From Chryseobacterium indicum (GTDB lineage: Bacteria; Bacteroidota; Bacteroidia; Flavobacteriales; Weeksellaceae), in assembly GCF_021504595.1 (NCBI RefSeq), contig NZ_JACSGT010000001.1, positions 2,108,001 to 2,172,000 on the forward strand: DNA of 64,000 nt, written 5' to 3'. Numbering within the stretch: the stretch's first letter is position 1; each line of letters starts with the position of its first letter. The position numbers and the translations under genes are program-made. The notes below the pieces were generated by a model that did not search any database, was not told the DNA's origin, and saw nothing but the letters and a program-made list of their open reading frames with translations. Positions 1 through 64,000 of the stretch are shown here, one piece after another.

Positions 1-28
1 TGACTATTTATAGACTTTAAAAATAAAG

Positions 29-54
29 AAAGTGTTGCCGAAAAGCAACACTTT
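29..54 (-). terminator. Rho-independent terminator of the sus operon
   Basis: A perfect 10-bp stem (29-38 with 45-54) with a 6-nt loop lies just past the SusE-like stop codon. Read on the minus strand it is followed by a T-rich run, so it probably ends the susC-susD-susE transcript. Confidence 0.7.
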
Positions 55-100
55 GCTATGTAAAATTCAATTTAAAATTATTATTGGAAACATGATTTAA

Positions 101-1180
101 TTAATTCGCTGGAATTACAGAGAAATCACCTGTCATATCATTAAAATAGACATTATAATTAAATGTTGTTGCTAAAGGAATATTTCCCCCACCCAATAAT
201 GCTGTTCCAAAGTACTGCTGAGATAATCCCCAGTTTGTTCCCCAATCATGATTAGCTCTGAATTTAAATTCTCCTGAACTTAACATTACATTTTTCTTCA
301 CCCATACATGAGGATCAAAAGTAGATTTCACTAAATCTAAATCTGTAGACCATCCTCCGGCTGCAGGACCGATTAAAGAAATAGAAGTGTATGTAGTTGC
401 TGAAGGTGTTACAGGGGTAACAGTATATGTTAAGGAAGAAATATTAATAGTAACTTTATAATATCCTGAACCATTAATAGTGATATTTCCGGAACCACCA
501 CTTGTACTTAATACTCCTGCAGATGAACCCATACCATACTGTGGATCCCAAGAACCCGGAGTTTTAATAATTTTAAATCCTCCCTGCGCAAAATATCCTG
601 TGTAAGTATACATATTTGGATCCGAAGATTTTAGTAACGGATAAATTTTCGCATTTGTAGCCACGTTATCCCATGCTCCCGCTGTAGCATCACCTATTAA
701 GTATAAATCTGTATAAGTGTAAATAGGACCATTAATAAATGGTGTAACTTTTAATGGTAATATATTTGAATAGTGAGTTTTCCCAACAGCTGTTGATTTC
801 AATCTCACCTCAATATCTGTAGCTGTAACAGATGTTACCCCTAATCCTAAAATTATATTGTTAAGATCGTTTCCAATTATACTGTAAGATTTAGATCCTG
901 CCACAAGTTCAACAGTTTTTGGAGCAGCAAAATTAGTTCCTTTAAGCGCAAATTGTAATTGATTAGTAATTTGAATAGGAACTCCAAAATCCGAGTTCAC
1001 CCAATTAAATACCACTGCCTCATTAGCAGACTGATTGTTGATTAAAACAACTGAAGTTTTATTTGCAGAAACTGTTGGATTCGTCCCATCGTTTACAACA
1101 GCTAAATCCTCATCTTTCTCGCAAGAAGAAATAATAAATGCTACAGCAAACAGTGTGAATATTTTAAATAAATGTTTCAT
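101..1180 (-). CDS. SusE/SusF-family outer-membrane glycan-binding lipoprotein
   Basis: Surface lipoprotein of a Sus-type uptake system that helps hold the glycan near the SusCD transporter. The N-terminus is a lipoprotein signal with lipobox ISSC (Cys20) followed by acidic residues (EKDED), which fits surface export in Bacteroidota. Residues of about 30-140 resemble the SusE N-terminal Ig-like domain. Two repeats follow, each starting with a YLIG or SLIG strand and then a GxW (GAWDN near 170, GGWST near 275), like the starch-binding modules of SusE/SusF. It is the last gene of the operon, 18 nt after susD. The modules suggest an alpha-glucan substrate, which is an inference; no glycoside hydrolase is visible inside the window. 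Confidence 0.85.
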   Translation of the reverse strand: MKHLFKIFTLFAVAFIISSCEKDEDLAVVNDGTNPTVSANKTSVVLINNQSANEAVVFNWVNSDFGVPIQITNQLQFALKGTNFAAPKTVELVAGSKSYSIIGNDLNNIILGLGVTSVTATDIEVRLKSTAVGKTHYSNILPLKVTPFINGPIYTYTDLYLIGDATAGAWDNVATNAKIYPLLKSSDPNMYTYTGYFAQGGFKIIKTPGSWDPQYGMGSSAGVLSTSGGSGNITINGSGYYKVTINISSLTYTVTPVTPSATTYTSISLIGPAAGGWSTDLDLVKSTFDPHVWVKKNVMLSSGEFKFRANHDWGTNWGLSQQYFGTALLGGGNIPLATTFNYNVYFNDMTGDFSVIPAN

Positions 1181-1198
1181 TTTAAAAAGTGTTTTTTG

Positions 1199-2797
1199 TT
1201 AGTATCCAGGGTTCTGAATTAAGTTAGGATTTGCAACAATATCATTAGCCGGAATAGGAAATAGATTTCTGTAATCCTCAACAGCTTTACCTTCTTTTAT
1301 ACCTCCCTTCCACGGCCATAAGTAAGATGATGATGTAAATTTACCATATCGGATAAGATCTGTTCTTCTTGTAGCTTCCCAAGACATTTCTCTTGATCTT
1401 TCATCTAAAAAGAAATCTGTATTAATGGAAGAAACAGTAGAACCTCCAGCTCTTGTTCTTAATGCATTTACGTAGCCCAGAGCTGTTGTTAGACTTCCTC
1501 CACTTCCTCCTCTTGTAACGGCTTCTCCATACATTAGATAAATATCTGCTAAACGATATAATGGGATGTCCGCATCTACAAAATTACCGGATGCATCCGA
1601 TCCAGGAGTATTATTTGAATATTTAATATTTTTATATTTAATAAAAGCATATCCATCCGTGAATGTAGAAACATTGTTTATTTCCAAGTTCTGACCACTA
1701 GTATAAAAATTTCCTCTTTGGTCGCCTGGTGAACCTGCAAATAGGTTTACGAAAGATTTTGTAGTTCTTAAACCTCCCCAACCTCCATTTATCCCAAATT
1801 GAGATGCAGGCATTGACCCTCCAACAGCAGCATGAACCATAAATGTTGATCCTCCGTAAGTTCTTGTATTTGTACCATCATAATTTACAGAAAGAATAAC
1901 TTCAGGATTGCTTACATTATTATCAGCCATAAATAATGAAGCATAGTTAGTTTTTAAAGTATATCCAGCATTTATCACTTTGTTACAATAGGTAATACAA
2001 TCAGTATATCTGGCAGTACCTGTATAAACCTGAGCATTAAGATACAGTCTGGCCAGCAAGGACCAAGCTGCTGCCTTATCTGCTCGACCATATTCATTTG
2101 TTTTAGCATCTTTTAGTTCATTAGCACAAGCTAATAATTCACTTTCAACAAATTTAAATAGTTCTGCTCGTACAATTCTTGGAGGAGGACTAGTAATGAT
2201 ATCAGTATTCTCGGTAACAAAAGGCACATTTCCGAATAAATCCAAAGCGTGATAGTAAGATTGTGCTCTTAAAAATCTTGCTTCTGCACGCATATATTTT
2301 GCTTCAGTAAGATTATCTCCAGAAATTCCATTTGAAGAAAGCTTTTCATCCGAAGTATTCTTAATAAATTCATTGCTTACAGCAATTACATTAAAAATTC
2401 TATAATATATAGCTGCAACAAAGGGATTTGAAGCATTCCATGTCATACTATGCATTTCAGGAAGGCCGGAATCAGCCCAAGCAATGACTGCTTCATCCGT
2501 AGTTAAAACCTGCATACTAAACATTTGGCGAAGATAGTTAGAGAATCCGCCATCAATTCCTCCAATATCTGTATTTCCATCTCCATTACTCTGATCTCCC
2601 TGTCCTCCAATAGCTAATCCCGCATATATTTTTGCTAAGGCTGGTTTGTAATTCCCAAAGTCTTTGTATAAGGATGAGGAAGTTAATCCTAAGCTCGGCT
2701 CTCTTTCAAGATCTTGTGTACAAGATCCCGCAAAGAATAACGTTCCTAAAGTTATTGAACCTAAAACTATTTTTTTATATAAATATTTATTTCTCAT
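1199..2797 (-). CDS. RagB/SusD-family nutrient-uptake outer-membrane lipoprotein
   Basis: Glycan-capturing lid of a SusCD complex in the outer membrane. It has a lipoprotein signal peptide with lipobox AGSC (Cys26). The 532-residue length is normal for the family. Typical SusD features are the helical TPR-like segments (for example AEARFLRAQSYYHALDLFGNVPF near 170-195) and a C-terminal region with RLADIYLMYGEA, LDERSREMSWEATRRTDLIRYG and LFPIPANDI. It lies 5 nt after susC and 18 nt before the SusE-like gene, so the three are co-transcribed. Family assignment is secure; the substrate is inferred only from the neighbouring SusE-like protein. Confidence 0.93.
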   Translation of the reverse strand: MRNKYLYKKIVLGSITLGTLFFAGSCTQDLEREPSLGLTSSSLYKDFGNYKPALAKIYAGLAIGGQGDQSNGDGNTDIGGIDGGFSNYLRQMFSMQVLTTDEAVIAWADSGLPEMHSMTWNASNPFVAAIYYRIFNVIAVSNEFIKNTSDEKLSSNGISGDNLTEAKYMRAEARFLRAQSYYHALDLFGNVPFVTENTDIITSPPPRIVRAELFKFVESELLACANELKDAKTNEYGRADKAAAWSLLARLYLNAQVYTGTARYTDCITYCNKVINAGYTLKTNYASLFMADNNVSNPEVILSVNYDGTNTRTYGGSTFMVHAAVGGSMPASQFGINGGWGGLRTTKSFVNLFAGSPGDQRGNFYTSGQNLEINNVSTFTDGYAFIKYKNIKYSNNTPGSDASGNFVDADIPLYRLADIYLMYGEAVTRGGSGGSLTTALGYVNALRTRAGGSTVSSINTDFFLDERSREMSWEATRRTDLIRYGKFTSSSYLWPWKGGIKEGKAVEDYRNLFPIPANDIVANPNLIQNPGY

Positions 2798-2802
2798 GTT
2801 AA

Positions 2803-5541
2803 TTAAAATTGAAAGTTAAAACCTACTGAATACACTTTAGGTCTTTGGTAAAATCCGTTATCGATTCCTCCAAAAACTTCAGGATCTATACCTTTATACT
2901 TCGTTACAACGAAAACATTTTGTGCCATTGCATTCACTCTAAGATTTGTCCCTTTACCCATAAATTCTCCAGCATTGTAAGCTATAGAAAAGTTATCCAT
3001 TCTTAAAAAAGATGCATCTTCTATAAACATATCAGAAAATAATTGAGTTTTTTCAAATTGTGTGTATAAAACGCTTGAATTTGTATTACTTAAAAAATTA
3101 TTAGCCTGTATGTTTGCAATAGAACTATTTGACGCCGAATTATTATAAACATAGTTTCCTAAAACAGCTCTAAGAGATGTACTGAATTCCCATTTTTTTA
3201 CACTTACTTTTGTTGAAAAGCCTAAAATAATGTCCGGATTAGGTGACTTATAAAAATATTTATCATCTTCAGTAGATTTACCATCTCCATTACGATCTAC
3301 ATAAATACCTTCAAGTGGTTTACCATTACTGTCATACACCTGCTGATAAACATAGAATGAGTTAAGAGGCTGACCAACTGTAATGGCTTGGATATAATTA
3401 TTTATCCCTGAAATTGATCCAACTGATATTTTATAAGCGGAATCTACATATTGAGATAAACTTGTGACTTTAGGGTTGAATCTGGTAGCATTAAAATTCA
3501 CATCCCATGTTACTTTCTCATTTTTAACAGGTGTTATGCTAAGATTAGCTTCAAAACCCTTATTTGAAATAATTCCAACATTTTTTATATTGAAATTGCT
3601 TAAGTCTCCAGCCCAGGTAGGAACTTTTGCAATTAGATTTTCAGAATTTTTATCAAAGTAATCTATCGAACCACTAATTCTGTTTTTAAAGATTGCAAAA
3701 TCCAATCCTATGTTTTTGGTAGTTGTTGTTTCCCAAACTAAATTTGGATTATAAACATCAGGACGTAATAACGTATAAAAACTATTTCCAAGTTGATACT
3801 GAGCAGTACTGCTATTACTGTAAGAATAAGAACCGAAAGCCGGATAGTAGTTACCTGTTTCCTGTTGCCCGGTTTTACCCCACCCCGCTCTAATTTTTAA
3901 AGAGTTTATCGTAGAAACATTTTTTAAGAAACTTTCTTCATTTATTTTCCAAGCTACAGAAACAGCAGGAAAATTACCCCATAACTGATCTTTATCGCTT
4001 CCATTCCAGAAAGTTGATGAGCCGTCTCGTCTAATGGAACCATTAATAACATATTTATCCGCAATAGTAAAGATACCTCTCGCATAAAAAGATAATAGAG
4101 TTCTTCTGTTATCTCCCGGAGTTGAAAAATCCGTCTTTTGGTTATTTCCGTAATAAGTAGGAGCTACAGGAGTAATAGAATGTGTATCCTGATAAGAATA
4201 TCCTCCAATAATATCTACTGTCGTTTTAATTACATCAATCTTTTTCACATAATTTAAATAAGATTCAAAAAGCTTACTTTTAATTTCCTGTGAATATGGT
4301 CTATAAGATCCTAACGTTCCGATACCCAAAGCGTAATCTTTATAAACATTTACGGAGCCTTCGCTTTTTGCGTAATCATATGATCCCATTACATTCAGTC
4401 TTAGATCCGGCAGGAAATGAAACTTATAATCCAATTGTAAACTTGGAATTGCTCTGAATACAGAAGATATATCTCTTTTACCATAAAGCAGTCCTAAAGG
4501 ATTTCTCGTTCCATTTACATTGAGTCCTGTCGCTGTATTAGCAGGATCTAACCATTCGAAATATCCGCCATAATTAGAATTTCCTGAATATACAGGCTGA
4601 GTAGGATCAAAATAAATAGAAGCGCTAATAGCTCCATCTTGTGGGAATCTATTTTCTGAAAAAGTACCTTTGAAATTTCCATTAACAGATAAATGATTAT
4701 CTAAAAATTTGGGTGAAAAATTTAATCCTAAGGAAGTCCTTCTGAATTCGTTTGTTCTAACTATACCATTTTGCTCATTATATCCTAAGGAAAGTCTATA
4801 TGGCAAACCTTTAATTCCGCCCGATAAAGCGACATTATTATCAGTTCCCCAGGCATTCTGATAAATCTTATCCTGCCAATTAGTATTTGCGGTTCCAAGA
4901 TAGCTTTTTTGCAAAGCTGTACCATAGGTATTTACGAAAGCTCTGAATTCATCTGCGCTTAACACATCAACATTCCCCATTTTACTGGATATTGAAAAAT
5001 TAGTGTTAAAATTAACTCTAAATTTTCCTGCCGTCCCTTTTTTAGTAGTAATTAATATCACACCATTAGAAGCCCTGTTACCATAAATAGCCGCAGAAGA
5101 TGCATCTTTTAAAATATCAAACGTCTCTATATCATTTGGATTGATAAGAGATAAAGGATTAGTTGCTCCACTTAAGCTATTAAAGTCAATCGGAACACCA
5201 TCTATAACAATTAATGGATCATTATTAATAAATGAAGATCCACCTCTTACCCTAATTGTAGAACCAGAACCGGGAGCTCCGCTGTTTCCTGTAATCTGAA
5301 CTCCTGGAGTCTTCCCCACAATGAGCTGATCTGCGGTAGAGGCTCCGCCATTAAAGTCCTTTGCGGTGATCGATGAGATAGATCCAGTAAGATCAGTTTT
5401 CTTCTGTTTACCATACCCAATTAAAACAACCTCTTCTATCTTTTTTTCTTTCGTAGCAGAGTCTTTCGTTTGAGCATGAATCATTGTACTTGCTAATAAA
5501 AATGCAGGTGCAATTTTTAATACCGTTGTAAAGTTTTTCAC
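2803..5541 (-). CDS. SusC/RagA-family TonB-linked outer-membrane transporter
   Basis: TonB-dependent beta-barrel that imports oligosaccharides together with the SusD lid. Signal peptide of about 23 residues (cut after MIHAQ), then a TonB-box-like stretch (EEVVLIGYGKQKK), a plug domain at about 40-165 with the family motifs RVRGGSS, VIDGVP and ILKDASSAAIYG NRA, and a barrel ending in an aromatic residue (GFNFQF). At 912 residues it is shorter than most SusC proteins because it lacks the usual N-terminal carboxypeptidase-regulatory-like domain; the plug begins almost directly after the signal peptide. First gene of the operon. The start fits the signal peptide. Confidence 0.95.
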   Translation of the reverse strand: MKNFTTVLKIAPAFLLASTMIHAQTKDSATKEKKIEEVVLIGYGKQKKTDLTGSISSITAKDFNGGASTADQLIVGKTPGVQITGNSGAPGSGSTIRVRGGSSFINNDPLIVIDGVPIDFNSLSGATNPLSLINPNDIETFDILKDASSAAIYGNRASNGVILITTKKGTAGKFRVNFNTNFSISSKMGNVDVLSADEFRAFVNTYGTALQKSYLGTANTNWQDKIYQNAWGTDNNVALSGGIKGLPYRLSLGYNEQNGIVRTNEFRRTSLGLNFSPKFLDNHLSVNGNFKGTFSENRFPQDGAISASIYFDPTQPVYSGNSNYGGYFEWLDPANTATGLNVNGTRNPLGLLYGKRDISSVFRAIPSLQLDYKFHFLPDLRLNVMGSYDYAKSEGSVNVYKDYALGIGTLGSYRPYSQEIKSKLFESYLNYVKKIDVIKTTVDIIGGYSYQDTHSITPVAPTYYGNNQKTDFSTPGDNRRTLLSFYARGIFTIADKYVINGSIRRDGSSTFWNGSDKDQLWGNFPAVSVAWKINEESFLKNVSTINSLKIRAGWGKTGQQETGNYYPAFGSYSYSNSSTAQYQLGNSFYTLLRPDVYNPNLVWETTTTKNIGLDFAIFKNRISGSIDYFDKNSENLIAKVPTWAGDLSNFNIKNVGIISNKGFEANLSITPVKNEKVTWDVNFNATRFNPKVTSLSQYVDSAYKISVGSISGINNYIQAITVGQPLNSFYVYQQVYDSNGKPLEGIYVDRNGDGKSTEDDKYFYKSPNPDIILGFSTKVSVKKWEFSTSLRAVLGNYVYNNSASNSSIANIQANNFLSNTNSSVLYTQFEKTQLFSDMFIEDASFLRMDNFSIAYNAGEFMGKGTNLRVNAMAQNVFVVTKYKGIDPEVFGGIDNGFYQRPKVYSVGFNFQF

Positions 5542-5874
5542 AATAATTTCTTTTATATAGTTTCGTTCTTGTTAAATAAGCATCACTGCTTGTGTTGCAA
5601 TTTATAAAAAAATTATAATTATCATAATTTTATTTAAAATTAACATAAATTTATGTATATTAAACGATCTTTTTAACTTAAATTACTTTATATCAAAATA
5701 TTATACTAAAATATGCAATACATAATATAGTTCCTAAATTCACAAAAAGTTAAACATTAGTTTAACTAAATGTAATATTTCAACCCTCGAAAACACTCAC
5801 TAGTCTTCAAAATCCGTAGAATATTCGATTTTCACGGATAATCATTATCTTTGTAGCTTAAAACTTTACTATAA
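5542..5874. other. Intergenic region between susC and metG
   Basis: Divergent 333-bp, very AT-rich spacer. It must hold the promoters of the sus operon (leftward) and metG (rightward). I see a clear -7 motif only for metG. No RNA gene, repeat or plausible small ORF was found. Confidence 0.5.
5846..5853 (+). promoter_or_regulatory. Predicted metG promoter, -7 element
   Basis: TATCTTTG matches the Bacteroidota -7 consensus TAnnTTTG and lies 21 nt before the metG ATG. The -33 element is weak (TTCG around 5824). Inferred from sequence only. Confidence 0.55.
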
Positions 5875-7911
5875 ATGTCAAACAGAAAGATGATTACGGC
5901 AGCTTTGCCTTATGCAAACGGACCGGTTCATATAGGACATTTAGCAGGTGTCTATATTCCTGCTGATGTATATGCGAGATTTCAGAGAAGATTAGGGAAA
6001 GATGTAGCGTTTATCTGCGGAAGCGATGAGCATGGAATTCCTATTACCATAAGAGCAAAAAAAGAAGGCGTAACGCCACAGGATATTGTAGACAAATACC
6101 ACGAAATCATTAAAAAATCTTTTTCGGATTTGGGGATTTCTTTTGACGAATACTCCAGAACAACCTCTTCAAAACACTACGAAACAAGTCAGGATTTCTT
6201 TAAAGTGCTTTACGAAAAAGGAAAGTTTACCGAAGAGATGTCTGAGCAGTATTTCGACAAACAGGCAGGAGAATTTTTAGCAGATCGATATATTGTAGGA
6301 ACCTGCCCGAATTGCGGTAACGAGAATGCTTACGGAGACCAGTGTGAAAAATGCGGTACTACTCTTTCACCCTCGGAACTGATTAATCCGAAATCCATGT
6401 TAAGCGGAAACATTCCTATTTTGAAAGACACAAAAAACTGGTACTTACCATTAAATGAATATGAGGATTTCCTGAATGAATGGATTATTGAAGGGCATAA
6501 AGACGACTGGAAGCCGAATGTTTACGGACAGGTAAAATCATGGTTAAATGATGGATTAAAGCCTCGCGCCATGACCCGAGACCTGAACTGGGGTGTTCCG
6601 GTTCCTCTTCCGAATGCTGAAGGAAAGGTATTGTACGTTTGGTTCGATGCACCAATCGGATATATCTCTTTCACGAAAGAATGGGCGGAGAAAAACGGAA
6701 AAAACTGGAAAGATTACTGGCAAAGCGAGGAAAGTGATCTGGTTCACTTTATTGGAAAGGATAATATTGTATTCCACTGTATTATTTTCCCGGCGATGAT
6801 GAAGGCTCACGGAGATTATATCATGCCTAAAAATGTTCCTGCTTTTGAATTCCTCAATCTTGAGAACGATAAAATTTCCACCTCGAGAAACTGGGCGGTT
6901 TGGGCGCACGAATATATAGAAGATTTCCCGGGACAACAGGATGTATTAAGATATGCCCTGCTTTCATCCGCTCCTGAAACTAAAGATAACAATTTTACGT
7001 GGAAGGATTTTCAAGCTAAAAATAATTTTGAATTAGTAAATAAATTCGGAAACTTTATTAATAGAGTAATTTCTTTCACAAACAAAAATTTTGAAGGAAA
7101 AGTTCCTAACGGTGTTTTAGATGAAGAAAGCAAAGCTGCTATTAAAACCGGAATTGAAGACGTAAGTATTTATTTAGAAAAGTATGAATTCAGAAATGCT
7201 TTAAGTGCATTTATGAGACTGGTTGACTATGGTAATTTGTATCTTCAAAATGCAGCTCCTTGGAAAACAATAAAAGAAGATGTTAATATTGCTGGTCAAG
7301 CAATGTTTGTCGGAGCACAAATTGCCGCTGTAGTTTCCCAATTATGTGAGCCATTCATGCCTTTCTCAGCAGAGAAATTATTTGGCTACTTTAATATTGA
7401 GAAAAAGAATTGGGAAGATTTAAAAAATTCCGAGATACAGATTGAAGCTGGTCATAAAATTGAAAATGCTCCACTTTTATTTACTCCTATCGAAGACAGC
7501 GTTATCGAAGCTCAAATCCAGAAATTGGAAGACACCAAGCAAAACAATAAAAAAACAAACCCTAACGCAAAACCTATGAAAGAAGAAATCACTTTTGATG
7601 ATTTTATGAAAATCGACTTAAGAACAGCCACTATTTTAGAAGCTGAAAAAGTTGAGAAAGCAGATAAACTACTGAAACTAACTGTTGATACAGGAGTGGA
7701 CGTAAGAACCGTTGTTTCAGGGATTGCAGAAAGCTTTACCCCGGAAGAAGTTGTTGGAAAGCAGGTTATGATTTTATTGAATCTTGCCCCAAGAAAAATA
7801 AGAGGAATTGAATCTCAGGGAATGTTGCTTTTAACCACAAAACCGGACGGAAAATTATCTTTCGTAACACCGGATGACAGCAATGTTGAAAACGGTATTG
7901 AGATCGGATAA
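5875..7911 (+). CDS. metG: Methionine--tRNA ligase
   Basis: Charges tRNA-Met with methionine for initiation and elongation. Class I synthetase: the HIGH motif is at residues 19-22 (HIGH exactly), the zinc knuckle uses C144, C147, C157 and C160 (CPNCG and CEKCG), and the KMSKS loop appears as KISTSR at 333-338. After the anticodon-binding helices, residues of about 575-678 form the C-terminal tRNA-binding OB-fold (FMKIDLRTATI, then GIESQGMLL), as in E. coli-type dimeric MetRS. The 678-residue length is normal. It is monocistronic, with a promoter upstream and a strong terminator 22 nt after the stop. Confidence 0.98.
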   Translation: MSNRKMITAALPYANGPVHIGHLAGVYIPADVYARFQRRLGKDVAFICGSDEHGIPITIRAKKEGVTPQDIVDKYHEIIKKSFSDLGISFDEYSRTTSSKHYETSQDFFKVLYEKGKFTEEMSEQYFDKQAGEFLADRYIVGTCPNCGNENAYGDQCEKCGTTLSPSELINPKSMLSGNIPILKDTKNWYLPLNEYEDFLNEWIIEGHKDDWKPNVYGQVKSWLNDGLKPRAMTRDLNWGVPVPLPNAEGKVLYVWFDAPIGYISFTKEWAEKNGKNWKDYWQSEESDLVHFIGKDNIVFHCIIFPAMMKAHGDYIMPKNVPAFEFLNLENDKISTSRNWAVWAHEYIEDFPGQQDVLRYALLSSAPETKDNNFTWKDFQAKNNFELVNKFGNFINRVISFTNKNFEGKVPNGVLDEESKAAIKTGIEDVSIYLEKYEFRNALSAFMRLVDYGNLYLQNAAPWKTIKEDVNIAGQAMFVGAQIAAVVSQLCEPFMPFSAEKLFGYFNIEKKNWEDLKNSEIQIEAGHKIENAPLLFTPIEDSVIEAQIQKLEDTKQNNKKTNPNAKPMKEEITFDDFMKIDLRTATILEAEKVEKADKLLKLTVDTGVDVRTVVSGIAESFTPEEVVGKQVMILLNLAPRKIRGIESQGMLLLTTKPDGKLSFVTPDDSNVENGIEIG

Positions 7912-7932
7912 TCTGATATCGAGATAAAAAAT

Positions 7933-7967
7933 AAATCCACATGAATTCAACTTCATGTGGATTTTTT
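7933..7967 (+). terminator. Terminator of metG
   Basis: Perfect 13-bp stem (7933-7945 with 7952-7964), 6-nt loop TTCAAC, followed by a T run. It sits 22 nt after the metG stop codon. Confidence 0.85.
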
Positions 7968-7972
7968 ATTTG

Positions 7973-8144
7973 TCATTGCGAGGAGCAAAGTGACGAAGCA
8001 ATCTTTCATTAATCTTAACGATATAAATAAGTCTTAATGTTTCAAATTTTAACCATTAAGATTCTGTTAAGGCTTTAAGAAAAGTTAAGTCTGAATGTCA
8101 TTTTTTAAGTTTGAGATTGCTTCGTCGCTTGCTCCTCACAATGA
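7973..8144. repeat. Inverted-repeat element with TCATTGCGAGGAGC ends
   Basis: Two arms of 32 and 31 bp (7973-8004 and 8114-8144) are inverted copies of one another, differing at about two bases plus one gap, around a 109-bp spacer. The arm core, GCGAGGAGC...GACGAAGCAATC, is a type of dispersed intergenic repeat I recall from many bacterial genomes. There is no ORF inside. It looks like a non-autonomous, MITE-like element or a pair of repeat units. Confidence 0.7.
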
Positions 8145-8154
8145 TAAAAACTAA

Positions 8155-8859
8155 TTATTTTTTAGTCAGTTTCGCCAGATAAGAATCCTCTTGCTGCAAT
8201 ACTTTTTCTATTTTAAAATCATTATTCTCGGCTGCATTTTTTAAGGTATTGAAATCCAGATACAGCCATTTTATAGGATCTTCAGATTCTTCTTTATAAT
8301 GAACAATATAATCCAGTTCGCCGTAATATCCTTCCGCAGGAATATAAACACCACCGTCCTCATCTTCGTCAAACATATACAGAATATCCGTACTGTCTAT
8401 TAAAATCTGTCCGTTCGGATTCAGAAGCGAATGAAGTTTTTTCAGATAAATATCAATCACATGAAGACTTTGGAAAATTCCCGTTCCGTTCATCAGCAAA
8501 AGAATCGTATCAAATGTTTCTCCGGAAAAATGAAGCATATTTTCAGCAACTGCTTTCTTTATTCCTCTTAACCGGCAGACTTCAATGGATTTCGGAGAAA
8601 TATCCAATGCGGTAACATCCAGATTTTTTTCATTCTGAAGATATAAAGCATGAGAACCTGCTCCTGCTCCAATGTCTAACGTTTTTCCTTTTGCAAGTTG
8701 CAGAGCTTTTTGCTCGATTGCATTCATTCCGTCAAAATTGCGGAACAGATATTTTACAGGAAGTTCATCCAGTTCGGAAATAGAAGTTTCGTTCTGCAGA
8801 TCTTCAGGATTTTCGTTGTGATAAAAATCCCAAATGGCTTTCCCCATTAAATCTTTCAT
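8155..8859 (-). CDS. Class I SAM-dependent methyltransferase
   Basis: Predicted soluble methyltransferase of unknown substrate. The Rossmann SAM-binding motif I is LDIGAGAGSHALYL (near residues 78-91), followed by the acidic motif II strand (DVTALDISPKSIE) and a motif IV region (FDTILLLMNGTGIF) of the methyltransferase-11/25 type. The length of 234 residues suits a single-domain enzyme. The N-terminal part (KAIWDFYHNENPEDL) resembles small-molecule methyltransferases of flavobacteria. It stands alone, convergent with metG across a repeat element and divergent from the TIR gene. I cannot name the substrate. Confidence 0.85.
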   Translation of the reverse strand: MKDLMGKAIWDFYHNENPEDLQNETSISELDELPVKYLFRNFDGMNAIEQKALQLAKGKTLDIGAGAGSHALYLQNEKNLDVTALDISPKSIEVCRLRGIKKAVAENMLHFSGETFDTILLLMNGTGIFQSLHVIDIYLKKLHSLLNPNGQILIDSTDILYMFDEDEDGGVYIPAEGYYGELDYIVHYKEESEDPIKWLYLDFNTLKNAAENNDFKIEKVLQQEDSYLAKLTKK

Positions 8860-8876
8860 AGCTTAATATATTGAAG

Positions 8877-8884
8877 CAAAGTTA
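8877..8884 (-). promoter_or_regulatory. Predicted promoter of the methyltransferase gene, -7 element
   Basis: On the minus strand this reads TAACTTTG, matching TAnnTTTG, 17 nt upstream of the ATG. A TTTG on the same strand at 8914-8911 is 26 bp upstream, slightly too far for the usual spacing. Confidence 0.45.
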
Positions 8885-8947
8885 ATATTTTAATCTTCAT
8901 TAAAATATTGCAAATTTAATGTTTCTATTATTGAGAAAAAATCTTAC

Positions 8948-8955
8948 TATATTTG
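8948..8955 (+). promoter_or_regulatory. Predicted promoter of the TIR-domain gene, -7 element
   Basis: TATATTTG matches the Bacteroidota -7 consensus exactly and lies 28 nt before the ATG of the TIR gene. A weak -33 (GTTTC, from 8921) precedes it. Confidence 0.5.
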
Positions 8956-8983
8956 AACCCTAACTATAATCATAAATTTAAAC

Positions 8984-9778
8984 ATGAATAAAATCTTTAT
9001 AAGCCATTCAAGCTTCGATTCCAAATATGTAGAAAAAATTATTGATCTTTTAGAAACAATTGGACTTCCAAGCGAAAAGATTTTCTGTTCATCTTTTGAA
9101 GGATATGGAGTTAAGCTAGGTACAGACTTTCTATCCTACTTAAAAAATGAGCTTAATAATGAAATACTAGTTATTTTTATACTTTCCAACAATTTTTACT
9201 CAAGTACAATCTGTTTATGTGAAATGGGAGCAACTTGGGTTAAAACAAACATGCATATTCCAATATTAATACCCCCTTTTGAATATAGTGATGTAAAAGG
9301 GGTAATACCAACTATTCACGGAATGAAAATCGATGAAAAAGAAAGATATAATTCGCTTAAAGATATTATTGAAAAAGAATTTGGAATTTCTCCAATTAAT
9401 CAATCAATTTGGGAAAGAAAAAGAGATAATCATTTAAAGCAAATAAAAGAATTGATAGAATCATCCCCTGTTTCGAGTCATCCCTTATCGGGTCAGAACA
9501 TAAATATTAATGATGATTATTATATAAATTCAAATGAAATCATAAAAAGACAGAGTAAAATTGAATGGCCAAATGATTATGAGATGCAGCTCCATTATAT
9601 AAACAAGCAAAAAGAAGCTGTACAAAATCTAAAAGAACATAATCCTTTAGATATTGATAAAAATGAATTCAAAATTATACGTGAAAAGGCAAGAATTGAG
9701 TGGAAAAATGATTATGAAATGCAACTAGATTTCGAACAAAGACAAGTTGAAAGCTTAAGAAGAATTAAAGAGTTATAA
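8984..9778 (+). CDS. TIR-domain protein with duplicated C-terminal motif, possible defence protein
   Basis: Residues 1-155 form a TIR-like domain: start motif KIFISHSSFDSKYV, then EKIFCSS, a central strand ILVIFILSNNFYSS and CEMGATW. Glu80 in CEMGATW is where the catalytic glutamate of NAD-cleaving TIRs sits. After a linker, two copies of a roughly 33-residue motif occur (186-218 and 231-264), both containing IEW-x-NDYEMQL followed by a Q-x-E-(A/S) helix. The 50-residue linker is Ser- and Asn-rich. It is an isolated gene with its own promoter and a hairpin after the stop, and is AT-richer than its neighbours. Bacterial TIR proteins often act in anti-phage signalling or NAD depletion; that role here is inference. 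No partner (SLOG, Argonaute, cyclase) is next to it. Confidence 0.8.
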   Translation: MNKIFISHSSFDSKYVEKIIDLLETIGLPSEKIFCSSFEGYGVKLGTDFLSYLKNELNNEILVIFILSNNFYSSTICLCEMGATWVKTNMHIPILIPPFEYSDVKGVIPTIHGMKIDEKERYNSLKDIIEKEFGISPINQSIWERKRDNHLKQIKELIESSPVSSHPLSGQNININDDYYINSNEIIKRQSKIEWPNDYEMQLHYINKQKEAVQNLKEHNPLDIDKNEFKIIREKARIEWKNDYEMQLDFEQRQVESLRRIKEL

Positions 9779-9785
9779 TAATTAT

Positions 9786-9823
9786 GTCAAAGCCCCACTT
9801 TACAATTAAAATGGAGCTTTGAC
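9786..9823. terminator. Hairpin between convergent TIR and MFS genes, possible bidirectional terminator
   Basis: Arms 9786-9797 and 9812-9823 pair at 11 of 12 positions (GTCAAAGC with GCTTTGAC, one mismatch, then CCA with TGG). It lies between two convergent stops, but the T-tracts on either side are weak. Confidence 0.5.
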
Positions 9824-9847
9824 TCAGTAAATGAAAAACAAGGTTCT

Positions 9848-11440
9848 TTACATCGCAGGACCTGCTGCGTCTTTTATTTCTTCGGATAATCTTTTTCTTT
9901 CCAAAAGTCTCCTTCTGGCAATTACAGATTTTCCGCTTAACACTTTTATAAATCTTGTGGATACAAAACGCTCTCTTCCAAAATGATGCGTAAGAATATA
10001 TACTAAAATCCAGAAACCGGCAATAACAATATACCCGAAAATCTTTTTATTGGCGGCAATGATCGCGTTGAGCTGAATACCTTTCAGGTTGGCAGCCACA
10101 CTTTGTGAACTCACCGTTAATCCATCCATATAAACTGCCAGATTTCCTAAACTTTCCACCTGAAAACGGTACTGAAACCATGAAAACACTGCCGAAAAGA
10201 AACCGATCGTAAGAAAAGTTCTCCAGACCAAAGCCAGTCCGATGGCAGCCATCATATCATCAAGCTCCAGTTTATCCAGCGTGTAATACCAAACGGAAAT
10301 AAAAAGTACCGTCATCCCAAAACCTTTCAGAAATAAAGGAAGATACCAGTTGTCATAATTAAACTCCAAAACCATCGAGAAATACATAATAACTGCGTAT
10401 CCCAACATCGCTGCAAATCCGGAAAAAATATACATTTTCACAGGTTTGTCTCTTTTAAACCAGATGATTGCCACAATTCCGGCAACCACAATTCCGGGAA
10501 TCATCAGAAGATTCAGCTTCGCGTTCGTTATTTGGTCGTATCCCAAAACTCCGACGGCAAAAATATTCTGTAACGTTGCTGTCGCCATAAACATTCCCAG
10601 ACAAAGAAGCATAAACAAACCATGAAGAACATTACTTTTTGAAAAAACTTTGAATGATAAATAAGGTCTTTTCAGATGCGTTTGTCTGGTCACCAAAAGT
10701 GCAAAACTTACAAAAGCGCCAATTGATGCATTCATGATATTTTTAGAATTCAGCCAGTCCTGTTGTTTTCCGAAAGCAAAAACATACGCAGAAAACATAA
10801 ACGTTGCCACAAATAGCAGAATACTCAACCAGTCAATATAATGAAGCGGGACTTTTAATGCAAAATATTGGTCGTGCATAAAAACCCACTGCAAAACAGC
10901 CAGTCCGAAACACAAAATCGAAATAAGGATGAAAAACTGCTGCCAGTTATACAAAACCGAAACTTCTACGGCATAATATCCCACAATCTGGTTCATAATG
11001 AGGATAAAAGAATAAAAAACACCGTAAAAAACACCACGGTTCCCGATCATTGCCATAACGGGTAAAAATAATTCGATCGCAACAATCATTTTAAAGAAAC
11101 CGATCAGAAGAGAACTTCCAATAATTACAGAAGGCTGAAGTGTGGTTGCATTGATGTAATTTAAAATTCCCAAAAGAACCAGAACAACTGTAATTTTATC
11201 CCTGATCTTAAACCGCATTTTCAGTCTAAGAACAATCGGCATTGCCGCTCCCATCCCGATCGTAGAAGCATAATTAGCAAAAATATAATTTTCCGAAAGC
11301 GCACCGGTTCCACCCACCATATAACTGATGTTTCCTGTGTAAACACCGCCCAAAGGCATTACAATTGCCAGTAAAAGCACGATCAGTAAAAGCTGGACAG
11401 GTTTCGGTACCCAATCTCGGTATAATCCTTTGTTGTACAT
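9848..11440 (-). CDS. MFS efflux transporter of a tripartite pump (EmrB-like role)
   Basis: Inner-membrane component of an export system. The 530-residue protein is almost entirely hydrophobic, with about 14 predicted membrane segments and a basic C-terminal tail (RRRLLERKRL). It resembles divergent Bacteroidota MFS proteins of the DHA2/EmrB type; the cytoplasmic loop after the second helix reads RLKMRFKIRDK instead of a classical GxxxDRxGRR motif. It follows the HlyD gene by 94 nt and is the last gene of the araC-tolC-hlyD-mfs cluster, which supports a drug- or small-molecule-efflux role. The exported compound cannot be read from the sequence. Confidence 0.85.
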   Translation of the reverse strand: MYNKGLYRDWVPKPVQLLLIVLLLAIVMPLGGVYTGNISYMVGGTGALSENYIFANYASTIGMGAAMPIVLRLKMRFKIRDKITVVLVLLGILNYINATTLQPSVIIGSSLLIGFFKMIVAIELFLPVMAMIGNRGVFYGVFYSFILIMNQIVGYYAVEVSVLYNWQQFFILISILCFGLAVLQWVFMHDQYFALKVPLHYIDWLSILLFVATFMFSAYVFAFGKQQDWLNSKNIMNASIGAFVSFALLVTRQTHLKRPYLSFKVFSKSNVLHGLFMLLCLGMFMATATLQNIFAVGVLGYDQITNAKLNLLMIPGIVVAGIVAIIWFKRDKPVKMYIFSGFAAMLGYAVIMYFSMVLEFNYDNWYLPLFLKGFGMTVLFISVWYYTLDKLELDDMMAAIGLALVWRTFLTIGFFSAVFSWFQYRFQVESLGNLAVYMDGLTVSSQSVAANLKGIQLNAIIAANKKIFGYIVIAGFWILVYILTHHFGRERFVSTRFIKVLSGKSVIARRRLLERKRLSEEIKDAAGPAM

Positions 11441-11534
11441 ATTTTAAAATTTGATTTGAAGGCTGAAAGTCTGAAGATGGAAGATTTTACATATACATTA
11501 CCCTCGGTTCTCCTCATTCTTATTTCTGTCCTTC

Positions 11535-12650
11535 TTATTTTTTAATCACAATATTCATATTCATTCCTGCGCTCAGTTTTTCGATGTCTTCTTTTTTATT
11601 GGAAGGCGTAAACTCAATTCTTACAGGAATTCTCTGCTGAACTTTAATGAAATTTCCGGTAGAATTATCCGTCGGAATATTAGAATATCTTGAACCTGTA
11701 GCCGCAGAAATCGCTGTAACCACTCCTTCAAATTGTTTTCCGCCCAATGCATCGGCTGTCATCATCATTTTTTCTCTTGTTTTTACATTTGGCATCTGAC
11801 TTTCCAGAAAATTGGCAGTCACCCACTTCTCACCGTTCAAAACAATCGTTGCCACCTGTTGTCCCGGCTGAATCAACTGTCCTTCAGAAATCGTTCTTCT
11901 TCCCATCACTCCGTCATAAGGCGCGGTAATTACCGTATAAGAAAGATTAATTTTCGCCATATCCAATGCGGATTTAGTTCGTTTAATTTCCGCATCAATG
12001 ATCCCGAATTTGCTTTTCACCTCTGTCGTGGAAAGATTCGCCGACTGTTTCTGGTTGATTAAAGTCTGATACGCCGCTTTTTGTGCATCATACTCGGTTT
12101 TTACCTGATCGTACTGCTGTCTCGTCACCGCCTCGGAAGCCAGAAGATTTTTGTAACGGTTTAAATTCTGCTCTGCATTCCAGAGTCTTGCTTTTGCTCC
12201 GGCAATATTAGATTCCATTACATTCACGTTATTAGAAACCGTATTCACCGACGAACTAGTTGCCGCTCTTTGCGCCAAAGCATTCTGATACGCTGCTTCC
12301 GCCTGTCCGATCTGGGTTAAAATTTCGCGGTCATCCAACACAACAAGCGTATCTCCTTTTTTAACCTTTTGATGCTCAATGAATTTTATTTCTTTAATGT
12401 AAGCTGAAACTCTTGTGTTGATAGGATTGATAAATTCCTCAACCTGAGCTGCTTCTGTGTATGTTTTATCACCGATGTGAAAGTATTGCGCAATCAGCCA
12501 GTACAGTCCAAAACCAATCACGGCAAAGACCACGATATTGGAAATGACAGCTTTGATTCTGTTTTTCTTTCGTTCTTTTTTATTAGCTGCAGCTCCTGAA
12601 TTGGCAGGAGCCTGAGTTGTATTTTGTGTATTTTGTTCCTTGTTTTCCAT
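11535..12650 (-). CDS. HlyD/EmrA-family periplasmic adaptor
   Basis: Membrane-fusion subunit linking the MFS pump to TolC. After a Lys-rich cytoplasmic start it has one membrane segment (NIVVFAVIGFGLYWLIAQYF), a first half of a lipoyl/barrel-sandwich domain (VSAYIKEIKFIEHQKVKKGD), a long alpha-hairpin (near 110-215, rich in Ala and Gln), the second lipoyl half (ITAPYDGVMGRR) and a beta-barrel. The ATG at 12650 is chosen; the longer reading would need a TTG at 12662. It starts 23 nt after tolC ends. Confidence 0.93.
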   Translation of the reverse strand: MENKEQNTQNTTQAPANSGAAANKKERKKNRIKAVISNIVVFAVIGFGLYWLIAQYFHIGDKTYTEAAQVEEFINPINTRVSAYIKEIKFIEHQKVKKGDTLVVLDDREILTQIGQAEAAYQNALAQRAATSSSVNTVSNNVNVMESNIAGAKARLWNAEQNLNRYKNLLASEAVTRQQYDQVKTEYDAQKAAYQTLINQKQSANLSTTEVKSKFGIIDAEIKRTKSALDMAKINLSYTVITAPYDGVMGRRTISEGQLIQPGQQVATIVLNGEKWVTANFLESQMPNVKTREKMMMTADALGGKQFEGVVTAISAATGSRYSNIPTDNSTGNFIKVQQRIPVRIEFTPSNKKEDIEKLSAGMNMNIVIKK

Positions 12651-12672
12651 TTTGTTTTTCAAATTTTAAATA

Positions 12673-13983
12673 TTAAAGTGTTCCGGTAGATTTTAAAAGA
12701 TTGTAATACTGATACAGCACATTGATTTCTCCATTCGCATAATCAAGCTCCGACTGTAATTTCTGGTTCTGCGCATCAATCATTTCCGCCTGTACCGCCA
12801 ACTGATTCAGATATTTAGCTTCGGTAATTTTGTAGTTTTCTTCTGCTAATTTTTTAGCATCATTTAAAATTTCCGCCTGCTGAATAGATTCCTGATATTT
12901 GGTATATGCCGCATTTACAGCCATATCAATATTCTGCTGCGTTAAAGTCATCGCATCATTTGCCTGCGTTTTCTGCAGTTCTCCCAGCTTCACTTTTTCT
13001 TTGGTTTTAAAAAGATTATCAATATTGTAACTTAATGAAATCCCCGTTTGCCAACCACCGGAATACATATCCAGAACAGGATTTCTTGTTGTAATAGGTC
13101 TTTGCAGAGAATATCCTCCGAAACCTGAAATCGCAGGCATTCTGTCGGTTTTAATAATTTCAATATTTTTATCGGCGACATCAATGTTTGTTTTCGCAGA
13201 TTTCAGCAAAGGATTGCTGTCGTGAGCAAGATTTACATAATATTCAATCCCGATTCCCGATTCTTTGTTCTGCAAACTTTCTACAGGAACTATTTCCGTA
13301 TCAGTAGGTAATCCTAAAGCAATACTTAAATTATAATTAAGAATTTTTTTATTGTTTTTTAACGTTAAAATACCCTGATCTAAATTTTTGATTGCCAGTT
13401 CACCTCGAATGACCTCATTTCTCGTCACCATTCCCTGCTGATAAAATTTCTGAATATTTTTCAGTCTTTCCTGAGCCAGTTTTTTATTGTTCTGAAAAAC
13501 TGCTTCCTGATTTAAAATTTTATAAATATCCAGATAATTTGAAATGACCAGAAGTTTTACGTCCTGTTTGTTCTTTTCCAGATCCAGTTTGGAAAGCTGC
13601 TCCCGAAGTCCCGCCATTTCAATAGACTTGTTCACCAATCCACCTTTAAAAATAAGCTGTGTTGCCTGAACCGCATACGAACTTCCGTAGTGCGGCATCG
13701 GAACATTGGTGGAATTTGAGAAATCTTTATCGATAGCAACGGCATCGCCTAAGTAGAACTGACTCGTAGAAGCCGTAATGTTCGGCAGTTTCTGTAGTTT
13801 TACCACTTCCGTATTCTGTCTGGCAATGTCGATATTCTGTGCCGAAACTTTCAGTTGCTGATGATTCTGCACCGCGAGTTCGGCAACTTCGTCTGCAGTG
13901 AGCTGTTTTATTTCCTGTGAAAAAAACAGCGCAGGAAATAAGGCTATCACGAGTGATAGCGCTGTTTTTATATTCTTAACCAT
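12673..13983 (-). CDS. TolC-family outer-membrane efflux protein
   Basis: Outer-membrane channel of the tripartite pump. It has a signal peptide of about 22 residues (cleaved near FFSQE) and two tandem OEP domains: long amphipathic helices with the family pattern (ADEVAELAVQNHQQLKVSAQNIDIA near the start; YVNLAHDSNPLLKSAKTNIDVADKNIEI in the second repeat). Length 436 residues. It lies 89 nt after the AraC gene and directly ahead of the HlyD gene. Confidence 0.93.
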   Translation of the reverse strand: MVKNIKTALSLVIALFPALFFSQEIKQLTADEVAELAVQNHQQLKVSAQNIDIARQNTEVVKLQKLPNITASTSQFYLGDAVAIDKDFSNSTNVPMPHYGSSYAVQATQLIFKGGLVNKSIEMAGLREQLSKLDLEKNKQDVKLLVISNYLDIYKILNQEAVFQNNKKLAQERLKNIQKFYQQGMVTRNEVIRGELAIKNLDQGILTLKNNKKILNYNLSIALGLPTDTEIVPVESLQNKESGIGIEYYVNLAHDSNPLLKSAKTNIDVADKNIEIIKTDRMPAISGFGGYSLQRPITTRNPVLDMYSGGWQTGISLSYNIDNLFKTKEKVKLGELQKTQANDAMTLTQQNIDMAVNAAYTKYQESIQQAEILNDAKKLAEENYKITEAKYLNQLAVQAEMIDAQNQKLQSELDYANGEINVLYQYYNLLKSTGTL

Positions 13984-14072
13984 TTTACCTTGTTTTACGG
14001 ATACAAAGGTACGGCAGCAACAAACTCAAACAAATGTTTAAGAATTGGAAAAAGATGTTCAAATGTAAGATT

Positions 14073-14918
14073 TTAGTTTTCGAACTGATTTCTGTACTGG
14101 GAAGGACTTTCGCCCAGATGTTTTTTAAAAAAGTGCGAAAAAGAATAAGGATCACTAAACCCGAGAATACCGGAAATCTCCGAAACCGGCTTATTTGAAG
14201 AGTTCAGTAGCACTTTTGCTTCGTTCATCACAATCAGTGAAATAATCTGGCTTGCCGACTTTCCTGTGATGTCTTTCACCACCGCCGAAAGATGTCTGGT
14301 TGTAATCGACTGACGCTGCGCATAGAACTCCACGCTTCGCTCGTGGGTGTGATGTTGCGCGAGATCATTCAGGAAAATAAAAACAATTTCTTCCTGTCTG
14401 GACATCTGGCTCATGGAATTGCTGTCTTCCTTGGAAATAATTCCCGCCATCTGATAACAGAAAACGGAAAAAAGATGTTCAACAATTTCTTTCTTGTAGG
14501 TCATTTCTGTCTCAGAATCGAGAATGTATTTCAGGAAATTTACACTTTTCCAGACCACTTCCAATTCATCCGGCTCGAAAGGAACACCGATGTTCATCTG
14601 CTGTCTGAAATAACGGTACGTAATTAATCTGTTGAATTTCAAAGATAAAGCCGAAATAAATTCACGTTTGTAAGAAACCATTCTCGATTGAAAATCATCG
14701 CTGATGGAGATCATTTCGTACACCGTCTGAGGATCCGTCACCATAAACATATTGGCAGAAAGCTCAAGATCGCGGAAGTGCTGTTTCAGCTTAATGCTTC
14801 CTGTTTTTACAAAGATAAACGCCGGATTATCAGGACGGAACGGTTTATCGACAGAAATTCTCTCGAAAATATTATGTTGCGTAAAAATTTCAACCCCGAA
14901 TTTTTCTAAGACAGACAT
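14073..14918 (-). CDS. AraC-family transcriptional regulator, likely controls the efflux operon
   Basis: Transcription factor with an N-terminal cupin-like sensor (about 1-150) and a C-terminal double helix-turn-helix (about 180-281): first HTH near RSVEFYAQRQSITTRHLSAVVKD, second ending in the AraC signature ISGILGFSDPYSFSHFFKKHLGESPSQYR. It precedes tolC-hlyD-mfs in the same direction, so it probably controls the pump in response to a small molecule. The ATG at 14918 is chosen over an upstream in-frame ATG at 14936 because a complete promoter lies between 14923 and 14955; the transcript would then begin almost at the start codon. Confidence 0.9.
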   Translation of the reverse strand: MSVLEKFGVEIFTQHNIFERISVDKPFRPDNPAFIFVKTGSIKLKQHFRDLELSANMFMVTDPQTVYEMISISDDFQSRMVSYKREFISALSLKFNRLITYRYFRQQMNIGVPFEPDELEVVWKSVNFLKYILDSETEMTYKKEIVEHLFSVFCYQMAGIISKEDSNSMSQMSRQEEIVFIFLNDLAQHHTHERSVEFYAQRQSITTRHLSAVVKDITGKSASQIISLIVMNEAKVLLNSSNKPVSEISGILGFSDPYSFSHFFKKHLGESPSQYRNQFEN

Positions 14919-14922
14919 AGTA

Positions 14923-14955
14923 CAAATATAAAGCAATCTCTTGAGCGGTCACAAA
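14923..14955 (-). promoter_or_regulatory. Predicted promoter of the AraC gene
   Basis: On the minus strand TTTG (14955-14952), a 21-bp spacer and TATATTTG (14930-14923) match the Bacteroidota consensus exactly. Only 4 nt separate the -7 element from the ATG at 14918, so the mRNA may be leaderless. Confidence 0.65.
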
Positions 14956-14989
14956 AATTTATTATTTTAGTGTTTTCCAAATTAGAGAT

Positions 14990-15463
14990 ATGAGAAAAAT
15001 TGATTTACTATTTGCAGAATACGCCGAAAGCCACAGAAACTCGACCAATAAACTGATCCACTGGATCTGTGTTCCTTTAATTTTCTGGACAATTTTAGGT
15101 TTTATTTCTATCATTCCTTCAAAATCAATTGGCTTCAGATATATTGGCGAAATCAGCTATGTGAGCTTTGCAGCCATCGCTTTAGTGACCATTTTTTACA
15201 CCAGACTTTCTTTTTTAATCGGTCTGATTATGTTTTTCGTGATGATTTTAATGGAAAGTTTCGCTTATGGAATCAATATCCGTTTTGAAGAAAAATCGTG
15301 GATGTTTTACCTCGCTGTTTTTGTAATAACATGGATTTTTCAGTTTGTAGGACACAAGATTGAAGGCAAAAAACCTTCTTTCCTGAAAGATTTACAGTTC
15401 CTTTTGGTAGGACCGATCTGGCTTTTGAGTTTTATCCTTAAAAAATTGGGAATCAGATATTAG
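14990..15463 (+). CDS. DUF962 / Mpo1-like membrane protein
   Basis: Small integral membrane protein of the DUF962 family, whose yeast member Mpo1 is an Fe(II)-dependent dioxygenase that shortens 2-hydroxy fatty acids. The family signature is at the N-terminus: LFAEYAESHRNSTNKLIHWICVPL, with His16 and His25 placed like the metal-binding histidines, and a third in FVGHKIEGKKPSF near the C-terminus. Four membrane segments are visible. The enzymatic role in bacteria is inference. It is divergent from the AraC gene with a 71-bp spacer. Confidence 0.85.
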   Translation: MRKIDLLFAEYAESHRNSTNKLIHWICVPLIFWTILGFISIIPSKSIGFRYIGEISYVSFAAIALVTIFYTRLSFLIGLIMFFVMILMESFAYGINIRFEEKSWMFYLAVFVITWIFQFVGHKIEGKKPSFLKDLQFLLVGPIWLLSFILKKLGIRY

Positions 15464-15508
15464 TGACAATAATTGATAAATGATGATTGATGACTGAAAC
15501 GGATGGTT

Positions 15509-15550
15509 GAAGATGGAAGTTGGTTTTCAGACCATACAACTTCCATCTTC
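15509..15550. repeat. Hairpin of GAAGATGGAAGTTG between convergent genes
   Basis: A perfect 14-bp inverted repeat (15509-15522 with 15537-15550) with a 14-nt loop. The arm word GAAGATGGAAG occurs again at 11473-11483 between the HlyD and MFS genes, so it seems to be a dispersed word. It may terminate the two convergent transcripts, although no long T run follows. Confidence 0.55.
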
Positions 15551-15572
15551 CGGCATCAAACTTCTAACCTTA

Positions 15573-16640
15573 TTAATCTTCCAGAGCATAAACGGCAAAA
15601 CTTGCGAGCCAATGATCACCGCCATAATTCCCCTGAAAAAGCAATGGCAATCCGTTGTTTAAAAATACATTGGCTGTTTTCTCAAATTTCTGTTTCAAAG
15701 GATGATTTGCGGGAAGTGATTTAGCAATTCCTTTCATGCACCACGCTTTAGAAAAAGATAAACCAACCAAATGAACCGTCTGATAATCTGAAAGGTCACT
15801 CACCACCGGAATTTTTTCAATATTTTCCAAGCTTCGCTTTTCATAGAAATTATTTAACCACACTACAAATTCTTTTTGGGGTAAAACACGTCGCATCAGA
15901 TCTGCAATTTCGAGACTTGGCGAAAAGAAATCCGATCCGTCCGGTTCTAGATAAGCGGGCGTTTTGGTATTGTTCAGATAAAAATACTTTGCCTTTTCAA
16001 TGAGCTGATTTTCAAAATCTTTATCTCCGGTCGCTCTTGCCCAATCGAGTGCAAAAACCATTGCAAAAGCGGTATTGGGATGAACTCCCGTTCTGTTAGG
16101 ATAGGTTTGTTTAGGCAAAAAAGTCTTCCACGAAGTTAAAATTTTATCGGTAAGAGGCTTTAGATTCTCATGCCATATTTTTGCTTTGGGATGATTCCAT
16201 GTTGCCAGTTCTTCGTCCAATTTCAATAACCAAGCCCATCCGTACGTTCTTTCGAATGTTCCGGTTAGCTGATATTTGGTGAAATAATCGGCTTCTGTCT
16301 GTAAATTTTCTTTTTTAAATGAATTGTCGAGAATATTTTCAATGTCTTTTGCCACCGAAAGATTGGGTTTTGTTTTCAGCAGCCGAAGCAGCATCCAATG
16401 TCCGTGAACAGAGCTGTGCCAATCGAAGCAGCCATAAAAACTGGGATGAAGATCTTTAGGACTTAAAAGAACTTCTTTTTCGTTATTGATGATATGCGCC
16501 GTTTTGTTCGGATATTCCTGATTGATGCAGTGAAGCGGCTTTTCAGATAATCTCACTGCCATTTCATCAGTAAGTTTCGGAATTTCCTGACCAAACATCA
16601 GAAATGGTAAAAAAATTATGGCTAAAAGACTCTTTTTCAT
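15573..16640 (-). CDS. DUF2891-family secreted protein
   Basis: Exported protein of the DUF2891 family; function unknown. A signal peptide (cleaved after FLMFGQ, near residue 17) precedes a helical, His/Trp-rich domain with the family motif FYGCFDWHSSVHGHWML (near 70-86) and later LEPDGSDFFSPSLEIADLMRR and the end motif QGNYGGDHWLASFAVYALED. The repeated aromatic and acidic residues suggest an (alpha/alpha)-barrel like glycan-active proteins, which is speculative. Monocistronic, convergent with the Mpo1-like gene. Confidence 0.85.
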   Translation of the reverse strand: MKKSLLAIIFLPFLMFGQEIPKLTDEMAVRLSEKPLHCINQEYPNKTAHIINNEKEVLLSPKDLHPSFYGCFDWHSSVHGHWMLLRLLKTKPNLSVAKDIENILDNSFKKENLQTEADYFTKYQLTGTFERTYGWAWLLKLDEELATWNHPKAKIWHENLKPLTDKILTSWKTFLPKQTYPNRTGVHPNTAFAMVFALDWARATGDKDFENQLIEKAKYFYLNNTKTPAYLEPDGSDFFSPSLEIADLMRRVLPQKEFVVWLNNFYEKRSLENIEKIPVVSDLSDYQTVHLVGLSFSKAWCMKGIAKSLPANHPLKQKFEKTANVFLNNGLPLLFQGNYGGDHWLASFAVYALED

Positions 16641-16800
16641 TCATTAAAAATATAAAATAAAATCAATCATTCATTTGTGATCAGGCTAAAAATAGAAATT
16701 CATAAATTATCTTCAATTATTTTAAATATTCATTAGAAATTCATTCTTTAAAAAATAATTTTAAGCATGATTTTTGATGATGTTCCCGAAACTTTTATTC

Positions 16801-17670
16801 ATGAAAAAATTACTTCTGCCTTTATTCTGTTTAATCCTTATCCATTGTAAAAAAAGTGAAGCCCACTCTTTAAATGCAAATTTGGTTAATGTTGCTGAGG
16901 AAGATAAATTGATTGCAATAGACTCTTCTGCTGTAGCATTAAAATCTCCCGTAGTCGATGCATCCATAAGGTTTCCATCAGAAAAGACGATAAGTGAAAA
17001 GACCACTGCTATTTCCAAAAAAATCATCAAAAACGGCAATCTGAGAATTCAGGTCGGAGACATTAAAAAAGCTCAGGATCAGGTTAGTAGCATTGTAAAA
17101 AGCAACAAAGCCTATATTCAGAAAGAAGAATTTCAGAATAATGATAATGAGGAAAATATCGACTTAACCATCAGAGTTCCTCATCAGAATTTCGATGCTT
17201 TGGTGAATTCTTTTTCAGATGGTGTCGGTTCGGTTTTGTCTAAAAACATCTCTTCTGATGATGTAACGGAAGAATATACTGATGTTTCCATCAAACTTAC
17301 CAATAAAAAGATTTATCTCGAAAAATACAGAGATATGCTGAAAAGCGCAAAAACAACGAAAGATATCTTGGAAATTCAGGAAAACATCCGTGAGCTGGAA
17401 GATGAAATTGATGTTTCGGAAGGCAGACTTCGTTTTATAGACGACCGCGTGAATTACAGCACTTTAAATCTGAGTTTATACAAAGAAAAAGTAAGAACTT
17501 CCGCCACTTCGAAGGTTGGTTTCGGAAGCCGTTTCGGAGATTCGGTAACGGAAGGCTGGAACAGTTTTGTGGCTTTTCTTTTAGGAGTTATTTCGCTTTG
17601 GCCTTTCTTTCTGCTGATTCCTGTGCTGGTATTTCTTTGGAGAAAATGGAGAAACAGGAAGAAAAAATAA
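16801..17670 (+). CDS. DUF4349-domain lipoprotein
   Basis: Membrane-anchored protein of unknown function. The ATG at 16801 gives a clean lipoprotein signal (MKKLLLPLFCLILIHC, Cys16); in-frame ATGs further upstream at 16774-16780 do not. The DUF4349 domain (about 70-255) starts with KIIKNGNLRIQVGDI and holds a coiled-coil pair (ILEIQENIRELEDEIDVSEG) before RVNYSTLNLSL. A C-terminal transmembrane helix (near 255-280) and a basic tail (RKWRNRKKK) follow. It is divergent from the DUF2891 gene. Confidence 0.88.
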   Translation: MKKLLLPLFCLILIHCKKSEAHSLNANLVNVAEEDKLIAIDSSAVALKSPVVDASIRFPSEKTISEKTTAISKKIIKNGNLRIQVGDIKKAQDQVSSIVKSNKAYIQKEEFQNNDNEENIDLTIRVPHQNFDALVNSFSDGVGSVLSKNISSDDVTEEYTDVSIKLTNKKIYLEKYRDMLKSAKTTKDILEIQENIRELEDEIDVSEGRLRFIDDRVNYSTLNLSLYKEKVRTSATSKVGFGSRFGDSVTEGWNSFVAFLLGVISLWPFFLLIPVLVFLWRKWRNRKKK

Positions 17671-17708
17671 ATGATAAAAATGTTTTCAATATCAGATCAT
17701 TACAAAGA

Positions 17709-17810
17709 CTTCGACAAGCTCAGTCTGACACCGCTACAAAATAAAAGTTAGTATTAGGGATATCATGCTGAGCCTAGAGTTTATCCTGAGCTTGACCAAG
17801 GAAAGCATCT
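17709..17810. repeat. CTTCGACAAGCTCAG / CATGCTGAG dispersed-repeat remnants
   Basis: CTTCGACAAGCTCAGTCTGACA-like sequence at 17709-17730 is followed by an inverted, interrupted copy at 17762-17809 (CATGCTGAGC, then CCTGAGCTTG, then AAGCATCT). This type of paired palindromic repeat recurs between genes in many bacteria. No ORF is present. Confidence 0.55.
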
Positions 17811-17854
17811 TTTTTAGATAAACATGCAAAATCTGCGTGAGACTATAAAATCTT

Positions 17855-18553
17855 CTATTTTCCCAAAACAAATACCGCAGGAATTTTATGGAGTTCCGGT
17901 TTTTGCTTCTGCCACTCTTTTATGGTTTTTGTTTTAATAAATTCCTGTTCAGGATCGTTGATATTGGCAGCGATGCAAAGCTTTGTGTTTGGTGATAAAA
18001 ACTTAGTCAGATCTTCAAAAAGGGCGTTGTTTCTGTAAGGCGTTTCCATAAAAATCTGCGAATACCCTGTCTTCTGAACCAGACTTTCGAGCTGAAGAAT
18101 CTGCTTCTTCTTTTCACTTTTATCAATCGGAAGATAGCCGTGGAAGGTAAATTCCTGACCGTTAAAACCACTGGAAATTAGTGCTAAAATAATCGATGAA
18201 GGTCCTGAAATCGGGATAACGCGGATGTTTTTCTCATGACACCATTTTACCATGAGATTTCCCGGATCTGCAATGCACGGAAGTCCCGCTTCAGAAAGTA
18301 ATCCGAAATCCTGACCTTTTAACATCAGTTGCTGCGCTTCTTTAATATCTGCGTTTTCTGTGTATTTATCCAGCAAAAAAAGTTTCAGCTCCGACTGTTT
18401 TTTTTCAGGAGCGAAAAATTTAACCACTTTTCTGGCAGTTTTTTCATTTTCCACGAAGAAGTAATCGGTCTGCATGATATACTCTTTAATCACCGGTGAA
18501 AAATGCGTAATAGAGGTGTTTTCCGAAAGATAAGCAGGAAGTAAAAAAAGCAT
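17855..18553 (-). CDS. RsmI-like SAM-dependent methyltransferase (tetrapyrrole-methylase fold)
   Basis: Predicted methyltransferase of the RsmI/tetrapyrrole-methylase fold. The characteristic loops are present: LLSEAGLPCIADPGNLMV (near 84-101), equivalent to the SDAGTPxxSDPG motif of RsmI, and PISGPSSIILALISSGF (near 115-131). It is 232 residues, without the usual C-terminal extension. True RsmI 2'-O-methylates C1402 of 16S rRNA; flavobacteria often carry a second copy of this family, so rRNA may not be the substrate. It ends the dnaA-side cluster and starts 4 nt after the NTF2-like gene. Confidence 0.85.
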   Translation of the reverse strand: MLFLLPAYLSENTSITHFSPVIKEYIMQTDYFFVENEKTARKVVKFFAPEKKQSELKLFLLDKYTENADIKEAQQLMLKGQDFGLLSEAGLPCIADPGNLMVKWCHEKNIRVIPISGPSSIILALISSGFNGQEFTFHGYLPIDKSEKKKQILQLESLVQKTGYSQIFMETPYRNNALFEDLTKFLSPNTKLCIAANINDPEQEFIKTKTIKEWQKQKPELHKIPAVFVLGK

Positions 18554-18557
18554 GATT

Positions 18558-19058
18558 TTATTTTTTTGTTCTTTCTTTTAAAGAAGGTTGTGGGTAATAT
18601 TTTGTAAGATCCATGGAAAAAGAAACGGAAGTAATTTTCCATTTTCCGTCGGTTTTCATTAAAGTCCAGATTTCTTTACCCCAATTCAGCATTTTGCCGT
18701 CATGCCAGAAACTGTAGTCGAAATTAGCAGAAGCAATCGATCCGTCCTGAATAATTTTTACGTTGTCGAATTTTTCTTCCGATTTATTGTCTTTAAAACT
18801 TTTAATGAAGGCTTTGTAATTATCTGTAAAATAGATTTTTTCGTCGGGATATTCTGTCACAACTTTTTTGTAAGTACGATCTGTATACACTCCTGTCCAG
18901 AGAACCGGATCCTGAAAAAGCGAGACAAATTTTGCCTCATCTCTGGTTTTAATGCAGTTCATAAAATCATCCATTATGGTACGGATGGCGATTTCATCTT
19001 TTGTCTGAGCGAAAGCAAAGCTGCCGCAAATAAGAAAAAGAATTAAAAATTTTTTCAT
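18558..19058 (-). CDS. Secreted NTF2-like (DUF4440/SnoaL-type) protein
   Basis: Small exported protein with an NTF2-like fold. Signal peptide MKKFLILFLICGSFAFAQ (18 residues), then the DUF4440 pattern: IRTIMDDFMNCIKTRDEAKFVSLFQDP near the start and a C-terminal strand set (WGKEIWTLMKTDGKWKITSVSFS). No catalytic residues can be assigned. It sits 7 nt after the phosphatase gene and 4 nt before the methyltransferase gene, so it is co-transcribed. Confidence 0.8.
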   Translation of the reverse strand: MKKFLILFLICGSFAFAQTKDEIAIRTIMDDFMNCIKTRDEAKFVSLFQDPVLWTGVYTDRTYKKVVTEYPDEKIYFTDNYKAFIKSFKDNKSEEKFDNVKIIQDGSIASANFDYSFWHDGKMLNWGKEIWTLMKTDGKWKITSVSFSMDLTKYYPQPSLKERTKK

Positions 19059-19065
19059 CTTTATT

Positions 19066-19509
19066 TTAAATTTTATTTAGTATAGCATCACAACCACGAT
19101 CTAAAAGCTGATAGACCTCTTCAAATTCATTCAGATCTCCCCAATACGGATCGGGAACTTCAGCATTTTCATGATCGCCTAAAATTTCAAGAAATAAAGA
19201 CACTTTCTGTCGCTGTTCTTCATTTTTAGCTTTGGAAATAACATCAGCCAAAACATCAACATCCATGCAGTAGATTTTATCAAATGTTTCAAAATCCGAC
19301 TGCGTTATCGGTCTGGATCTCTGTTTCGAAATATCAATTCCGTGGTTTGAAGCGGTTTTAATGGCTCTTTTGTCGGGATGATTTCCTTCGTGCATGGAAA
19401 TGGTTCCGGCAGAATCTATTACAAAATTTTCAGGAGCTTTTGCTTTCATGATCCCTTCTGCTAAAGGACTTCTGCAAATGTTTCCCAGACAAACCATTAA
19501 TATTTTCAT
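19066..19509 (-). CDS. Low-molecular-weight protein-tyrosine phosphatase
   Basis: Cytoplasmic phosphatase hydrolysing phosphotyrosine, or possibly phospho-arginine, on proteins. The ATG at 19509 puts the P-loop right at the N-terminus: CLGNICRS (Cys7 to Arg13, C-x5-R), as in all LMW-PTPs; an upstream ATG at 19542 adds 11 residues the family lacks. The general acid Asp lies in DPYWG (near 116-120). Length 147 residues is normal. It follows dnaA, although a possible terminator lies between them. Confidence 0.93.
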   Translation of the reverse strand: MKILMVCLGNICRSPLAEGIMKAKAPENFVIDSAGTISMHEGNHPDKRAIKTASNHGIDISKQRSRPITQSDFETFDKIYCMDVDVLADVISKAKNEEQRQKVSLFLEILGDHENAEVPDPYWGDLNEFEEVYQLLDRGCDAILNKI

Positions 19510-19552
19510 CTCAGTCTCAGTTTTTAATGTTTCAGGTAACAAAACTAAATAA

Positions 19553-19582
19553 AAAATGAAGAATAAAATTATTCTCCATTTT
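19553..19582 (-). terminator. Possible terminator after dnaA
   Basis: Arms 19553-19564 and 19571-19582 pair at most positions (one A/C mismatch), around a short A/T loop. On the minus strand a T-rich run follows. It would separate dnaA from the phosphatase gene. Confidence 0.45.
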
Positions 19583-19605
19583 CTTTATTTAATTTAAATT
19601 ATTTC

Positions 19606-21060
19606 TTACTGTTTAATTCTTTCTCCCAACTCCTTCACATACTTTTTAACCTCTTTGTCGATCTTGGAAACATCTTTGATGGTATCACAAGCGTACATTA
19701 CTGTAGAGTGGTCTTTTCCGCCCATTTCCTCGCCGATCTTTGTGAAAGTGGCATTGGTTAGCTCTTTAGAAAAATACATCGCCAATTGTCTTGGAAGTGC
19801 AATTTCTCTCTTTCTTGTTTTGGATAAAAGCTGCTCTTTTTTGATTCCGAAATAATCGCAAACCACTTCCTGAATATAAGGAATATTGATGACCTTTTTC
19901 TGGTTGGATGCAATTTTATTAATGGTATCCTTCAGTAAAGTTAAGCTAAGATCCTGCTTATAAATGGTAGAGTATGCAATAACCGAATTGATAATTCCGA
20001 TAAGCTCTCTTACGTTTGTTTTTGCTTCCGCAGCAAGGAAATCCAGCATATCATCCGGAAGAACGATGCCGTCTCTGCTTAGTTTATCGATGATGATCTG
20101 TTTTCTTGTTGAAATATCCGGAGATTTGATCTCTGCGGAAAGTCCCCATTTGAATCGGGAAACAATCCTGTCCTGAATATCCAGAATATCTGCAGGAGCT
20201 TTATCTGAAGTAAGGATGATCTGTTTTCCGTTCTGATGCAAATGATCGAAAATATGGAAGAAACTGTCCTGTGTTGCAGATTTTCCGGAAAGGAACTGAA
20301 TATCATCAATGATTAAAACATCAACCATCTGGTAGAAATTCGCAAACTCGGTCTGCTTATGTGCTTTTGCCGCCGAAATAAACTGCTGAATGAATTTTTC
20401 GGAAGACAGATATAAAACGACTTTATCCGGAAACTGATTTTTTACTTCCAGTCCTACAGCCTGTCCTAAGTGTGTTTTGCCCACACCATAACCTCCGTAT
20501 AAAAATAATGGGTTAAAAGCTGTTGCTCCCGGTCTTTTAGCGATAGATCTTGCAACCGTAGCTGCAAATTTGTTGCTCTCTCCTTCTACATAATTATCGA
20601 AAGAGAAGTCAGATTTTAAGTTGGAATCAATATTTACCTTCCTGATTCCCGGAACCACAAACGGATTCACGATATTGGCAGAAAATCCCTGAGGCATCGT
20701 TTCCTGTACTTTCGGAGTCGGTACAGATTTACCTTTTATATTCATGGTAACGGGTCTTTCCAAACCGGCAGGTTTGTTTTCCATTACAGAATACCATAAT
20801 TTCACTCCTTTTCCTATATTTTTTTTCAGGGCAGCAGAAAGCAGGGACAGGTAATTGTCCTCAATATATTCCTTGTAAAAATCACTCGGAACCATAAGCG
20901 TAAGATTATTCTCAACCAATGAAATTGGCTGAACCTTATCGAATAGCAAATCGAAAGATTTTTCAAGTTTTTTAAGATCAGAATTATCTTCAGCTGCGTT
21001 GAGATTATCGCGCATGAACTGAAGGCACTTCTGCCATATCATCATTAAATTTTCATCCAT
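19606..21060 (-). CDS. dnaA: Chromosomal replication initiator protein DnaA
   Basis: AAA+ ATPase that binds DnaA boxes and melts oriC. Domains: N-terminal domain I (about 1-85, MIWQKCLQFMRDN...), a short linker, the ATPase with Walker A GGYGVGKTHLGQ and Walker B VLIIDDIQFLSG, and domain IV with the DnaA signature GGKDHSTVMYACDTI near 460. Length 484 residues. The usual companion dnaN is not beside it; thus this is not a dnaA-dnaN locus. The upstream spacer (21061-21198) holds one DnaA-box-like TGTGGATA sequence that could serve autoregulation. Confidence 0.98.
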   Translation of the reverse strand: MDENLMMIWQKCLQFMRDNLNAAEDNSDLKKLEKSFDLLFDKVQPISLVENNLTLMVPSDFYKEYIEDNYLSLLSAALKKNIGKGVKLWYSVMENKPAGLERPVTMNIKGKSVPTPKVQETMPQGFSANIVNPFVVPGIRKVNIDSNLKSDFSFDNYVEGESNKFAATVARSIAKRPGATAFNPLFLYGGYGVGKTHLGQAVGLEVKNQFPDKVVLYLSSEKFIQQFISAAKAHKQTEFANFYQMVDVLIIDDIQFLSGKSATQDSFFHIFDHLHQNGKQIILTSDKAPADILDIQDRIVSRFKWGLSAEIKSPDISTRKQIIIDKLSRDGIVLPDDMLDFLAAEAKTNVRELIGIINSVIAYSTIYKQDLSLTLLKDTINKIASNQKKVINIPYIQEVVCDYFGIKKEQLLSKTRKREIALPRQLAMYFSKELTNATFTKIGEEMGGKDHSTVMYACDTIKDVSKIDKEVKKYVKELGERIKQ

Positions 21061-21143
21061 AATTGATGCCCCGATTAATTCTTAGTTGTTAGTAATTTTT
21101 GGAAGGACGACAAAGGTCTAATTTTTTTATCTTAAAAAAAAAT

Positions 21144-21176
21144 TTTGTGGATATTGATTATTTAAAAATATATTTG
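21144..21176 (+). promoter_or_regulatory. Predicted promoter of the thioesterase gene, overlapping a DnaA-box-like site
   Basis: TTTG (21144-21147), a 21-bp spacer and TATATTTG (21169-21176) match the Bacteroidota consensus exactly. The -33 element overlaps TGTGGATAT (21146-21154), 8 of 9 bases of a DnaA box, on the dnaA-facing side. Confidence 0.6.
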
Positions 21177-21198
21177 TATGTATATAAAGAAGCTTAAA

Positions 21199-21609
21199 AT
21201 GATACACACAAAACACTCATTAAGAGTACGTTACGGAGAAACAGACCCCATGAAATATGTTTATTACGGTAACTATGCAGAGTATCTGGAAATTGGCAGA
21301 GTGGAGCTTTTCCGGAGCATAGGAATGTCGTATAATGAGATTGAAAATCAAGGAATTTGGCTGCCTGTTTCCGAGTATAAAATTAAGTATTTACGGCCTG
21401 CTTTTTATGACGAAAAATTAGAAATTCATACCTATGTAAAAAAAATTCCTGGAGTGAGAATTGAATTTGAATATGAAATTTTCAACGAAGAAAATATAAA
21501 GATCACAGAAGCTTCCACTACTCTTTTCTTTCTGGATGCCAAAACCAATAAAGTTGTAAAATGTCCGGATTATCTTTTGAAACTGATTGAAGAAAACTGG
21601 AAGGAATAA
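21199..21609 (+). CDS. Acyl-CoA thioesterase, YbgC/4HBT hotdog family
   Basis: Predicted thioesterase that hydrolyses acyl-CoA. The 4HBT signature is at the start: RVRYGETDPMKYVYYGNYAEYLEIGRVEL, with the aspartate of ETDPM in the catalytic position and the N-Y-x-x-Y-L-E helix after it. A single hotdog domain of 136 residues. The ATG at 21199 is chosen because a full promoter ends at 21176, only one base before the first in-frame ATG at 21178. The substrate is unknown. Confidence 0.88.
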   Translation: MIHTKHSLRVRYGETDPMKYVYYGNYAEYLEIGRVELFRSIGMSYNEIENQGIWLPVSEYKIKYLRPAFYDEKLEIHTYVKKIPGVRIEFEYEIFNEENIKITEASTTLFFLDAKTNKVVKCPDYLLKLIEENWKE

Positions 21610-21721
21610 TTTTAATAAAAACATAGAACAAAACATTAGTTTACAAAGCTATTTTTAGAATACAGGTTTTAGCGGAGTTTTATAAATTTCGCTATATTTA
21701 AATAATAATAACAGAGATATA

Positions 21722-22570
21722 ATGAAGATCGCATTTTTGGGACCGCAGGCAAGTTTTACCCAGCTTGCTGCTACCCAGCTTTTTCCCAATGAAGAACTTT
21801 TACCACACGCCAATATTTTAGACTGTTTTACTGCTGTTGAAAACGGAGAAGTTGATAAAGCCGTTGTTCCTCTGGAAAATTCCATTGAAGGGACGGTTTC
21901 CATGACGCTGGATTATCTTTATAAAACGCCTTTTATAGCAGTAGAAGCCGAAGCAGTAATGCCCATCGCACATCATCTTATGATACACCCAAACTGTGAT
22001 GAAGGAAATATTGAAAAAATATATTCTCATCCGCAGGCTTTAGCACAAAGCTTTCATTTTCTGGATTCGAAGTTCAAAAATGTTCCTAAACAGGATTTTT
22101 CTTCTACCGCAGCAGCAGCAAAACACGTTTCTGAAAACATGAACAGGAATCTGGCGGCTGTGGCCAATCAGTTTGCTGCAAATTTGTACGGGTTGAAGAT
22201 TATCCATCGAAATATTCAGGATTTTGAGCAGAATCATACAAGATTCATTATCATTTCGAAAAAACACACTGCTTACAGTAATGAGAATCTGGAAGTTTTG
22301 GGAGAAAAATCCGGTCTGCTGATCACCCTGCCTGAAGATCATGCGGGAGGACTTCATCAGGTCCTGTCGGTTTTTGCATGGCGAAAGATGAACCTCAGCA
22401 AAATAGAATCCAGAACCCTGAAAACAGGACTCGGAAATTATTTTTTCTTCATCAATGTAGCCGGAAGCTGGGAATCGGCACTTTATCAAAATGCACTTGA
22501 AGAATTAAAAGCTCTGAATGTAGAAGTAGATTTTCTCGGAAGCTATAAAGAATTTTTTCTAAAAAGCTAA
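21722..22570 (+). CDS. pheA: Prephenate dehydratase
   Basis: Converts prephenate to phenylpyruvate, the committed step of phenylalanine synthesis. The catalytic domain (about 1-180) starts KIAFLGPQASFTQLAA and ends with the NHTRFIII motif, holding the catalytic Thr-Arg-Phe. An ACT regulatory domain (about 195-280) has the phenylalanine-binding GGLHQVLSVFAWRKMNLSKIESR motif. It is monofunctional, without chorismate mutase. A TATATTTA sequence at 21693 may be its -7 element. The following 327 bp lacks genes. Confidence 0.96.
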   Translation: MKIAFLGPQASFTQLAATQLFPNEELLPHANILDCFTAVENGEVDKAVVPLENSIEGTVSMTLDYLYKTPFIAVEAEAVMPIAHHLMIHPNCDEGNIEKIYSHPQALAQSFHFLDSKFKNVPKQDFSSTAAAAKHVSENMNRNLAAVANQFAANLYGLKIIHRNIQDFEQNHTRFIIISKKHTAYSNENLEVLGEKSGLLITLPEDHAGGLHQVLSVFAWRKMNLSKIESRTLKTGLGNYFFFINVAGSWESALYQNALEELKALNVEVDFLGSYKEFFLKS

Positions 22571-22897
22571 TTAATAATTATTTACAAACACATATACCAA
22601 TCAACATATTTCATCTCAAAGAGATTTATTTAGTTATTTTCTTGGTTTTAAAAATAAAAAAAACTATTTTTACTTAGTTGTTATCTGCAAGCTATTGATT
22701 AATAGAAATTTTCAAGTATTTAGAAGGCAAAACAATCACCAATTAATTAACATAATTTATATATGATTAAATTTTTATGATAATTTTTCAATAATTATTG
22801 AAAAATTATCATAAATAAAACCTTCATTGCATGATATTTGATATAGCTAGAACAACTGACTGAGAATAAAACCATTAACTAATTTAAATTTTGTAGC
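22571..22897. other. Intergenic region with a 42-bp perfect palindrome
   Basis: This 327-bp, very AT-rich spacer between two rightward genes has no plausible ORF. Its only outstanding structure is the 42-bp palindrome at 22774-22815. The promoter of the downstream gene must lie after it; a near match GATATTTG occurs at about 22833. Confidence 0.5.
22774..22815. repeat. 42-bp perfect palindrome
   Basis: Each 21-nt arm, beginning TTTATGATAATTTTTCAATA, is the exact reverse complement of the other with no central spacer. As RNA it would be a long A/U hairpin that could end the pheA transcript; as DNA it could be a dimeric-protein binding site or a cruciform. Confidence 0.85.
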
Positions 22898-23632
22898 ATG
22901 AAAACTAAAATTTGTAGCTTACTTTTGGCTATGATGTCAGCCTCAACTTTTGCTCAAAGTGGATGGGTTGGCATTAACACTCCAAACCCACAAGCAAATC
23001 TCGACATTAATGGAACAATGAAAATCAGGCAAACTCCTGCAGCTTCAACTATTTCGGGATACCAGATGCTTGCTGTTAACCAAAACACCGGTGGAGACTC
23101 ACAGGTTGTACAGATCGCACCACAGGTTATTGCAGATTATGTATTGACTTCGGGAACAAACACTTCTGTTTATTCTGCGAAAAAATCATCAGGTATTACT
23201 TTGATTAGTATCGGAATTTTACCAAATGGCTTCAAACCGGTTAACTTTTTAACCGCTGAAAGAACTACAGGTACGGCGTCTTTGTTCTCTGATTCTGACA
23301 ATACGTATACAGTACCTTCTACAGGTGTTTATGCAATCGGATTTAGTTTCAGGTATGGTACAGGTATTCAATCCGGAGTTCTTACGACAACGCCAAGCAT
23401 TGCCATTTTAAGAAACCGAGCAGGAACTTCTACCATCATCGACACGAGTGATTTCAGCGGAGTCAATCTTGGTTTGGTTAGTTTAACAATCTCTGAAGGA
23501 AGTATTAATTCATTATATTCTCTTCAGGCAGGAGATAAAATATCTTTCGGTCTTACCAACAACACTGTACTGGATTTGGGGTTACTCGGTTCAAGCACAG
23601 GCTCTTTCTATATTTACAAAGTATCTAATTAA
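22898..23632 (+). CDS. Secreted C1q/TNF-like jelly-roll protein with fibre-type N-terminus
   Basis: Exported protein of 244 residues. Signal peptide of 19 residues (cleaved at STFAQS). Next comes the short repeat WVGINTPNPQANLDINGTMKI found at the base of Bacteroidota surface fibres and adhesin-like proteins. Residues of about 95-244 form a beta-rich domain resembling C1q/TNF-like jelly rolls (NTYTVPSTGVYAIGFSFRY, then LQAGDKISFGLTN and a final GSFYIYKV strand). It has no T9SS C-terminal signal that I recognise. The fold is inferred from pattern; the ligand is unknown. Confidence 0.65.
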   Translation: MKTKICSLLLAMMSASTFAQSGWVGINTPNPQANLDINGTMKIRQTPAASTISGYQMLAVNQNTGGDSQVVQIAPQVIADYVLTSGTNTSVYSAKKSSGITLISIGILPNGFKPVNFLTAERTTGTASLFSDSDNTYTVPSTGVYAIGFSFRYGTGIQSGVLTTTPSIAILRNRAGTSTIIDTSDFSGVNLGLVSLTISEGSINSLYSLQAGDKISFGLTNNTVLDLGLLGSSTGSFYIYKVSN

Positions 23633-23699
23633 TTTTTATAGTTCAAATATTACTTTTAGATTAATCCGCCATATAATTTGCTTATTGGCGGATTAATTA

Positions 23700-23727
23700 T
23701 TTGCTATTAAGTTTATTGTTATATTTG
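23700..23727 (+). promoter_or_regulatory. Predicted promoter of the DUF2339 gene
   Basis: TTTG (23700-23703), a 16-bp spacer and an exact -7 motif TATATTTG (23720-23727), 20 nt before the ATG at 23748. Confidence 0.5.
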
Positions 23728-23747
23728 ATACTCCCAAAAGAACAAAG

Positions 23748-25961
23748 ATGATTTATGCAATTGTTATTTTCCTCATTCTGTTTATATTCATCATTTATAA
23801 TAATCTGAGCAGTAAGATCAGCAGATTAGAACAAAAGGTTTCAGAACTGAGTTCAAAACTGAATCCTGAAATTCCGGAAAGAAAAGAAGAAGAAAAAGAA
23901 TGGCAGAAAATTCCGCACCTGACAGAACATGAAGTTCTTCCTCAGGAAGAGAAAAATATTCAGCAAGAAATTATTCCTGAAAAAGAAGGAAATGACTGGA
24001 TGAATATTATCTTCGAATTTCTGAAACAGAATGCTTTAACCATTATCGGGATTTTCACTTTGGTTTTGGGAATTGGTTATTTTGTAAAGTATGCCATTGA
24101 TAAAAACTGGATTGGAGAAACCCCAAGAGTAGGAATCGGATTCTTTCTGGGAGCAGTCATTATTTTACTTGGTCATTTTTTAAGGAAAAACTATTCGGTC
24201 TTTTCTTCCATTATTACAGGAGGCGGGATTGCTGTACTGTACTTTACAGTCACCATTGCTTTTCGGGAATATCATTTGTTTTCGCAAAACACTGCTTTTT
24301 CTGTTACCTGTCTTATTACTTTACTATGCATCGCACTCTCCTACTATTATAAAAGTGAAATTCTGATTATTTTCTCTTTATTCGGAGGCTTTTTAGCACC
24401 ATTAATGGTTAGTTCCGGACACAGCAACTATCTGTTTTTGTTTACTTACATTACGGTTCTTAATCTGGGAATGCTCGCCATTGCTTTTCTTAAAAACTGG
24501 AAAAGCATCGGATGGATTGCATTTATATTCACTTATGTTTATCTTTTGTACTGGACTTTTGAAACTACGCAGCTTACAAGCATTTATTTCTATAGTTCAG
24601 GATACATTATCTTCTATTCTTTTGCCTTAAAAAATTATTTCCGGAAAGAAGCAATGTCTTCACCGGATATTCTGATGCTTGTTTTAATTAATTTCACCAA
24701 CATCATCGGACTGGTTTATATTTTTAATCAGCTTGGCTATGAACCTGTGATTATTTTTCCGCTGATTTTTGCCTTGGTGAATTCATTTTTGCTTTTCAGA
24801 GAATATTCTCAAAAGAATTTTGGAATTAACTACTCTGTTTTTGCAGCCATTACAGTGAGTCTTTTAACATTAGCCGTTGCATTACAGTTCAAAACCCATC
24901 TCATCACGAGTGTCTGGGCAATTGAAGCAACGCTCCTTTTATATATCTGGAAGAAAACCGGCCTGCCGATTTTCAGAAAATGTTTCTATGTTCTTTTTCC
25001 TTTGTTAATTGCTGCACAAGTAATTACCTGGACAGAATATATTGATGCCAAAAATCTGAATATTGTTTTCAATCCTGTGTTTTTAACAAGCTTGGTAACG
25101 CTGATAACAACATTTTTCAATTTATTTTTATTGAGAAAACATCCCGATCACGACGAGAAAATTAATGATTTCTTTGAATATTTATTTTCTATATTAAGCT
25201 ATGGTGTTATCTATTTCGCTATTCTGCTGGAAATCATGTATCATATTTCCTCACAACCGTGGATTGTAATTTTCAGTGTCGGAATCATTTTTACACTTTA
25301 TTATATTTTCGCAATTCTTCTATTCAGGAAAAAACCGGACATTCCTCAAGCTTCAGCAACCCAATTTATTTATCTGTTTTGTGTATTGATTATTATTGAT
25401 ACTGCTGTTTCCGGGACAGGAATTGTTTCTAATTATTTGTTGGGTAAAATATCACCTGGTTTTTACGGGCTTTATCTTTCATATTGGATTCCCTTTATAT
25501 ATACCATTCTCCAGATCCTGCCCAAATCTCATTTCTTCAAAATAAAACTATCGTACTGGCTGATTTCTGTCACCATTATAACTGCACTCAGCTTTGAACT
25601 GTACAACATTTATATATTACTGAATGCTGAAAACATTTCCGGCATGAAAGTTTTAAGCAAACATTTTGGGCTTTTATATCTTTCGATTATCTGGGCTGTG
25701 CTTTCATCCGTATTAATTTATAAAGGGCTAAAAAATAATATTCCGGAATACAGCAAGATTGGCTTTGCATTAATTGCATTCACCATACTGAAGCTTTATC
25801 TGTATGATGTATGGGAAATGGACAATATATCGAGAATCATTGCATTTATTATACTGGGAATCATTTTATTACTAAGTTCATTCCTGTTTCAGAGACTCAA
25901 AAAAATCATTAAAAATTTAGTGGAAAACAAAGAAAAAAAGCCGGAAACTGAGAATTTATAA
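23748..25961 (+). CDS. DUF2339-family polytopic membrane protein
   Basis: Large inner-membrane protein of the DUF2339 family, function unknown. A first membrane helix and a coiled coil (SSKISRLEQKVSELSSKL, about 20-40) are followed by a Glu/Lys-rich linker to about residue 82 and then many (about 20) hydrophobic segments. The family core is recognisable at IGIFTLVLGIGYFVKYAIDKNWIGETPRVGIG (near 100-130) and SLFGGFLAPLMVSSG (near 208-222). Ends in a Lys-rich tail. It is monocistronic with an upstream promoter. No catalytic residue is evident. Confidence 0.88.
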   Translation: MIYAIVIFLILFIFIIYNNLSSKISRLEQKVSELSSKLNPEIPERKEEEKEWQKIPHLTEHEVLPQEEKNIQQEIIPEKEGNDWMNIIFEFLKQNALTIIGIFTLVLGIGYFVKYAIDKNWIGETPRVGIGFFLGAVIILLGHFLRKNYSVFSSIITGGGIAVLYFTVTIAFREYHLFSQNTAFSVTCLITLLCIALSYYYKSEILIIFSLFGGFLAPLMVSSGHSNYLFLFTYITVLNLGMLAIAFLKNWKSIGWIAFIFTYVYLLYWTFETTQLTSIYFYSSGYIIFYSFALKNYFRKEAMSSPDILMLVLINFTNIIGLVYIFNQLGYEPVIIFPLIFALVNSFLLFREYSQKNFGINYSVFAAITVSLLTLAVALQFKTHLITSVWAIEATLLLYIWKKTGLPIFRKCFYVLFPLLIAAQVITWTEYIDAKNLNIVFNPVFLTSLVTLITTFFNLFLLRKHPDHDEKINDFFEYLFSILSYGVIYFAILLEIMYHISSQPWIVIFSVGIIFTLYYIFAILLFRKKPDIPQASATQFIYLFCVLIIIDTAVSGTGIVSNYLLGKISPGFYGLYLSYWIPFIYTILQILPKSHFFKIKLSYWLISVTIITALSFELYNIYILLNAENISGMKVLSKHFGLLYLSIIWAVLSSVLIYKGLKNNIPEYSKIGFALIAFTILKLYLYDVWEMDNISRIIAFIILGIILLLSSFLFQRLKKIIKNLVENKEKKPETENL

Positions 25962-26078
25962 CTTCGTAAAAGCTTTTATTGATAAACGATTGTTAAAATA
26001 TTATGAATTTTTATTTACATTCTATAAAAAATACCTATATTTATCACGTTTTTAATAGTCATTTATTCCGGAAACATT

Positions 26079-26519
26079 ATGAAAAAAATTCTCTACTCTT
26101 TTTTATTATTATCTTCTGCTACGCTGTTTGCTCAGAAGAATACAGCTACAAAATTTGCAGTGGCAAATGATATTGTAGGAACGGTAGATATGTTTAATAC
26201 TCATTACAAAGGTTCTGTACAAAGCTCAAAAGCATACAAATCTGCAGCAGAACTTCCTCAGAATTTAAAAAAATTCGATTATATTGCTGATAACGGATTG
26301 GTAGAATATAAACTGAAAAGCAATCAGGGCGTAATCGACAGAATGCCTGTAAACGAACTGAACGCACAGTACGGACTTCCTGCAGATACTCCGGTACTTA
26401 TTGACGGATACGAGTTTACCAATACAAAAACCATGGTATACGGAGACATCATCAATAACGCGCAGGTTGTTACCAGCAACGGTAAGAAAATGGTATCTGT
26501 AACGACTTCTAAAAAGTAA
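26079..26519 (+). CDS. Secreted protein of unknown function
   Basis: 146-residue exported protein. Signal peptide MKKILYSFLLLSSATLFAQ (19 residues). The mature part is soluble, without cysteine, and has no motif I know; strands such as NGLVEYKLKSNQGVIDRM and TPVLIDGYEFTN suggest a small beta-rich fold. It stands alone; a good terminator follows and the upstream spacer is AT-rich with TATATTTA at 26036. Real gene by signal peptide, terminator and codon pattern; function unknown. Confidence 0.75.
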   Translation: MKKILYSFLLLSSATLFAQKNTATKFAVANDIVGTVDMFNTHYKGSVQSSKAYKSAAELPQNLKKFDYIADNGLVEYKLKSNQGVIDRMPVNELNAQYGLPADTPVLIDGYEFTNTKTMVYGDIINNAQVVTSNGKKMVSVTTSKK

Positions 26520-26542
26520 TTTCTCAGATCATATTTAAACAG

Positions 26543-26570
26543 AAGGATGCCCAATTTGAGCATCCTTTTT
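26543..26570 (+). terminator. Terminator between convergent genes
   Basis: AAGGATGC (26543-26550) pairs perfectly with GCATCCTT (26560-26567) around a 9-nt loop, followed by T's. It overlaps the stop codon region of the convergent rarA gene. Confidence 0.8.
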
Positions 26571-27847
26571 CAGTATTTATTGTTCCATTTTTTCTTTAAT
26601 TCTTCGTAAATCTTCTTTTCAGTGGCATTGTTTCCCGGTTCGTACAATTTTATCTCTTTAATTTCTTCCGGCAGAAAACTCTGATCTACAAAGTTGCCTT
26701 CATACGAATGCGCGTATTTGTATTCTTTCCCATAGTCCAGATCTTTCATGAGTTTTGTAGGTGCATTTCTTAAGTGTAAAGGAACAGGAAGATTTCCCGT
26801 TTTTTTAACCAATGCTAAAGCTTCATTAATCGCCATGTACGTGGAATTGCTTTTTGGCGAAACCGCAAGATAAACTGCCGTTTCACTCAGGATAATTCTT
26901 GCTTCAGGATTTCCGATCACGTTCACCGCCTGAAAACAGTTGTTGGCAATCACCAATGCATTCGGATTGGCAAGACCAATATCTTCGGAAGCTAAGATCA
27001 GCATTCTTCTCGCAATAAATTTAATATCTTCTCCTCCTGCAATCATTCTTGCCAGCCAATACACCGCACCGTTCGGATCGCTTCCGCGCATGGATTTAAT
27101 GAAAGCAGAGATAATATCATAATGCTGTTCTCCGTTTTTATCGTAAAGCGCCATCGTTTCCTGCAAAACTTCAAGCACATCTTCATTCTTAATTTCTGAT
27201 TTTTTGGAATTTTTATATTGATTTAAAACCAACTCCACAGAATTAATCAGCTTTCTTGCATCGCCGCCGGAATATTGAATAAAAGCTTCTTTCTCAATGA
27301 TTTTGAAAGATGTTTTTTCATCCTGATTGTACCGTTCCGAAGCCGTATCAATCAATTCTTCCAGCTTTTCATAGCTCAATGCCTTTAAAACATAAACCTG
27401 ACTTCTTGAAAGCAAAGCCGAAACCACTTCAAAGCTTGGGTTTTCGGTTGTCGCACCAATCAGAACAATCCAGCCTTTTTCTACGGCATGAAGAAGAGAA
27501 TCCTGCTGAGATTTATTAAAACGGTGAATTTCATCAATAAACAAAATCGGCGATTTTCCGGAAAAGAGATTCTGTTTTTTGGCATCTTCAATTACATCTC
27601 TTACATCTTTCACTCCCGAAGAAACTGCGGAAAGCTTATAAAATTTCCTCCCCGACTTTTCGGAAATAATTTCCGCCAGAGTCGTTTTTCCGGTTCCGGG
27701 AGGTCCCCAGAAAATCAGAGAATTCAGGGAATTGTTTTCCAGCATTTTCCGGATCGTGCCTTTTTCTCCGGTTAAATGTTCCTGCCCGAGAACATCATCC
27801 AGTGTTTTGGGTCTTAATTTTTCAGCTAATGGAATATTTTGGTTCAA
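26570..27847 (-). CDS. rarA: Replication-associated recombination protein RarA (MgsA)
   Basis: AAA+ ATPase that acts at stalled replication forks and single-stranded DNA. The conserved start is NIPLAEKLRPKTLDDVLGQEHL; Walker A is WGPPGTGKTTLAE and Walker B ILFIDEIHRFNK; sensor 1 ATTENPSFEV; the C-terminal tetramerisation and MgsA domain includes RSMRGSDPNGAVYWLARM and AYLAVSPKSNSTY-like motifs. No ATG lies upstream of the conserved start; TTG at 27847 gives a start matching family members, TTG at 27895 would add 16 residues. Convergent with the upstream secreted-protein gene. Confidence 0.95.
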   Translation of the reverse strand: MNQNIPLAEKLRPKTLDDVLGQEHLTGEKGTIRKMLENNSLNSLIFWGPPGTGKTTLAEIISEKSGRKFYKLSAVSSGVKDVRDVIEDAKKQNLFSGKSPILFIDEIHRFNKSQQDSLLHAVEKGWIVLIGATTENPSFEVVSALLSRSQVYVLKALSYEKLEELIDTASERYNQDEKTSFKIIEKEAFIQYSGGDARKLINSVELVLNQYKNSKKSEIKNEDVLEVLQETMALYDKNGEQHYDIISAFIKSMRGSDPNGAVYWLARMIAGGEDIKFIARRMLILASEDIGLANPNALVIANNCFQAVNVIGNPEARIILSETAVYLAVSPKSNSTYMAINEALALVKKTGNLPVPLHLRNAPTKLMKDLDYGKEYKYAHSYEGNFVDQSFLPEEIKEIKLYEPGNNATEKKIYEELKKKWNNKY

Positions 27848-28020
27848 AATTTCAGATTTAAAAAGTAAAATATTAATGTAAATCGTCCGGAACAATCATC
27901 ATTTTTAATAGAATGAATAAAGAACAGAAATTCGGCAGAGATTAAAAAACAATCCTCCGAACAGACTTTTACCGTCCCGAAACTTCTAACAAATTTAAAC
28001 TAATTTTCAATTTTTTACCC

Positions 28021-28028
28021 TATTTTTG
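28021..28028 (+). promoter_or_regulatory. Predicted yidD promoter, -7 element
   Basis: TATTTTTG matches TAnnTTTG and ends 7 nt before the TTG start codon of yidD, so transcription may begin almost at the start codon. No clear -33 element. Confidence 0.45.
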
Positions 28029-28035
28029 CATTGTT

Positions 28036-28278
28036 TTGAAACTTACATTCAATAAAATCATCACTTTTCCTTTGGTAATTCCCATCAGATTTTACCAGTG
28101 GTTTATTTCGCCCCTGCTTCCCAAAAACTGCCGTTATGAGCCTACCTGTTCGCATTACATGGTGAAAGCGCTTCAGGTGCATGGTATTTTTAAAGGATTC
28201 TGGCTGGGTGCGAAGAGAATTTCAAGATGTCATCCGTGGGGAGGAAGCGGATATGATCCTGTACCGCCAAAAAAGTAA
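28036..28278 (+). CDS. yidD: Membrane protein insertion efficiency factor YidD
   Basis: Small, inner-face membrane-associated protein that aids insertion of membrane proteins by YidC. Family motifs: [23 protein letters not shown] (near 20-42) and [18 protein letters not shown] at the end, with the conserved cysteines C34, C39 and C64. Length 80 residues is typical. The start is a TTG; there is no ATG upstream in frame, and the N-terminal residues match the family's length. Next to lgt by 33 nt, so probably co-transcribed. Confidence 0.93.
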
Positions 28279-28311
28279 AATTTAAAATAAACAACTACTA
28301 AAAAAATAACA

Positions 28312-29580
28312 ATGAGTAATATTTTTTTCAGAATGTATCTCGTCATTTTTGCGTTCATCACCCAGTGTCTTGTTGCGCAGAATTATCCGGACGGAATGTC
28401 CGACGGAACTTTAAAAGTAAACTCTACGGATGTTCCGGTAAAAATTTATTCGACCACTGAAGTTCAGGATCTGAATGAATTTGCAGACAAACCTATTAAA
28501 GAAAATGTGCTTGTTATTCTGAATGAGTCTAATTTCGAACCTGTTTATGTAAATTACAGTATTGCGACACTGGCGAAATACAAGCTTGTTCATTATCAGC
28601 TTTTAGACAAGGATTTTAAAGTGATTGATGCGGCGGCAACGAAGGAAAATATCAATACCTTTAAGTATGCCGTTAAAACTATAAAACCTCTTACAAAATC
28701 AGACAACATCAGTCTGGAAACTCCTTTTAAAATCTGGGATCCAACAAAAGGAATTCAGTTGGGACCTATTACACTTCATTTTTATAGTCTGATGTTCATT
28801 TTTGCATTTGGTTTCGGGTATATTTTAATGAACAGAATCTTTAAAATCGATAATGTAAACCAGAAATATTTGGAACCACTTTTCACATGGACTTTATTGG
28901 GAACCATTCTGGGAGCAAGAATGGGGCACGTTATTTTTTATCAGCCCGAACTTTTCAAAGAAGATTTCTGGAGTGTATTTTTACCGATCAGTACGAAAAA
29001 CGGTTTGAAGTTCACCGGATTTTCAGGATTGGCAAGTCACGGTGCAACGATTGCTTTAATTTTTACAACCCTTTATTATTCATTCAAAATCATCAGAAAA
29101 AATCCTTTCTGGGTATATGACAGATTAGGAATTGTGGTTGCTTTGGGCGGTGCTTTTGTAAGAATGGGAAATTTCTTCAACTCTGAAATCATCGGAAAAC
29201 CTGTTGATCCCAACTCTCCTTTCGCAATACTTTTTCCACAGCAAAGCAGTGAATACGGAGTGACGGTTCCGCGTTATCCTTCTCAGTTATTTGAAGCTTT
29301 CGGATATGTCTGTCTTTTCGTTTTACTGTGGATTCTGTACAGAAAAACCAATAAAAAATACCAGCAGGGATGGTTATTCGGATTGTTTTTCATTATTCTC
29401 TGGGCAATCAGATTCTTTGTAGAGTTCCTGAAAGAACCGCAGGGTGATGAATTTATCCATTTCGGAGGATTAAATACAGGACAGATTTTATCCATTCCGT
29501 TTATGATTGCAGGCGTTGTTATTATGATCGTTTCTAAAAAATTTAAAATTACTCAGGCTGAAAACGAAAAACCTGAATAA
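28312..29580 (+). CDS. lgt: Prolipoprotein diacylglyceryl transferase with N-terminal periplasmic extension
   Basis: Transfers diacylglycerol from phosphatidylglycerol to the lipobox cysteine of prolipoproteins; essential for the lipoproteins encoded elsewhere in this window. The Lgt core starts near residue 147 (GPITLHFYSLMFIFAF), with the conserved SGLASHGATIAL (catalytic His), GAFVRMGNFFNSE (Lgt signature) and RYPSQLFEA. In front is a signal peptide (cleaved at LVAQ) and about 125 extra residues, a soluble beta-rich region absent from E. coli Lgt (291 residues). The total is 422 residues. Followed by a good terminator. Confidence 0.94.
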   Translation: MSNIFFRMYLVIFAFITQCLVAQNYPDGMSDGTLKVNSTDVPVKIYSTTEVQDLNEFADKPIKENVLVILNESNFEPVYVNYSIATLAKYKLVHYQLLDKDFKVIDAAATKENINTFKYAVKTIKPLTKSDNISLETPFKIWDPTKGIQLGPITLHFYSLMFIFAFGFGYILMNRIFKIDNVNQKYLEPLFTWTLLGTILGARMGHVIFYQPELFKEDFWSVFLPISTKNGLKFTGFSGLASHGATIALIFTTLYYSFKIIRKNPFWVYDRLGIVVALGGAFVRMGNFFNSEIIGKPVDPNSPFAILFPQQSSEYGVTVPRYPSQLFEAFGYVCLFVLLWILYRKTNKKYQQGWLFGLFFIILWAIRFFVEFLKEPQGDEFIHFGGLNTGQILSIPFMIAGVVIMIVSKKFKITQAENEKPE

Positions 29581-29601
29581 GCGAAAAATTTTAAAATATA
29601 A

Positions 29602-29636
29602 AAAGGCAAGTTTGTAATCAGACTTGCCTTTATTTT
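29602..29636 (+). terminator. Terminator of lgt, shared with nnrD
   Basis: AAAGGCAAGT (29602-29611) pairs perfectly with ACTTGCCTTT (29622-29631), with a 10-nt loop and T-rich downstream run. Convergent nnrD ends at 29659, so it may serve both strands. Confidence 0.8.
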
Positions 29637-29658
29637 TTATCACTAAAACATCTTTAAA

Positions 29659-31173
29659 TTATAATGCTCTTTCCACTTTTGCATTCAGTTCTTTGAAAAC
29701 AGTTCCGAATTCATCAATAACATCTGTAGGAAGCATAGACTCTTTGGAATGCTTTTCAGAAGCAAATTCTGCAGCTCTTCCGTGAAACCAGACTCCTAAA
29801 ATTGCAGCCTCTTTTTCTGAGTAATTCTGTGCCAGAAAAGAGGTTATTATTCCGGTTAAAATATCTCCGCTTCCGCCTTTCGCAAGTCCTGAGTTTCCTG
29901 TAATATTGTAAAAAACATCTCCTTCCGGCGTTACAATCTGAGTATGATGATCTTTTAAAACAATATAAATTCCCAGTTCTTTGGCTTTATTTTTTGCCAG
30001 TTTTACTCTTTCAAATGAATTTTCAGTGGTTCCGAATAGTCTTTCAAACTCTTTCGGATGAGGTGTGATAATGGAATTTTCAGGAATTATCTTTAAATTT
30101 TTCGAATCCTGTGAAATGATATTCAATGCATCTGCATCCAAAATCAAAGGCTTAGAATGATTTTTTAAAAAGGTAAGAAAACTTTTCACGGTCTTTTCGT
30201 TTGTTCCTAAACCGGGGCCAATTCCGTAAACTGCATTATCATCCTTTTCAAAATGATCGATAAAATCATTTCCGCCTTCGATAAACATGGCTTCCGGATT
30301 CGAGGTCTGCAAAACTTCATAACCGCATTTCGGAGCCAGTGTAAAAGTAAGTCCGGTTCCTGATTTCAGGGCTGATTTTGTGGAAAGAACGGCTGCTCCT
30401 ATTTTTCCGTAGCTTCCTCCTGCAATAATTACTTTTCCGTAAGTTCCTTTGTGGGAAAATTCATTTCTTGGCCTGAAAAGATCCTTAATCTTATCTTCGT
30501 TGATGACAAAATCTTCGGTTTTTGTTTCCGTAATATATTCCTGATGTAATTCAATATCCAAAACCTTCACTTTCCCTACATATTTTCCGGTTTCGGGATG
30601 AAGGAAAGCTTTTTTCCAGAACTGAAAGCTCAAAGTGAAATCGGCTTTAAAAATTGCAGCATTTTCAGAAGAAACAGTGTCTGCAAAAAGTCCGGAAGGA
30701 ATATCAATAGAAATTTTAAGATTATTCTTTAAATTCAGAAAATCAATCAGCTCTTTAAACTCCCCTTCAATATTTTTTGATAACCCGGTTCCGAAAAGCG
30801 CATCTATAATAACCGTTCTGTTATCAAACCGATACTCTTTTACTTCCTTGAATTCTTTAACGGAAACTCCGGAAAACTCTTTTAATTCTCTGAAATTATT
30901 TCCTGCATCCGCAGAAAATTTTGCTTTGGTACTGGTAAAAACATCTACATCAAAACCTTTCAGATGAAGCATTCTGGCAATCGCAAAACCGTCGCCGCCA
31001 TTATTTCCTTTCCCGCAGAAAACCGCAAAATTTCTGTGATTTTTACAATTCTCAAAAATCCAGTCAACACAAGCCTGCGCTGCTCTTTCCATGAGCTGTC
31101 CGGAAGATATCGGCTCGTTTTTTATCGTATATTCATCACAATTGCGAATCTGCTCTGCTGTGAAAATTTTCAT
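29659..31173 (-). CDS. nnr: Bifunctional NAD(P)H-hydrate epimerase / ADP-dependent dehydratase
   Basis: Repairs hydrated NADH and NADPH. The N-terminal YjeF_N epimerase domain (about 1-210) has the motif VFCGKGNNGGDGFAIARML; the C-terminal carbohydrate-kinase-like dehydratase (about 225-500) has YGKVIIAGGSYGKIGAAVL and the ATP/ADP-site GNSGLAKGGSGDILTGII motif. Length 504 residues fits the fused bacterial form. Monocistronic. The start ATG at 31173 begins directly with the conserved MKIFTAEQIRNCD. Confidence 0.96.
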   Translation of the reverse strand: MKIFTAEQIRNCDEYTIKNEPISSGQLMERAAQACVDWIFENCKNHRNFAVFCGKGNNGGDGFAIARMLHLKGFDVDVFTSTKAKFSADAGNNFRELKEFSGVSVKEFKEVKEYRFDNRTVIIDALFGTGLSKNIEGEFKELIDFLNLKNNLKISIDIPSGLFADTVSSENAAIFKADFTLSFQFWKKAFLHPETGKYVGKVKVLDIELHQEYITETKTEDFVINEDKIKDLFRPRNEFSHKGTYGKVIIAGGSYGKIGAAVLSTKSALKSGTGLTFTLAPKCGYEVLQTSNPEAMFIEGGNDFIDHFEKDDNAVYGIGPGLGTNEKTVKSFLTFLKNHSKPLILDADALNIISQDSKNLKIIPENSIITPHPKEFERLFGTTENSFERVKLAKNKAKELGIYIVLKDHHTQIVTPEGDVFYNITGNSGLAKGGSGDILTGIITSFLAQNYSEKEAAILGVWFHGRAAEFASEKHSKESMLPTDVIDEFGTVFKELNAKVERAL

Positions 31174-31379
31174 ATTTAAAGTAACATTTTGGTATTAATA
31201 GCAATTTACGAAAAAGAATTTTTAAATATTGGGAAAAGAATTCTATGAATATGTTAATTAAGAAAGTTTTATATTTTAAAATAATTGATTAATATTTATT
31301 TATGAAAAGGCGAAAATTATATTTTTTTTTGTAATTTAACCCATCTTTTGTTAAAATAATACTTAAAAAAATATAAATT

Positions 31380-31826
31380 ATGGGATTTGTAAAAGAATTT
31401 AAAGAGTTTGCGATTAAAGGTAATGCTTTCGATCTTGCTGTAGGTGTCATCATCGGCGGAGCTTTCGGAAAAATTGTAACGAGCGTTATCGATGATTTAA
31501 TTATGCCAATTGTTGCTGCACTGGTAGGGAAGCCGGATTTCAGCAGCATTTATTATGCTATGGGTAAAGGTGCAGAAAATATTCCGGCCGGAGCTACGCT
31601 TGCCAAAGCTAAAGAAATTGCTCCTGACGCTGCTATTTTTGCATACGGTAACTTCATTACGGTTGCCATTAATTTCCTTTTACTGGCACTTGTTGTATTT
31701 ATTATGGTGAAAGCAATCAACAAAATGAAGAAAGAAGAAGCTGCCGCTCCGGAAGCTCCTGCTGCTCCTACTGCAACAGAACAATTGCTTGCGGAAATTC
31801 GTGATGAGCTTAAAAAGAAGAATTAA
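31380..31826 (+). CDS. mscL: Large-conductance mechanosensitive channel
   Basis: Pressure-release valve of the inner membrane. TM1 motif FAIKGNAFDLAVGVIIGGAFGKIVTSVIDDLIMPI (about 10-45), periplasmic loop (46-92), TM2 (INFLLLALVVFIMV) and a C-terminal helix (ATEQLLAEIRDELKKK) forming the pentamer bundle. A stretch of Ala/Pro/Glu (about 121-130) before the last helix is a common flavobacterial variation. Length 148 residues. It has a strong terminator and a 206-bp upstream spacer with no obvious promoter match. Confidence 0.97.
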   Translation: MGFVKEFKEFAIKGNAFDLAVGVIIGGAFGKIVTSVIDDLIMPIVAALVGKPDFSSIYYAMGKGAENIPAGATLAKAKEIAPDAAIFAYGNFITVAINFLLLALVVFIMVKAINKMKKEEAAAPEAPAAPTATEQLLAEIRDELKKKN

Positions 31827-31841
31827 AAATATATCATAAAA

Positions 31842-31876
31842 AAAAAACCGGCGCAACTTCGTTGCGCCGGTTTTTT
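31842..31876. terminator. Bidirectional terminator between mscL and serA-like gene
   Basis: A 16-bp stem (31842-31857 with 31861-31876) closed by a TTC loop, with A-rich left and T-rich right sides, separates two convergent genes. The symmetry makes it a good terminator in both directions. Confidence 0.9.
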
Positions 31877-31892
31877 ATATAGTATCAGAAAA

Positions 31893-32852
31893 TTACTGAA
31901 CCTGTAGAATACTTGAAATCTGCTCTGCCAAAGAAAGCCCAATTCTGTCCTGAGCCTCCAGTGTAGATGCACCTGTATGCGGTGTCATGGAAATTTTCGG
32001 GTGAGTTAAAATTTCCTTAGATGGTGTCGGCTCGTTAATGAATACATCTAAACCTGCGAACTTTACCTTTCCGGAATTCAACGCGTCAATTAAAGCAGTC
32101 TCGTCAATCACTCCGCCTCTTGAACAGTTTACGACAGCTACACCGTCCTTCATTATTTCGAACTCATTTTTCCCGATCATATAACCGTCTTTCTGAGCCG
32201 GAACGTGAAGGGTGATAAAATCTGAATGTTTCAGAACATCCTGAAGCGGTTCTGTTTCAATATCAACATTAATGAACTGATTGTTATAAAACTTAACTTT
32301 GATGCTTGCTTTACCTACATTATTATCTGCAGCAATCACTCTCATGCCAAGACCTAAAGCAATTTTAGCCACTTCCTGTCCGATTCTTCCCATTCCTACA
32401 ATACCGATGGTTTTTCCTTTCAGCTCGATTCCGGCAGCATAAGCTTTTTTAAGACCTGCAAATTCGGTGTCTCCCACCAAAGGCATTTTTCTGTTGGAAT
32501 CCTGTAAAAATCTTGCCCCTGAAAACAGGTGCGCAAAAACCAGTTCAGCAACAGATTCTGAAGATGCAGAAGGGGTATTGATCACATGAATTCCTTTTTC
32601 TCTTGCATAATCCACATCAATATTATCCATTCCTACTCCTCCTCTTCCGATGATTTCGATGGAAGGGCAATTATCGATAATATCTTTTCTCACCTGCGTT
32701 GCGCTGCGTACCAAAATTGTACGGATTTGGTGTTCATTAATATAATCTACCAACTGTTCCTGCGGAACTTTTGTTGTAATTACTTCAAAACCTTTCTCTT
32801 TCAATGCATCAATACCGGATTGATCCAAACCGTCGTTTGCTAAAACTTTCAT
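31893..32852 (-). CDS. serA: D-3-phosphoglycerate dehydrogenase (2-hydroxyacid dehydrogenase)
   Basis: Oxidises 3-phosphoglycerate to 3-phosphohydroxypyruvate in serine synthesis, or a related 2-hydroxyacid. NAD-binding motif GIVGMGRIGQEVA (near 145-157), catalytic Arg in VVNCSRGGVIDE, Glu in FINEP, and His in TPHTGAST, all present. At 319 residues it lacks the C-terminal ACT and regulatory domains of E. coli SerA, so serine feedback through ACT is not expected. serC is not adjacent. The D-lactate-type alternative is less likely because of the short form's strong SerA-like motifs. Confidence 0.85.
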   Translation of the reverse strand: MKVLANDGLDQSGIDALKEKGFEVITTKVPQEQLVDYINEHQIRTILVRSATQVRKDIIDNCPSIEIIGRGGVGMDNIDVDYAREKGIHVINTPSASSESVAELVFAHLFSGARFLQDSNRKMPLVGDTEFAGLKKAYAAGIELKGKTIGIVGMGRIGQEVAKIALGLGMRVIAADNNVGKASIKVKFYNNQFINVDIETEPLQDVLKHSDFITLHVPAQKDGYMIGKNEFEIMKDGVAVVNCSRGGVIDETALIDALNSGKVKFAGLDVFINEPTPSKEILTHPKISMTPHTGASTLEAQDRIGLSLAEQISSILQVQ

Positions 32853-32944
32853 AAAACTTTTATAGATTTAATAATTGGGAAAATCAAAAGACTAAAAACT
32901 ATTTATCATAATATTTAATCGTTTAATCTTTTTCCTTAATTTTT

Positions 32945-33355
32945 TTATTCGTCTTCTTTGAAAACTTCAATAGTAACCTGTTTTTCAACCAGATCTGTAA
33001 ATCTTCCTTTATATCTTGTAGCTCTTACCAGATGATTATCAATCCAGTGATAATTTCCGCCTCTTGGTTTTCCGCATAAAACACTGTGATATTTGAAACC
33101 ATGCTTATCTAACCAGTCTATGGTAATCTGCTTTAAGTTTTCTGTTCTTGACGTGAAAAAACAAATCTGGTGACCTTCGTCATACCATTTGTTGATGGTT
33201 TCCAAAGCATCCGGGAAAGGCTCACAGGTAACCATTCTTTCAGGCTCTTCGTTCGGAACGTCTTCTGTAATGGTTCCGTCAATATCAATTAAATAGTTTT
33301 TTACGCCGTCCTTAAGAATCGGACTAATGTGTTCTATGTACTCTAATTCCATCAT
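32945..33355 (-). CDS. HAD-superfamily phosphatase-like protein
   Basis: Small HAD-like protein, 136 residues. Motif I is YLIDIDGTITED (nucleophile Asp and acid Asp two residues later), motif II FFTSRTE (near 68-74, Ser/Thr), motif III CGKPRGG with Lys, and motif IV HWIDNH with Asp. No cap domain. Close relatives in flavobacteria are sometimes mislabelled phosphoheptose isomerase; this sequence has no SIS domain, so that name is not supported. The substrate is unknown. A minus-strand TAACTTTG at 33377-33370 may be its -7 element. Confidence 0.8.
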   Translation of the reverse strand: MMELEYIEHISPILKDGVKNYLIDIDGTITEDVPNEEPERMVTCEPFPDALETINKWYDEGHQICFFTSRTENLKQITIDWLDKHGFKYHSVLCGKPRGGNYHWIDNHLVRATRYKGRFTDLVEKQVTIEVFKEDE

Positions 33356-33613
33356 AAAAATTTGAAGTGCAAAGTTACTGTTTTTGCATCAAAAAGACTT
33401 ATTAAACTTGCTTTATATTAAATATTTACAGCAAAAACATTTATTTAATGAATAATATCAATAACTAATTTGCTTTTTATACAATTTTAATTAAAATTTT
33501 TCTCTTTAGTGAAATTTCAACCCGTTGTATTGATTGATGAAAAAACCGAAGTAAGCTGAAAACCAAAAAATATGATGTTTCACCAAAAATTTCCAAAATA
33601 CATTTATTACACT

Positions 33614-33621
33614 TACATTTG
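33614..33621 (+). promoter_or_regulatory. Predicted idi promoter, -7 element
   Basis: TACATTTG matches TAnnTTTG and ends 5 nt before the ATG at 33627, giving a near-leaderless transcript. A weak -33 (TTTC, 33590-33593) lies 20 bp upstream. Confidence 0.5.
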
Positions 33622-33626
33622 TAGAA

Positions 33627-34139
33627 ATGGAAGAATTCGTAGTTTTAGTAAATCCTGAAGACAAAGTTCTTGGCTTGATGGAAAAGCAGCAGGCGCACAT
33701 CAACGGCTTACTGCATCGTGCTTTTTCAGTTTTTTTATTCAACAGCAATGGCGAAATGCTTTTGCAGAAAAGGGCTTCCGGAAAATATCATTCTCCTCTG
33801 AAATGGACCAATGCAGTCTGTTCGCATCCAAGAAAGGAAGAAACTTATCTTGAAGGAGCCAAAAGAAGGGTGAAAGAAGAGTTGGGAATTGATGTGGAGC
33901 TTTCAGAGAAATTTAATTTCATCTACAAAGCCGATGTGGGAAACGGACTTTGGGAACACGAGCTTGACCATGTTTTTACAGGAACTTTTGAAGGCGAATT
34001 CTATTTAAATAAAGAGGAAGCGGAAGAAGTACGCTATATTTCTCTCGAAAATCTCAACAAAGAAATTTCTGAAAATCCTGATAACTTTACAGAATGGTTT
34101 AAAATCATTCTCGAAGAATATAAACACAATCTGCACTGA
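33627..34139 (+). CDS. idi: Isopentenyl-diphosphate delta-isomerase (type 1)
   Basis: Interconverts IPP and DMAPP in isoprenoid synthesis. Nudix-fold enzyme with the type 1 catalytic Cys in WTNAVCSHPRK, the metal-binding His and Glu, the Nudix-like EGAKRRVKEELGID helix and the second catalytic Glu region WEHELDHV. 170 residues. The stop TGA overlaps the ATG of the next gene by one base (33627 gene ends at 34139), suggesting translational coupling. Confidence 0.96.
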   Translation: MEEFVVLVNPEDKVLGLMEKQQAHINGLLHRAFSVFLFNSNGEMLLQKRASGKYHSPLKWTNAVCSHPRKEETYLEGAKRRVKEELGIDVELSEKFNFIYKADVGNGLWEHELDHVFTGTFEGEFYLNKEEAEEVRYISLENLNKEISENPDNFTEWFKIILEEYKHNLH

Positions 34140-34615
34140 TGAAAAAGTTTTTTCTTATCGTTTCTTTGGTAACCGCATCTTTATTTTCTGCACAGTCTGT
34201 CCCAACGAAAGTGTATGAAAATGATAACTACTCCATCACGCTTCCGGAAGGCTGGAAAGTAACAAACGACAGCGAAATCATCAATATTTTTCCGGGCAAT
34301 GAGATTGGAGCTATTACGATTTCAGAATATCACGATCTTAATCTGCCGGAAAAAGAAACCAAAAAATTTATTCTCGCGCTTTACAAATCTTCAGACGACG
34401 AAAAGAAAATAAAAAGCAAAAGCGGAAAAAAAGGATACACAGAATATTTTTACGAATATGATGATGAACATGAAAAACTCCACTGGATCACCAGAGTTTT
34501 TCAGAAAGACAAAGATTTGTTTCTCGTTACCATCAACTGCACACAGAAATACTGGAACGGAAATTATATGAAGCTTTTCAACGAGGCTTTCGACAGTTTT
34601 AAAATAAAGAAATAG
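34139..34615 (+). CDS. Secreted protein of unknown function
   Basis: 158-residue exported protein, signal peptide MKKFFLIVSLVTASLFSAQ (19 residues). The mature domain reads VYENDNYSITLPEGWKVTND and ends KYWNGNYMKLFNEAFDSFKIKK, like small PsbP/DUF1795-type beta domains that begin with YSITLPEGW; no active-site residue is seen. It overlaps the idi stop by one base and lies 15 nt before gcvT, forming an apparent idi-hypothetical-gcvT operon. Confidence 0.75.
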   Translation: MKKFFLIVSLVTASLFSAQSVPTKVYENDNYSITLPEGWKVTNDSEIINIFPGNEIGAITISEYHDLNLPEKETKKFILALYKSSDDEKKIKSKSGKKGYTEYFYEYDDEHEKLHWITRVFQKDKDLFLVTINCTQKYWNGNYMKLFNEAFDSFKIKK

Positions 34616-34630
34616 AAATAAAAATTAAAT

Positions 34631-35707
34631 ATGAAGAAAACAGCATTGTACGACAAACACGTTTCTTTAGGAGCTAAAATCGTACCTTTCGCAGGCTTTG
34701 AAATGCCTGTACAATATTCGGGAGTTACTGAAGAACATTTTGCCGTAAGAGAAAAGGCAGGTCTGTTCGATGTGTCTCACATGGGACAGTTTTTCATTGA
34801 AGGGGCAGGTTCTAAAGAACTTCTCCAGTACGTTACCACCAACAATGTAGACGCTCTGGAAAACGGAAAAGCTCAGTATTCTTGTCTTCCGAACGAAAAC
34901 GGAGGAATTGTAGACGATCTTATCGTTTATAAAATGGAAGACGACAAATATTTCGTGGTTGTCAATGCTTCAAATATTGATAAAGACTGGGATCATATCT
35001 CCAAATACAATACTTTCGGAGCAAAGATGACGAATGCTTCAGACGAAATGTCTTTATTGGCAGTTCAGGGGCCGAAAGCGACTGAAATTCTTCAGAAATT
35101 AACAGAAACTAACCTTTCTGAAATTCCTTACTATCATTTTACAGTAGGTTCTGTTGCAGGAGTAAGTGAGGTGATCATTTCCAATACAGGTTACACCGGA
35201 AGCGGAGGTTTTGAGATCTATTTTAAAAACGAATCTGCCGAAAAACTTTGGGATGCTATTATTGAAGCAGGTGCGGAAGGAGGAATTATCCCTTGTGGAC
35301 TGGCTTCCAGAGATACTTTGAGACTGGAAAAAGGGTTCTGCCTTTATGGAAACGATATTGACGATACGACTTCGCCAATTGAAGCAGGCTTAGGATGGAT
35401 CACAAAATTCGATAAAGATTTTGTATCTAAAGAAACGTTTGCCAAGCAAAAAGAAGAAGGCGTTACCAGAAAATTAGTAGGTTTTGAATTAACGGACAAA
35501 GGAGTTCCAAGACACGACTACCCTGTTGTAGACACAGAAGGAAACGTTATCGGAAAAGTAACTTCGGGAACACAGTCGCCGATGAAAAAAGTAGGTTTAG
35601 GTCTTGCGTACGTAGATAAGCCGCACTTCAAATTAGGTTCTGAAATCTTTATTCAGGTAAGAAATAAAAACATTCCTGCCAAAGTAGTGAAAGCTCCTTT
35701 TGTATAA
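34631..35707 (+). CDS. gcvT: Aminomethyltransferase (glycine cleavage system T protein)
   Basis: Transfers the aminomethyl group from lipoyl-H protein to tetrahydrofolate, releasing ammonia. The start is KTALYDKHVSLGAKIVPFAGFEMPVQY, followed by GLFDVSHMGQF, the folate-binding region NTGYTGSGGFEIYFK and GLASRDTLRLEKGFCLYGNDI, and the C-terminal barrel (VGKVTSGTQSP). 358 residues, normal length. The other glycine-cleavage genes (gcvP, gcvH) are not in the window, as is usual in Bacteroidota. A good terminator follows. Confidence 0.97.
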   Translation: MKKTALYDKHVSLGAKIVPFAGFEMPVQYSGVTEEHFAVREKAGLFDVSHMGQFFIEGAGSKELLQYVTTNNVDALENGKAQYSCLPNENGGIVDDLIVYKMEDDKYFVVVNASNIDKDWDHISKYNTFGAKMTNASDEMSLLAVQGPKATEILQKLTETNLSEIPYYHFTVGSVAGVSEVIISNTGYTGSGGFEIYFKNESAEKLWDAIIEAGAEGGIIPCGLASRDTLRLEKGFCLYGNDIDDTTSPIEAGLGWITKFDKDFVSKETFAKQKEEGVTRKLVGFELTDKGVPRHDYPVVDTEGNVIGKVTSGTQSPMKKVGLGLAYVDKPHFKLGSEIFIQVRNKNIPAKVVKAPFV

Positions 35708-35732
35708 CTGATTGTTTTTTTAATGAATATAA

Positions 35733-35769
35733 AACCGCCTTGCAGAATTTGTGAGGCGGTTATTTTTTT
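35733..35769 (+). terminator. Terminator of gcvT
   Basis: AACCGCCT (35733-35740) pairs with AGGCGGTT (35754-35761) around a 13-nt loop, then a T run to 35769. The end of this T-run merges with the start of structured repeat copy A. Confidence 0.8.
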
Positions 35770-35863
35770 GGAGCTGTTTCCGGCTATCCACTTTATCTTT
35801 ATTTTTTTGCCGGAGCTTCGCTCCGGCAAAAAAATAAAGGATGCCGTTTCTATCCGGGCTAAA
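35768..35863 (+). repeat. Structured intergenic element, copy A
   Basis: Starts TTGGAGCTGTTTCCGG and ends TATCCGGGCTAAA. AGC (35772-35774) pairs with GCT (35858-35860) and CCGG (35780-35783) with CCGG (35854-35857), with a 5-nt bulge TGTTT on the left. The centre is a perfect 19-bp stem (35797-35815 with 35821-35839) and loop CTTCG. Copies B and C share ends and architecture but not the stem sequence. Confidence 0.8.
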
Positions 35864-35912
35864 TAATTATATCGCAATACATTTTTTCGTACTATTGCAG
35901 AAATTTCTTCTG

Positions 35913-36458
35913 ATGAAAAAAATGGTATTCATTTGTATCGTTGTACTTATTTCAGTTTACATTTTCTATCCAGTCTTTGACAGTGAAGGAATTTCTTATC
36001 TCATTATTTTCTGCTGTTTTGCAACGCTCTGTTTTACCATTGCAAAAATAATGACGGGAAATGATCCTGCAGATTATGAATCAACAGAAAAAGAGATGAA
36101 CAGGCGTTATTCAGAAGACGAAATTTTCAGTTATAACGCAGAAGGATTTTATTTCAAAAAAGAATCAAAGCCAAAACAATACCTAAAATATTCAGATATT
36201 ATAGAAGTGAATTCGTTTTCTATTCGTTTTCTGCAAGATCAAATTCAATCCGGTCTTGAAATAATTACGGTCAATGAAAAATATGAATTTCTCGATCAAT
36301 ATTGTACAGGAATGGAGAAATTCACCGAAAAACTTTCCGAAAACCTTCCTTTTCATCAGAACGATGAATTAAAAATGATGAATAATAACGGTCTAAAAAA
36401 AAGAAACTTATATTTAAGGTCATACGAAAATTGCTTTACAGAATTGCATAACAATTAA
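35913..36458 (+). CDS. Small two-helix membrane protein, unknown function
   Basis: 181-residue protein from the ATG at 35913 (an upstream ATG at 35841 lies inside repeat copy A). It begins with two membrane helices (MVFICIVVLISVYIFYP and ISYLIIFCCFATLCFTI) and continues with a charged cytoplasmic domain; the stretch FYFKKESKPKQYLKYSDIIEVNSFSI resembles the strand pattern of small bacterial PH-like membrane proteins. Function unknown. Gene neighbourhood is small membrane proteins and repeats, an accessory patch. Confidence 0.65.
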   Translation: MKKMVFICIVVLISVYIFYPVFDSEGISYLIIFCCFATLCFTIAKIMTGNDPADYESTEKEMNRRYSEDEIFSYNAEGFYFKKESKPKQYLKYSDIIEVNSFSIRFLQDQIQSGLEIITVNEKYEFLDQYCTGMEKFTEKLSENLPFHQNDELKMMNNNGLKKRNLYLRSYENCFTELHNN

Positions 36459-36551
36459 TTTTTGAAAACGGTTTTGTTTAATACTTCCGTCAGTTGCAGT
36501 TCGCTTCCCGCAAATTGTTTGAGACTTCCTGTAATTGTTGGTATACCGAAA

Positions 36552-36584
36552 AAACCTTACAGGTTTTAAAAACCTGTGAGGTTT
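36552..36584. repeat. 33-bp palindrome, copy 1
   Basis: Near-perfect palindrome with arms AAACCTTACAGGTTTT and AAAACCTGTGAGGTTT around one A; a single T/G mismatch. It is almost identical to copy 2 at 37046-37078. Confidence 0.8.
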
Positions 36585-36615
36585 AAGTCTATTTGCTTAT
36601 AGTTTTAAAGTTTTA

Positions 36616-37038
36616 TTAGAAATTAATTTTCAATAATAAAAACAGAGATGATATTAAAAATGGAATTCCGCTTATTAAAGACAGGTTGTCGACATTAGAC
36701 TTTGAAAAGTCTTTAACCAATACAAAAAATATCAACATCAAAATTATACAAAAAGTATTAATCAGGATTTTCTGTAATTGCCGCCTTTTAATCTTTAAAC
36801 TAATTAAAAGTAATACCTGAAAAATGAGAGAAAAAAATGCTGCAGGTACTAATCTTCCACCATAATGATCTAAGCTAAAAGCATCCGAGTCCGACAAAAT
36901 AAATTGCGGACTTAAGATTTCATAAATGAGAAGAATTCCTAAGCCATGACCGGCTCCGATTAATATAAATGCATTTAAAACAACTGTAGTTATTACCGGA
37001 AAATTTAACTTTTTATCCATAAGTCTACTCTTTTTCAT
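36616..37038 (-). CDS. Small four-helix membrane protein, unknown function
   Basis: Predicted polytopic membrane protein of about 140 residues with four hydrophobic segments (VITTVVLNAFILIGAG, LVPAAFFSLIFQVLLLISL, LINTFCIILMLIFFVLV, LISGIPFLISSLFLLL). The ATG at 37038 (MKKSRLMDKK) or the one at 37020 is the likely start; the only reading starting further upstream would use TTG at 37044. It is bracketed by two 33-bp palindromes. No family is recognised. Confidence 0.6.
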   Translation of the reverse strand: MKKSRLMDKKLNFPVITTVVLNAFILIGAGHGLGILLIYEILSPQFILSDSDAFSLDHYGGRLVPAAFFSLIFQVLLLISLKIKRRQLQKILINTFCIILMLIFFVLVKDFSKSNVDNLSLISGIPFLISSLFLLLKINF

Positions 37039-37045
37039 GCCCAAA

Positions 37046-37078
37046 AAACCTCACAGGTTTTAAAAACCTGTGAGGTTT
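37046..37078. repeat. 33-bp palindrome, copy 2
   Basis: Perfect palindrome: arms AAACCTCACAGGTTTT and AAAACCTGTGAGGTTT with a single central A. It sits 7 bp upstream of the small membrane-protein gene start; copy 1 sits downstream. Confidence 0.85.
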
Positions 37079-37153
37079 GAACCTTAAAAATATTTAAAAT
37101 AATCGTTATAATTACAGAAAAATTAAGGCTTTTCCATTAAATATATCTTACTT

Positions 37154-37504
37154 CTATACTCCAAAAAACTCCCGTAAAGCTTCCACATTCTTCTTTTCAT
37201 TTCCAACAAAAATACTATCATCGGTAATGAAAACGGGACGTTTCAAAAAAGAATAATGATCCAGCAGCAAATCTTTAAAGCCATTTTCCGAAAGAGATTT
37301 TACATCTATTTCTCTTTGCTTGATCTGGGTAGATTTTTTACTGAACAGCGCTTCATAAGACTTTGTTTTTTCATACATTTCTGCAAGTTCTTCTTTGGTA
37401 ACGGGAGCTTTTTTTATTTCACGCAGTTCCCAGTCTTTAAGATCAAACTCAGCCATTATTTTTTTACACGTACCACAGGTATTCAGGTAAAATACTTTTT
37501 TCAT
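37154..37504 (-). CDS. ArsC/Spx-family thioredoxin-like protein
   Basis: Arsenate-reductase-family protein of 116 residues. The N-terminal CxxC motif is FYLNTCGTCKK (C10, C13), then the ArsC helices and the strand RPVFITDDSIFVGN near 87-100 with the conserved Arg-Pro. Members of this family include true arsenate reductases, the Spx regulators and uncharacterised YffB-like proteins; the sequence lacks the ars operon context, so I call only the family. It starts 114 nt upstream of the thioesterase gene, divergent. Confidence 0.85.
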   Translation of the reverse strand: MKKVFYLNTCGTCKKIMAEFDLKDWELREIKKAPVTKEELAEMYEKTKSYEALFSKKSTQIKQREIDVKSLSENGFKDLLLDHYSFLKRPVFITDDSIFVGNEKKNVEALREFFGV

Positions 37505-37617
37505 TGAGAGATTTATTTTGATGGTTAAGAGAAAATTTTAACATTTTCATCTTCAAAAGTAAGATTTAATCCAAAATTTTAAAAATTATAAATACCTTTA
37601 TTCAAATTTTAAAAAGA

Positions 37618-38085
37618 ATGGACAACAAACCGATCACTTTTCAGTTTATTTCAGAACCTTCAGATGTCAACTACGGCGGAAATGTACATGGAGGGAGCGT
37701 CATGAAATGGATTGATCAGGCTGGTTATGCCTGCGCAACAACGTGGAGCGGAAATTACTCAGTAACAGTATATGTTGGCGGAATCCGTTTCTACGAACCC
37801 ATCAAAATCGGGGAAATTGTAAAAGTGGAAGCACAGGTTATTTACACAGGTTCATCGAGTATGCATATTTCCATCAATGTATTTTCCAGAAACCTGAAAC
37901 AACCGAATTTCGATAAAAAAACACACTGCATCATTGTATTTGTTGCCGTAGACGAAAACGGAAAAAAACTTCCCGTTCCCAAATGGATTCCGGAAACAGA
38001 AGAGGAAAAGCAGAAAGAACAGTATGCAATTCGATTAATGGAACTAAGAACTCAGATTGAGGACGAAATGAAGCCTTTTCTGTAG
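37618..38085 (+). CDS. Acyl-CoA thioesterase, YciA/BFIT hotdog family
   Basis: Predicted acyl-CoA hydrolase, 155 residues. The family motif NYGGNVHGGSVMKWIDQAGYACA (near 19-41) holds the conserved Asn, Gly and Asp of the hotdog active site, followed by VYVGGIRFYEPIKIGEIVKVEAQV and the core SMHISINVFSR. Likely acts on acyl-CoAs in the cytoplasm. It lies upstream of the CLC gene but the gap (177 bp) contains a promoter and a fluoride riboswitch, so the two are not one unit. Confidence 0.88.
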   Translation: MDNKPITFQFISEPSDVNYGGNVHGGSVMKWIDQAGYACATTWSGNYSVTVYVGGIRFYEPIKIGEIVKVEAQVIYTGSSSMHISINVFSRNLKQPNFDKKTHCIIVFVAVDENGKKLPVPKWIPETEEEKQKEQYAIRLMELRTQIEDEMKPFL

Positions 38086-38131
38086 AAAATTTCGCAACTC
38101 TGCATACAGAGATTTGAAGGCGGAAATTACA

Positions 38132-38163
38132 TTCTGAAAAATGATTTATAATTTTTATCTTTG
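38132..38163 (+). promoter_or_regulatory. Predicted promoter of the fluoride-riboswitch transcript
   Basis: TTCTG (38132-38136), a 19-bp spacer and TATCTTTG (38156-38163), an exact -7 match. It ends just before the riboswitch, so the riboswitch would be close to the 5' end of the RNA. Confidence 0.6.
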
Positions 38164-38169
38164 CAGTAT

Positions 38170-38228
38170 AAAAGGAAATGGTGTTCTTCCTTACCCAACC
38201 GCTTTTCAAAAGCTGATGACGCCTGATT
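38170..38228 (+). promoter_or_regulatory. Fluoride riboswitch (crcB motif)
   Basis: The aptamer is recognisable by motif and pairing. P1 is AAGGAA with TTCCTT around the ATGGTGTTC loop, then AACC, P2 (GCTTT with AAAGC), then the conserved TGATGACGCC tail. GGTGTT in the first loop pairs with GACGCC in the tail (pseudoknot, two wobbles), as in known fluoride riboswitches. It lies between a consensus promoter and the CLC-F gene, 35 nt before its ATG. Fluoride should raise expression of the exporter. Confidence 0.9.
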
Positions 38229-38262
38229 AAAAGATTATTAACAGTAATTGATCAGGAAAATT

Positions 38263-39567
38263 ATGTCTCAACATCAAAGAAATTTAAACCGTACAATAAA
38301 ATTTCACACTGTTTTTTTCTTCAGGAAATATCCGGCTTTGCCTTATATTCTGAAATGGCTTTTGATTAGTACTCTCATAGGAATTCTAGTGGGAAGTGGT
38401 TCTGCCGGATTTTTAAAATCACTGCAATGGGCAACCGATTTCCGGGAAAATCATCTCTGGCTGATTGCGTTTTTGCCTGTTGGTGGATTTTTAACGGGAC
38501 TTTTGTATCATTATTTCGGAAAAGATGTGGAAGCAGGAAACAATTTGCTTCTGGAAAATATTCAGGAACCGAAGGAAATTATTCCTTTTAAAATGGCACC
38601 TTTTGTTTATTTAGGAACGATGGTGACTCATTTTTTCGGAGGTTCTGCAGGTCGTGAAGGAACGGCGCTTCAAATGGCGGGAGCGATTTCCGATCAACTG
38701 ACAAAAATCCTGAAACTTGATAAAAACGACAGAAAAATTCTGCTGATCTCAGCTATTGCGGCGGGTTTTGGATCGGTTTTCGGAACTCCTTTAGCGGGAG
38801 CGGTTTTCGGACTTGAAGTTTTCCTGATCGGACGAATTCGTTACAATGCTATTTTTCCCGCGTTTACTTCTGCGGTTCTGGCTGATCTTGTCACCAATTT
38901 GTGGAAAGCAAAACATACGCACTATCATATCGAACTTATTCCAAAACTTGAATTTTTACCAATTTTATACAGTGTTTTGGCAGGAATTTTATTTGGAATC
39001 TGCGCTGCAGCTTTCAGCAGAATGATTCATTTTACAGGCTCTATTTTTAAATCTAACATAAAATATCCTCCGTTTCGTCCGGTTGTGGGCGGAATTATTG
39101 TTGCTGTTGCCGTTTTTGCAATGGGAACTACAAGATATATCGGATTGGGAATTCCGACCATTGTAGAATCTTTTGAAAAACAGCTTCCGCTTTATGATTT
39201 TGCCTTCAAAATGATTTTTACCATCGTTACGCTTTCAGCAGGATTTAAAGGCGGTGAAGTTACTCCCCTTTTCTTTATCGGGGCGACTTTAGGAAGTGCT
39301 TTGTCATTATTTATTCCGCTTCCGTTTGGTTTGCTCGCCGGAATGGGATTTGTGGCTGTTTTTGCGGGCGCAACCAATACCCCTCTTGCATGTATGCTTA
39401 TGGGAATTGAATTGTTTGGAGCTGAATGTGGAATCTATGTTGCGATTGCATGCATTGTATCTTATTTATTTTCAGGAAATAACAGTATTTATACAAAACA
39501 AAAAATCGGCGAAGCTAAAAACAGTAGATTTGAGCATCTTGAGGATAAAAATTTCTCGGATTTGTAG
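38263..39567 (+). CDS. CLC-F fluoride/proton antiporter (voltage-gated chloride channel family)
   Basis: CLC-fold exporter of fluoride, expelling it against a proton. The fluoride-type signature replaces the chloride motif GSGIP: residues 92-96 read GNNLL, followed by GREGT at 130-134 with the gating Glu132. A later GGEVTPLFFIGATLG segment matches the GxFxP region. The protein has about 10-12 membrane segments and 434 residues. The ATG at 38263 is chosen; the upstream TTG at 38248 is less likely. A fluoride riboswitch directly upstream supports the substrate assignment. Confidence 0.9.
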   Translation: MSQHQRNLNRTIKFHTVFFFRKYPALPYILKWLLISTLIGILVGSGSAGFLKSLQWATDFRENHLWLIAFLPVGGFLTGLLYHYFGKDVEAGNNLLLENIQEPKEIIPFKMAPFVYLGTMVTHFFGGSAGREGTALQMAGAISDQLTKILKLDKNDRKILLISAIAAGFGSVFGTPLAGAVFGLEVFLIGRIRYNAIFPAFTSAVLADLVTNLWKAKHTHYHIELIPKLEFLPILYSVLAGILFGICAAAFSRMIHFTGSIFKSNIKYPPFRPVVGGIIVAVAVFAMGTTRYIGLGIPTIVESFEKQLPLYDFAFKMIFTIVTLSAGFKGGEVTPLFFIGATLGSALSLFIPLPFGLLAGMGFVAVFAGATNTPLACMLMGIELFGAECGIYVAIACIVSYLFSGNNSIYTKQKIGEAKNSRFEHLEDKNFSDL

Positions 39568-39685
39568 AGTCGTTGATGCTGTTGATTGATAATTATCAGC
39601 TATTAATGCTGTAATTCTATTATAATTAAAAAGCAATCAACCGTTAACTAAAAGCCAACAACCATAATGTTTGATTACAGATTAA

Positions 39686-39928
39686 AAGTTTATCGGATAT
39701 TTTATTCTGGCTATTCTGCTGAACACTTATTTTCTTTTTGTTGGTGAACTTAGTTCTTTCATTACTGTTTTAGCGAAGTCCGGATTAAACTTAACGTTGT
39801 TTTTTATTGGTTCTACTCTTTCTGTTGAAACTTTGAAAACCATCGGTTTTAAGCCTCTTGCTTTTGCTGTTTTTCTATGGATTTTTATCAGTACCGGAAG
39901 TCTGCTGTATATTTTGAATTTTGACTGA
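39686..39928 (+). pseudogene. C-terminal remnant of a YeiH/UPF0324-family transporter
   Basis: The frame from 39686 to the TGA at 39926-39928 encodes about 80 residues: FIGYFILAILLNTYF, then LAKSGLNLTLFFIGSTLSVETLK and a final membrane helix. This matches the C-terminus of UPF0324 (putative sulfate exporter) proteins, whose last part contains a LTLFLIGAGLS-like motif. The frame is blocked upstream by a stop at 39683 and no N-terminal part exists in the 118 bp before it. It is a truncated remnant without a start codon. Confidence 0.65.
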
Positions 39929-39952
39929 TCTGTGTAAGAAATCCTGATATCC

Positions 39953-40067
39953 TAGCCTCGATTGGAGTAATTGTCTGAGCTCATTTTCATTATTTGGGCT
40001 GCGGCAGCTTCGCTGCCGCAGCCCAAATAATGAAAATAGCGAGTGCGGAAAGCGAGATAAAGCTCCA
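39953..40067 (-). repeat. Structured intergenic element, copy B
   Basis: Same element as copy A in the opposite orientation. Read on the minus strand it starts TTGGAGCTTTATCTCG and ends AATCGAGGCTA. AGC and CTCG of the start pair with GCT and CGAG of the end. The centre is a perfect 25-bp stem (39983-40007 with 40013-40037) with a 5-nt loop, CTTCG on the plus strand. Confidence 0.8.
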
Positions 40068-40110
40068 AAATATTTTTTACTTCATAACACACATTTATAA
40101 ATTACAAAAA

Positions 40111-40132
40111 CCTTTTGGAAGGTCCCAAAAGG
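40111..40132 (-). terminator. Terminator of the peptide-precursor gene
   Basis: CCTTTTGG (40111-40118) pairs with CCAAAAGG (40125-40132); on the minus strand the stem is followed by TTTTTG. It is 50 nt past the stop codon of the peptide gene. Confidence 0.65.
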
Positions 40133-40181
40133 CTTTTGCGTATTAAATGTGGAAATGTTTATTTCTAATTGAAATAATTTC

Positions 40182-40370
40182 TTATATAGCGTCGTTGCAG
40201 GTATAAACCTGCGGACAAGCGATGTACTGAACGCAGTAAAACGGTCCTGTTACAGATCCTGAACAGCTGCATCCGCATTTTGAAAGATCCGGTGTTCCGC
40301 TTACGCCTCCTGTAATGTTTTTAAGATCGGCTTTTTTTAATTTTGTTGCTTTTTTTAAAAAATTTTGCAT
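40182..40370 (-). CDS. Double-glycine-leader, Cys-rich peptide precursor (RiPP/bacteriocin-like)
   Basis: 62-residue peptide from the ATG at 40370. The leader MQNFLKKATKLKKADLKNITGG is a basic, amphipathic double-glycine leader (LKNITGG); processing after GG would leave a 40-residue core with six cysteines (KCGCSC, YC, AC, TC) and no charged run. This pattern is like the bacteriocin-like/GG-leader peptides found in flavobacteria. The TAACTTTG -7 element at 40422-40415 (minus) lies downstream of an in-frame ATG at 40427, so the shorter start is preferred. No processing peptidase, ABC transporter or modifying enzyme is nearby. Its activity is unknown. Confidence 0.7.
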   Translation of the reverse strand: MQNFLKKATKLKKADLKNITGGVSGTPDLSKCGCSCSGSVTGPFYCVQYIACPQVYTCNDAI

Positions 40371-40414
40371 TGTGATGTGGTTTTTGATATTAAACGTTAG
40401 TTTTAGTTGCGTGC

Positions 40415-40422
40415 CAAAGTTA
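40415..40422 (-). promoter_or_regulatory. Predicted promoter of the peptide precursor, -7 element
   Basis: Minus-strand TAACTTTG matches TAnnTTTG and lies 44 nt before the ATG at 40370. No convincing -33 element. Confidence 0.45.
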
Positions 40423-40541
40423 AACAAATATTCATTATTCAGAGCATAATTTACTATTATTTTTGATAATTTATTTATTCTCTTAAGCTTATTAAAACTG
40501 ATAACGAAAATTTGAGATTATTATTTCTTAAACAGCAGAAA

Positions 40542-41783
40542 TTATTCTGTAAATTCAAGATCTTTGTCGTGGGTTTCTGAAACCGTTAATGAAGAGTAGA
40601 AAGCCAGTCCGAAAACAATAATTCCCACAATTGCCGCACTTGTAATTACCGAAAAATCTTTCTTAAAAAGATCAAAGGCGAAGATCATTACGGGAACCAA
40701 TCCGCGAACCATGTTCGGAACGGTGGTAGTTGCCGTATTTCTGATATTGGTTCCAAACTGTTCCGCAGCGAGTGTAACGAACATTGCCCAATATCCTGTT
40801 CCCAATCCGAGCCATACACAGAAGATGTAATATTTTGTTTCGGTATCCGTATTTCCGAAAAGCATCAGTACAACTCCGATAATCGTAAAAATCAGCATAT
40901 AGAAAATCGCCATTTTTCTGGATTTTAAAAGGTGGGAAATAAAACCGCTTGCCAGATCTCCGGCAGAAATCCCAACGTAAGCCCACATAATTGCTTTTCC
41001 GGGATTAAGGTCTTTAATTCCGAGTTCCGGTGCAAACTGATTGGCTAAAACAGCCAGAATCCCGATGCAAAACCACGTGGGTAAACCAATTGCAATGCAT
41101 TTTAAATATCGTACTAAACGGTCTTTATTAGTGAAAAACGACAGGAAATTGCCTTTGGAAACCGACTTGTGTTCCATTGTTTTATAAATTCCGGATTCGG
41201 AAACACTGATTCTGAGGAATAAAAGCAGAATTCCCAAAACTCCTCCAATGATGTAGGAAATATTCCATCCTCCCGCCAATTCTACTGTTAACTGGGCTAC
41301 AACGGCTCCCATTAATCCGAAACCGGCAACAACGGATGTTCCGATTGCTCTTAAATTCTTCGGCAGACTTTCAGAAACGAGGGTAATTCCGGCTCCGAGT
41401 TCTCCGGCAAGTCCAATTCCCGCAATAAACCTTAAACCTGCATATTGATACACCAAATGTACTTTTGGGAAGTAGGGTAAAAATCCACATGCAATATTTG
41501 CCAAAGAATAGACTAAAATAGAACCGAACAAAACAGAAAGCCTTCCTTTTTTGTCACCGAAAATTCCCCAGAAAATTCCGCCCAAAAGTAAACCAATCAT
41601 TTGTGCATTTAAAATAAATGTTCCGTCGACATCAGGATTCAATCCTAAAGCTTTTAAACTCGGAATTCTTACGATCCCGAATAAGAGTAAATCATAGATG
41701 TCTACAAAGTAGCCTAACGCAGAAATGATAACGGGAATCGAGAAAATGTACTTCAGTTTCGAAGACGTAGAAAGTTCTTGCAT
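40542..41783 (-). CDS. MFS transporter (sugar/organic-acid symporter type)
   Basis: 12-helix major-facilitator symporter of the inner membrane, 413 residues. The conserved loop between helices 2 and 3 is GDKKGRLSVLFGS (the GxxxDRxGRR type motif with Asp and Arg), and helices 4-5 carry RFIAGIGLAGELGAGITLVSESLPKNLRA, typical of the metabolite:H+ symporter (ProP/NanT/sialate) clade. Substrate not determined. It lies upstream of the rny terminator and apparently has its own transcript. It follows the peptide gene in the same direction but 114 bp upstream, so they are unlikely to be one operon. Confidence 0.85.
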   Translation of the reverse strand: MQELSTSSKLKYIFSIPVIISALGYFVDIYDLLLFGIVRIPSLKALGLNPDVDGTFILNAQMIGLLLGGIFWGIFGDKKGRLSVLFGSILVYSLANIACGFLPYFPKVHLVYQYAGLRFIAGIGLAGELGAGITLVSESLPKNLRAIGTSVVAGFGLMGAVVAQLTVELAGGWNISYIIGGVLGILLLFLRISVSESGIYKTMEHKSVSKGNFLSFFTNKDRLVRYLKCIAIGLPTWFCIGILAVLANQFAPELGIKDLNPGKAIMWAYVGISAGDLASGFISHLLKSRKMAIFYMLIFTIIGVVLMLFGNTDTETKYYIFCVWLGLGTGYWAMFVTLAAEQFGTNIRNTATTTVPNMVRGLVPVMIFAFDLFKKDFSVITSAAIVGIIVFGLAFYSSLTVSETHDKDLEFTE

Positions 41784-41804
41784 TTTGGAGTTTTAAATTT
41801 TGCT

Positions 41805-41841
41805 AAAAATAAAAAACCTTCCAATTTCTTGAAAGGTTTTT
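41805..41841 (-). terminator. Terminator of rny
   Basis: AAAAACCTT (41812-41820) pairs with AAGGTTTTT (41833-41841) around a 12-nt loop; minus-strand T's follow. It is 22 nt past the rny stop codon. Confidence 0.75.
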
Positions 41842-41863
41842 ATGAATTATCTTTTTCTGATTC

Positions 41864-43432
41864 TTATCTCGCAATATTCACAGCTCTCGTTTCTCTGATT
41901 ACTGTTACTTTTACCTGTCCCGGATACGTAAGTTCGTTCTGGATCTTTTCTGAGATGTCGTAAGATAACTGAGAAGCTACTTCATCATTTACTTTTCCGC
42001 TTTCTACCATTACTCTTAACTCTCTACCTGCCTGAATGGCATAAGCTGAAGAGACTCCGTCGAAACTTAATGCTGCAGATTCAAGGTCTTTTAATCTTTG
42101 GATGTAAGATTCTAGCACCTGTCTTCTTGCTCCCGGTCTTGCTCCTGAGATTGCATCGGCAACCTGAATGATCGGAGACAATAGTGAAGTCATTTCCACT
42201 TCGTCGTGGTGTGCTCCGATGGCATTGACAACTTCTGCATTTTCACCGTATTTTTCTGCCCACTGCATACCTAGTAAAGCGTGAGGAAGTTCAGATTCCT
42301 GCTCCGGAACTTTACCGATATCGTGTAAAAGTCCTGCTCTTTTAGCTAATTTTACATTTAAGCCTAATTCAGCCGCCATTGTTGCCGCGATATTCGCCAC
42401 TTCTCTTGAGTGTTGTAAAAGGTTTTGTCCGTAAGAAGAACGGTATTTCATTCTACCTACGATTTTAATTAATTCAGGGTGCAATCCGTGGATTCCTAAA
42501 TCAATAATTGTTCTTTTTCCTACTTCAATAATTTCCTCCTCAATCTGCTTTCTTGTTTTTTCAACAACTTCTTCGATTCTTGCAGGGTGAATTCTTCCGT
42601 CTGTTACCAATCTGTGAAGGGATAATCTTGCGATTTCTCTTCTTACCGGATCAAAGCATGAAAGAAGGATTGCTTCCGGAGTATCATCTACAATAATTTC
42701 CACTCCAGTTACCGCTTCCAAAGCACGGATATTTCTACCTTCTCTACCGATGATTCTTCCTTTTACCTCATCCGATTCGATATTGAAAACGGATACGGAA
42801 TTTTCAATCGCCTGTTCTGTTCCGATTCTCTGAATGGTCTGGATAACGATTTTTCTTGCTTCACTTTTTGCATTAAGCTGCGCTTCTTCCATGATGCTCT
42901 GAACGTGCGCCTGAGCTCTTGTTTTCGCTTCCGCCTTCATGGTTTCTACCAATTCAGCTTTTGCTTCTTCAGCGGTGTAGTTGGCAATTTTTTCTAAAAT
43001 TTCAACTTTTTTCGCTGTTGCAATATCAAGTTCGTGCTGTTTTCTTTCTAAGATTTCTGTTTTTTTAGCATAATCAGCGATTTGCTTATCCAGATCTTTT
43101 TCAAGCTTTCCGGTTTTGCTAAGCTCGTCGTTCAGCTTATGCTCCTTATCCTTGATTCTTTTTTCTACCTCCTGCATTTTCTTTTCTCTTGCCTGAATGT
43201 CTGCATCATGCTGAGATTTCAGTTCAAGGAATTTTTCTTTTGCCTGAAGGTTCTTTTCTTTCTTTATGGATTCAGCTTGTACATTAGCTTTTTCTATAAG
43301 GTTTTCGGCATTTTTCTGTGCATCATCTATAATAAATTTTGCTTTGGTATTCAACGAGCTTTTAGAGAAAAATATCCCTGCAACCGCACCGATTACCAAA
43401 CAAATAACGCCGACTATAATGGCTGTTGTCAT
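41864..43432 (-). CDS. rny: Ribonuclease Y
   Basis: Membrane-anchored endoribonuclease that starts mRNA decay. Domains: N-terminal transmembrane helix ([18 protein letters not shown]), long coiled coil (about 30-200), KH domain with [16 protein letters not shown] (near 225-245), HD domain with [12 protein letters not shown] (catalytic His-Asp near 370) and a C-terminal domain. 522 residues is the normal length. The 6S-type RNA and zapA lie directly upstream on the same strand. Confidence 0.97.
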
Positions 43433-43477
43433 AATCTATATTGAGTTTTAATTGTCTTACTATTCATAAATAAAAAA

Positions 43478-43640
43478 AGCCCACAATAATCCAGAGATTG
43501 AGAGTAAACTCCTAATCAACACGATTTGAACTGATTTCCACTGTCTGTAATCCGGAGAACCGGCACGCCATTCAATGGACATTTGTTCGGTAATTGTTTA
43601 GCGTTGAGTTTACCTTTAATGTGTTAGAATTATTGTAGGC
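43478..43640 (-). ncRNA. ssrS: 6S RNA (6S-Flavo type)
   Basis: The spacer between rny and zapA holds one long, bulged rod-like hairpin. CAATAAT (43484-43490) pairs with ATTATTG (43629-43635), and AGTAAACTC (43503-43511) with GAGTTTACC (about 43606-43614). Unpaired middle and an apical hairpin (CCGG, TTCT loop, CCGG; near 43551-43562) follow, as in 6S RNAs, which fold like an open promoter and bind RNA polymerase. Minus-strand T's at the 3' end (43472-43478) form a terminator. The location between zapA and rny fits 6S-Flavo as I know it. Confidence 0.75.
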
Positions 43641-43660
43641 AGCTTTTTCGGGAAAAAAAT

Positions 43661-43951
43661 CTATTTCCCTGTTTCATTATTCAACGACTGATTAATTTTT
43701 AATAATCTTTCGTTGGTAGATTGTATAGTTTTATCGTAGTTCATAGACACCACTTCAGCATTGGTTCCCAATTTCAGGGCACACATCGCTAAAGCATCCT
43801 GTTTGTCTCTCACATCGAAATTCTGTTCAAAATCTTTAATCATATTCTCTATCTGCTTCCCGACTTTGCGCAGGGTTTCTTCCTCTGCTGCCGGTACATT
43901 CAGCGGATATACTCTTCCTGCTATATTAATGGTTATTCTTCTTACTTCCAT
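43661..43951 (-). CDS. zapA: Cell division protein ZapA
   Basis: Binds and bundles FtsZ at the division ring. The family start VRRITINIAGRVYPLNVPAAEEETLRKVGKQIE and the coiled-coil C-terminus (VSMNYDKTIQSTNERLLKINQSL) are present. 96 residues, normal. It overlaps the coiled-coil gene 43951-44253 by one base (ATG/TAA-type overlap), so the two are translationally coupled. The 6S RNA follows downstream. Confidence 0.92.
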   Translation of the reverse strand: MEVRRITINIAGRVYPLNVPAAEEETLRKVGKQIENMIKDFEQNFDVRDKQDALAMCALKLGTNAEVVSMNYDKTIQSTNERLLKINQSLNNETGK

Positions 43952-44253
43952 TATAATCCACTGTTTTGAAGCTGCGCAATGCAGAAATCTATTTCTTTCA
44001 CCAACCTGTTGATGTGGTTTTTCATCAGTCGGTTGTGTTCAGGATTTCCTGATATTGCTGAATAAAGTTTTATATTTTTTTGTTCTTCTGCTAATACCTG
44101 ATTTTTTCTTCTTTCTTCATCATATCTCTTCTTCAGATCTTCATGCTCAACATTTAATTCCGAGAATCTTTCGCTAAGATTTTTGTAATTTTTCTGTAAC
44201 TGCAAAATCTTTTTTTCTAATTCTGAAAAATTGTTTTCTAAATCTTGAAGCAT
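43951..44253 (-). CDS. Coiled-coil protein upstream of zapA
   Basis: 100-residue cytoplasmic protein, almost wholly a coiled coil (about 1-60: LENNFSELEKKILQLQKNYKNLSERFSELN...), with a helical C-terminus (LMKNHINRLVKEIDFCIAQLQ). It overlaps zapA by one base and is first in the transcript with a consensus promoter upstream. The coupling suggests a division-related function, similar to ZapB in length and fold, but it shares no specific motif. Function inferred from location only. Confidence 0.7.
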   Translation of the reverse strand: MLQDLENNFSELEKKILQLQKNYKNLSERFSELNVEHEDLKKRYDEERRKNQVLAEEQKNIKLYSAISGNPEHNRLMKNHINRLVKEIDFCIAQLQNSGL

Positions 44254-44281
44254 TTCAGGTTTTGTATATTCTAACTATTAG

Positions 44282-44311
44282 CAAAAATAACAAAATATTA
44301 ATACTAACAAA
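44282..44311 (-). promoter_or_regulatory. Predicted promoter of the zapA transcript
   Basis: Minus strand: TTTG (44311-44308), 18-bp spacer, TATTTTTG (44289-44282). The -7 element is 28 nt before the ATG at 44253. Confidence 0.65.
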
Positions 44312-44341
44312 AATAAAACGGTCTATATTTTGCCCTGAAAC

Positions 44342-44371
44342 AAAAAAGGAGATACAAAATGCATCTCCTTT
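44342..44371 (-). terminator. Terminator of the porT operon
   Basis: AAAGGAGAT (44345-44353) pairs with ATCTCCTTT (44363-44371), 9-nt loop; T's follow on the minus strand. It lies 21 nt past the porT stop. Confidence 0.75.
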
Positions 44372-44391
44372 CTCTATTTTATAGTAAATTT

Positions 44392-45174
44392 TTATTCAAA
44401 TTTCAGTACAAAAAAGATTGCTCTTGTGTGTAAAGTAGACATTGCGGACGTCCAGTAAGGAGGTGTTGTTGCATTATCTGCCACAATTTCATTGTTCATA
44501 ATGAAAGTTCCTCTTACGGCAGGAGTCAGTTTAAATTTATTGAAGTAAAACTGGATTCCCATTTCTGCAGACCAAGCAAAGTTATGCGTAGTAGATCTGA
44601 AAACCTGCTGCATATTGTCGTCTGTAGAAGTTGCATTAGACTGAAGGTTTACGATATAGTTTACCCCGGTTGCTACGTAAGGTCTGGAATTGTACCATCT
44701 GTTGCCGTGGAATTCCAGTAATACCGGAACGTCTATAAGGGTAGTTTTAATATCTCTTATTTTGTCTTTATCCGTTAATTTCATCGGAATAAAAGGATCG
44801 TTCGTCAAAGTACCCGCAGCATACTGGTCGTTGCTCTGCGTATTGAAAGTAAGCTGTCTCTGCCCAAATTGTAACCCTGGCTCCAATCTTACATCCAAAA
44901 AGTCATTCAGTCTCCACTTTGCAATTAAACCTGCACCGAAACTGTAGCTTTCTTTAGATGTAACAAGATTCTGATTGTTGTTCATCCCATATCTTGGATT
45001 GAGAACAATACGGTAGTCTAGTCTGTTACCACTTAGATAAAAACCCCAACTGAATTTCTGTTCGTCAAAGTCTTCCAACTTATCCATTCTGTTTCGGGTT
45101 CTGAATTGCGCGTTTGCTAAAACTGCAACATTTACTGAGGCTAAAACCAGTGCTCTTAATAAAAATTTATTCAT
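44392..45174 (-). CDS. porT: PorT-like outer-membrane beta-barrel protein of type IX secretion
   Basis: Predicted periplasm-facing or outer-membrane beta-barrel protein needed for T9SS. Signal peptide of about 22 residues (cleaved after VAVLANAQ). The mature domain is a porin-like barrel with strands such as FSWGFYLSGNRLDYRI, SFGAGLIAKWRLNDFLDVRLEPGL and IDVPVLLEF, ending in a strand with a final Phe-Glu (FFVLKFE). The gene order ubiE-porT is what I know from other Bacteroidota, which supports the PorT call. 260 residues. It is the last gene of the operon. Confidence 0.75.
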   Translation of the reverse strand: MNKFLLRALVLASVNVAVLANAQFRTRNRMDKLEDFDEQKFSWGFYLSGNRLDYRIVLNPRYGMNNNQNLVTSKESYSFGAGLIAKWRLNDFLDVRLEPGLQFGQRQLTFNTQSNDQYAAGTLTNDPFIPMKLTDKDKIRDIKTTLIDVPVLLEFHGNRWYNSRPYVATGVNYIVNLQSNATSTDDNMQQVFRSTTHNFAWSAEMGIQFYFNKFKLTPAVRGTFIMNNEIVADNATTPPYWTSAMSTLHTRAIFFVLKFE

Positions 45175-45177
45175 AGG

Positions 45178-45909
45178 TTACTTTGTTGCTTTATAAATTG
45201 TGGCTATACCTAAACTTAGTTTTTTATATTCAACTTTTTTAAATCCTGTATCTAAAAGAATTTGTCTCATCTTTTCCCCGTAAGGAAAAGCATTTACAGA
45301 ATCCGGAAGGTATGTATACGCCCTGTTATCTTTGGAAACCAGTCTGCCGATTGCAGGTAAAATGTTTTTAAAGTAAAACATATACAATGGTCCCATAAAC
45401 CCTTCAACCTTTGAAAACTCCAGTATATAAACACTCTTGTTATCTTTAACTACTCTTCTTAATTCTGCCAAACCTTTGGTAAGGTTTTCAAAATTCCTAA
45501 CTCCGAATGCAACGGAAACCGCATCAAATCTGTTATCTTCATACAGTAACTTCTCCGCATCTCCTTTTTGCATGGAAATTTTGCCGTCTAATTTAAGTTT
45601 TTTTATTTTAATAACGCCAACATTTAACATTTGTTGCGATAAATCTAAACCAATTACTTTAGAGCCGGTTCCTTTTTCCACAGCAATCGCCAGATCACCC
45701 GTTCCTGTAGCCACATCCAGCACTTCCTGCGGATTATCTTTTTTCATCCATTTCACCAGTGTATTTCTCCACATCACATCGATTTTCATGGATAAAACCC
45801 GATTCAGAAGATCATACTTCGGTGCAATATTGTCGAACATATCTTCTACCTGACTCTTTTTAGTAGCGTCGGTATTGTAAGGCGTAATTTTGGTAATATC
45901 TTTTGTCAA
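45178..45909 (-). CDS. ubiE: Demethylmenaquinone methyltransferase
   Basis: SAM-dependent methyltransferase; last step of menaquinone synthesis. Class I methyltransferase with motif I EVLDVATGTGDLAIAV (near 62-77), DAVSVAFGVRNFENLTKGLAELRRVV and the UbiE signature YILEFSKVEG. 243 residues. It lies 3 nt after the membrane-protein gene and 3 nt before porT, so all are in one operon. Confidence 0.96.
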   Translation of the reverse strand: MTKDITKITPYNTDATKKSQVEDMFDNIAPKYDLLNRVLSMKIDVMWRNTLVKWMKKDNPQEVLDVATGTGDLAIAVEKGTGSKVIGLDLSQQMLNVGVIKIKKLKLDGKISMQKGDAEKLLYEDNRFDAVSVAFGVRNFENLTKGLAELRRVVKDNKSVYILEFSKVEGFMGPLYMFYFKNILPAIGRLVSKDNRAYTYLPDSVNAFPYGEKMRQILLDTGFKKVEYKKLSLGIATIYKATK

Positions 45910-45912
45910 AAC

Positions 45913-46482
45913 TTAAAACTTGTAATATTCATTATAATAATTAAGGTAATCCTGCTTTCTGAAGATCTTCGATCTTGATTCTACCTTCTGGATATTTTTG
46001 ATAATTTTATCGTAATCTTCGTCTACGTTATAATAAAAATCATCGGTAAACAGCTTACTGAAACGTCTTGCGCCTCCGAAATACGGTTTTCCGTCTATGA
46101 TGGTTTTATCTAATGCCAAAAGTAATGAATCTTTTTTAAGATTATATCCGTAATACTGATCATTGATATAATAATCCTGATGAGCGATATTTATAAGACC
46201 TCTGATTTTTTTTACCTCAAAAGCAGAATCGAATAATAATTTTTTATTCCGGTCGAAAACTTTTATAGAATTTTTTCCCTGATTAAGATCTACGGGAACC
46301 GTCTGTCCGCCTGCAATTATACCTTCGGAACCGTTATTGATTTTGTAGTAAAACGTATCCGGCGTAGGATTATCCACTACGTAGTAATTTTTTTTGGCTA
46401 AAAAAAGGAAATAAATCCCAAAGGCTACGATAAACGCCACAACTGCAATAAGTAAGCCTTTTAAAGAAGGATTGTTTTTCAT
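45913..46482 (-). CDS. Single-pass membrane protein, unknown function
   Basis: 189-residue protein with one N-terminal transmembrane helix (GLLIAVVAFIVAFGIYFLFL) and a periplasmic, Tyr-rich domain (VDNPTPDTFYYKINNGSEG at the start). No known motif. It is first in the operon ahead of ubiE and porT, with a minus-strand TAAATTTG (46513-46506) as possible -7 element. A role with the T9SS or quinone genes is suggested only by position. Confidence 0.75.
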   Translation of the reverse strand: MKNNPSLKGLLIAVVAFIVAFGIYFLFLAKKNYYVVDNPTPDTFYYKINNGSEGIIAGGQTVPVDLNQGKNSIKVFDRNKKLLFDSAFEVKKIRGLINIAHQDYYINDQYYGYNLKKDSLLLALDKTIIDGKPYFGGARRFSKLFTDDFYYNVDEDYDKIIKNIQKVESRSKIFRKQDYLNYYNEYYKF

Positions 46483-46550
46483 AGGATTGTAAAGTACAAT
46501 TTTTGCAAATTTAGTAATATTTTTAATTCTCTGTTATTAATATTAATTAT

Positions 46551-46558
46551 TAACTTTG
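46551..46558 (+). promoter_or_regulatory. Predicted promoter of the FabH-like gene, -7 element
   Basis: TAACTTTG, matching TAnnTTTG, lies 27 nt before the ATG at 46586. Confidence 0.45.
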
Positions 46559-46585
46559 CATCTTTAAAAAAAATCATATAAACGA

Positions 46586-47653
46586 ATGCCGAATACGATC
46601 ATTATTGGTTCTGGATCTTATCTTCCCAGCAGAATTATAGGAAGAGACTTTTTTCTAGATTCAGAGTTTTATTCAGAAGACGGGGTGAAGATTGACAAAC
46701 CTGCTGAGGAAACGATCTCAAAATTTGTAGAAATTACAGAGATAGAAAACAGAAGATTCATAGAAGATGATCTTTCCAACTCAAAAATCGGTTACGAAGC
46801 TGCAAAAATTGCGATTGCAGATGCAAAAATAGATCAGGAGGAACTGGATTATATCATTTACGCAAGTAATTTCGGGGAAGTTACTGTAAACGGATACGCA
46901 GATTTTATGCCGACGATGGCAGCGAGAGTGAAAAATAAGTTAGGCATTAAAAACAGAAAATGTGTTACTTACGATATGCTTTTCGGATGTCCGGGATGGG
47001 TGGAAGCGATGATTTTGGCAGACAACCTAATTAAAGCTAAAGTGGCTAAAACCATCTTGGTAATCGGTGCTGAAACATTAAGCAGAGTAACAGATCCGCA
47101 CGACAGAAACAGAATGATCTTTGCAGACGGAGCAGGCGCTGTTGTAGTTCAGGCTACAGATCAGGAAAATGTAGGAATCATTGCTCACAATACAATCTGT
47201 GACAACGGTGTGGAACTGGACTATCTTGCCAACGGACCATCCATCAACAAAGATTCTGACCAGACCCGTATTTTCGTAAGAATGCAGGGAAGAAAAATCT
47301 ACGAATATGCGTTAAAAAATGTTCCGGCTGCGATTAAAGAAACCATTGAAGATGCTGGTCTTTCTATTGAAGATATCAACAAAATCTTAATTCATCAGGC
47401 AAATGCAAAAATGGATTATGCGATGATTGAAAGACTTCACAAGCTTTATAATGTGAAAGAGTATGACCATTCCATCTCTCCAATGACGATCCAGAATTTC
47501 GGAAATTCTTCTGTTGCAACCATTCCTACAATGTTTGATTTAATAATTAAAGGAAAAATGGAAGGTCAATCGTTTAAAGAAAAAGGTAACATTGTGATGA
47601 CTTCGGTAGGAGCCGGAATGAATATCAATGCTATTGTTTACAGATTTCCTTAA
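46586..47653 (+). CDS. 3-oxoacyl-ACP synthase III family protein (FabH-like)
   Basis: Thiolase-fold condensing enzyme. The catalytic triad is visible: Cys135 in DMLFGCPGWVEA, His270 in LIHQANAKM, and Asn307 in QNFGNSSVAT, in the order typical of FabH. An extra N-terminal segment (VKIDKPAEETISKFVEITEIENRRF) matches the flavobacterial FabH-like paralogue. 355 residues, slightly longer than E. coli FabH (317). Flavobacteria usually have several FabH-like proteins; the specific acyl donor cannot be read. Monocistronic, followed by a terminator. Confidence 0.9.
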   Translation: MPNTIIIGSGSYLPSRIIGRDFFLDSEFYSEDGVKIDKPAEETISKFVEITEIENRRFIEDDLSNSKIGYEAAKIAIADAKIDQEELDYIIYASNFGEVTVNGYADFMPTMAARVKNKLGIKNRKCVTYDMLFGCPGWVEAMILADNLIKAKVAKTILVIGAETLSRVTDPHDRNRMIFADGAGAVVVQATDQENVGIIAHNTICDNGVELDYLANGPSINKDSDQTRIFVRMQGRKIYEYALKNVPAAIKETIEDAGLSIEDINKILIHQANAKMDYAMIERLHKLYNVKEYDHSISPMTIQNFGNSSVATIPTMFDLIIKGKMEGQSFKEKGNIVMTSVGAGMNINAIVYRFP

Positions 47654-47673
47654 CAACATTTAATTTAAAATAT

Positions 47674-47711
47674 AAAAAAGCACAGGGAAATTAATTCTTT
47701 GTGCTTTTTTT
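47674..47711 (+). terminator. Terminator of the FabH-like gene
   Basis: AAAAAAGCACA (47674-47684) pairs with TGTGCTTTTTT (47700-47710), 15-nt loop. It overlaps an in-frame upstream GTG of the next gene, so that gene starts downstream. Confidence 0.8.
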
Positions 47712-47721
47712 ACACTTAGTT

Positions 47722-48927
47722 ATGCAAAGAAACTTTTTTATCATTGCGGCAGTTTTTATTTTTCTGGAAATTTACATTTACCAGGCAATCAGAACTTTAA
47801 CAGACAATAACTGGATCAAAATAGGCTATTGCATTATTTCTTTAGCGGTTTACGGTTTTTTCGCTTACGAAGTTTCCCACTTCAGCAGAGCCGACCGAAG
47901 CATGATGCGCGCGCAGATTATGATCTCCCTGTTCCTGATTTTTATTCTGCCCAAAGTTTTCATCGTTTTATTTTTATTAATTGATGATATCTTCAGAACC
48001 GGAAGCTATCTTATCGGACTTACGAGACCATCGGAGAACTTTTTCCCGGAAAGAAGAAAGTTTTTAAGCATCATGGGATTAGGTTTAGGAGGTGTTCTTT
48101 CAGCTCTTTTTATCGATGGAATTACATTTGGAAAATACCGCCATAAAGTAAGAAGGGTAAGAATGAATTTTGCGAATCTTCCCAAAAGCTTTAAAGGATA
48201 TAAAATCGTACAGATTTCAGACGTTCACAGTGGAAGTTTTGCGGATCCGGGAAAGCTTCAGCATGCAATTGACTTAATCAATGAACAGAATCCTGATCTG
48301 GTTCTTTTTACCGGAGATATGGTGAATAATGTTGCTGAAGAATTCAAACCATTCATTCCATTATTTTCAAAAATTAAAGCGAAAGACGGGAAATTTGCCG
48401 TTCTTGGAAATCATGATTACGCAGATTATGTAAGCTGGGACTCTCCGGAAGCCAAAAAGAAAAATCTTGATACCTTAATTGATTACGAAAGACAAGCCGG
48501 TTTCGATATGCTTCGGAACGAACACAGAATCATTGAAAAAAACGGCGAAAAAATATACATTTTAGGAGTTGAAAACTGGGGACTAAAACCTTTTCCACAG
48601 TTTGGAAGATTAGATGATGCCTTAAAAGGAATTCCTGAATCTGCTGTTAAAATTTTAATGAGCCACGATCCTACCCATTTTGATTATGTGGTGAAAAAAC
48701 ATCCTGCAAATGTTCATTTAACGCTTTCAGGACATACCCACGGAATGCAGTTTGGTTTGGATCTGAAAAACATAAAATGGTCTCCTGTTCAGTATAAATA
48801 TCCGAAATGGGCAGATTTATATGAAAGCGAAGGAAAAATGCTGTATGTAAACAGAGGTTTCGGAGTTTTGGGATATCCCGGAAGAGTCGGCGTTTTACCG
48901 GAAATTACGCTTTTTGAACTTGCTTAA
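47722..48927 (+). CDS. Membrane-anchored metallophosphoesterase
   Basis: Calcineurin-like phosphoesterase tethered to the membrane. After several N-terminal hydrophobic segments (MQRNFFIIAAVFIFLEIYI; two further segments near 35-55 and 68-90) comes the catalytic domain (about 150-400) with all metal ligands: QISDVHSG, FTGDMVNN, VLGNHDYAD, SHDPTHFD and LSGHTHGMQ. Similar to YkuE-type enzymes, which often act on UDP-lipid A precursors or phospholipids; the substrate is not assigned. The ATG at 47722 is chosen since the preceding terminator occupies the alternative start. Confidence 0.9.
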   Translation: MQRNFFIIAAVFIFLEIYIYQAIRTLTDNNWIKIGYCIISLAVYGFFAYEVSHFSRADRSMMRAQIMISLFLIFILPKVFIVLFLLIDDIFRTGSYLIGLTRPSENFFPERRKFLSIMGLGLGGVLSALFIDGITFGKYRHKVRRVRMNFANLPKSFKGYKIVQISDVHSGSFADPGKLQHAIDLINEQNPDLVLFTGDMVNNVAEEFKPFIPLFSKIKAKDGKFAVLGNHDYADYVSWDSPEAKKKNLDTLIDYERQAGFDMLRNEHRIIEKNGEKIYILGVENWGLKPFPQFGRLDDALKGIPESAVKILMSHDPTHFDYVVKKHPANVHLTLSGHTHGMQFGLDLKNIKWSPVQYKYPKWADLYESEGKMLYVNRGFGVLGYPGRVGVLPEITLFELA

Positions 48928-48952
48928 ATCACAAACACTTATTGCGTTTGAT

Positions 48953-49576
48953 TCAAAGATATTTTTCACTCAGTTTTTCGATAAGTAAATTTGAATCAAT
49001 CGCATTCTCATCAAATCTTGTTAAAGCTTCACGAACCTTAGGATATTCATCTATGAATTCAAGATTTTCGATTTCTTCTAATTTAAAGTCATTCATGATC
49101 TTCCGGAACAATTCTTCATCCACTCCCCAATATTTTATATATTTACTTTCATCAATAAATATTTCGACTAAGTTCTCATCATCATTATAGATTAGCCCAA
49201 AATTTATAAAAGCATCCTGAGTAAGTTCTTTTTTATATTGATTAATAAATTTCAAAATACTGTCTTTTTCCTCATAATTGCCATAATTTAAGTCAAAATC
49301 AATATGCCCAAATAGAACAGCCGCAACTTCGGGTAATGTTTTTGAAAGCGCAACAGTTAAGTTCCAGAGGTTAGAATTATCAATATTTATTTCAGCAAAA
49401 AAATCAAATCCTATCGATTCATGCTCAGAATTATTTTCTTTAAGCTTAAAAGTATATCCCTGAACAATATTTGCAGTTTTACTCTCTTCCCATCTTTTTA
49501 AGATTGAAGGATTGTTGGGAATTTCATCTTCATTTAAAAATCTTATCGTTTTGGGGAATTCCAAAGTTTTTTTCAT
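48953..49576 (-). CDS. Cytoplasmic protein of unknown function
   Basis: 207-residue acidic protein starting at the ATG at 49576 (MKKTLEFPKTIRFL); an earlier frame start at 49633 would overlap the neighbour by 55 nt. It has no signal peptide or membrane helix. Possible secondary structure is alpha/beta: ILKFINQYKKELTQDAFINFGLIY and YIKYWGVDEELFRKIMNDFK. No known motif. It follows the deacetylase-like gene with a 2-nt gap and is probably translated with it. Its size and acidity resemble immunity-type proteins, which is a guess. Confidence 0.6.
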   Translation of the reverse strand: MKKTLEFPKTIRFLNEDEIPNNPSILKRWEESKTANIVQGYTFKLKENNSEHESIGFDFFAEINIDNSNLWNLTVALSKTLPEVAAVLFGHIDFDLNYGNYEEKDSILKFINQYKKELTQDAFINFGLIYNDDENLVEIFIDESKYIKYWGVDEELFRKIMNDFKLEEIENLEFIDEYPKVREALTRFDENAIDSNLLIEKLSEKYL

Positions 49577-49578
49577 AA

Positions 49579-50331
49579 TTAAAAAATATAATCTTTCATA
49601 CGAGAAGTAGCCATTTCTTTCTCGTTGATCCAACTGAGGAGGGCATCTAATTTGTCCTCCATTTTTTTGCCTGAATTCAGCCTTCTGTAAAAGGGAATAT
49701 CAAACGGATATTTCTGGAAATCTGTAAACTGCCATGAATTAAGATAGATCAGAACGAAATCGTCTTTTTTCAGGGTTTCAAAAACCATACTCTGGTAATA
49801 TTCCATCGGAAGCATCTGAAATACAAAATCGTTATACGGAAGCTGACTGTAAGGAGAAATACTTTCCGGAACAATACTCAATCCGTCTTCCTCGTTAATT
49901 TGCGTATCTCTTTTCAGACGTTTAAAAGGAAAAAGAATGTTGGCATTATCTATATTTGAAACGTAATTAAATTCCAGCAGTTTCAAATCCTGCTGTGGAA
50001 GTTTATTGTCTTTCTGACGAATTCCGCGAATCTGTTTTTCTAAAAATTCCTGAGTAAATTTTTTAGCATCGTCAATTTCCTGAAGGGTAGAATTTTTATT
50101 ATAAAAAGCAATTTCATGCCCTTGGAATGAAATTGCTTTTATTAAATTCTGAAGTTTTTGAGCGATCGAAATCTCTACAAAAAAACTTGCTTTAACATCA
50201 TGAATGTCTAAAATTCTAAGTATTGCTTTTGTATTATCTTCTGAAATTTTCAGCCTTTCTTCATCGGAAACAGACTGCTGTTTTTTGCAGTCGGCTTCAA
50301 TATTCAGAATATTAAATGTGAACAATATCAT
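49579..50331 (-). CDS. Degenerate polysaccharide-deacetylase-family protein
   Basis: 250-residue protein with a NodB-like outline: strand MILFTFNILNIEAD, helix NTKAILRILDIHDVKASFFV and GHEIAFYNKNS correspond to the family's TFDDG, SFFV and GHEIGxHSxxH regions. The catalytic Asp pair (D-D-G) is replaced by N-I, and of the metal histidines only the first His (GHE) is kept. It is therefore probably not an active deacetylase. It is followed by the unknown-function gene after 2 nt. Confidence 0.7.
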   Translation of the reverse strand: MILFTFNILNIEADCKKQQSVSDEERLKISEDNTKAILRILDIHDVKASFFVEISIAQKLQNLIKAISFQGHEIAFYNKNSTLQEIDDAKKFTQEFLEKQIRGIRQKDNKLPQQDLKLLEFNYVSNIDNANILFPFKRLKRDTQINEEDGLSIVPESISPYSQLPYNDFVFQMLPMEYYQSMVFETLKKDDFVLIYLNSWQFTDFQKYPFDIPFYRRLNSGKKMEDKLDALLSWINEKEMATSRMKDYIF

Positions 50332-50416
50332 TTAAACTAAATTTTAGATAATTTTTATAATAAATTAAAAATCAGATGTTAAAATAATTCTTATTTAAAT
50401 TAAAACTTGAAGTAAA

Positions 50417-51382
50417 TTAATTTTTATTCAGTTTTACTTTTAAGTTCTTAATCATGTCTTTAGTCATCTCAGAAATCCCGAAATCATAGCTTAATCCCCA
50501 GTCTTTTTTCGCTACGGAATCATCAATTGAAGCCGGCCAGGAATCTGCGATCGCCTGTCTGAAATCCGGTTTATAGTCGATCTCAAATTCCGGAATTTCT
50601 TTCTTAATTTCTTCCGCCAGTTCTTTTGGAGTGAAAGACATTCCGCCCAAATTATATGAAGATCTCACGGTAAGATTTTCTTTCGGAGCATCCATTAATT
50701 TCAGAGTTGCATTGATGGCATCATCCATATACAGCATCGGCATTCCTGTATTCTCGGAAATGAAACTTGTGTATTTTCCTTCTTCAATGGCTTCATAAAA
50801 AATCTCAACAGCGTAGTCTGTTGTTCCTCCACCTGCAGGCGTTTTCCATGAAATTAATCCCGGATAACGGATGCTTCTTACATCCACTCCATATTTGTCA
50901 AAATAATATTCGCACCATTTTTCACCTGCCATTTTAGAAATTCCGTAAACCGTTGTAGGATTTAGAACCACATCCTGCTCTACATTTTCTTTCGGAATTC
51001 CCTTTCCGAAAACAGCGATAGAACTCGGCCAGAAAATTTTTTGGATAAGTCCTTCTTTTGCCATTTCACAAAAATGAAGCAGGGGCTCAAGATTTAGCTT
51101 CCATGCGAAAATGGGCTGCTTTTCTGATGTACCCGACAATAATGAAGCCAAATGGTAAACGGTGGTGATATCGTAATCTTTGATCACCTGTCTAACCAAT
51201 TGTGTATTCGTAACGTCCATCCTTTCGTAATGACCCGCCGCAGTAATTCCCTTTTGCCATCTGTCGAGTCCCGAAGCCACAACATTTTCAGCTCCGTGAA
51301 TTTCAACAAGTCTGTTCGTAAGCTCGGTACCAATTTGCCCTAAAGCACCTGTAATAAGTATTCTTTCCGTGTGGGATTTCAT
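50417..51382 (-). CDS. L-threonine 3-dehydrogenase, SDR type
   Basis: NAD-dependent epimerase-fold enzyme that oxidises L-threonine to 2-amino-3-ketobutyrate. NAD-binding motif ITGALGQIGTEL (near 10-21), active-site PSSIAVFG and YGISKMAGE (Tyr and Lys), and SIRYPGLISWKTPAGGGTTDYAVEIFYEAI, which is diagnostic of the SDR-type threonine dehydrogenases (as in flavobacteria). 321 residues. A minus-strand TACTTTTG at 51416-51409 is a plausible -7 element. Confidence 0.93.
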   Translation of the reverse strand: MKSHTERILITGALGQIGTELTNRLVEIHGAENVVASGLDRWQKGITAAGHYERMDVTNTQLVRQVIKDYDITTVYHLASLLSGTSEKQPIFAWKLNLEPLLHFCEMAKEGLIQKIFWPSSIAVFGKGIPKENVEQDVVLNPTTVYGISKMAGEKWCEYYFDKYGVDVRSIRYPGLISWKTPAGGGTTDYAVEIFYEAIEEGKYTSFISENTGMPMLYMDDAINATLKLMDAPKENLTVRSSYNLGGMSFTPKELAEEIKKEIPEFEIDYKPDFRQAIADSWPASIDDSVAKKDWGLSYDFGISEMTKDMIKNLKVKLNKN

Positions 51383-51472
51383 TTTTAACTTTTATTTGTT
51401 GATCGAAGCAAAAGTAAATATTTTACACCCTATCTTAAAACAAAATCGTAAATTCGAATATAAATTTTGCAA

Positions 51473-53158
51473 ATGAAAAAGATTATCCTTTCACTTATTT
51501 TAATTTCTTCCACAATTTCAGCACAATACACAGATATTACTATTGTGAAGGAGGTAAAAGTTAAAAACAAAGGTGTGGTTGTTTCTGCACATCCACTGGC
51601 AAGTGAAGCCGGAGCAAAAATTCTAAAATCGGGAGGAAATGCTTATGATGCTATTGTTGCCACACAATATGCACTTGCCGTTGTATATCCGCAGGCAGGA
51701 AATATCGGCGGAGGCGGATTTTTGGTTGGTGTAAAAAATAATGGTGAAAAATTTACGCTCGATTATCGTGAGACTGCGCCCAAAAAAGCAAGCCGCGATA
51801 TGTACGTCGATAAAAACGGTAAAGCCAATACGGATCTTTCCCAAAACGGAAGATTAGCAGTCGGAATTCCGGGAAGTGTAGCAGGTTTTTTTGCTACTTT
51901 AAAATACTGTAAACTTCCGATGGAAAAACTAATTCAGCCTGCCATTGATCTTGCTGAAAAAGGCTTTGCGATTACCGAACAGGAAGCTAATTTACTGAAT
52001 AACAATAAGCAGCATTTCCAGAAGCACAATCAGTCTTCCATTGTTTTTGTTAAAGATATTCCCTGGAAAGCCGGAGATCTTTTAGTTCAGAAGGATTTGG
52101 CTGAAACGTTAAAGTTGATTCAGAAACAAGGTTTGAAAGGCTTTTATGAAGGAAAAACAGCGGAACTTCTGGTTTCTGAAATGAAAAAAGGAAACGGAAT
52201 TATTAGTTCGGAAGATCTTAAAAATTATAAAGTTGCCGAAAGAAAAGCACTTGAATTTGATTACAAAGGAAATCAGGTGGTTTCTATGCCTTTGCCTTCG
52301 AGCGGCGGACTTCTTCTTGCGCAAATGCTGAAAATGGCAGCTTACGAAAATCTGGAAAAATATCAGCAAAATTCTACACAGGCTGTTCAGGTGATGGTGG
52401 AAGCCGAAAGAAGAGCATATGCAGACAGAGCGGAATATATGGGCGATCCGGATTTTATTCAGGATAAAACATCTTATCTGATTTCTGACGAATATCTAAA
52501 AAACCGCTGGAAAAGTTTCAGTTTCAGCAAAGCAACTCCGAGTGCTGAAGTGGGAAAAATAACTAAACAACCGAAAGAATCTACAGAAACGACTCATATT
52601 TCCGTTATTGATAAGGATGGAAATGCAGCGGCTGTTACGACTACTTTAAACGGTTTATACGGAAGTAAAGTTGTTGTTTCGGGAGCGGGATTTTTCTTAA
52701 ATAATGAAATGGATGATTTTTCCATAAAACCGGGTGTGCCAAATATGTTTGGAGCGGTTGGCGGAGAGGCGAATTCCATTCAGCCGAATAAAAGGATGCT
52801 TTCCTCGATGACACCAACCATTGTTCTGAAAAACGGAAAACCTTATATGGTAGTGGGAACTCCGGGAGGAACTACTATTCCGACTTCTGTTTATCAGGCT
52901 ATCGTTGATGTTATTGATTTTAAGCAGAATGCAAATATTTCTGTAAATGCTCCGAAATTTCATCATCAGTGGCTTCCTGAAATCGTTGCTTTCGAAAAGA
53001 ATTTTCCTGAAACCACGATTAAAGATCTGGAAAAATTAGGATACAAATCTGAAAAATGGAACCAGATCGGGAGAACAGAAATGATACTGATTGATGACAA
53101 CGGAAATATTCATGCGGTTGCGGATGGTCGTGGTGACGATTCTGTTGCAGTGGAATAA
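51473..53158 (+). CDS. ggt: Gamma-glutamyltransferase
   Basis: Periplasmic self-processing Ntn-hydrolase that cleaves gamma-glutamyl bonds, mainly glutathione. Signal peptide MKKIILSLILISSTISAQ (18 residues, from ATG 51473). The nucleophile is Thr373 or 374 of the TTHISVIDKDG motif, where the precursor splits into two chains; the neighbouring GGGGFLVG, AAVTTTLNGLYG and MTPTIVL, GTPGGTTIPT motifs complete the active site. 561 residues is normal. Monocistronic. The following spacer holds a compound hairpin. Confidence 0.95.
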   Translation: MKKIILSLILISSTISAQYTDITIVKEVKVKNKGVVVSAHPLASEAGAKILKSGGNAYDAIVATQYALAVVYPQAGNIGGGGFLVGVKNNGEKFTLDYRETAPKKASRDMYVDKNGKANTDLSQNGRLAVGIPGSVAGFFATLKYCKLPMEKLIQPAIDLAEKGFAITEQEANLLNNNKQHFQKHNQSSIVFVKDIPWKAGDLLVQKDLAETLKLIQKQGLKGFYEGKTAELLVSEMKKGNGIISSEDLKNYKVAERKALEFDYKGNQVVSMPLPSSGGLLLAQMLKMAAYENLEKYQQNSTQAVQVMVEAERRAYADRAEYMGDPDFIQDKTSYLISDEYLKNRWKSFSFSKATPSAEVGKITKQPKESTETTHISVIDKDGNAAAVTTTLNGLYGSKVVVSGAGFFLNNEMDDFSIKPGVPNMFGAVGGEANSIQPNKRMLSSMTPTIVLKNGKPYMVVGTPGGTTIPTSVYQAIVDVIDFKQNANISVNAPKFHHQWLPEIVAFEKNFPETTIKDLEKLGYKSEKWNQIGRTEMILIDDNGNIHAVADGRGDDSVAVE

Positions 53159-53314
53159 TTGACGTTTTTGTAGTTAATTTTAAAAAACTGACTCAAAAAC
53201 ATTTTAATTAATTGATTATCACATATTTTTATTCATCAGAATGGTAAGAGTGAAATAATCTGGATTTTTAAGACATATGTTTAAGATTTTTCTTTATCAA
53301 AAATTAGAGAACGA

Positions 53315-53386
53315 TTTAAAATAATTTGGTTCGGCTCGGGCTTCGCCCGAGCCGAAACTATTCATGACATTTGTCATTATTTTAAA
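53315..53386. repeat. Compound nested hairpin with CTTCG loop (copy D)
   Basis: TTTAAAATAAT (53315-53325) pairs with ATTATTTTAAA (53376-53386), enclosing TTCGGCTCGGG with CCCGAGCCGAA (53330-53340 and 53346-53356) around CTTCG and a smaller palindrome ATGACATTTGTCAT (53364-53377). The inner stem is of the same GC-rich CTTCG design as copies A-C, but the conserved GGAGCT ends are missing. It may act as a terminator of ggt. Confidence 0.7.
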
Positions 53387-53427
53387 GCAAATTTCACTAA
53401 TTTTCGGTTTTTAAAATCCATATTCTT

Positions 53428-54708
53428 GTGAAAGCAAAAAAGATTTACCACCAGCTTTATTTTCAGGTTATTATTGCGATTGTTGCAGGAATTCTTTTGG
53501 GAAGATTCTATCCGGAACTTGGTGAAAAGATGAAACCTTTGGGTGACGGATTCATCAAACTCGTGAAAATGATTATTGCTCCGGTGATTTTCATTACTCT
53601 CACTTTAGGAATCGCGCACATGACTGATCTGAAGAAAGTAGGCAGAATTGCGGTTAAAGCGATGATCTATTTCCTTACGTTTTCAACATTGGCATTGATT
53701 ATCGGTTTGGTGGTAGGAAATATATTACAGCCGGGTCACGGTCTGAATATTAATCCTTCTACCCTTTCGGGCGATGTTTCACAATATCAGCAGAAAGCTC
53801 ATGAAACCACTTTGACAGGTTTCATTATGAATATTATTCCGGAAACGCTGTTCAGTCCGTTGGTTGGAGATAATATTCTGCAGGTTCTCCTTGTTGCTAT
53901 TTTAATGGGAGTAGCTTTGGTTTTAACGAAAGAAAAGAGCCAGAAAGTAACGGATTTTTTACAGGATCTTTCCACTCCGGTTTTCAAAATTGTGCATATG
54001 CTGATGAAACTGGCGCCGATCGGAGCTTTTGGAGCAATGGCTTTTACCATCGGAAAATATGGACTTCATTCGGTTTTGAATCTGATTTTTTTGGTGGGAA
54101 CCTTTTATATAACTTCTGTATTGTTTGTAGTTTTGGTTTTGGGAGCAGTAGCAAGATATAACGGTTTTAATATTTTTAAACTGATCTATTATCTCAAAGA
54201 GGAACTTTTACTGGTCTTAGGAACGAGTTCTTCAGAATCTGCACTTCCCGGAATAATGGAAAAGCTTGAAAAGGCAGGATGCTCAAGAGCGATTGTGGGT
54301 TTGGTGGTTCCTACGGGATATTCTTTTAATCTTGACGGAACCAATATTTATATGACGCTGGCTTCACTTTTTATTGCCCAGGCTCTGAATATTCATCTGC
54401 CGATTGAGAAACAGATCATTCTTCTTTTGGTTGCCATGCTGAGTTCTAAAGGCGCAGCCGGAGTTACGGGAGCAGGATTTGTGACTTTAGCGGCAACATT
54501 AGCGGTTGTTCCTGAAATTCCGATTGCCGGAATGACGCTGATTTTAGGAATCGATAAGTTTATGAGTGAATGCCGTGCTTTAACCAATGTGATCGGAAAT
54601 TCTGTAGCAACAGTTGTCGTTGCCAACTGGGAAAAACAACTGGATAAAGATCAGCTTCAATATTGTCTGGATCATCCGAATGAAGTGGAAGAAAAGCTGG
54701 AAGTTTAG
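53428..54708 (+). CDS. Dicarboxylate/amino acid:cation symporter (DAACS family)
   Basis: Sodium- or proton-driven importer of dicarboxylates or glutamate/aspartate. GltPh-like topology of eight membrane helices and two re-entrant hairpins. Key motifs: HP1 serine-rich [11 protein letters not shown], the TM7 signature [13 protein letters not shown], and the end motif [21 protein letters not shown] with Asp/Arg substrate ligands upstream in TM8. 426 residues. It starts with GTG at 53428; there is no ATG close upstream in frame. Single gene. Confidence 0.92.
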
Positions 54709-54773
54709 CCTGAGTTGTAACTGATAAGTTGTATACTCTGAAGCCGATTAAGTTTTTGTTATGACTGTCATTT

Positions 54774-54886
54774 TAGCCGCGATTGAGCGGTATGTCTGAG
54801 CTCTTTTCGTTTTTTTCGGCGCGGCGGCTTCGCTGCCGCGCCGAAAAAAACGAAAAAGCGAGTAGCGAAAGCGCGAAACAGCTCCA
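54774..54886 (-). repeat. Structured intergenic element, copy C
   Basis: Same element as copies A and B, minus orientation. Read on the minus strand it starts TTGGAGCTGTTTCGCG and ends AATCGCGGCTA; AGC pairs with GCT and CGCG with CGCG. The centre is a 24-bp stem (54804-54827 with 54833-54856, one G-T pair) with a 5-nt loop, CTTCG on the plus strand. It lies between two convergent genes. Confidence 0.8.
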
Positions 54887-54931
54887 AAAAATTAAATAGA
54901 AAACAATCTATTTTTTACCGGAATGACTGTT

Positions 54932-55783
54932 TTAAATTAAAATCCTTAAACTCGAAGGCTGAACTTTTACACGAACCGGAGATTTTATTTTATTGAATTC
55001 TCCGTCGAGATGCCAGTTTTTGGTATTTACTTTAAATTCTATTTCGGAAACCGGAAGATACGTAATGTAGTCGTCCTGTTTCAGTTTTTTGGTAAACATT
55101 CGGAAGGCAAAAAGCATGGAATAGAAGAAAGGAAATTTTTTAACAAGAACCATATCCACCAAACCGTCACTTTTACTTGCATGAGGCGCAATATAAGCGT
55201 TGTTCCCAAACTGCCGTGTATTGGCAATGTTTATCATTAAATATTTTCCGTTGTACTGCTTGTATTTTTCGTCAAAAAACTTCAGTTTGATCGGCTTATA
55301 GCTGAAAAAAGTTTTTATGGAAACTTTGACGTAATTTTTAAATCCTCTCGTCGTTTTTTCAAATTCTTTTACGACTTTACCATCGAATCCGGTTCCGGAA
55401 ACATTGATGGAAAGTCTTTCATTTACAGTAAACGTATCAATCTTTCTGGAATTTCTGGTTTTGATCTTTTCCAGCAATTCGTCCAGATTTTTGCTGAACT
55501 GGGTTTCGTTAGAAAATCCGTTTCCTGAACCTGCCGGAAAAATCGCAAGAATTTTTTCTGTATCAATGAGGTTTCTGGCTACGGTAGAAATGGTTCCGTC
55601 GCCTCCGATGGCTACAAAAATATCAACGTCATTAAAATGATCCTGAATAAACTGATCGGTTCCGGGAATGGATTCGGAGATGTAATACAAAGGATCTTTC
55701 ACCTTTGCTTTCAGTTCGTTGAGAAACGGCTGATAATTTTTTTTTGCCGAAAAAGGATTGATGATGAAAGCGACTTTTTCCAT
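54932..55783 (-). CDS. Diacylglycerol/lipid kinase family protein (YegS-like)
   Basis: Phosphorylates a lipid, probably diacylglycerol, at the cytoplasmic face. DAGK catalytic domain with NPFSAKKN at the start and nucleotide-binding GGDGTISTVARN near 76-87, followed by IFPAGSGNGFSNE, the second glycine-rich loop, and a C-terminal beta-sandwich with GLVDMVLVKKFP. 283 residues, typical of YegS/BmrU. Convergent with the symporter gene. Confidence 0.9.
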   Translation of the reverse strand: MEKVAFIINPFSAKKNYQPFLNELKAKVKDPLYYISESIPGTDQFIQDHFNDVDIFVAIGGDGTISTVARNLIDTEKILAIFPAGSGNGFSNETQFSKNLDELLEKIKTRNSRKIDTFTVNERLSINVSGTGFDGKVVKEFEKTTRGFKNYVKVSIKTFFSYKPIKLKFFDEKYKQYNGKYLMINIANTRQFGNNAYIAPHASKSDGLVDMVLVKKFPFFYSMLFAFRMFTKKLKQDDYITYLPVSEIEFKVNTKNWHLDGEFNKIKSPVRVKVQPSSLRILI

Positions 55784-55797
55784 TAGTGCAAAAATAA

Positions 55798-55822
55798 AAA
55801 ATGCTCCCGATCTGGAAGCATT
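55798..55822 (-). terminator. Terminator of the DUF3298 lipoprotein gene
   Basis: AATGCT (55800-55805) pairs with AGCATT (55817-55822); minus-strand T's follow. It is 5 nt past the stop codon of the lipoprotein gene. Confidence 0.6.
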
Positions 55823-55826
55823 ATTA

Positions 55827-56648
55827 TTATTTAATTTTAATTCTTTTTATAAATTCGGGAGTAAGAGTTCCTTTAAGCTCTGACCATGAAATCGGGATGG
55901 TGATGTCTCCTGCAGCAAAAGCTGTAATTTCGTACGGACTGTAATGGAAATATAGGTTTTTGTCATCAAAATAAAAATTTTCCGTTGCCGGAATTTTATC
56001 TACCAGAAGCATTTCGGAATTATTAACTTCTCCTTTATCGTCAGTGGTTCCGCTGTTGGTTCTGTTGATGTTTTTCATTAAAAGGGCTTCCAGTTTTTCT
56101 TTTGACATGGAAGTGATGTCTTTTAATTCTAATTTTTTATTGTTTTGAAGATCAAAAACTCTTTCGGAATAACCATAATTATCATGCGCTCCGCCTTCAT
56201 ATGAAGCCCAAAAGTATTCGATCTGCAGATAATCGTTCGTATTGGATTTTACTTTCATTCCGGTATCCGAATACCATTCCTGAGAGAACGAGATATCTGA
56301 AATCCACTCTTTGGAATCTTTTCTGAGCCTGTTGAAATAGATATTTTTACTTTTCTGCAGGTAATTCTGTAATCCTTCTCTGGAAAAATCTCCAATATTC
56401 TTTTCTGTAAAATAAATACTGTCTAATAAGGCTTTATCCTTAATCGTCGGGAACAATAATTTGGTGGACGAATATTTAATGGTTAAAGAATCGCTTAATT
56501 TAGTCGAATCACTAATTTTCACGGAATCTACTGTAAACTTTTCAGGTGCTGCAGTTTCTGTTTCATTCAAATTATTGTTTTCCGCCTTTTTACAGGCTGA
56601 AAAAATAAAGAAAGCAGAAAGTGCCAAAACAGCAATCGTATTTTTCAT
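55827..56648 (-). CDS. DUF3298/RsiV-family lipoprotein
   Basis: Periplasmic lipoprotein, from the ATG at 56648 (MKNTIAVLALSAFFIFSAC; Cys19). An upstream in-frame ATG at 56681 falls inside a terminator hairpin. The DUF3298 domain contains YLQIEYFWASYEGGAHDNYGY and FDLQNNKKLELKDITS (near 140-175), ending with the strand LYFHYSPYEITAFAAGDITIPI. RsiV relatives bind lysozyme in Bacillus; whether this one does is unknown. 273 residues. Its promoter region overlaps the terminator of the following module. Confidence 0.85.
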   Translation of the reverse strand: MKNTIAVLALSAFFIFSACKKAENNNLNETETAAPEKFTVDSVKISDSTKLSDSLTIKYSSTKLLFPTIKDKALLDSIYFTEKNIGDFSREGLQNYLQKSKNIYFNRLRKDSKEWISDISFSQEWYSDTGMKVKSNTNDYLQIEYFWASYEGGAHDNYGYSERVFDLQNNKKLELKDITSMSKEKLEALLMKNINRTNSGTTDDKGEVNNSEMLLVDKIPATENFYFDDKNLYFHYSPYEITAFAAGDITIPISWSELKGTLTPEFIKRIKIK

Positions 56649-56674
56649 AATTCTGATTTCCTTCTGCAATGCAA

Positions 56675-56699
56675 AAACCATTCAAAAGATGAATGGTTT
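56675..56699 (-). terminator. Terminator of DUF3857 module 1
   Basis: AAACCATTC (56675-56683) pairs perfectly with GAATGGTTT (56691-56699), 7-nt loop, with T's following on the minus strand. Confidence 0.75.
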
Positions 56700-56727
56700 A
56701 AGATTATTTTGAAAAAAAAAATTTTAA

Positions 56728-58662
56728 TTACTGTTTCTTTACGAGACTGATGACCTGATTTTCCTGTTTGGAAGCCACTCCCCAAATCTGCTTAAAGGCA
56801 GGGTAATATTCTTTCTCATAAGTGGGACTCTTAACTTTGGTGGTAGAAATTACCTCAATCTTATTTCCTTTTTGTTCAGCAATATAACTGTATTCGATTT
56901 CTTTGTCGTCCGTTACAATTTTTTTGTTTTTCGGCATCTCTTCAATCACATATCCTTCCGGAATTTCCAAAACCACTTTTTTAATTCTGGTGAATGGCGA
57001 AGTGAAATCGATAAGGTATTTTCTTTCTTCGGTCTGATCGAATTCGTTTGAGTTTTTATTTAAAAACAACATCGGATTGATAATCATTTTCTTTCCGATC
57101 CTGTCTATCAAATTCTCGGAAGAAAATTTCATGGTGCTTTCAAAATCCCCGTTCTCAAGTACTTTAGAATCGATATTGGTGAAATCTATAGAAAAATTAT
57201 CTTTATACTGTTTTTTGTACTTATCTGCATTGTCGTCGTAGTTTTCTTTCGCAAAAATGGCATAGGTTCCGGTATCTTTATCAGAATAGGTTCCGGAAAT
57301 ACTTCCATCTGCATTAATTTTTGCCTCTGCGGTAAGATAAGTGAAACTTGTTTTTGCATTGATCATTGATAACTGCTGAACTTTGTCTTTATTCATCAAA
57401 ATTCCGAACTGATTCCAGTCTCTTGGTGGCAACTGATCGATTGAAGACTGCTTTGAAGTTGCATCATACAAATGAAAACCATCTTTTGTCTGAACGGCTG
57501 CAATTACAAAATTCATATTGGAAACATTAGGTGAAGCAATATTGATAAGACCGTTGCTTACTGTAGAAATCGTAAGCGGATCTGCTTTAATTCCGGCTTC
57601 ACGAAGCATCATGACCAGAAAAAGGTTGATTTCTGCCGCGTTTCCTGTCTTTGTTTCGAGCATTTTCTTGATTCCGTCTTCTACATAAAGTCCTCTGTCT
57701 TTATTCCATGTAAAGGTATTTTTAACATAATTGAATATTGCATTTGCTTTTTCAATCTCATCTGAAATTCCCGAAATATTTGCCGGCATATTGTCTTTTG
57801 CCAGTCTTGTCTTCTTTAATTCGCTTCCGAAATCTTCACTCTCATACAATCTGTCTTTGATCTGTTCCCAGGATGAAGAATACAATTTAAGTTCCTTAAA
57901 ATTTGTCGAATGAAGCTCTGCGCCTATTTTTGTTCTGTAATTTCTGTCATTGTTTACAAACTTCTCGGTTTTAAATCCTTTTACGTTTTCAAATCCGAAA
58001 CGGTATGTTCTGTAATTCATTCCGTACATCAATCTTTCTTCCACTTCTCTGTATTTCGGGGTTAAAAAACCCGTGTAATTTAAGTTATAAGAAATATTTG
58101 ATGGACTGTCTAAAACATATTCCGTATATAAAGAAGGGGTGTCTGTTTCAATCGTAATTTCCGGAACTACGTAAAGAAACGGAGAAGTAACCTCATACTG
58201 ATATTCTATGATGGAGCCATTTTTTACATTCGGAAATGCAAATTTTGTAATGGAAACATATTTGCTTTCCTTACTTTTAAATTTCGAACTTTTATCTACT
58301 TTTGTTGCCACAGAAGTACCATTTTCCAGGTTGTACGTGAAAGCTTTTACCTTCGAAATGGTTTCCTGATTGCTGCCACTCTGATATAACGGAATTTCAA
58401 GGTTCAGCCAGTCTTCCGCCTTGTCTTTATCATAAATTTTAACTCTGTAAAATGCTTTTTTCACCAGATCTCCTGTATTATTGTCAATACTGAAATGCAG
58501 AGACTTGAATAAAATTTCGGCAGGTGCATTTTCGTCCAAAGCAGATTTCTGTTTTGTAAGATCTGCATCATTAAATTTAGGATAATTAAGAAATTCATGC
58601 TTTTGTGCCTCAATAAATATCAAATTCATTGAGCAGAAAGCCACTAGAAATATTTTTTTCAT
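56728..58662 (-). CDS. DUF3857/transglutaminase-like secreted protein, catalytic Cys and His lost (module 1, gene X1)
   Basis: 644-residue exported protein. Signal peptide (cleaved near FIEAQK). DUF3857 domain at about 60-270, transglutaminase-like region at about 300-410, then a C-terminal beta domain (DUF2569-like location). The residue matching the catalytic Cys of the paralogue X2 is Ala342 (TGNAAEINLFL), and the His position is Asn384 (NMNFVIAAV); only Asp400 (HLYDAT) is left. It is therefore unlikely to be enzymatic. It follows gene Y1 after 1 nt and ends with a terminator. Confidence 0.8.
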   Translation of the reverse strand: MKKIFLVAFCSMNLIFIEAQKHEFLNYPKFNDADLTKQKSALDENAPAEILFKSLHFSIDNNTGDLVKKAFYRVKIYDKDKAEDWLNLEIPLYQSGSNQETISKVKAFTYNLENGTSVATKVDKSSKFKSKESKYVSITKFAFPNVKNGSIIEYQYEVTSPFLYVVPEITIETDTPSLYTEYVLDSPSNISYNLNYTGFLTPKYREVEERLMYGMNYRTYRFGFENVKGFKTEKFVNNDRNYRTKIGAELHSTNFKELKLYSSSWEQIKDRLYESEDFGSELKKTRLAKDNMPANISGISDEIEKANAIFNYVKNTFTWNKDRGLYVEDGIKKMLETKTGNAAEINLFLVMMLREAGIKADPLTISTVSNGLINIASPNVSNMNFVIAAVQTKDGFHLYDATSKQSSIDQLPPRDWNQFGILMNKDKVQQLSMINAKTSFTYLTAEAKINADGSISGTYSDKDTGTYAIFAKENYDDNADKYKKQYKDNFSIDFTNIDSKVLENGDFESTMKFSSENLIDRIGKKMIINPMLFLNKNSNEFDQTEERKYLIDFTSPFTRIKKVVLEIPEGYVIEEMPKNKKIVTDDKEIEYSYIAEQKGNKIEVISTTKVKSPTYEKEYYPAFKQIWGVASKQENQVISLVKKQ

Positions 58663-58663
58663 G

Positions 58664-60556
58664 TTAAATTTTAGAAATTAAAATTTTTGAGTTGTCGATG
58701 TTAATGGTTTTTTTTCGGAAATTAACGTAATCGTTATATTTTTCTTTCGGATAAAGTCCTTTATTGATTCTGATAATTCGGCTGACTTTCAGTTCTTCAC
58801 CATTCTTTACAAAGCTTAATTTGTAGGTTCCGAATTCTGAATTTAAGGTCACATTCTCGGGAAGTTCCTCTATTTTATAGTTTTTAGGAAGCGCAAAGTT
58901 GATTTCATATTCATCCTGAAAAGATTGTCTTAATTCGAAAGGCAGCTCCCTGTTTTCGTCTGTTTTGTAGACATTGTTTGAATAAATAGGTACTGCTCTG
59001 AAAATGATGCTGCTTCCTGCATTTTTAGAATAATTATTCGCTTTAAAATCAAGATCAAACTTAGCAACAGCATTGTCTTTATCGTTCAGGAAATTTTTCA
59101 TTTCAATCTTTTCAAAATGAAGAACATCCAGAAGATTTTTTATGGCTTCATTTCTTTCTTTTGGTGACATCGTTGCCAAAACGAGATTGTTATCATACTG
59201 AATTCCTGTATACGCAAAACTACCTTCTCCGGAAATACTGTTATCCTCGTTAAGCTGTATTTTCAAAAGCTGTTTTTCTTTGCTTTGTTCCGCTGTATAA
59301 GAAGGCGTTTCTACCACCTCAATACCCTCTTTTTTTACCATTAAAACATTTCTGTCTGTTGTGCTGTACCCTAAATGATTGAAAGCAATCTGCTGTGAAG
59401 TATTTTCCAGCCAGATATTGTCTTTCTCCGTAGGAACCATCAAAATAATATGATTTCCGCCCATTTTCGGGAAGTCTTTATCAAAAGAAACAGGAGAAGA
59501 TCCCGAATTGATTTTGCAGTAATAGGAAGGAATTCCTGCTTCATCCAGCATTGTTTTCATATAAGTGGTAAGACCTTTACAGTCTCCATATCCTTTTTTC
59601 TGAACCTCATCCGGAAGCATCGGCTGCCAACCTCCAATTCCCAAAGCCACGAAAATATATCTGGTTTTACTTTGCATATACTGATAGATTTTCTTTACTT
59701 TTTCTTCCGTTGTTCCCTGAAGCTTTAAGGCAGCAACTTCTGCTTTTATGGCAGGAGTAGATACAAAAACAGGTTCCAGAATATTTTTATAATACCAGCT
59801 TCCAAAATCTTTCCAGTCATTAAGGGTTCCCTGTTTTCCTTCAAGATTAAATTTAGTTAAAGCAAAACTTACTTTTGGCAAAATTTTTATCGGCTGGGGA
59901 AGCAAAAAAACATCATCAATAGCCGGAACATTTTTATAAGAGTATATTTTTTCTCCCGCATTATCGCTTTCTGTAACTGCAGCATAGTTATAAGCCGAAG
60001 GATATGTTTTTGTTTTAAGTTCAATACCGGATTTATTGATGATCTTCATCTGAGCTTCTTCCAGTGAGATATTGGTTGATCTGAAAGGAATAAAATCCGG
60101 CAGGAAAACTGTATTTTCATCACCAATCTGATAAGAGAATTCAACGGTGTAAGGATATTGAGTCGGAGTATATGACATAGCCATCACTCGGTTATCCGAA
60201 TAGAAAGTTCCCTGATTGTTATTGGCAAAATCTCCAAAATCCGACTTGGAAAATGACTTTATTTTCTTTCCGGATTCATCATAAATATTTACCTTGATGT
60301 CTGAAATACTATTGCCTTTTTCATAAGGGATATAGATCTGTGCATCGGAGTCTCCATCTTTGTTCAAAACTGTAGTAACCGTATAATACTGATATCTTAT
60401 ATCATCAATTTTATTGATCTGAATGGTTGTAAGATCTTTCCTGATCACTGCATCTGCGTTTTTCTTCAGATTCTCAGGAATAGCAGAAACCGGAAAGTTT
60501 TGTGAGTAATAAAAAGAAGCCATCGAAAGCGCTCCAATACAAAGTATTTTCATCAT
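58664..60556 (-). CDS. DUF3857/transglutaminase-like secreted protein, catalytic residues intact (module 1, gene Y1)
   Basis: 630-residue exported protein (signal peptide MMKILCIGALSMASFYYSQ). DUF3857 domain at about 55-205; transglutaminase-like domain with Cys326 (GYGDCKGLTTYMKTML), His369 (GGNHIILMVP) and an acidic partner Glu384 (WLENTSQ), all placed as in Cys-His-Asp/Glu thiol enzymes. C-terminal beta domain ends near 630. Probable crosslinking or protease-like function in the periplasm or surface; the substrate is unknown. First gene of module 1, with a consensus promoter. Confidence 0.85.
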   Translation of the reverse strand: MMKILCIGALSMASFYYSQNFPVSAIPENLKKNADAVIRKDLTTIQINKIDDIRYQYYTVTTVLNKDGDSDAQIYIPYEKGNSISDIKVNIYDESGKKIKSFSKSDFGDFANNNQGTFYSDNRVMAMSYTPTQYPYTVEFSYQIGDENTVFLPDFIPFRSTNISLEEAQMKIINKSGIELKTKTYPSAYNYAAVTESDNAGEKIYSYKNVPAIDDVFLLPQPIKILPKVSFALTKFNLEGKQGTLNDWKDFGSWYYKNILEPVFVSTPAIKAEVAALKLQGTTEEKVKKIYQYMQSKTRYIFVALGIGGWQPMLPDEVQKKGYGDCKGLTTYMKTMLDEAGIPSYYCKINSGSSPVSFDKDFPKMGGNHIILMVPTEKDNIWLENTSQQIAFNHLGYSTTDRNVLMVKKEGIEVVETPSYTAEQSKEKQLLKIQLNEDNSISGEGSFAYTGIQYDNNLVLATMSPKERNEAIKNLLDVLHFEKIEMKNFLNDKDNAVAKFDLDFKANNYSKNAGSSIIFRAVPIYSNNVYKTDENRELPFELRQSFQDEYEINFALPKNYKIEELPENVTLNSEFGTYKLSFVKNGEELKVSRIIRINKGLYPKEKYNDYVNFRKKTINIDNSKILISKI

Positions 60557-60572
60557 GGTTATTTAAATTTAG

Positions 60573-60602
60573 CAAAAATAATGAAATCTTATAACTGACA
60601 AA
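60573..60602 (-). promoter_or_regulatory. Predicted promoter of DUF3857 module 1
   Basis: Minus strand: TTTG (60602-60599), 18-bp spacer, TATTTTTG (60580-60573), 16 nt before the ATG of Y1. An exact match to the Bacteroidota consensus. Confidence 0.65.
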
Positions 60603-60644
60603 ATTATTTTTTATTGTATTGAATAGTTAATATTGAAAAAGAAA

Positions 60645-60668
60645 AAAGACTCCATTGCTGAAGTCTTT
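60645..60668 (-). terminator. Terminator of DUF3857 module 2
   Basis: AAAGACT (60645-60651) pairs with AGTCTTT (60662-60668), 10-nt loop; T's follow on the minus strand. It separates modules 2 and 1. Confidence 0.7.
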
Positions 60669-60692
60669 CTTTTGTTTTTTTAGCTTGTTTAT

Positions 60693-62621
60693 TTAGTTTT
60701 TAATTAAACTTATAACCTGATTCTCGCTTTCATTAATTATTTTCCATATTTGCTTGAAAAACGGATAATATTCTTTAGGATAATTTTGACTTAAAACTTC
60801 AACTTTAGAAACAACAAAAAGTTTATTATTTTGAAATTCTACTTTATAATTATACGAAAGTTCTTTATCATCAGTTATGATTTTTTTAGGCTTAGGAAGA
60901 TTTTCAATTATATAACCATTCGGAACTGTAATTTCAACCTTCTTTTCTCTAGTAAATGCCGAGATAAAATCTATTTGATTTTTTCTTTCCTCTTTTTGAT
61001 CGAAGTTCTCATTTCCTGCATTTAAAAACAAAAGAGGGTTTAAAATAATTTTATTTCCCACAACGTCCATTAAGGTGTTGCTTGAAAACTTAATTTGAGA
61101 TTCAAAATCACCATTGTCTAGTAATTTTGTTTCTATACTTTTTATATTAGTATTAAATTCTGTTTTAAAAGAATGATTATATTTCTCGTTATTTTCATCA
61201 AATTCATCATATGATTCAATAGCATATAAACCGTTTTCTTTTTGTGTGAATGTTCCTGTTATCTCAGAATTTCCAATATCTAGGTTTGCTTTAATGATTA
61301 GATCTTTTTTGCTGATATTTGTATTAGAAAAGGATAAATCTGTGCCTTTGGTACCTTCAATTAAGATTCCAAAATCATTCCAGTCTCTTCTAGGAAGCAT
61401 ATTTACTTTTGATGCAAAAGAAGTAGCATCATAAAAATAAAGTTGGTTATTGATTTTAACGGAAGCTAACACCATATTTAAATTTCCCGGATTAGGTGAA
61501 AAAATATTTAGAACCCCATTATCTACAGTAGAAATCAAAAATGGATTTGCCTGTAAACCGGCATCCCTTAGGAGAGTTACTAGTAAAAGGTTTATATCCG
61601 CACAACTTCCAGATTTTGTTTTAATAAGTTGTTTTAATTTTTGACTTGCAATAATTCCATCTTTTTTATTCCATTTATAATTGTTTTTTACGAACTCGAA
61701 AATCTTATTGGCTCTTTCAAGAGGATCATAAAAAGTTTTAATATTTTCGGGTAAAATATCTTTTACATTATTCTTTAAATACGCACCAAATTCATCGTTA
61801 TTATTTAATCTGTCTGCTACTTTACTCCAAGTTTCAGCTGAATCGTATGAAAAATATTTTGTTGAATATTTAGTAAGTTCGGGTTTTACACGCCCCCTAT
61901 ATCTTTCGCTATCTTTAACAAATAATTCTTTAGAAACAGAAGCTATATTTTCATATCCGAACCGAAAGACTTCAAAGCCTCCTCCAACATGGTTTTCATT
62001 TTTATTTAAACTGTATTTAGGCTTTAAAATGTTTGTTCCTGTATTGTTGAATGTATAGCTCATAGAAACAGGATATTCAAAATTATACTCTTGATAAACA
62101 ACAGGGATATTATATTGTAAATAATAAGTTAGGTTAAAAATATTATTACTTTCTAATTGGTAGTTATACTCAATTACAGATCCATCAAGTATGTTGGGAA
62201 TTGCTATTTTGTAAATTTTTATTCCTTTTACCAAGTTTTCTTTTAGCTGATCTTTCTTATTAACTATAGTTTTTTCAACTTGTCCATTTTGATAATTGTA
62301 AACCGTAAGTTGGAATTCAGACAGACTTTCATTCTCAGTTACCGGAATTTCAATATTTAACCATTCTTCTGCATTTTTTTTATTATATATTTTTACTTTG
62401 GAAAAGAATTTTTTTGTTACCAAATACCATCCTGAAGGAGCTACATTATAACTCATACTATTGTAAAGAATCTCCGCAGGAGCGTCTTTTTCTATAGCTG
62501 ATTGTGTTTTTTTTAAGTCTGCCTCGTCAAATTTAGGATAATTAAGAAATTTATGTTCTTGGGCAAAGCAAATAGCTGTAATAAAAATATAAAACAGATT
62601 TAATTTTTTAATTATTTTCAT
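60693..62621 (-). CDS. DUF3857/transglutaminase-like secreted protein (module 2, gene X2)
   Basis: 642-residue paralogue of X1, with signal peptide (cleaved near CFAQEH). The catalytic-Cys position is occupied: Cys340 in TKSGSCADINLLL. The His position reads Asn (NLNMVLASV) and the acidic position Asp is kept (YFYDAT), so the triad is incomplete even here. N-terminal DUF3857 domain and C-terminal beta domain as in X1. Codon use is clearly more AT-rich than in X1 (many Lys, Asn and Ile). It starts 10 nt after Y2. Confidence 0.82.
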   Translation of the reverse strand: MKIIKKLNLFYIFITAICFAQEHKFLNYPKFDEADLKKTQSAIEKDAPAEILYNSMSYNVAPSGWYLVTKKFFSKVKIYNKKNAEEWLNIEIPVTENESLSEFQLTVYNYQNGQVEKTIVNKKDQLKENLVKGIKIYKIAIPNILDGSVIEYNYQLESNNIFNLTYYLQYNIPVVYQEYNFEYPVSMSYTFNNTGTNILKPKYSLNKNENHVGGGFEVFRFGYENIASVSKELFVKDSERYRGRVKPELTKYSTKYFSYDSAETWSKVADRLNNNDEFGAYLKNNVKDILPENIKTFYDPLERANKIFEFVKNNYKWNKKDGIIASQKLKQLIKTKSGSCADINLLLVTLLRDAGLQANPFLISTVDNGVLNIFSPNPGNLNMVLASVKINNQLYFYDATSFASKVNMLPRRDWNDFGILIEGTKGTDLSFSNTNISKKDLIIKANLDIGNSEITGTFTQKENGLYAIESYDEFDENNEKYNHSFKTEFNTNIKSIETKLLDNGDFESQIKFSSNTLMDVVGNKIILNPLLFLNAGNENFDQKEERKNQIDFISAFTREKKVEITVPNGYIIENLPKPKKIITDDKELSYNYKVEFQNNKLFVVSKVEVLSQNYPKEYYPFFKQIWKIINESENQVISLIKN

Positions 62622-62631
62622 TAAAATGGTA

Positions 62632-64000
62632 TTAGTTTTTTTTAGAAATTAAGATTTTAGAATTATCTGAGTTTAAAATTTTCTTACGAAAACTTGTATA
62701 ATCAGTAAATTTTTCTTTTGAATAAAGACCTTTTTTGATATTAATTGTACGTTTTACAATAAGTTTATTTGCTTCTTTTTCAAAAGATATTTTGTATGAA
62801 CCAAATTCTGAAGTAAGGTTTGTATTTTGAGGAAGTTCTTCTATAAAGTAGTCTTGAGGTAATTCATAAATGATTTCTGCATCATCCTGATAAGCTAATC
62901 TACTCTCAAATGGTAATTGTCTTTCAAGATCTTCTTGATATACTGCTTCCTTATAGATAGGAACTGCCCTAAAAATGTAACTGCTTCCAACTAATTTTGA
63001 ATAGTTTAATGCTTTAAAGTTTAAATCAAAATTTATAATTGCATCATTTTTATCATTATTAAAGTTTTTTATTTCAGCATTTTCAAGATCTAATGTAGAA
63101 TAAGTCTTTTTCAGGAATTCGGTCTTGTCTTTCTCAGGAATTAATAAATACATTAGATTAAAATCATACTGAGCTCCTGAATACGAGAACTTACCTTTCC
63201 CACTAATAGATTTGTCTGAATTTATTTGAACATAAAGCGTCTGCTTTTCTTTATTTTGTTCAGCCGACAGACTGGGAGTCTGCACAATATCAATTCCGTC
63301 AGGCTTTACCATAAGAACATTTCTGTCTGTAGTACTAAAACTTAGATGATTGAATGCCGTCTGTTGTGAAGTATTTTCCAGCCAGATATTTCCTTTTTCT
63401 GTAGGAATTGTAAGTATCACATGATTTCCCGCCATTTTTGGAAAATCTTTATCAAAACTTATGGATGACGGATTTGAATTTATAATAGAGTAATACGATT
63501 TTATTCCTGCTTCGTCCAAAAGCGTTCTCATGTAATTGGTAAGCCCCTTACAATCTCCATATCCTTTTTTCTGAACTTCATCAGGCATCATGGGTTGCCA
63601 ACCGCCAATTCCTAAAGCAACAAAAATATATCTGGTTTTATTTTGCATATACTGATAGATCTTCTTTACTCTTTCTTCAGTTGTTCCGGATAAGTTTAAA
63701 GAAGCTATTTCTGCCTTAATCTCAGGTGTAGAAACAGAAACAGGAGTTAATAAGTTTTGATAATACCAAGTTCCAAAATCTTTCCAGGATGCAATACTTC
63801 CCTGTTTTCCTTCAAGATTAAATTTATCAAGAGAAAAACTAACTTTTGGAAGAAGTTTTTGCGGACTTGGAACCAATTGTCCATTGTCTATAGCCGGAAC
63901 ATTCTTATAAGTGTACAGTTTATTTTCTCCATTTGATTTAATATCTACAGATGTATAATTAAAAGGAGATTCATAGACCTTAGAGCGAAGATTTATTCCT
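62632..64000 (-). CDS. DUF3857/transglutaminase-like secreted protein, 5' part outside window (module 2, gene Y2)
   Basis: Partial gene: the reading frame is open to the edge of the window, so the N-terminus with signal peptide lies beyond 64000. The visible part corresponds to residues of about 178-630 of Y1: KNVPAIDNGQLVPS, then Cys in GYGDCKGLTNYMRTLL, His in AGNHVILTIPTEKG and the acidic WLENTSQ, all intact. It stops 10 nt before X2. A TTG at 63876 is not the real start because homology continues upstream. Catalytic role as for Y1. Confidence 0.85.
   Translation of the reverse strand, partial: GINLRSKVYESPFNYTSVDIKSNGENKLYTYKNVPAIDNGQLVPSPQKLLPKVSFSLDKFNLEGKQGSIASWKDFGTWYYQNLLTPVSVSTPEIKAEIASLNLSGTTEERVKKIYQYMQNKTRYIFVALGIGGWQPMMPDEVQKKGYGDCKGLTNYMRTLLDEAGIKSYYSIINSNPSSISFDKDFPKMAGNHVILTIPTEKGNIWLENTSQQTAFNHLSFSTTDRNVLMVKPDGIDIVQTPSLSAEQNKEKQTLYVQINSDKSISGKGKFSYSGAQYDFNLMYLLIPEKDKTEFLKKTYSTLDLENAEIKNFNNDKNDAIINFDLNFKALNYSKLVGSSYIFRAVPIYKEAVYQEDLERQLPFESRLAYQDDAEIIYELPQDYFIEELPQNTNLTSEFGSYKISFEKEANKLIVKRTINIKKGLYSKEKFTDYTSFRKKILNSDNSKILISKKN

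Follow-up and report, generated by a model that had tools for sequence, protein, structure and literature searches.

Flavo-1, the family to which three structured intergenic elements of the window (the whole 64,000-nt stretch of the Chryseobacterium indicum genome analysed here) appear to belong, may be not an RNA gene but a REP-like DNA repeat of intergenic regions, a reading to which we give a probability of about 0.46. The family has been filed as a small RNA since 2010 and, if it is a DNA element, both the annotation of many flavobacterial genomes and the reading of RNA-seq matches would change. Within this one family, one part is constrained in shape, and in the adjoining part the palindrome arms are homogenised at the rate of the flanks, so that the elements offer a natural setting in which bacterial template switching can be studied.

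Flavo-1 elements in the window and in related genomes

An earlier note had described three window copies with common ends, an AGC/GCT pairing and the 4-bp helices CCGG/CCGG, CTCG/CGAG and CGCG/CGCG, and we could read all of these directly in each copy (Table 1). The note knew of no described family; the family is Rfam RF01705 (Flavo-1), published in 2010, with which the window copies share ends and stem. Copy 1 matched RF01705 with 71.6 bits, above the gathering cut-off of 42, and is therefore a member, whereas copies 2 and 3 fell under the cut-off and are not members by the curated score. Each of these two nevertheless aligned across all 76 model positions, indicating that they are related to Flavo-1. 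Judged from their sequences, the window copies are thus assigned as members or near relatives of Flavo-1, with copies 2 and 3 in another subfamily than copy 1. Read on the plus strand, copy 1 is TTGGAGCT..GGCTA, and copies 2 and 3 are TAGCC..AGCTCC, inverted relative to copy 1.

Table 1. Flavo-1 copies in the window and their parts
Feature	Position	Strand	Remarks and basis
Flavo-1 copy 1	35768..35861	-	core subfamily, 3' of gcvT terminator; RF01705 match 35773-35864 and sequence reading
Copy 1 closing triplet AGC	35772..35774		able to pair with GCT 35858-35860; sequence
Copy 1 5-nt bulge	35775..35779		short-linker class
Copy 1 helix P2 CCGG	35780..35783		partner CCGG 35854-35857; sequence and covariation between copies
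Copy 1 central palindrome, 20 + 3 + 20 nt	35797..35839		sequence
Flavo-1 copy 2, long-palindrome subfamily	39953..40066	+	RF01705 26.6 bits, E 0.068, below cut-off 42; sequence reading
Copy 2 helix P2 CTCG	39957..39960		partner CGAG 40053-40056; sequence
Copy 2 central palindrome, 26 + 3 + 26 nt	39983..40037		sequence
Copy 2 5-nt bulge 40057-40061 and GCT 40062-40064	40057..40064		GCT able to pair with AGC 39954-39956
Flavo-1 copy 3, long-palindrome subfamily, between convergent genes	54774..54885	+	RF01705 32.3 bits, E 0.0019, below cut-off 42; sequence and ORFs
Copy 3 helix P2 CGCG	54778..54781		partner CGCG 54872-54875; sequence
Copy 3 central palindrome, 22 + 9 + 22 nt	54804..54856		sequence
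Copy 3 5-nt bulge 54876-54880 and GCT 54881-54883	54876..54883		sequence

The central stems had been given as 19, 25 and 24 bp and as unrelated to one another. Under the present definition the perfect stems measure 20, 26 and 22 bp, and long-stem copies have a common pattern such as ATTTT..TTCGGCGGCGGC. The 5-nt bulge is present in all three window copies but is no general rule, since the linker of the family falls into two length classes (4-5 nt in 81 and 25-44 nt in 26 of 121 matches, with ten matches that had no P2 or P1 mate left out).

A genome-wide search returned many copies, whose covariation exceeded that of shuffles, and neither of the refuting outcomes named in the note, chance-level covariation and absence of the shared ends elsewhere, was found. 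All copy counts from genome searches are lower bounds. The C. indicum genome holds at least 46 copies at E < 0.02 (150 of 1530 candidates scored) and at least 49 in total, window copies 2 and 3 lying outside the 46 listed. Matches at E <= 1e-5 were present in 26 of 39 relatives, and one genome, G025, had at least 90 at that threshold and at least 125 at E <= 1e-4. The scan patterns were regular expressions that force AGC, GAT and the AGC before P2', and some copies escape them (63 of 127 loci unmatched). A long-range autonomous form was considered and discarded: 58 5' halves had no counterpart under the 3' pattern, but most of them proved to be complete elements whose linkers or letters differ.

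A conserved outer foot and a drifting palindrome

The outer foot consists of AGC/GCT, the 4-bp helix and about nine positions made up by turns of covarying Watson-Crick pairs and G-A oppositions, and one pairing pattern is kept across copies. Among 105 distinct outer arms, selected with a pattern that by itself fixed AGC/GCT and inner pairs 1, 2 and 4, Watson-Crick pairs were found at P2 pair 3 in 100 (shuffle mean 43, maximum 56), at inner pair 3 in 103 (mean 47), at inner pair 7 in 102 (mean 50) and at inner pair 8 in 84 (mean 58). G-A oppositions were counted in 47 C. indicum copies picked by the Rfam model, after two of 49 that could not be anchored were left out, and occurred as A-G at inner pair 1 (39 copies), G-A at inner pair 4 (39) and A-G at inner pair 6 (36). 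They were unchanged in 74/75, 75/77 and 76/77 orthologues, respectively, found by their flanks alone. Since homogenisation of the arms would erase G-A pairs, this points to selection on the shape of the foot. AGC and GCT were pairable in the 47 anchored copies (three cells G-T). The loose anchor itself demanded AG[CT] and G[CT]T, and with a triplet this nearly invariant covariation has no power to show the pairing.

The covariation of the foot lies between loci and not between orthologues: no double change was seen at the covarying foot pairs in 75-77 orthologous comparisons per pair. All three window copies folded more stably than 200 shuffles, both as RNA (z -6.2, -9.3 and -5.1 for copies 1, 2 and 3) and as DNA (z -6.5, -9.4 and -5.6). 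The palindrome dominates their minimum-energy structures, none of which draws AGC/GCT or the 4-bp helix, and support for the foot in these copies therefore comes from covariation between copies rather than from folding energy.

Between close relatives, change in the outer arms is slower than in the flanks by a factor of 2.2-2.4. Compared with the relative G307, the arms differed at 77/2329 sites and the flanks at 220/2925 (p 2e-11), while the palindrome centre differed at 89/1276 sites and was flank-like (p 0.56). The inner palindrome thus drifts at the rate of the flanks, its arms often changing together and its tips sometimes being inverted. With segments longer than 260 nt left out of all these counts, 18 orthologous loci in the same comparison had 13 both-arm changes, 18 one-arm changes (13 of them in three loci) and 11 one-sided gaps; three overlapping comparisons together gave 31 both-arm changes, 46 one-arm changes and 29 one-sided gaps. 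At one pair of locus L038, three relatives have T-A, A-T and G-C.

Template switching at inverted repeats is reported to make the arms alike and to invert spacers (PMC8604942), and the both-arm changes and inverted tips of the Flavo-1 palindromes resemble this. The ratio of both-arm to one-arm changes was higher in Flavo-1 than in other intergenic hairpins in the comparison with G307 (10:7 versus 3:20, p 0.005). However, this excess was absent in the comparison with a second relative, G313, where nine Flavo-1 hairpins had no both-arm and two one-arm changes and the other hairpins had two and 16. Loop inversion was rejected as a property special to Flavo-1: it was seen in 7/60 other intergenic hairpins against G313 and 2/27 against G307, and in 1/9 Flavo-1 hairpins in each, and the loop of the gcvT terminator is itself inverted between C. 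indicum and G313. Symmetrical change in a hairpin alone is no proof of a selected RNA. The selection on a folded strand proposed in the earlier note is supported for the outer arms, with their covariation (n=105 distinct copies) and slower change than the flanks. For the central palindrome, homogenisation of the arms in DNA fits better than selection on RNA.

RNA gene or DNA element

Rfam types Flavo-1 as 'Gene; sRNA' (Weinberg et al. 2010), in an entry whose description gives it without a function. Under this reading the element would be a structured RNA produced from the TAGCC..GCTCC strand, active in trans or in cis, whose G-A rich interior would let a protein recognise it. The covariation with G-A oppositions and the slowly changing arms agree with an RNA, as does an excess of GT over AC on one strand (16 versus 2 across five pairs chosen afterwards; 27 versus 11 in a looser copy set). 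We consider this reading somewhat unlikely, because inspection of a logo of the 40 bases upstream, which retains chance matches (at least L068, L085, L088, L155, L156, L164 and L187), revealed no promoter-like conservation, because the gene at the right (3') end faces the element in 33 of the 47 copies with both neighbours called, so that most copies are antisense to it, and because the Flavobacterium psychrophilum transcriptome, as reported in PMC9723704, has Flavo-1 in either orientation within transcribed regions and numerous copies untranscribed. An RNA function of Flavo-1 is for these reasons doubtful. Copy number within the genus moreover runs from 0 to 41 among the matches listed (E <= 1e-5), and the central stems have almost no G-T pairs: 1011 Watson-Crick, 6 GT, 0 AC and 7 other pairs in 53 of 117 copies, with the 64 copies of stem score < 10 dropped, orthologues counted separately and a scoring that favours perfect stems. 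Between RNA and single-stranded DNA as the selected form, there is more evidence for DNA. The GT excess on one strand is an observation that suits RNA too.

The genomic setting is that of an intergenic repeat: 44 of 49 C. indicum copies examined overlap no called ORF. Tandem neighbours were arranged '--' in 22 and '++' in 9 cases. The link of Flavo-1 with terminators is weak: a hairpin of at least 6 bp followed the element in 6/49 copies and preceded it in 3/49. A strong association was seen with a run of at least four A within 18 nt downstream, present in 39/49 copies (8/49 on the other side). An intrinsic terminator was rejected for the long palindromes, which by eye are T-rich before and A-rich after the GC stem on both strands. 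Orientation to replication in G313 was biased (34/48, p 0.006), but the bias did not persist when the replichore borders were set differently (29/48, p 0.19).

Comparison with known systems

Integron attC sites are likewise folded single strands with a conserved base, a variable terminal structure and a bulge. They carry RYYYAAC and GTTRRRY boxes with AAC/GTT core triplets at the ends, whereas Flavo-1 ends in TAGCC and GCTCC without attC boxes, and no cassette array was seen. REP and REPIN sequences served by TnpA-REP (RAYT) are, like Flavo-1 with its dispersed copies, numerous intergenic imperfect palindromes. The REPs of Escherichia coli are reported also to require conserved stem mismatches and a short 5' foot (PMC8266576), and for those served by TnpA-REP the 5' foot is described as carrying the tetranucleotide GT[AG]G (PMC6006769). 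Flavo-1 lacks this tetranucleotide, its foot being TAGC or CAGC in copies chosen by the Rfam model; its stem is longer, and no cognate transposase was found alongside. At the ends of IS608, of the IS200/IS605 family, the cleavage site is described as pairing with a short motif that lies 5' of the hairpin (PMC5934647). In Flavo-1 a triplet on the 5' side could pair, over an unpaired linker, with one on the 3' side, but the element has no transposase or known cleavage and its pairing would be by a triplet only, so that the resemblance is one of layout.

By analogy with these systems, we tentatively put forward a more specific form of the REP-like reading. Flavo-1 would be the single-stranded recognition foot of a REP-like system, in which a putative protein that binds a single-stranded hairpin would read the G-A studded base as its recognition module. 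The protein might use AGC/GCT, across a linker of 4-5 or about 30 nt, to place its action, much as guide and cleavage site pair at IS200/IS605 ends or as GTAG may serve in REPs; the class with the linker of about 30 nt would then be a distinct architecture. The apex would be neutral DNA, with no selection of its own, kept palindromic by polymerase template switching between the arms, which would homogenise them and flip the tip.

Flavo-1 could instead be a passive, once mobile repeat without present function, whose arms look conserved through conversion between copies. The same palindrome does turn up at locus L038 of G307 and at a different locus, L039, of G313, and window copy 3 has in G307 a palindrome similar to the one at locus L034. 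However, all eight P2 letters were the same in 32/38 comparisons of a locus with G313 and 33/39 with G307, and yet they differ from one locus to another; if whole copies were often converted, these letters would be mixed, which makes this alternative improbable.

We also considered that the Bacteroidota REP transposase of subclass 2.6 mobilises Flavo-1 elements as its REPs; they would then be the 'atypical' flanking structures described both beside its genes and elsewhere in the genome (PMC6006769). This is very unlikely: although REP transposase genes (NF047646, E <= 1e-10) were present in 41/56 genomes with Flavo-1 and 68/142 without (p 0.001, a value that ignores genome size and kinship), Flavo-1 lay in the flank of 0/20 NF047646 loci (15 above and 5 below cut-off; flanks up to ~1.5 kb), 13 further loci gave a single match, weak at 37.4 bits (cut-off 42) and not within the inverted repeat that flanks the gene itself, a REP transposase of C. 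indicum has a different palindrome at both flanks, and G332 and G496 have at least 21 and at least 20 Flavo-1 copies and no NF047646 match. A REP transposase is hence not supported as the partner of Flavo-1, which does not flank its loci as a cognate repeat.

Weighing against the REP-like reading, no partner enzyme was found, none of the 25 largest ORF clusters near 120 named copies was mobile-looking, and no empty site or fresh insertion was seen among 40 and 39 mapped orthologues. The plasmid and phage collections contained no match to copy 1. A transposon with Flavo-1 at its end was rejected for four copies that have ~6 kb in common at 98-99% identity; this unit was taken for an rRNA operon because of its repetition and absence of real ORFs. 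An IS200-type Y1 partner was likewise set aside: PF01797 loci L051-L054 and L084-L112 were examined, none of L084-L112 matched the Flavo-1 pattern, and one genome, G019, has at least 35 Flavo-1 matches and no PF01797 match. Among the fetched PF01797 loci, 26 had the class 1 motif YxxNQ and the rest another or no readable motif. The largest ORF cluster near Flavo-1, at 14 loci, was by eye ABC transporter-like.

Identity and spread of the elements

Direct reading of the sequence confirmed the three hairpin elements of the earlier note with the structure described there. Each has a foot of outer arms, consisting of AGC/GCT triplets, a 4-bp helix (P2) and about nine inner positions, enclosing a central palindrome. 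The note knew of no described family for them; in fact one has been in print since 2010, as Flavo-1, Rfam RF01705 (available text of PMC2864571). Judged by sequence, the window elements are members or near relatives of RF01705, and Flavo-1 is a real and already known family. In the table of the same 2010 source Flavo-1 is marked y for RNA and n for both cis-regulatory and switch. No function for Flavo-1 or RF01705 was found in the available text of the literature searched, which mostly excluded subscription journals. New here are a second linker class, a subfamily scoring too low for the Rfam cut-off, evidence of shape constraint on the foot and evidence of a DNA-level origin of the central-stem symmetry.

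Locations of elements and related features
Feature	Location	Strand	Score
Window copy 1	window 35768-35861	-	71.6 bits (RF01705)
Window copy 2	window 39953-40066	+	26.6 bits (RF01705), under curated cut-off of 42
Window copy 3	window 54774-54885	+	32.3 bits (RF01705), under curated cut-off of 42
gcvT terminator	window about 35735-35765, and L123
Fluoride riboswitch RF01734	window 38165-38232	+	53 bits
6S-Flavo RNA match	window 43506-43609	-	45.3 bits, E 2e-4, under cut-off of 85
REP transposase-like gene (L113)	G000:C3:475190-475612		62.6 bits, under NF047646 cut-off
Broken REP transposase-like gene (L114)	G000:C2:222747-223195
Flavo-1-like element (genome G479)	L484 2153-2232		37.4 bits

A genome-wide search, a check of the kind that the note proposed, yielded many copies in the source genome. 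The Rfam model, with 150 of 1530 candidates scored, placed 46 of the 53 listed places at E < 0.02, and window copies 2 and 3 lie outside the 53; with the copies added for the orthologue comparison the total is at least 49. At least three types can be told apart among these copies: core, long-palindrome and CAGC. Four loci (L024, L025, L030 and L047, the last a partial match) form the CAGC..GCTG subfamily with a different foot, and at L017, L021, L045 and L050 copies lie at one end of apparent rRNA operons, some with a deletion or a different centre. Among 39 related genomes 26 had a match at E <= 1e-5, with 0 to 41 copies in each genome of the genus; G025, a genome of another family, had 90. 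Ten chosen genomes had 7 to 125 matches each (E <= 1e-4), and class-wide, under stricter filters, 56 of 198 genomes had Flavo-1 at E <= 1e-6. The exact 27-base 5' pattern occurred in Flavobacterium, Chryseobacterium, Kaistella, Halpernia, Epilithonimonas, Algibacter and others, among at least 120 stretches listed.

The linker between the 3' strand of P2 and GCT fell into distinct lengths among 121 exact 5' matches: 4-5 nt in 81, 25-44 nt in 26 (18 of them 30 or 31) and 8-10 nt in 4, with no mate in 10. The 8-10 nt linkers at loci L360 and L366 may be long linkers read short. Pairing of the foot with the 3' motif across the linker would resemble in layout the guide of IS608, which pairs with the cleavage site (PMC5934647, in part), and REPs, with their GTAG foot and required stem mismatches, appear similarly arranged (PMC8266576, in part).

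Pairing and conservation of the foot

Covariation in the closing helix, which the note had predicted, was well above shuffles at the third pair of P2, where 105 distinct outer arms, uncorrected for kinship, had C-G 60, G-C 20, T-A 13, A-T 7, T-G 3 and other 2, that is 100 Watson-Crick pairs against a shuffle mean of 43 (maximum 56). Inner pairs 3, 7 and 8 gave 103, 102 and 84 against shuffle means of 47, 50 and 58. Constancy of AGC/GCT and of inner positions 1, 2 and 4 is uninformative in this set, since the search pattern fixed them. Among 47 source-genome copies selected with the Rfam model, whose anchoring placed no requirement on those inner positions (2 of 49 were unanchored), inner 1 was A-G in 39, inner 4 was G-A in 39, and 36 had A-G at inner 6. 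Orthologues reached by their flanks alone had the same inner 1, 4 and 6 in 74/75, 75/77 and 76/77 comparisons.

The element was present in all mapped orthologous segments in two close relatives, G313 (40 of 49 copies mapped) and G307 (39 of 49); unmapped copies had no counterpart in the stretches examined. The eight P2 letters of a locus were kept in 32/38 (G313) and 33/39 (G307) comparisons. The foot covariation is thus between loci, because none of these orthologues carried a double change at P2 or inner 3, 7 or 8. Together, this is evidence for constraint on shape, the foot keeping a single pairing pattern across copies. Differing sites numbered 53/2399 in arms, 166/3087 in flanks and 67/1327 in the centre against G313, and 77/2329, 220/2925 and 89/1276 against G307, for copies taken by the Rfam model, which may somewhat favour well-kept arms. 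On these counts the arms are constrained and the centre unconstrained. Downstream of gcvT, the best 30 of 98 genomes (own included), compared over 260 bases each, had a complete-looking element in 11, a remnant in 2 and none in 17.

Symmetry of the central stems

A clear stem was present in 53 of 117 distinct copies, and their central pairs were 1011 Watson-Crick, 6 G-T, 0 A-C and 7 other, by a scoring that favours perfect stems and counts orthologues separately. Between the source genome and G307, 18 loci showed 13 both-arm changes, 18 one-arm changes (13 of them in L042, L044 and L175) and 11 one-sided gaps; all three overlapping comparisons gave 31, 46 and 29. We infer that, with arms changing independently at about 7% divergence, fewer than one double change that restores pairing would be expected in the G307 comparison. 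At locus L038 one central pair was T-A, A-T and G-C across three relatives. Window copy 3 accounts for seven of the one-arm changes counted; a run of G in its G307 counterpart may stem from faulty assembly.

Against G307, Flavo-1 had 10 both-arm and 7 one-arm changes, compared with 3 and 20 for other intergenic hairpins in the same 400 kb (p 0.005). Against G313 this excess was absent (0 and 2, compared with 2 and 16). Tips were inverted at several Flavo-1 loci, as were the loops of 7 of 60 other intergenic hairpins; the loop of the gcvT terminator is inverted between the source genome and G313. Published work describes template switching at inverted repeats as a process that homogenises the arms and inverts the spacer (PMC8604942, in part). 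These observations are evidence for a DNA-level process as the likely source of central-stem symmetry. One palindrome was identical at two loci in two genomes, and therefore conversion between copies may occur as well.

RNA or DNA, and the partner protein

An RNA reading of Flavo-1 draws on the Rfam strand, where G-T pairs outnumber A-C pairs by 16 to 2 at five pairs picked afterwards and by 27 to 11 in a less strict set. Folding of that strand would give such an excess for RNA and DNA alike. Other observations speak against RNA. Of the 47 copies for which both neighbours were called (by ORF length only), 33 have the right-hand gene, in Rfam orientation, ending towards the element, and tandem copies are antisense by 22 to 9. 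Inspection of the 40 bases upstream of Flavo-1 copies revealed no conserved promoter. In F. psychrophilum, matches within transcribed regions occur on either strand, and many matches are untranscribed (PMC9723704, in part). We favour Flavo-1 as a DNA element rather than an RNA.

Subclass 2.6 REP transposases, reportedly accompanied by atypical structures in Bacteroidetes (PMC6006769, in part), are unsupported at present as partner. None of 20 loci of the REP transposase model NF047646 had Flavo-1 beside it, and one of 13 further loci had a weak match; that element (in L484) lies beside a REP transposase gene of genome G479 but beyond the inverted repeat that flanks the gene. REP transposase presence went with Flavo-1 across 198 genomes (41/56 versus 68/142, uncorrected for kinship or genome size). 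The 25 largest clusters of similar ORFs, from 809 ORFs near 120 copies, included none that looked mobile, and window copy 1 had no match in plasmid or phage collections. The L113 gene has a separate repeat, a CCTCATAGGTTT..AAACCTATGAGG palindrome, on both flanks, and the L114 gene lies between GC-rich inverted repeats of the GGCGCGAGC type.

Elsewhere in the window, the 6S-Flavo match may be this genome's 6S RNA, and the fluoride riboswitch directly precedes an ORF (38248-39567) that by eye looks like a ClC-type channel.
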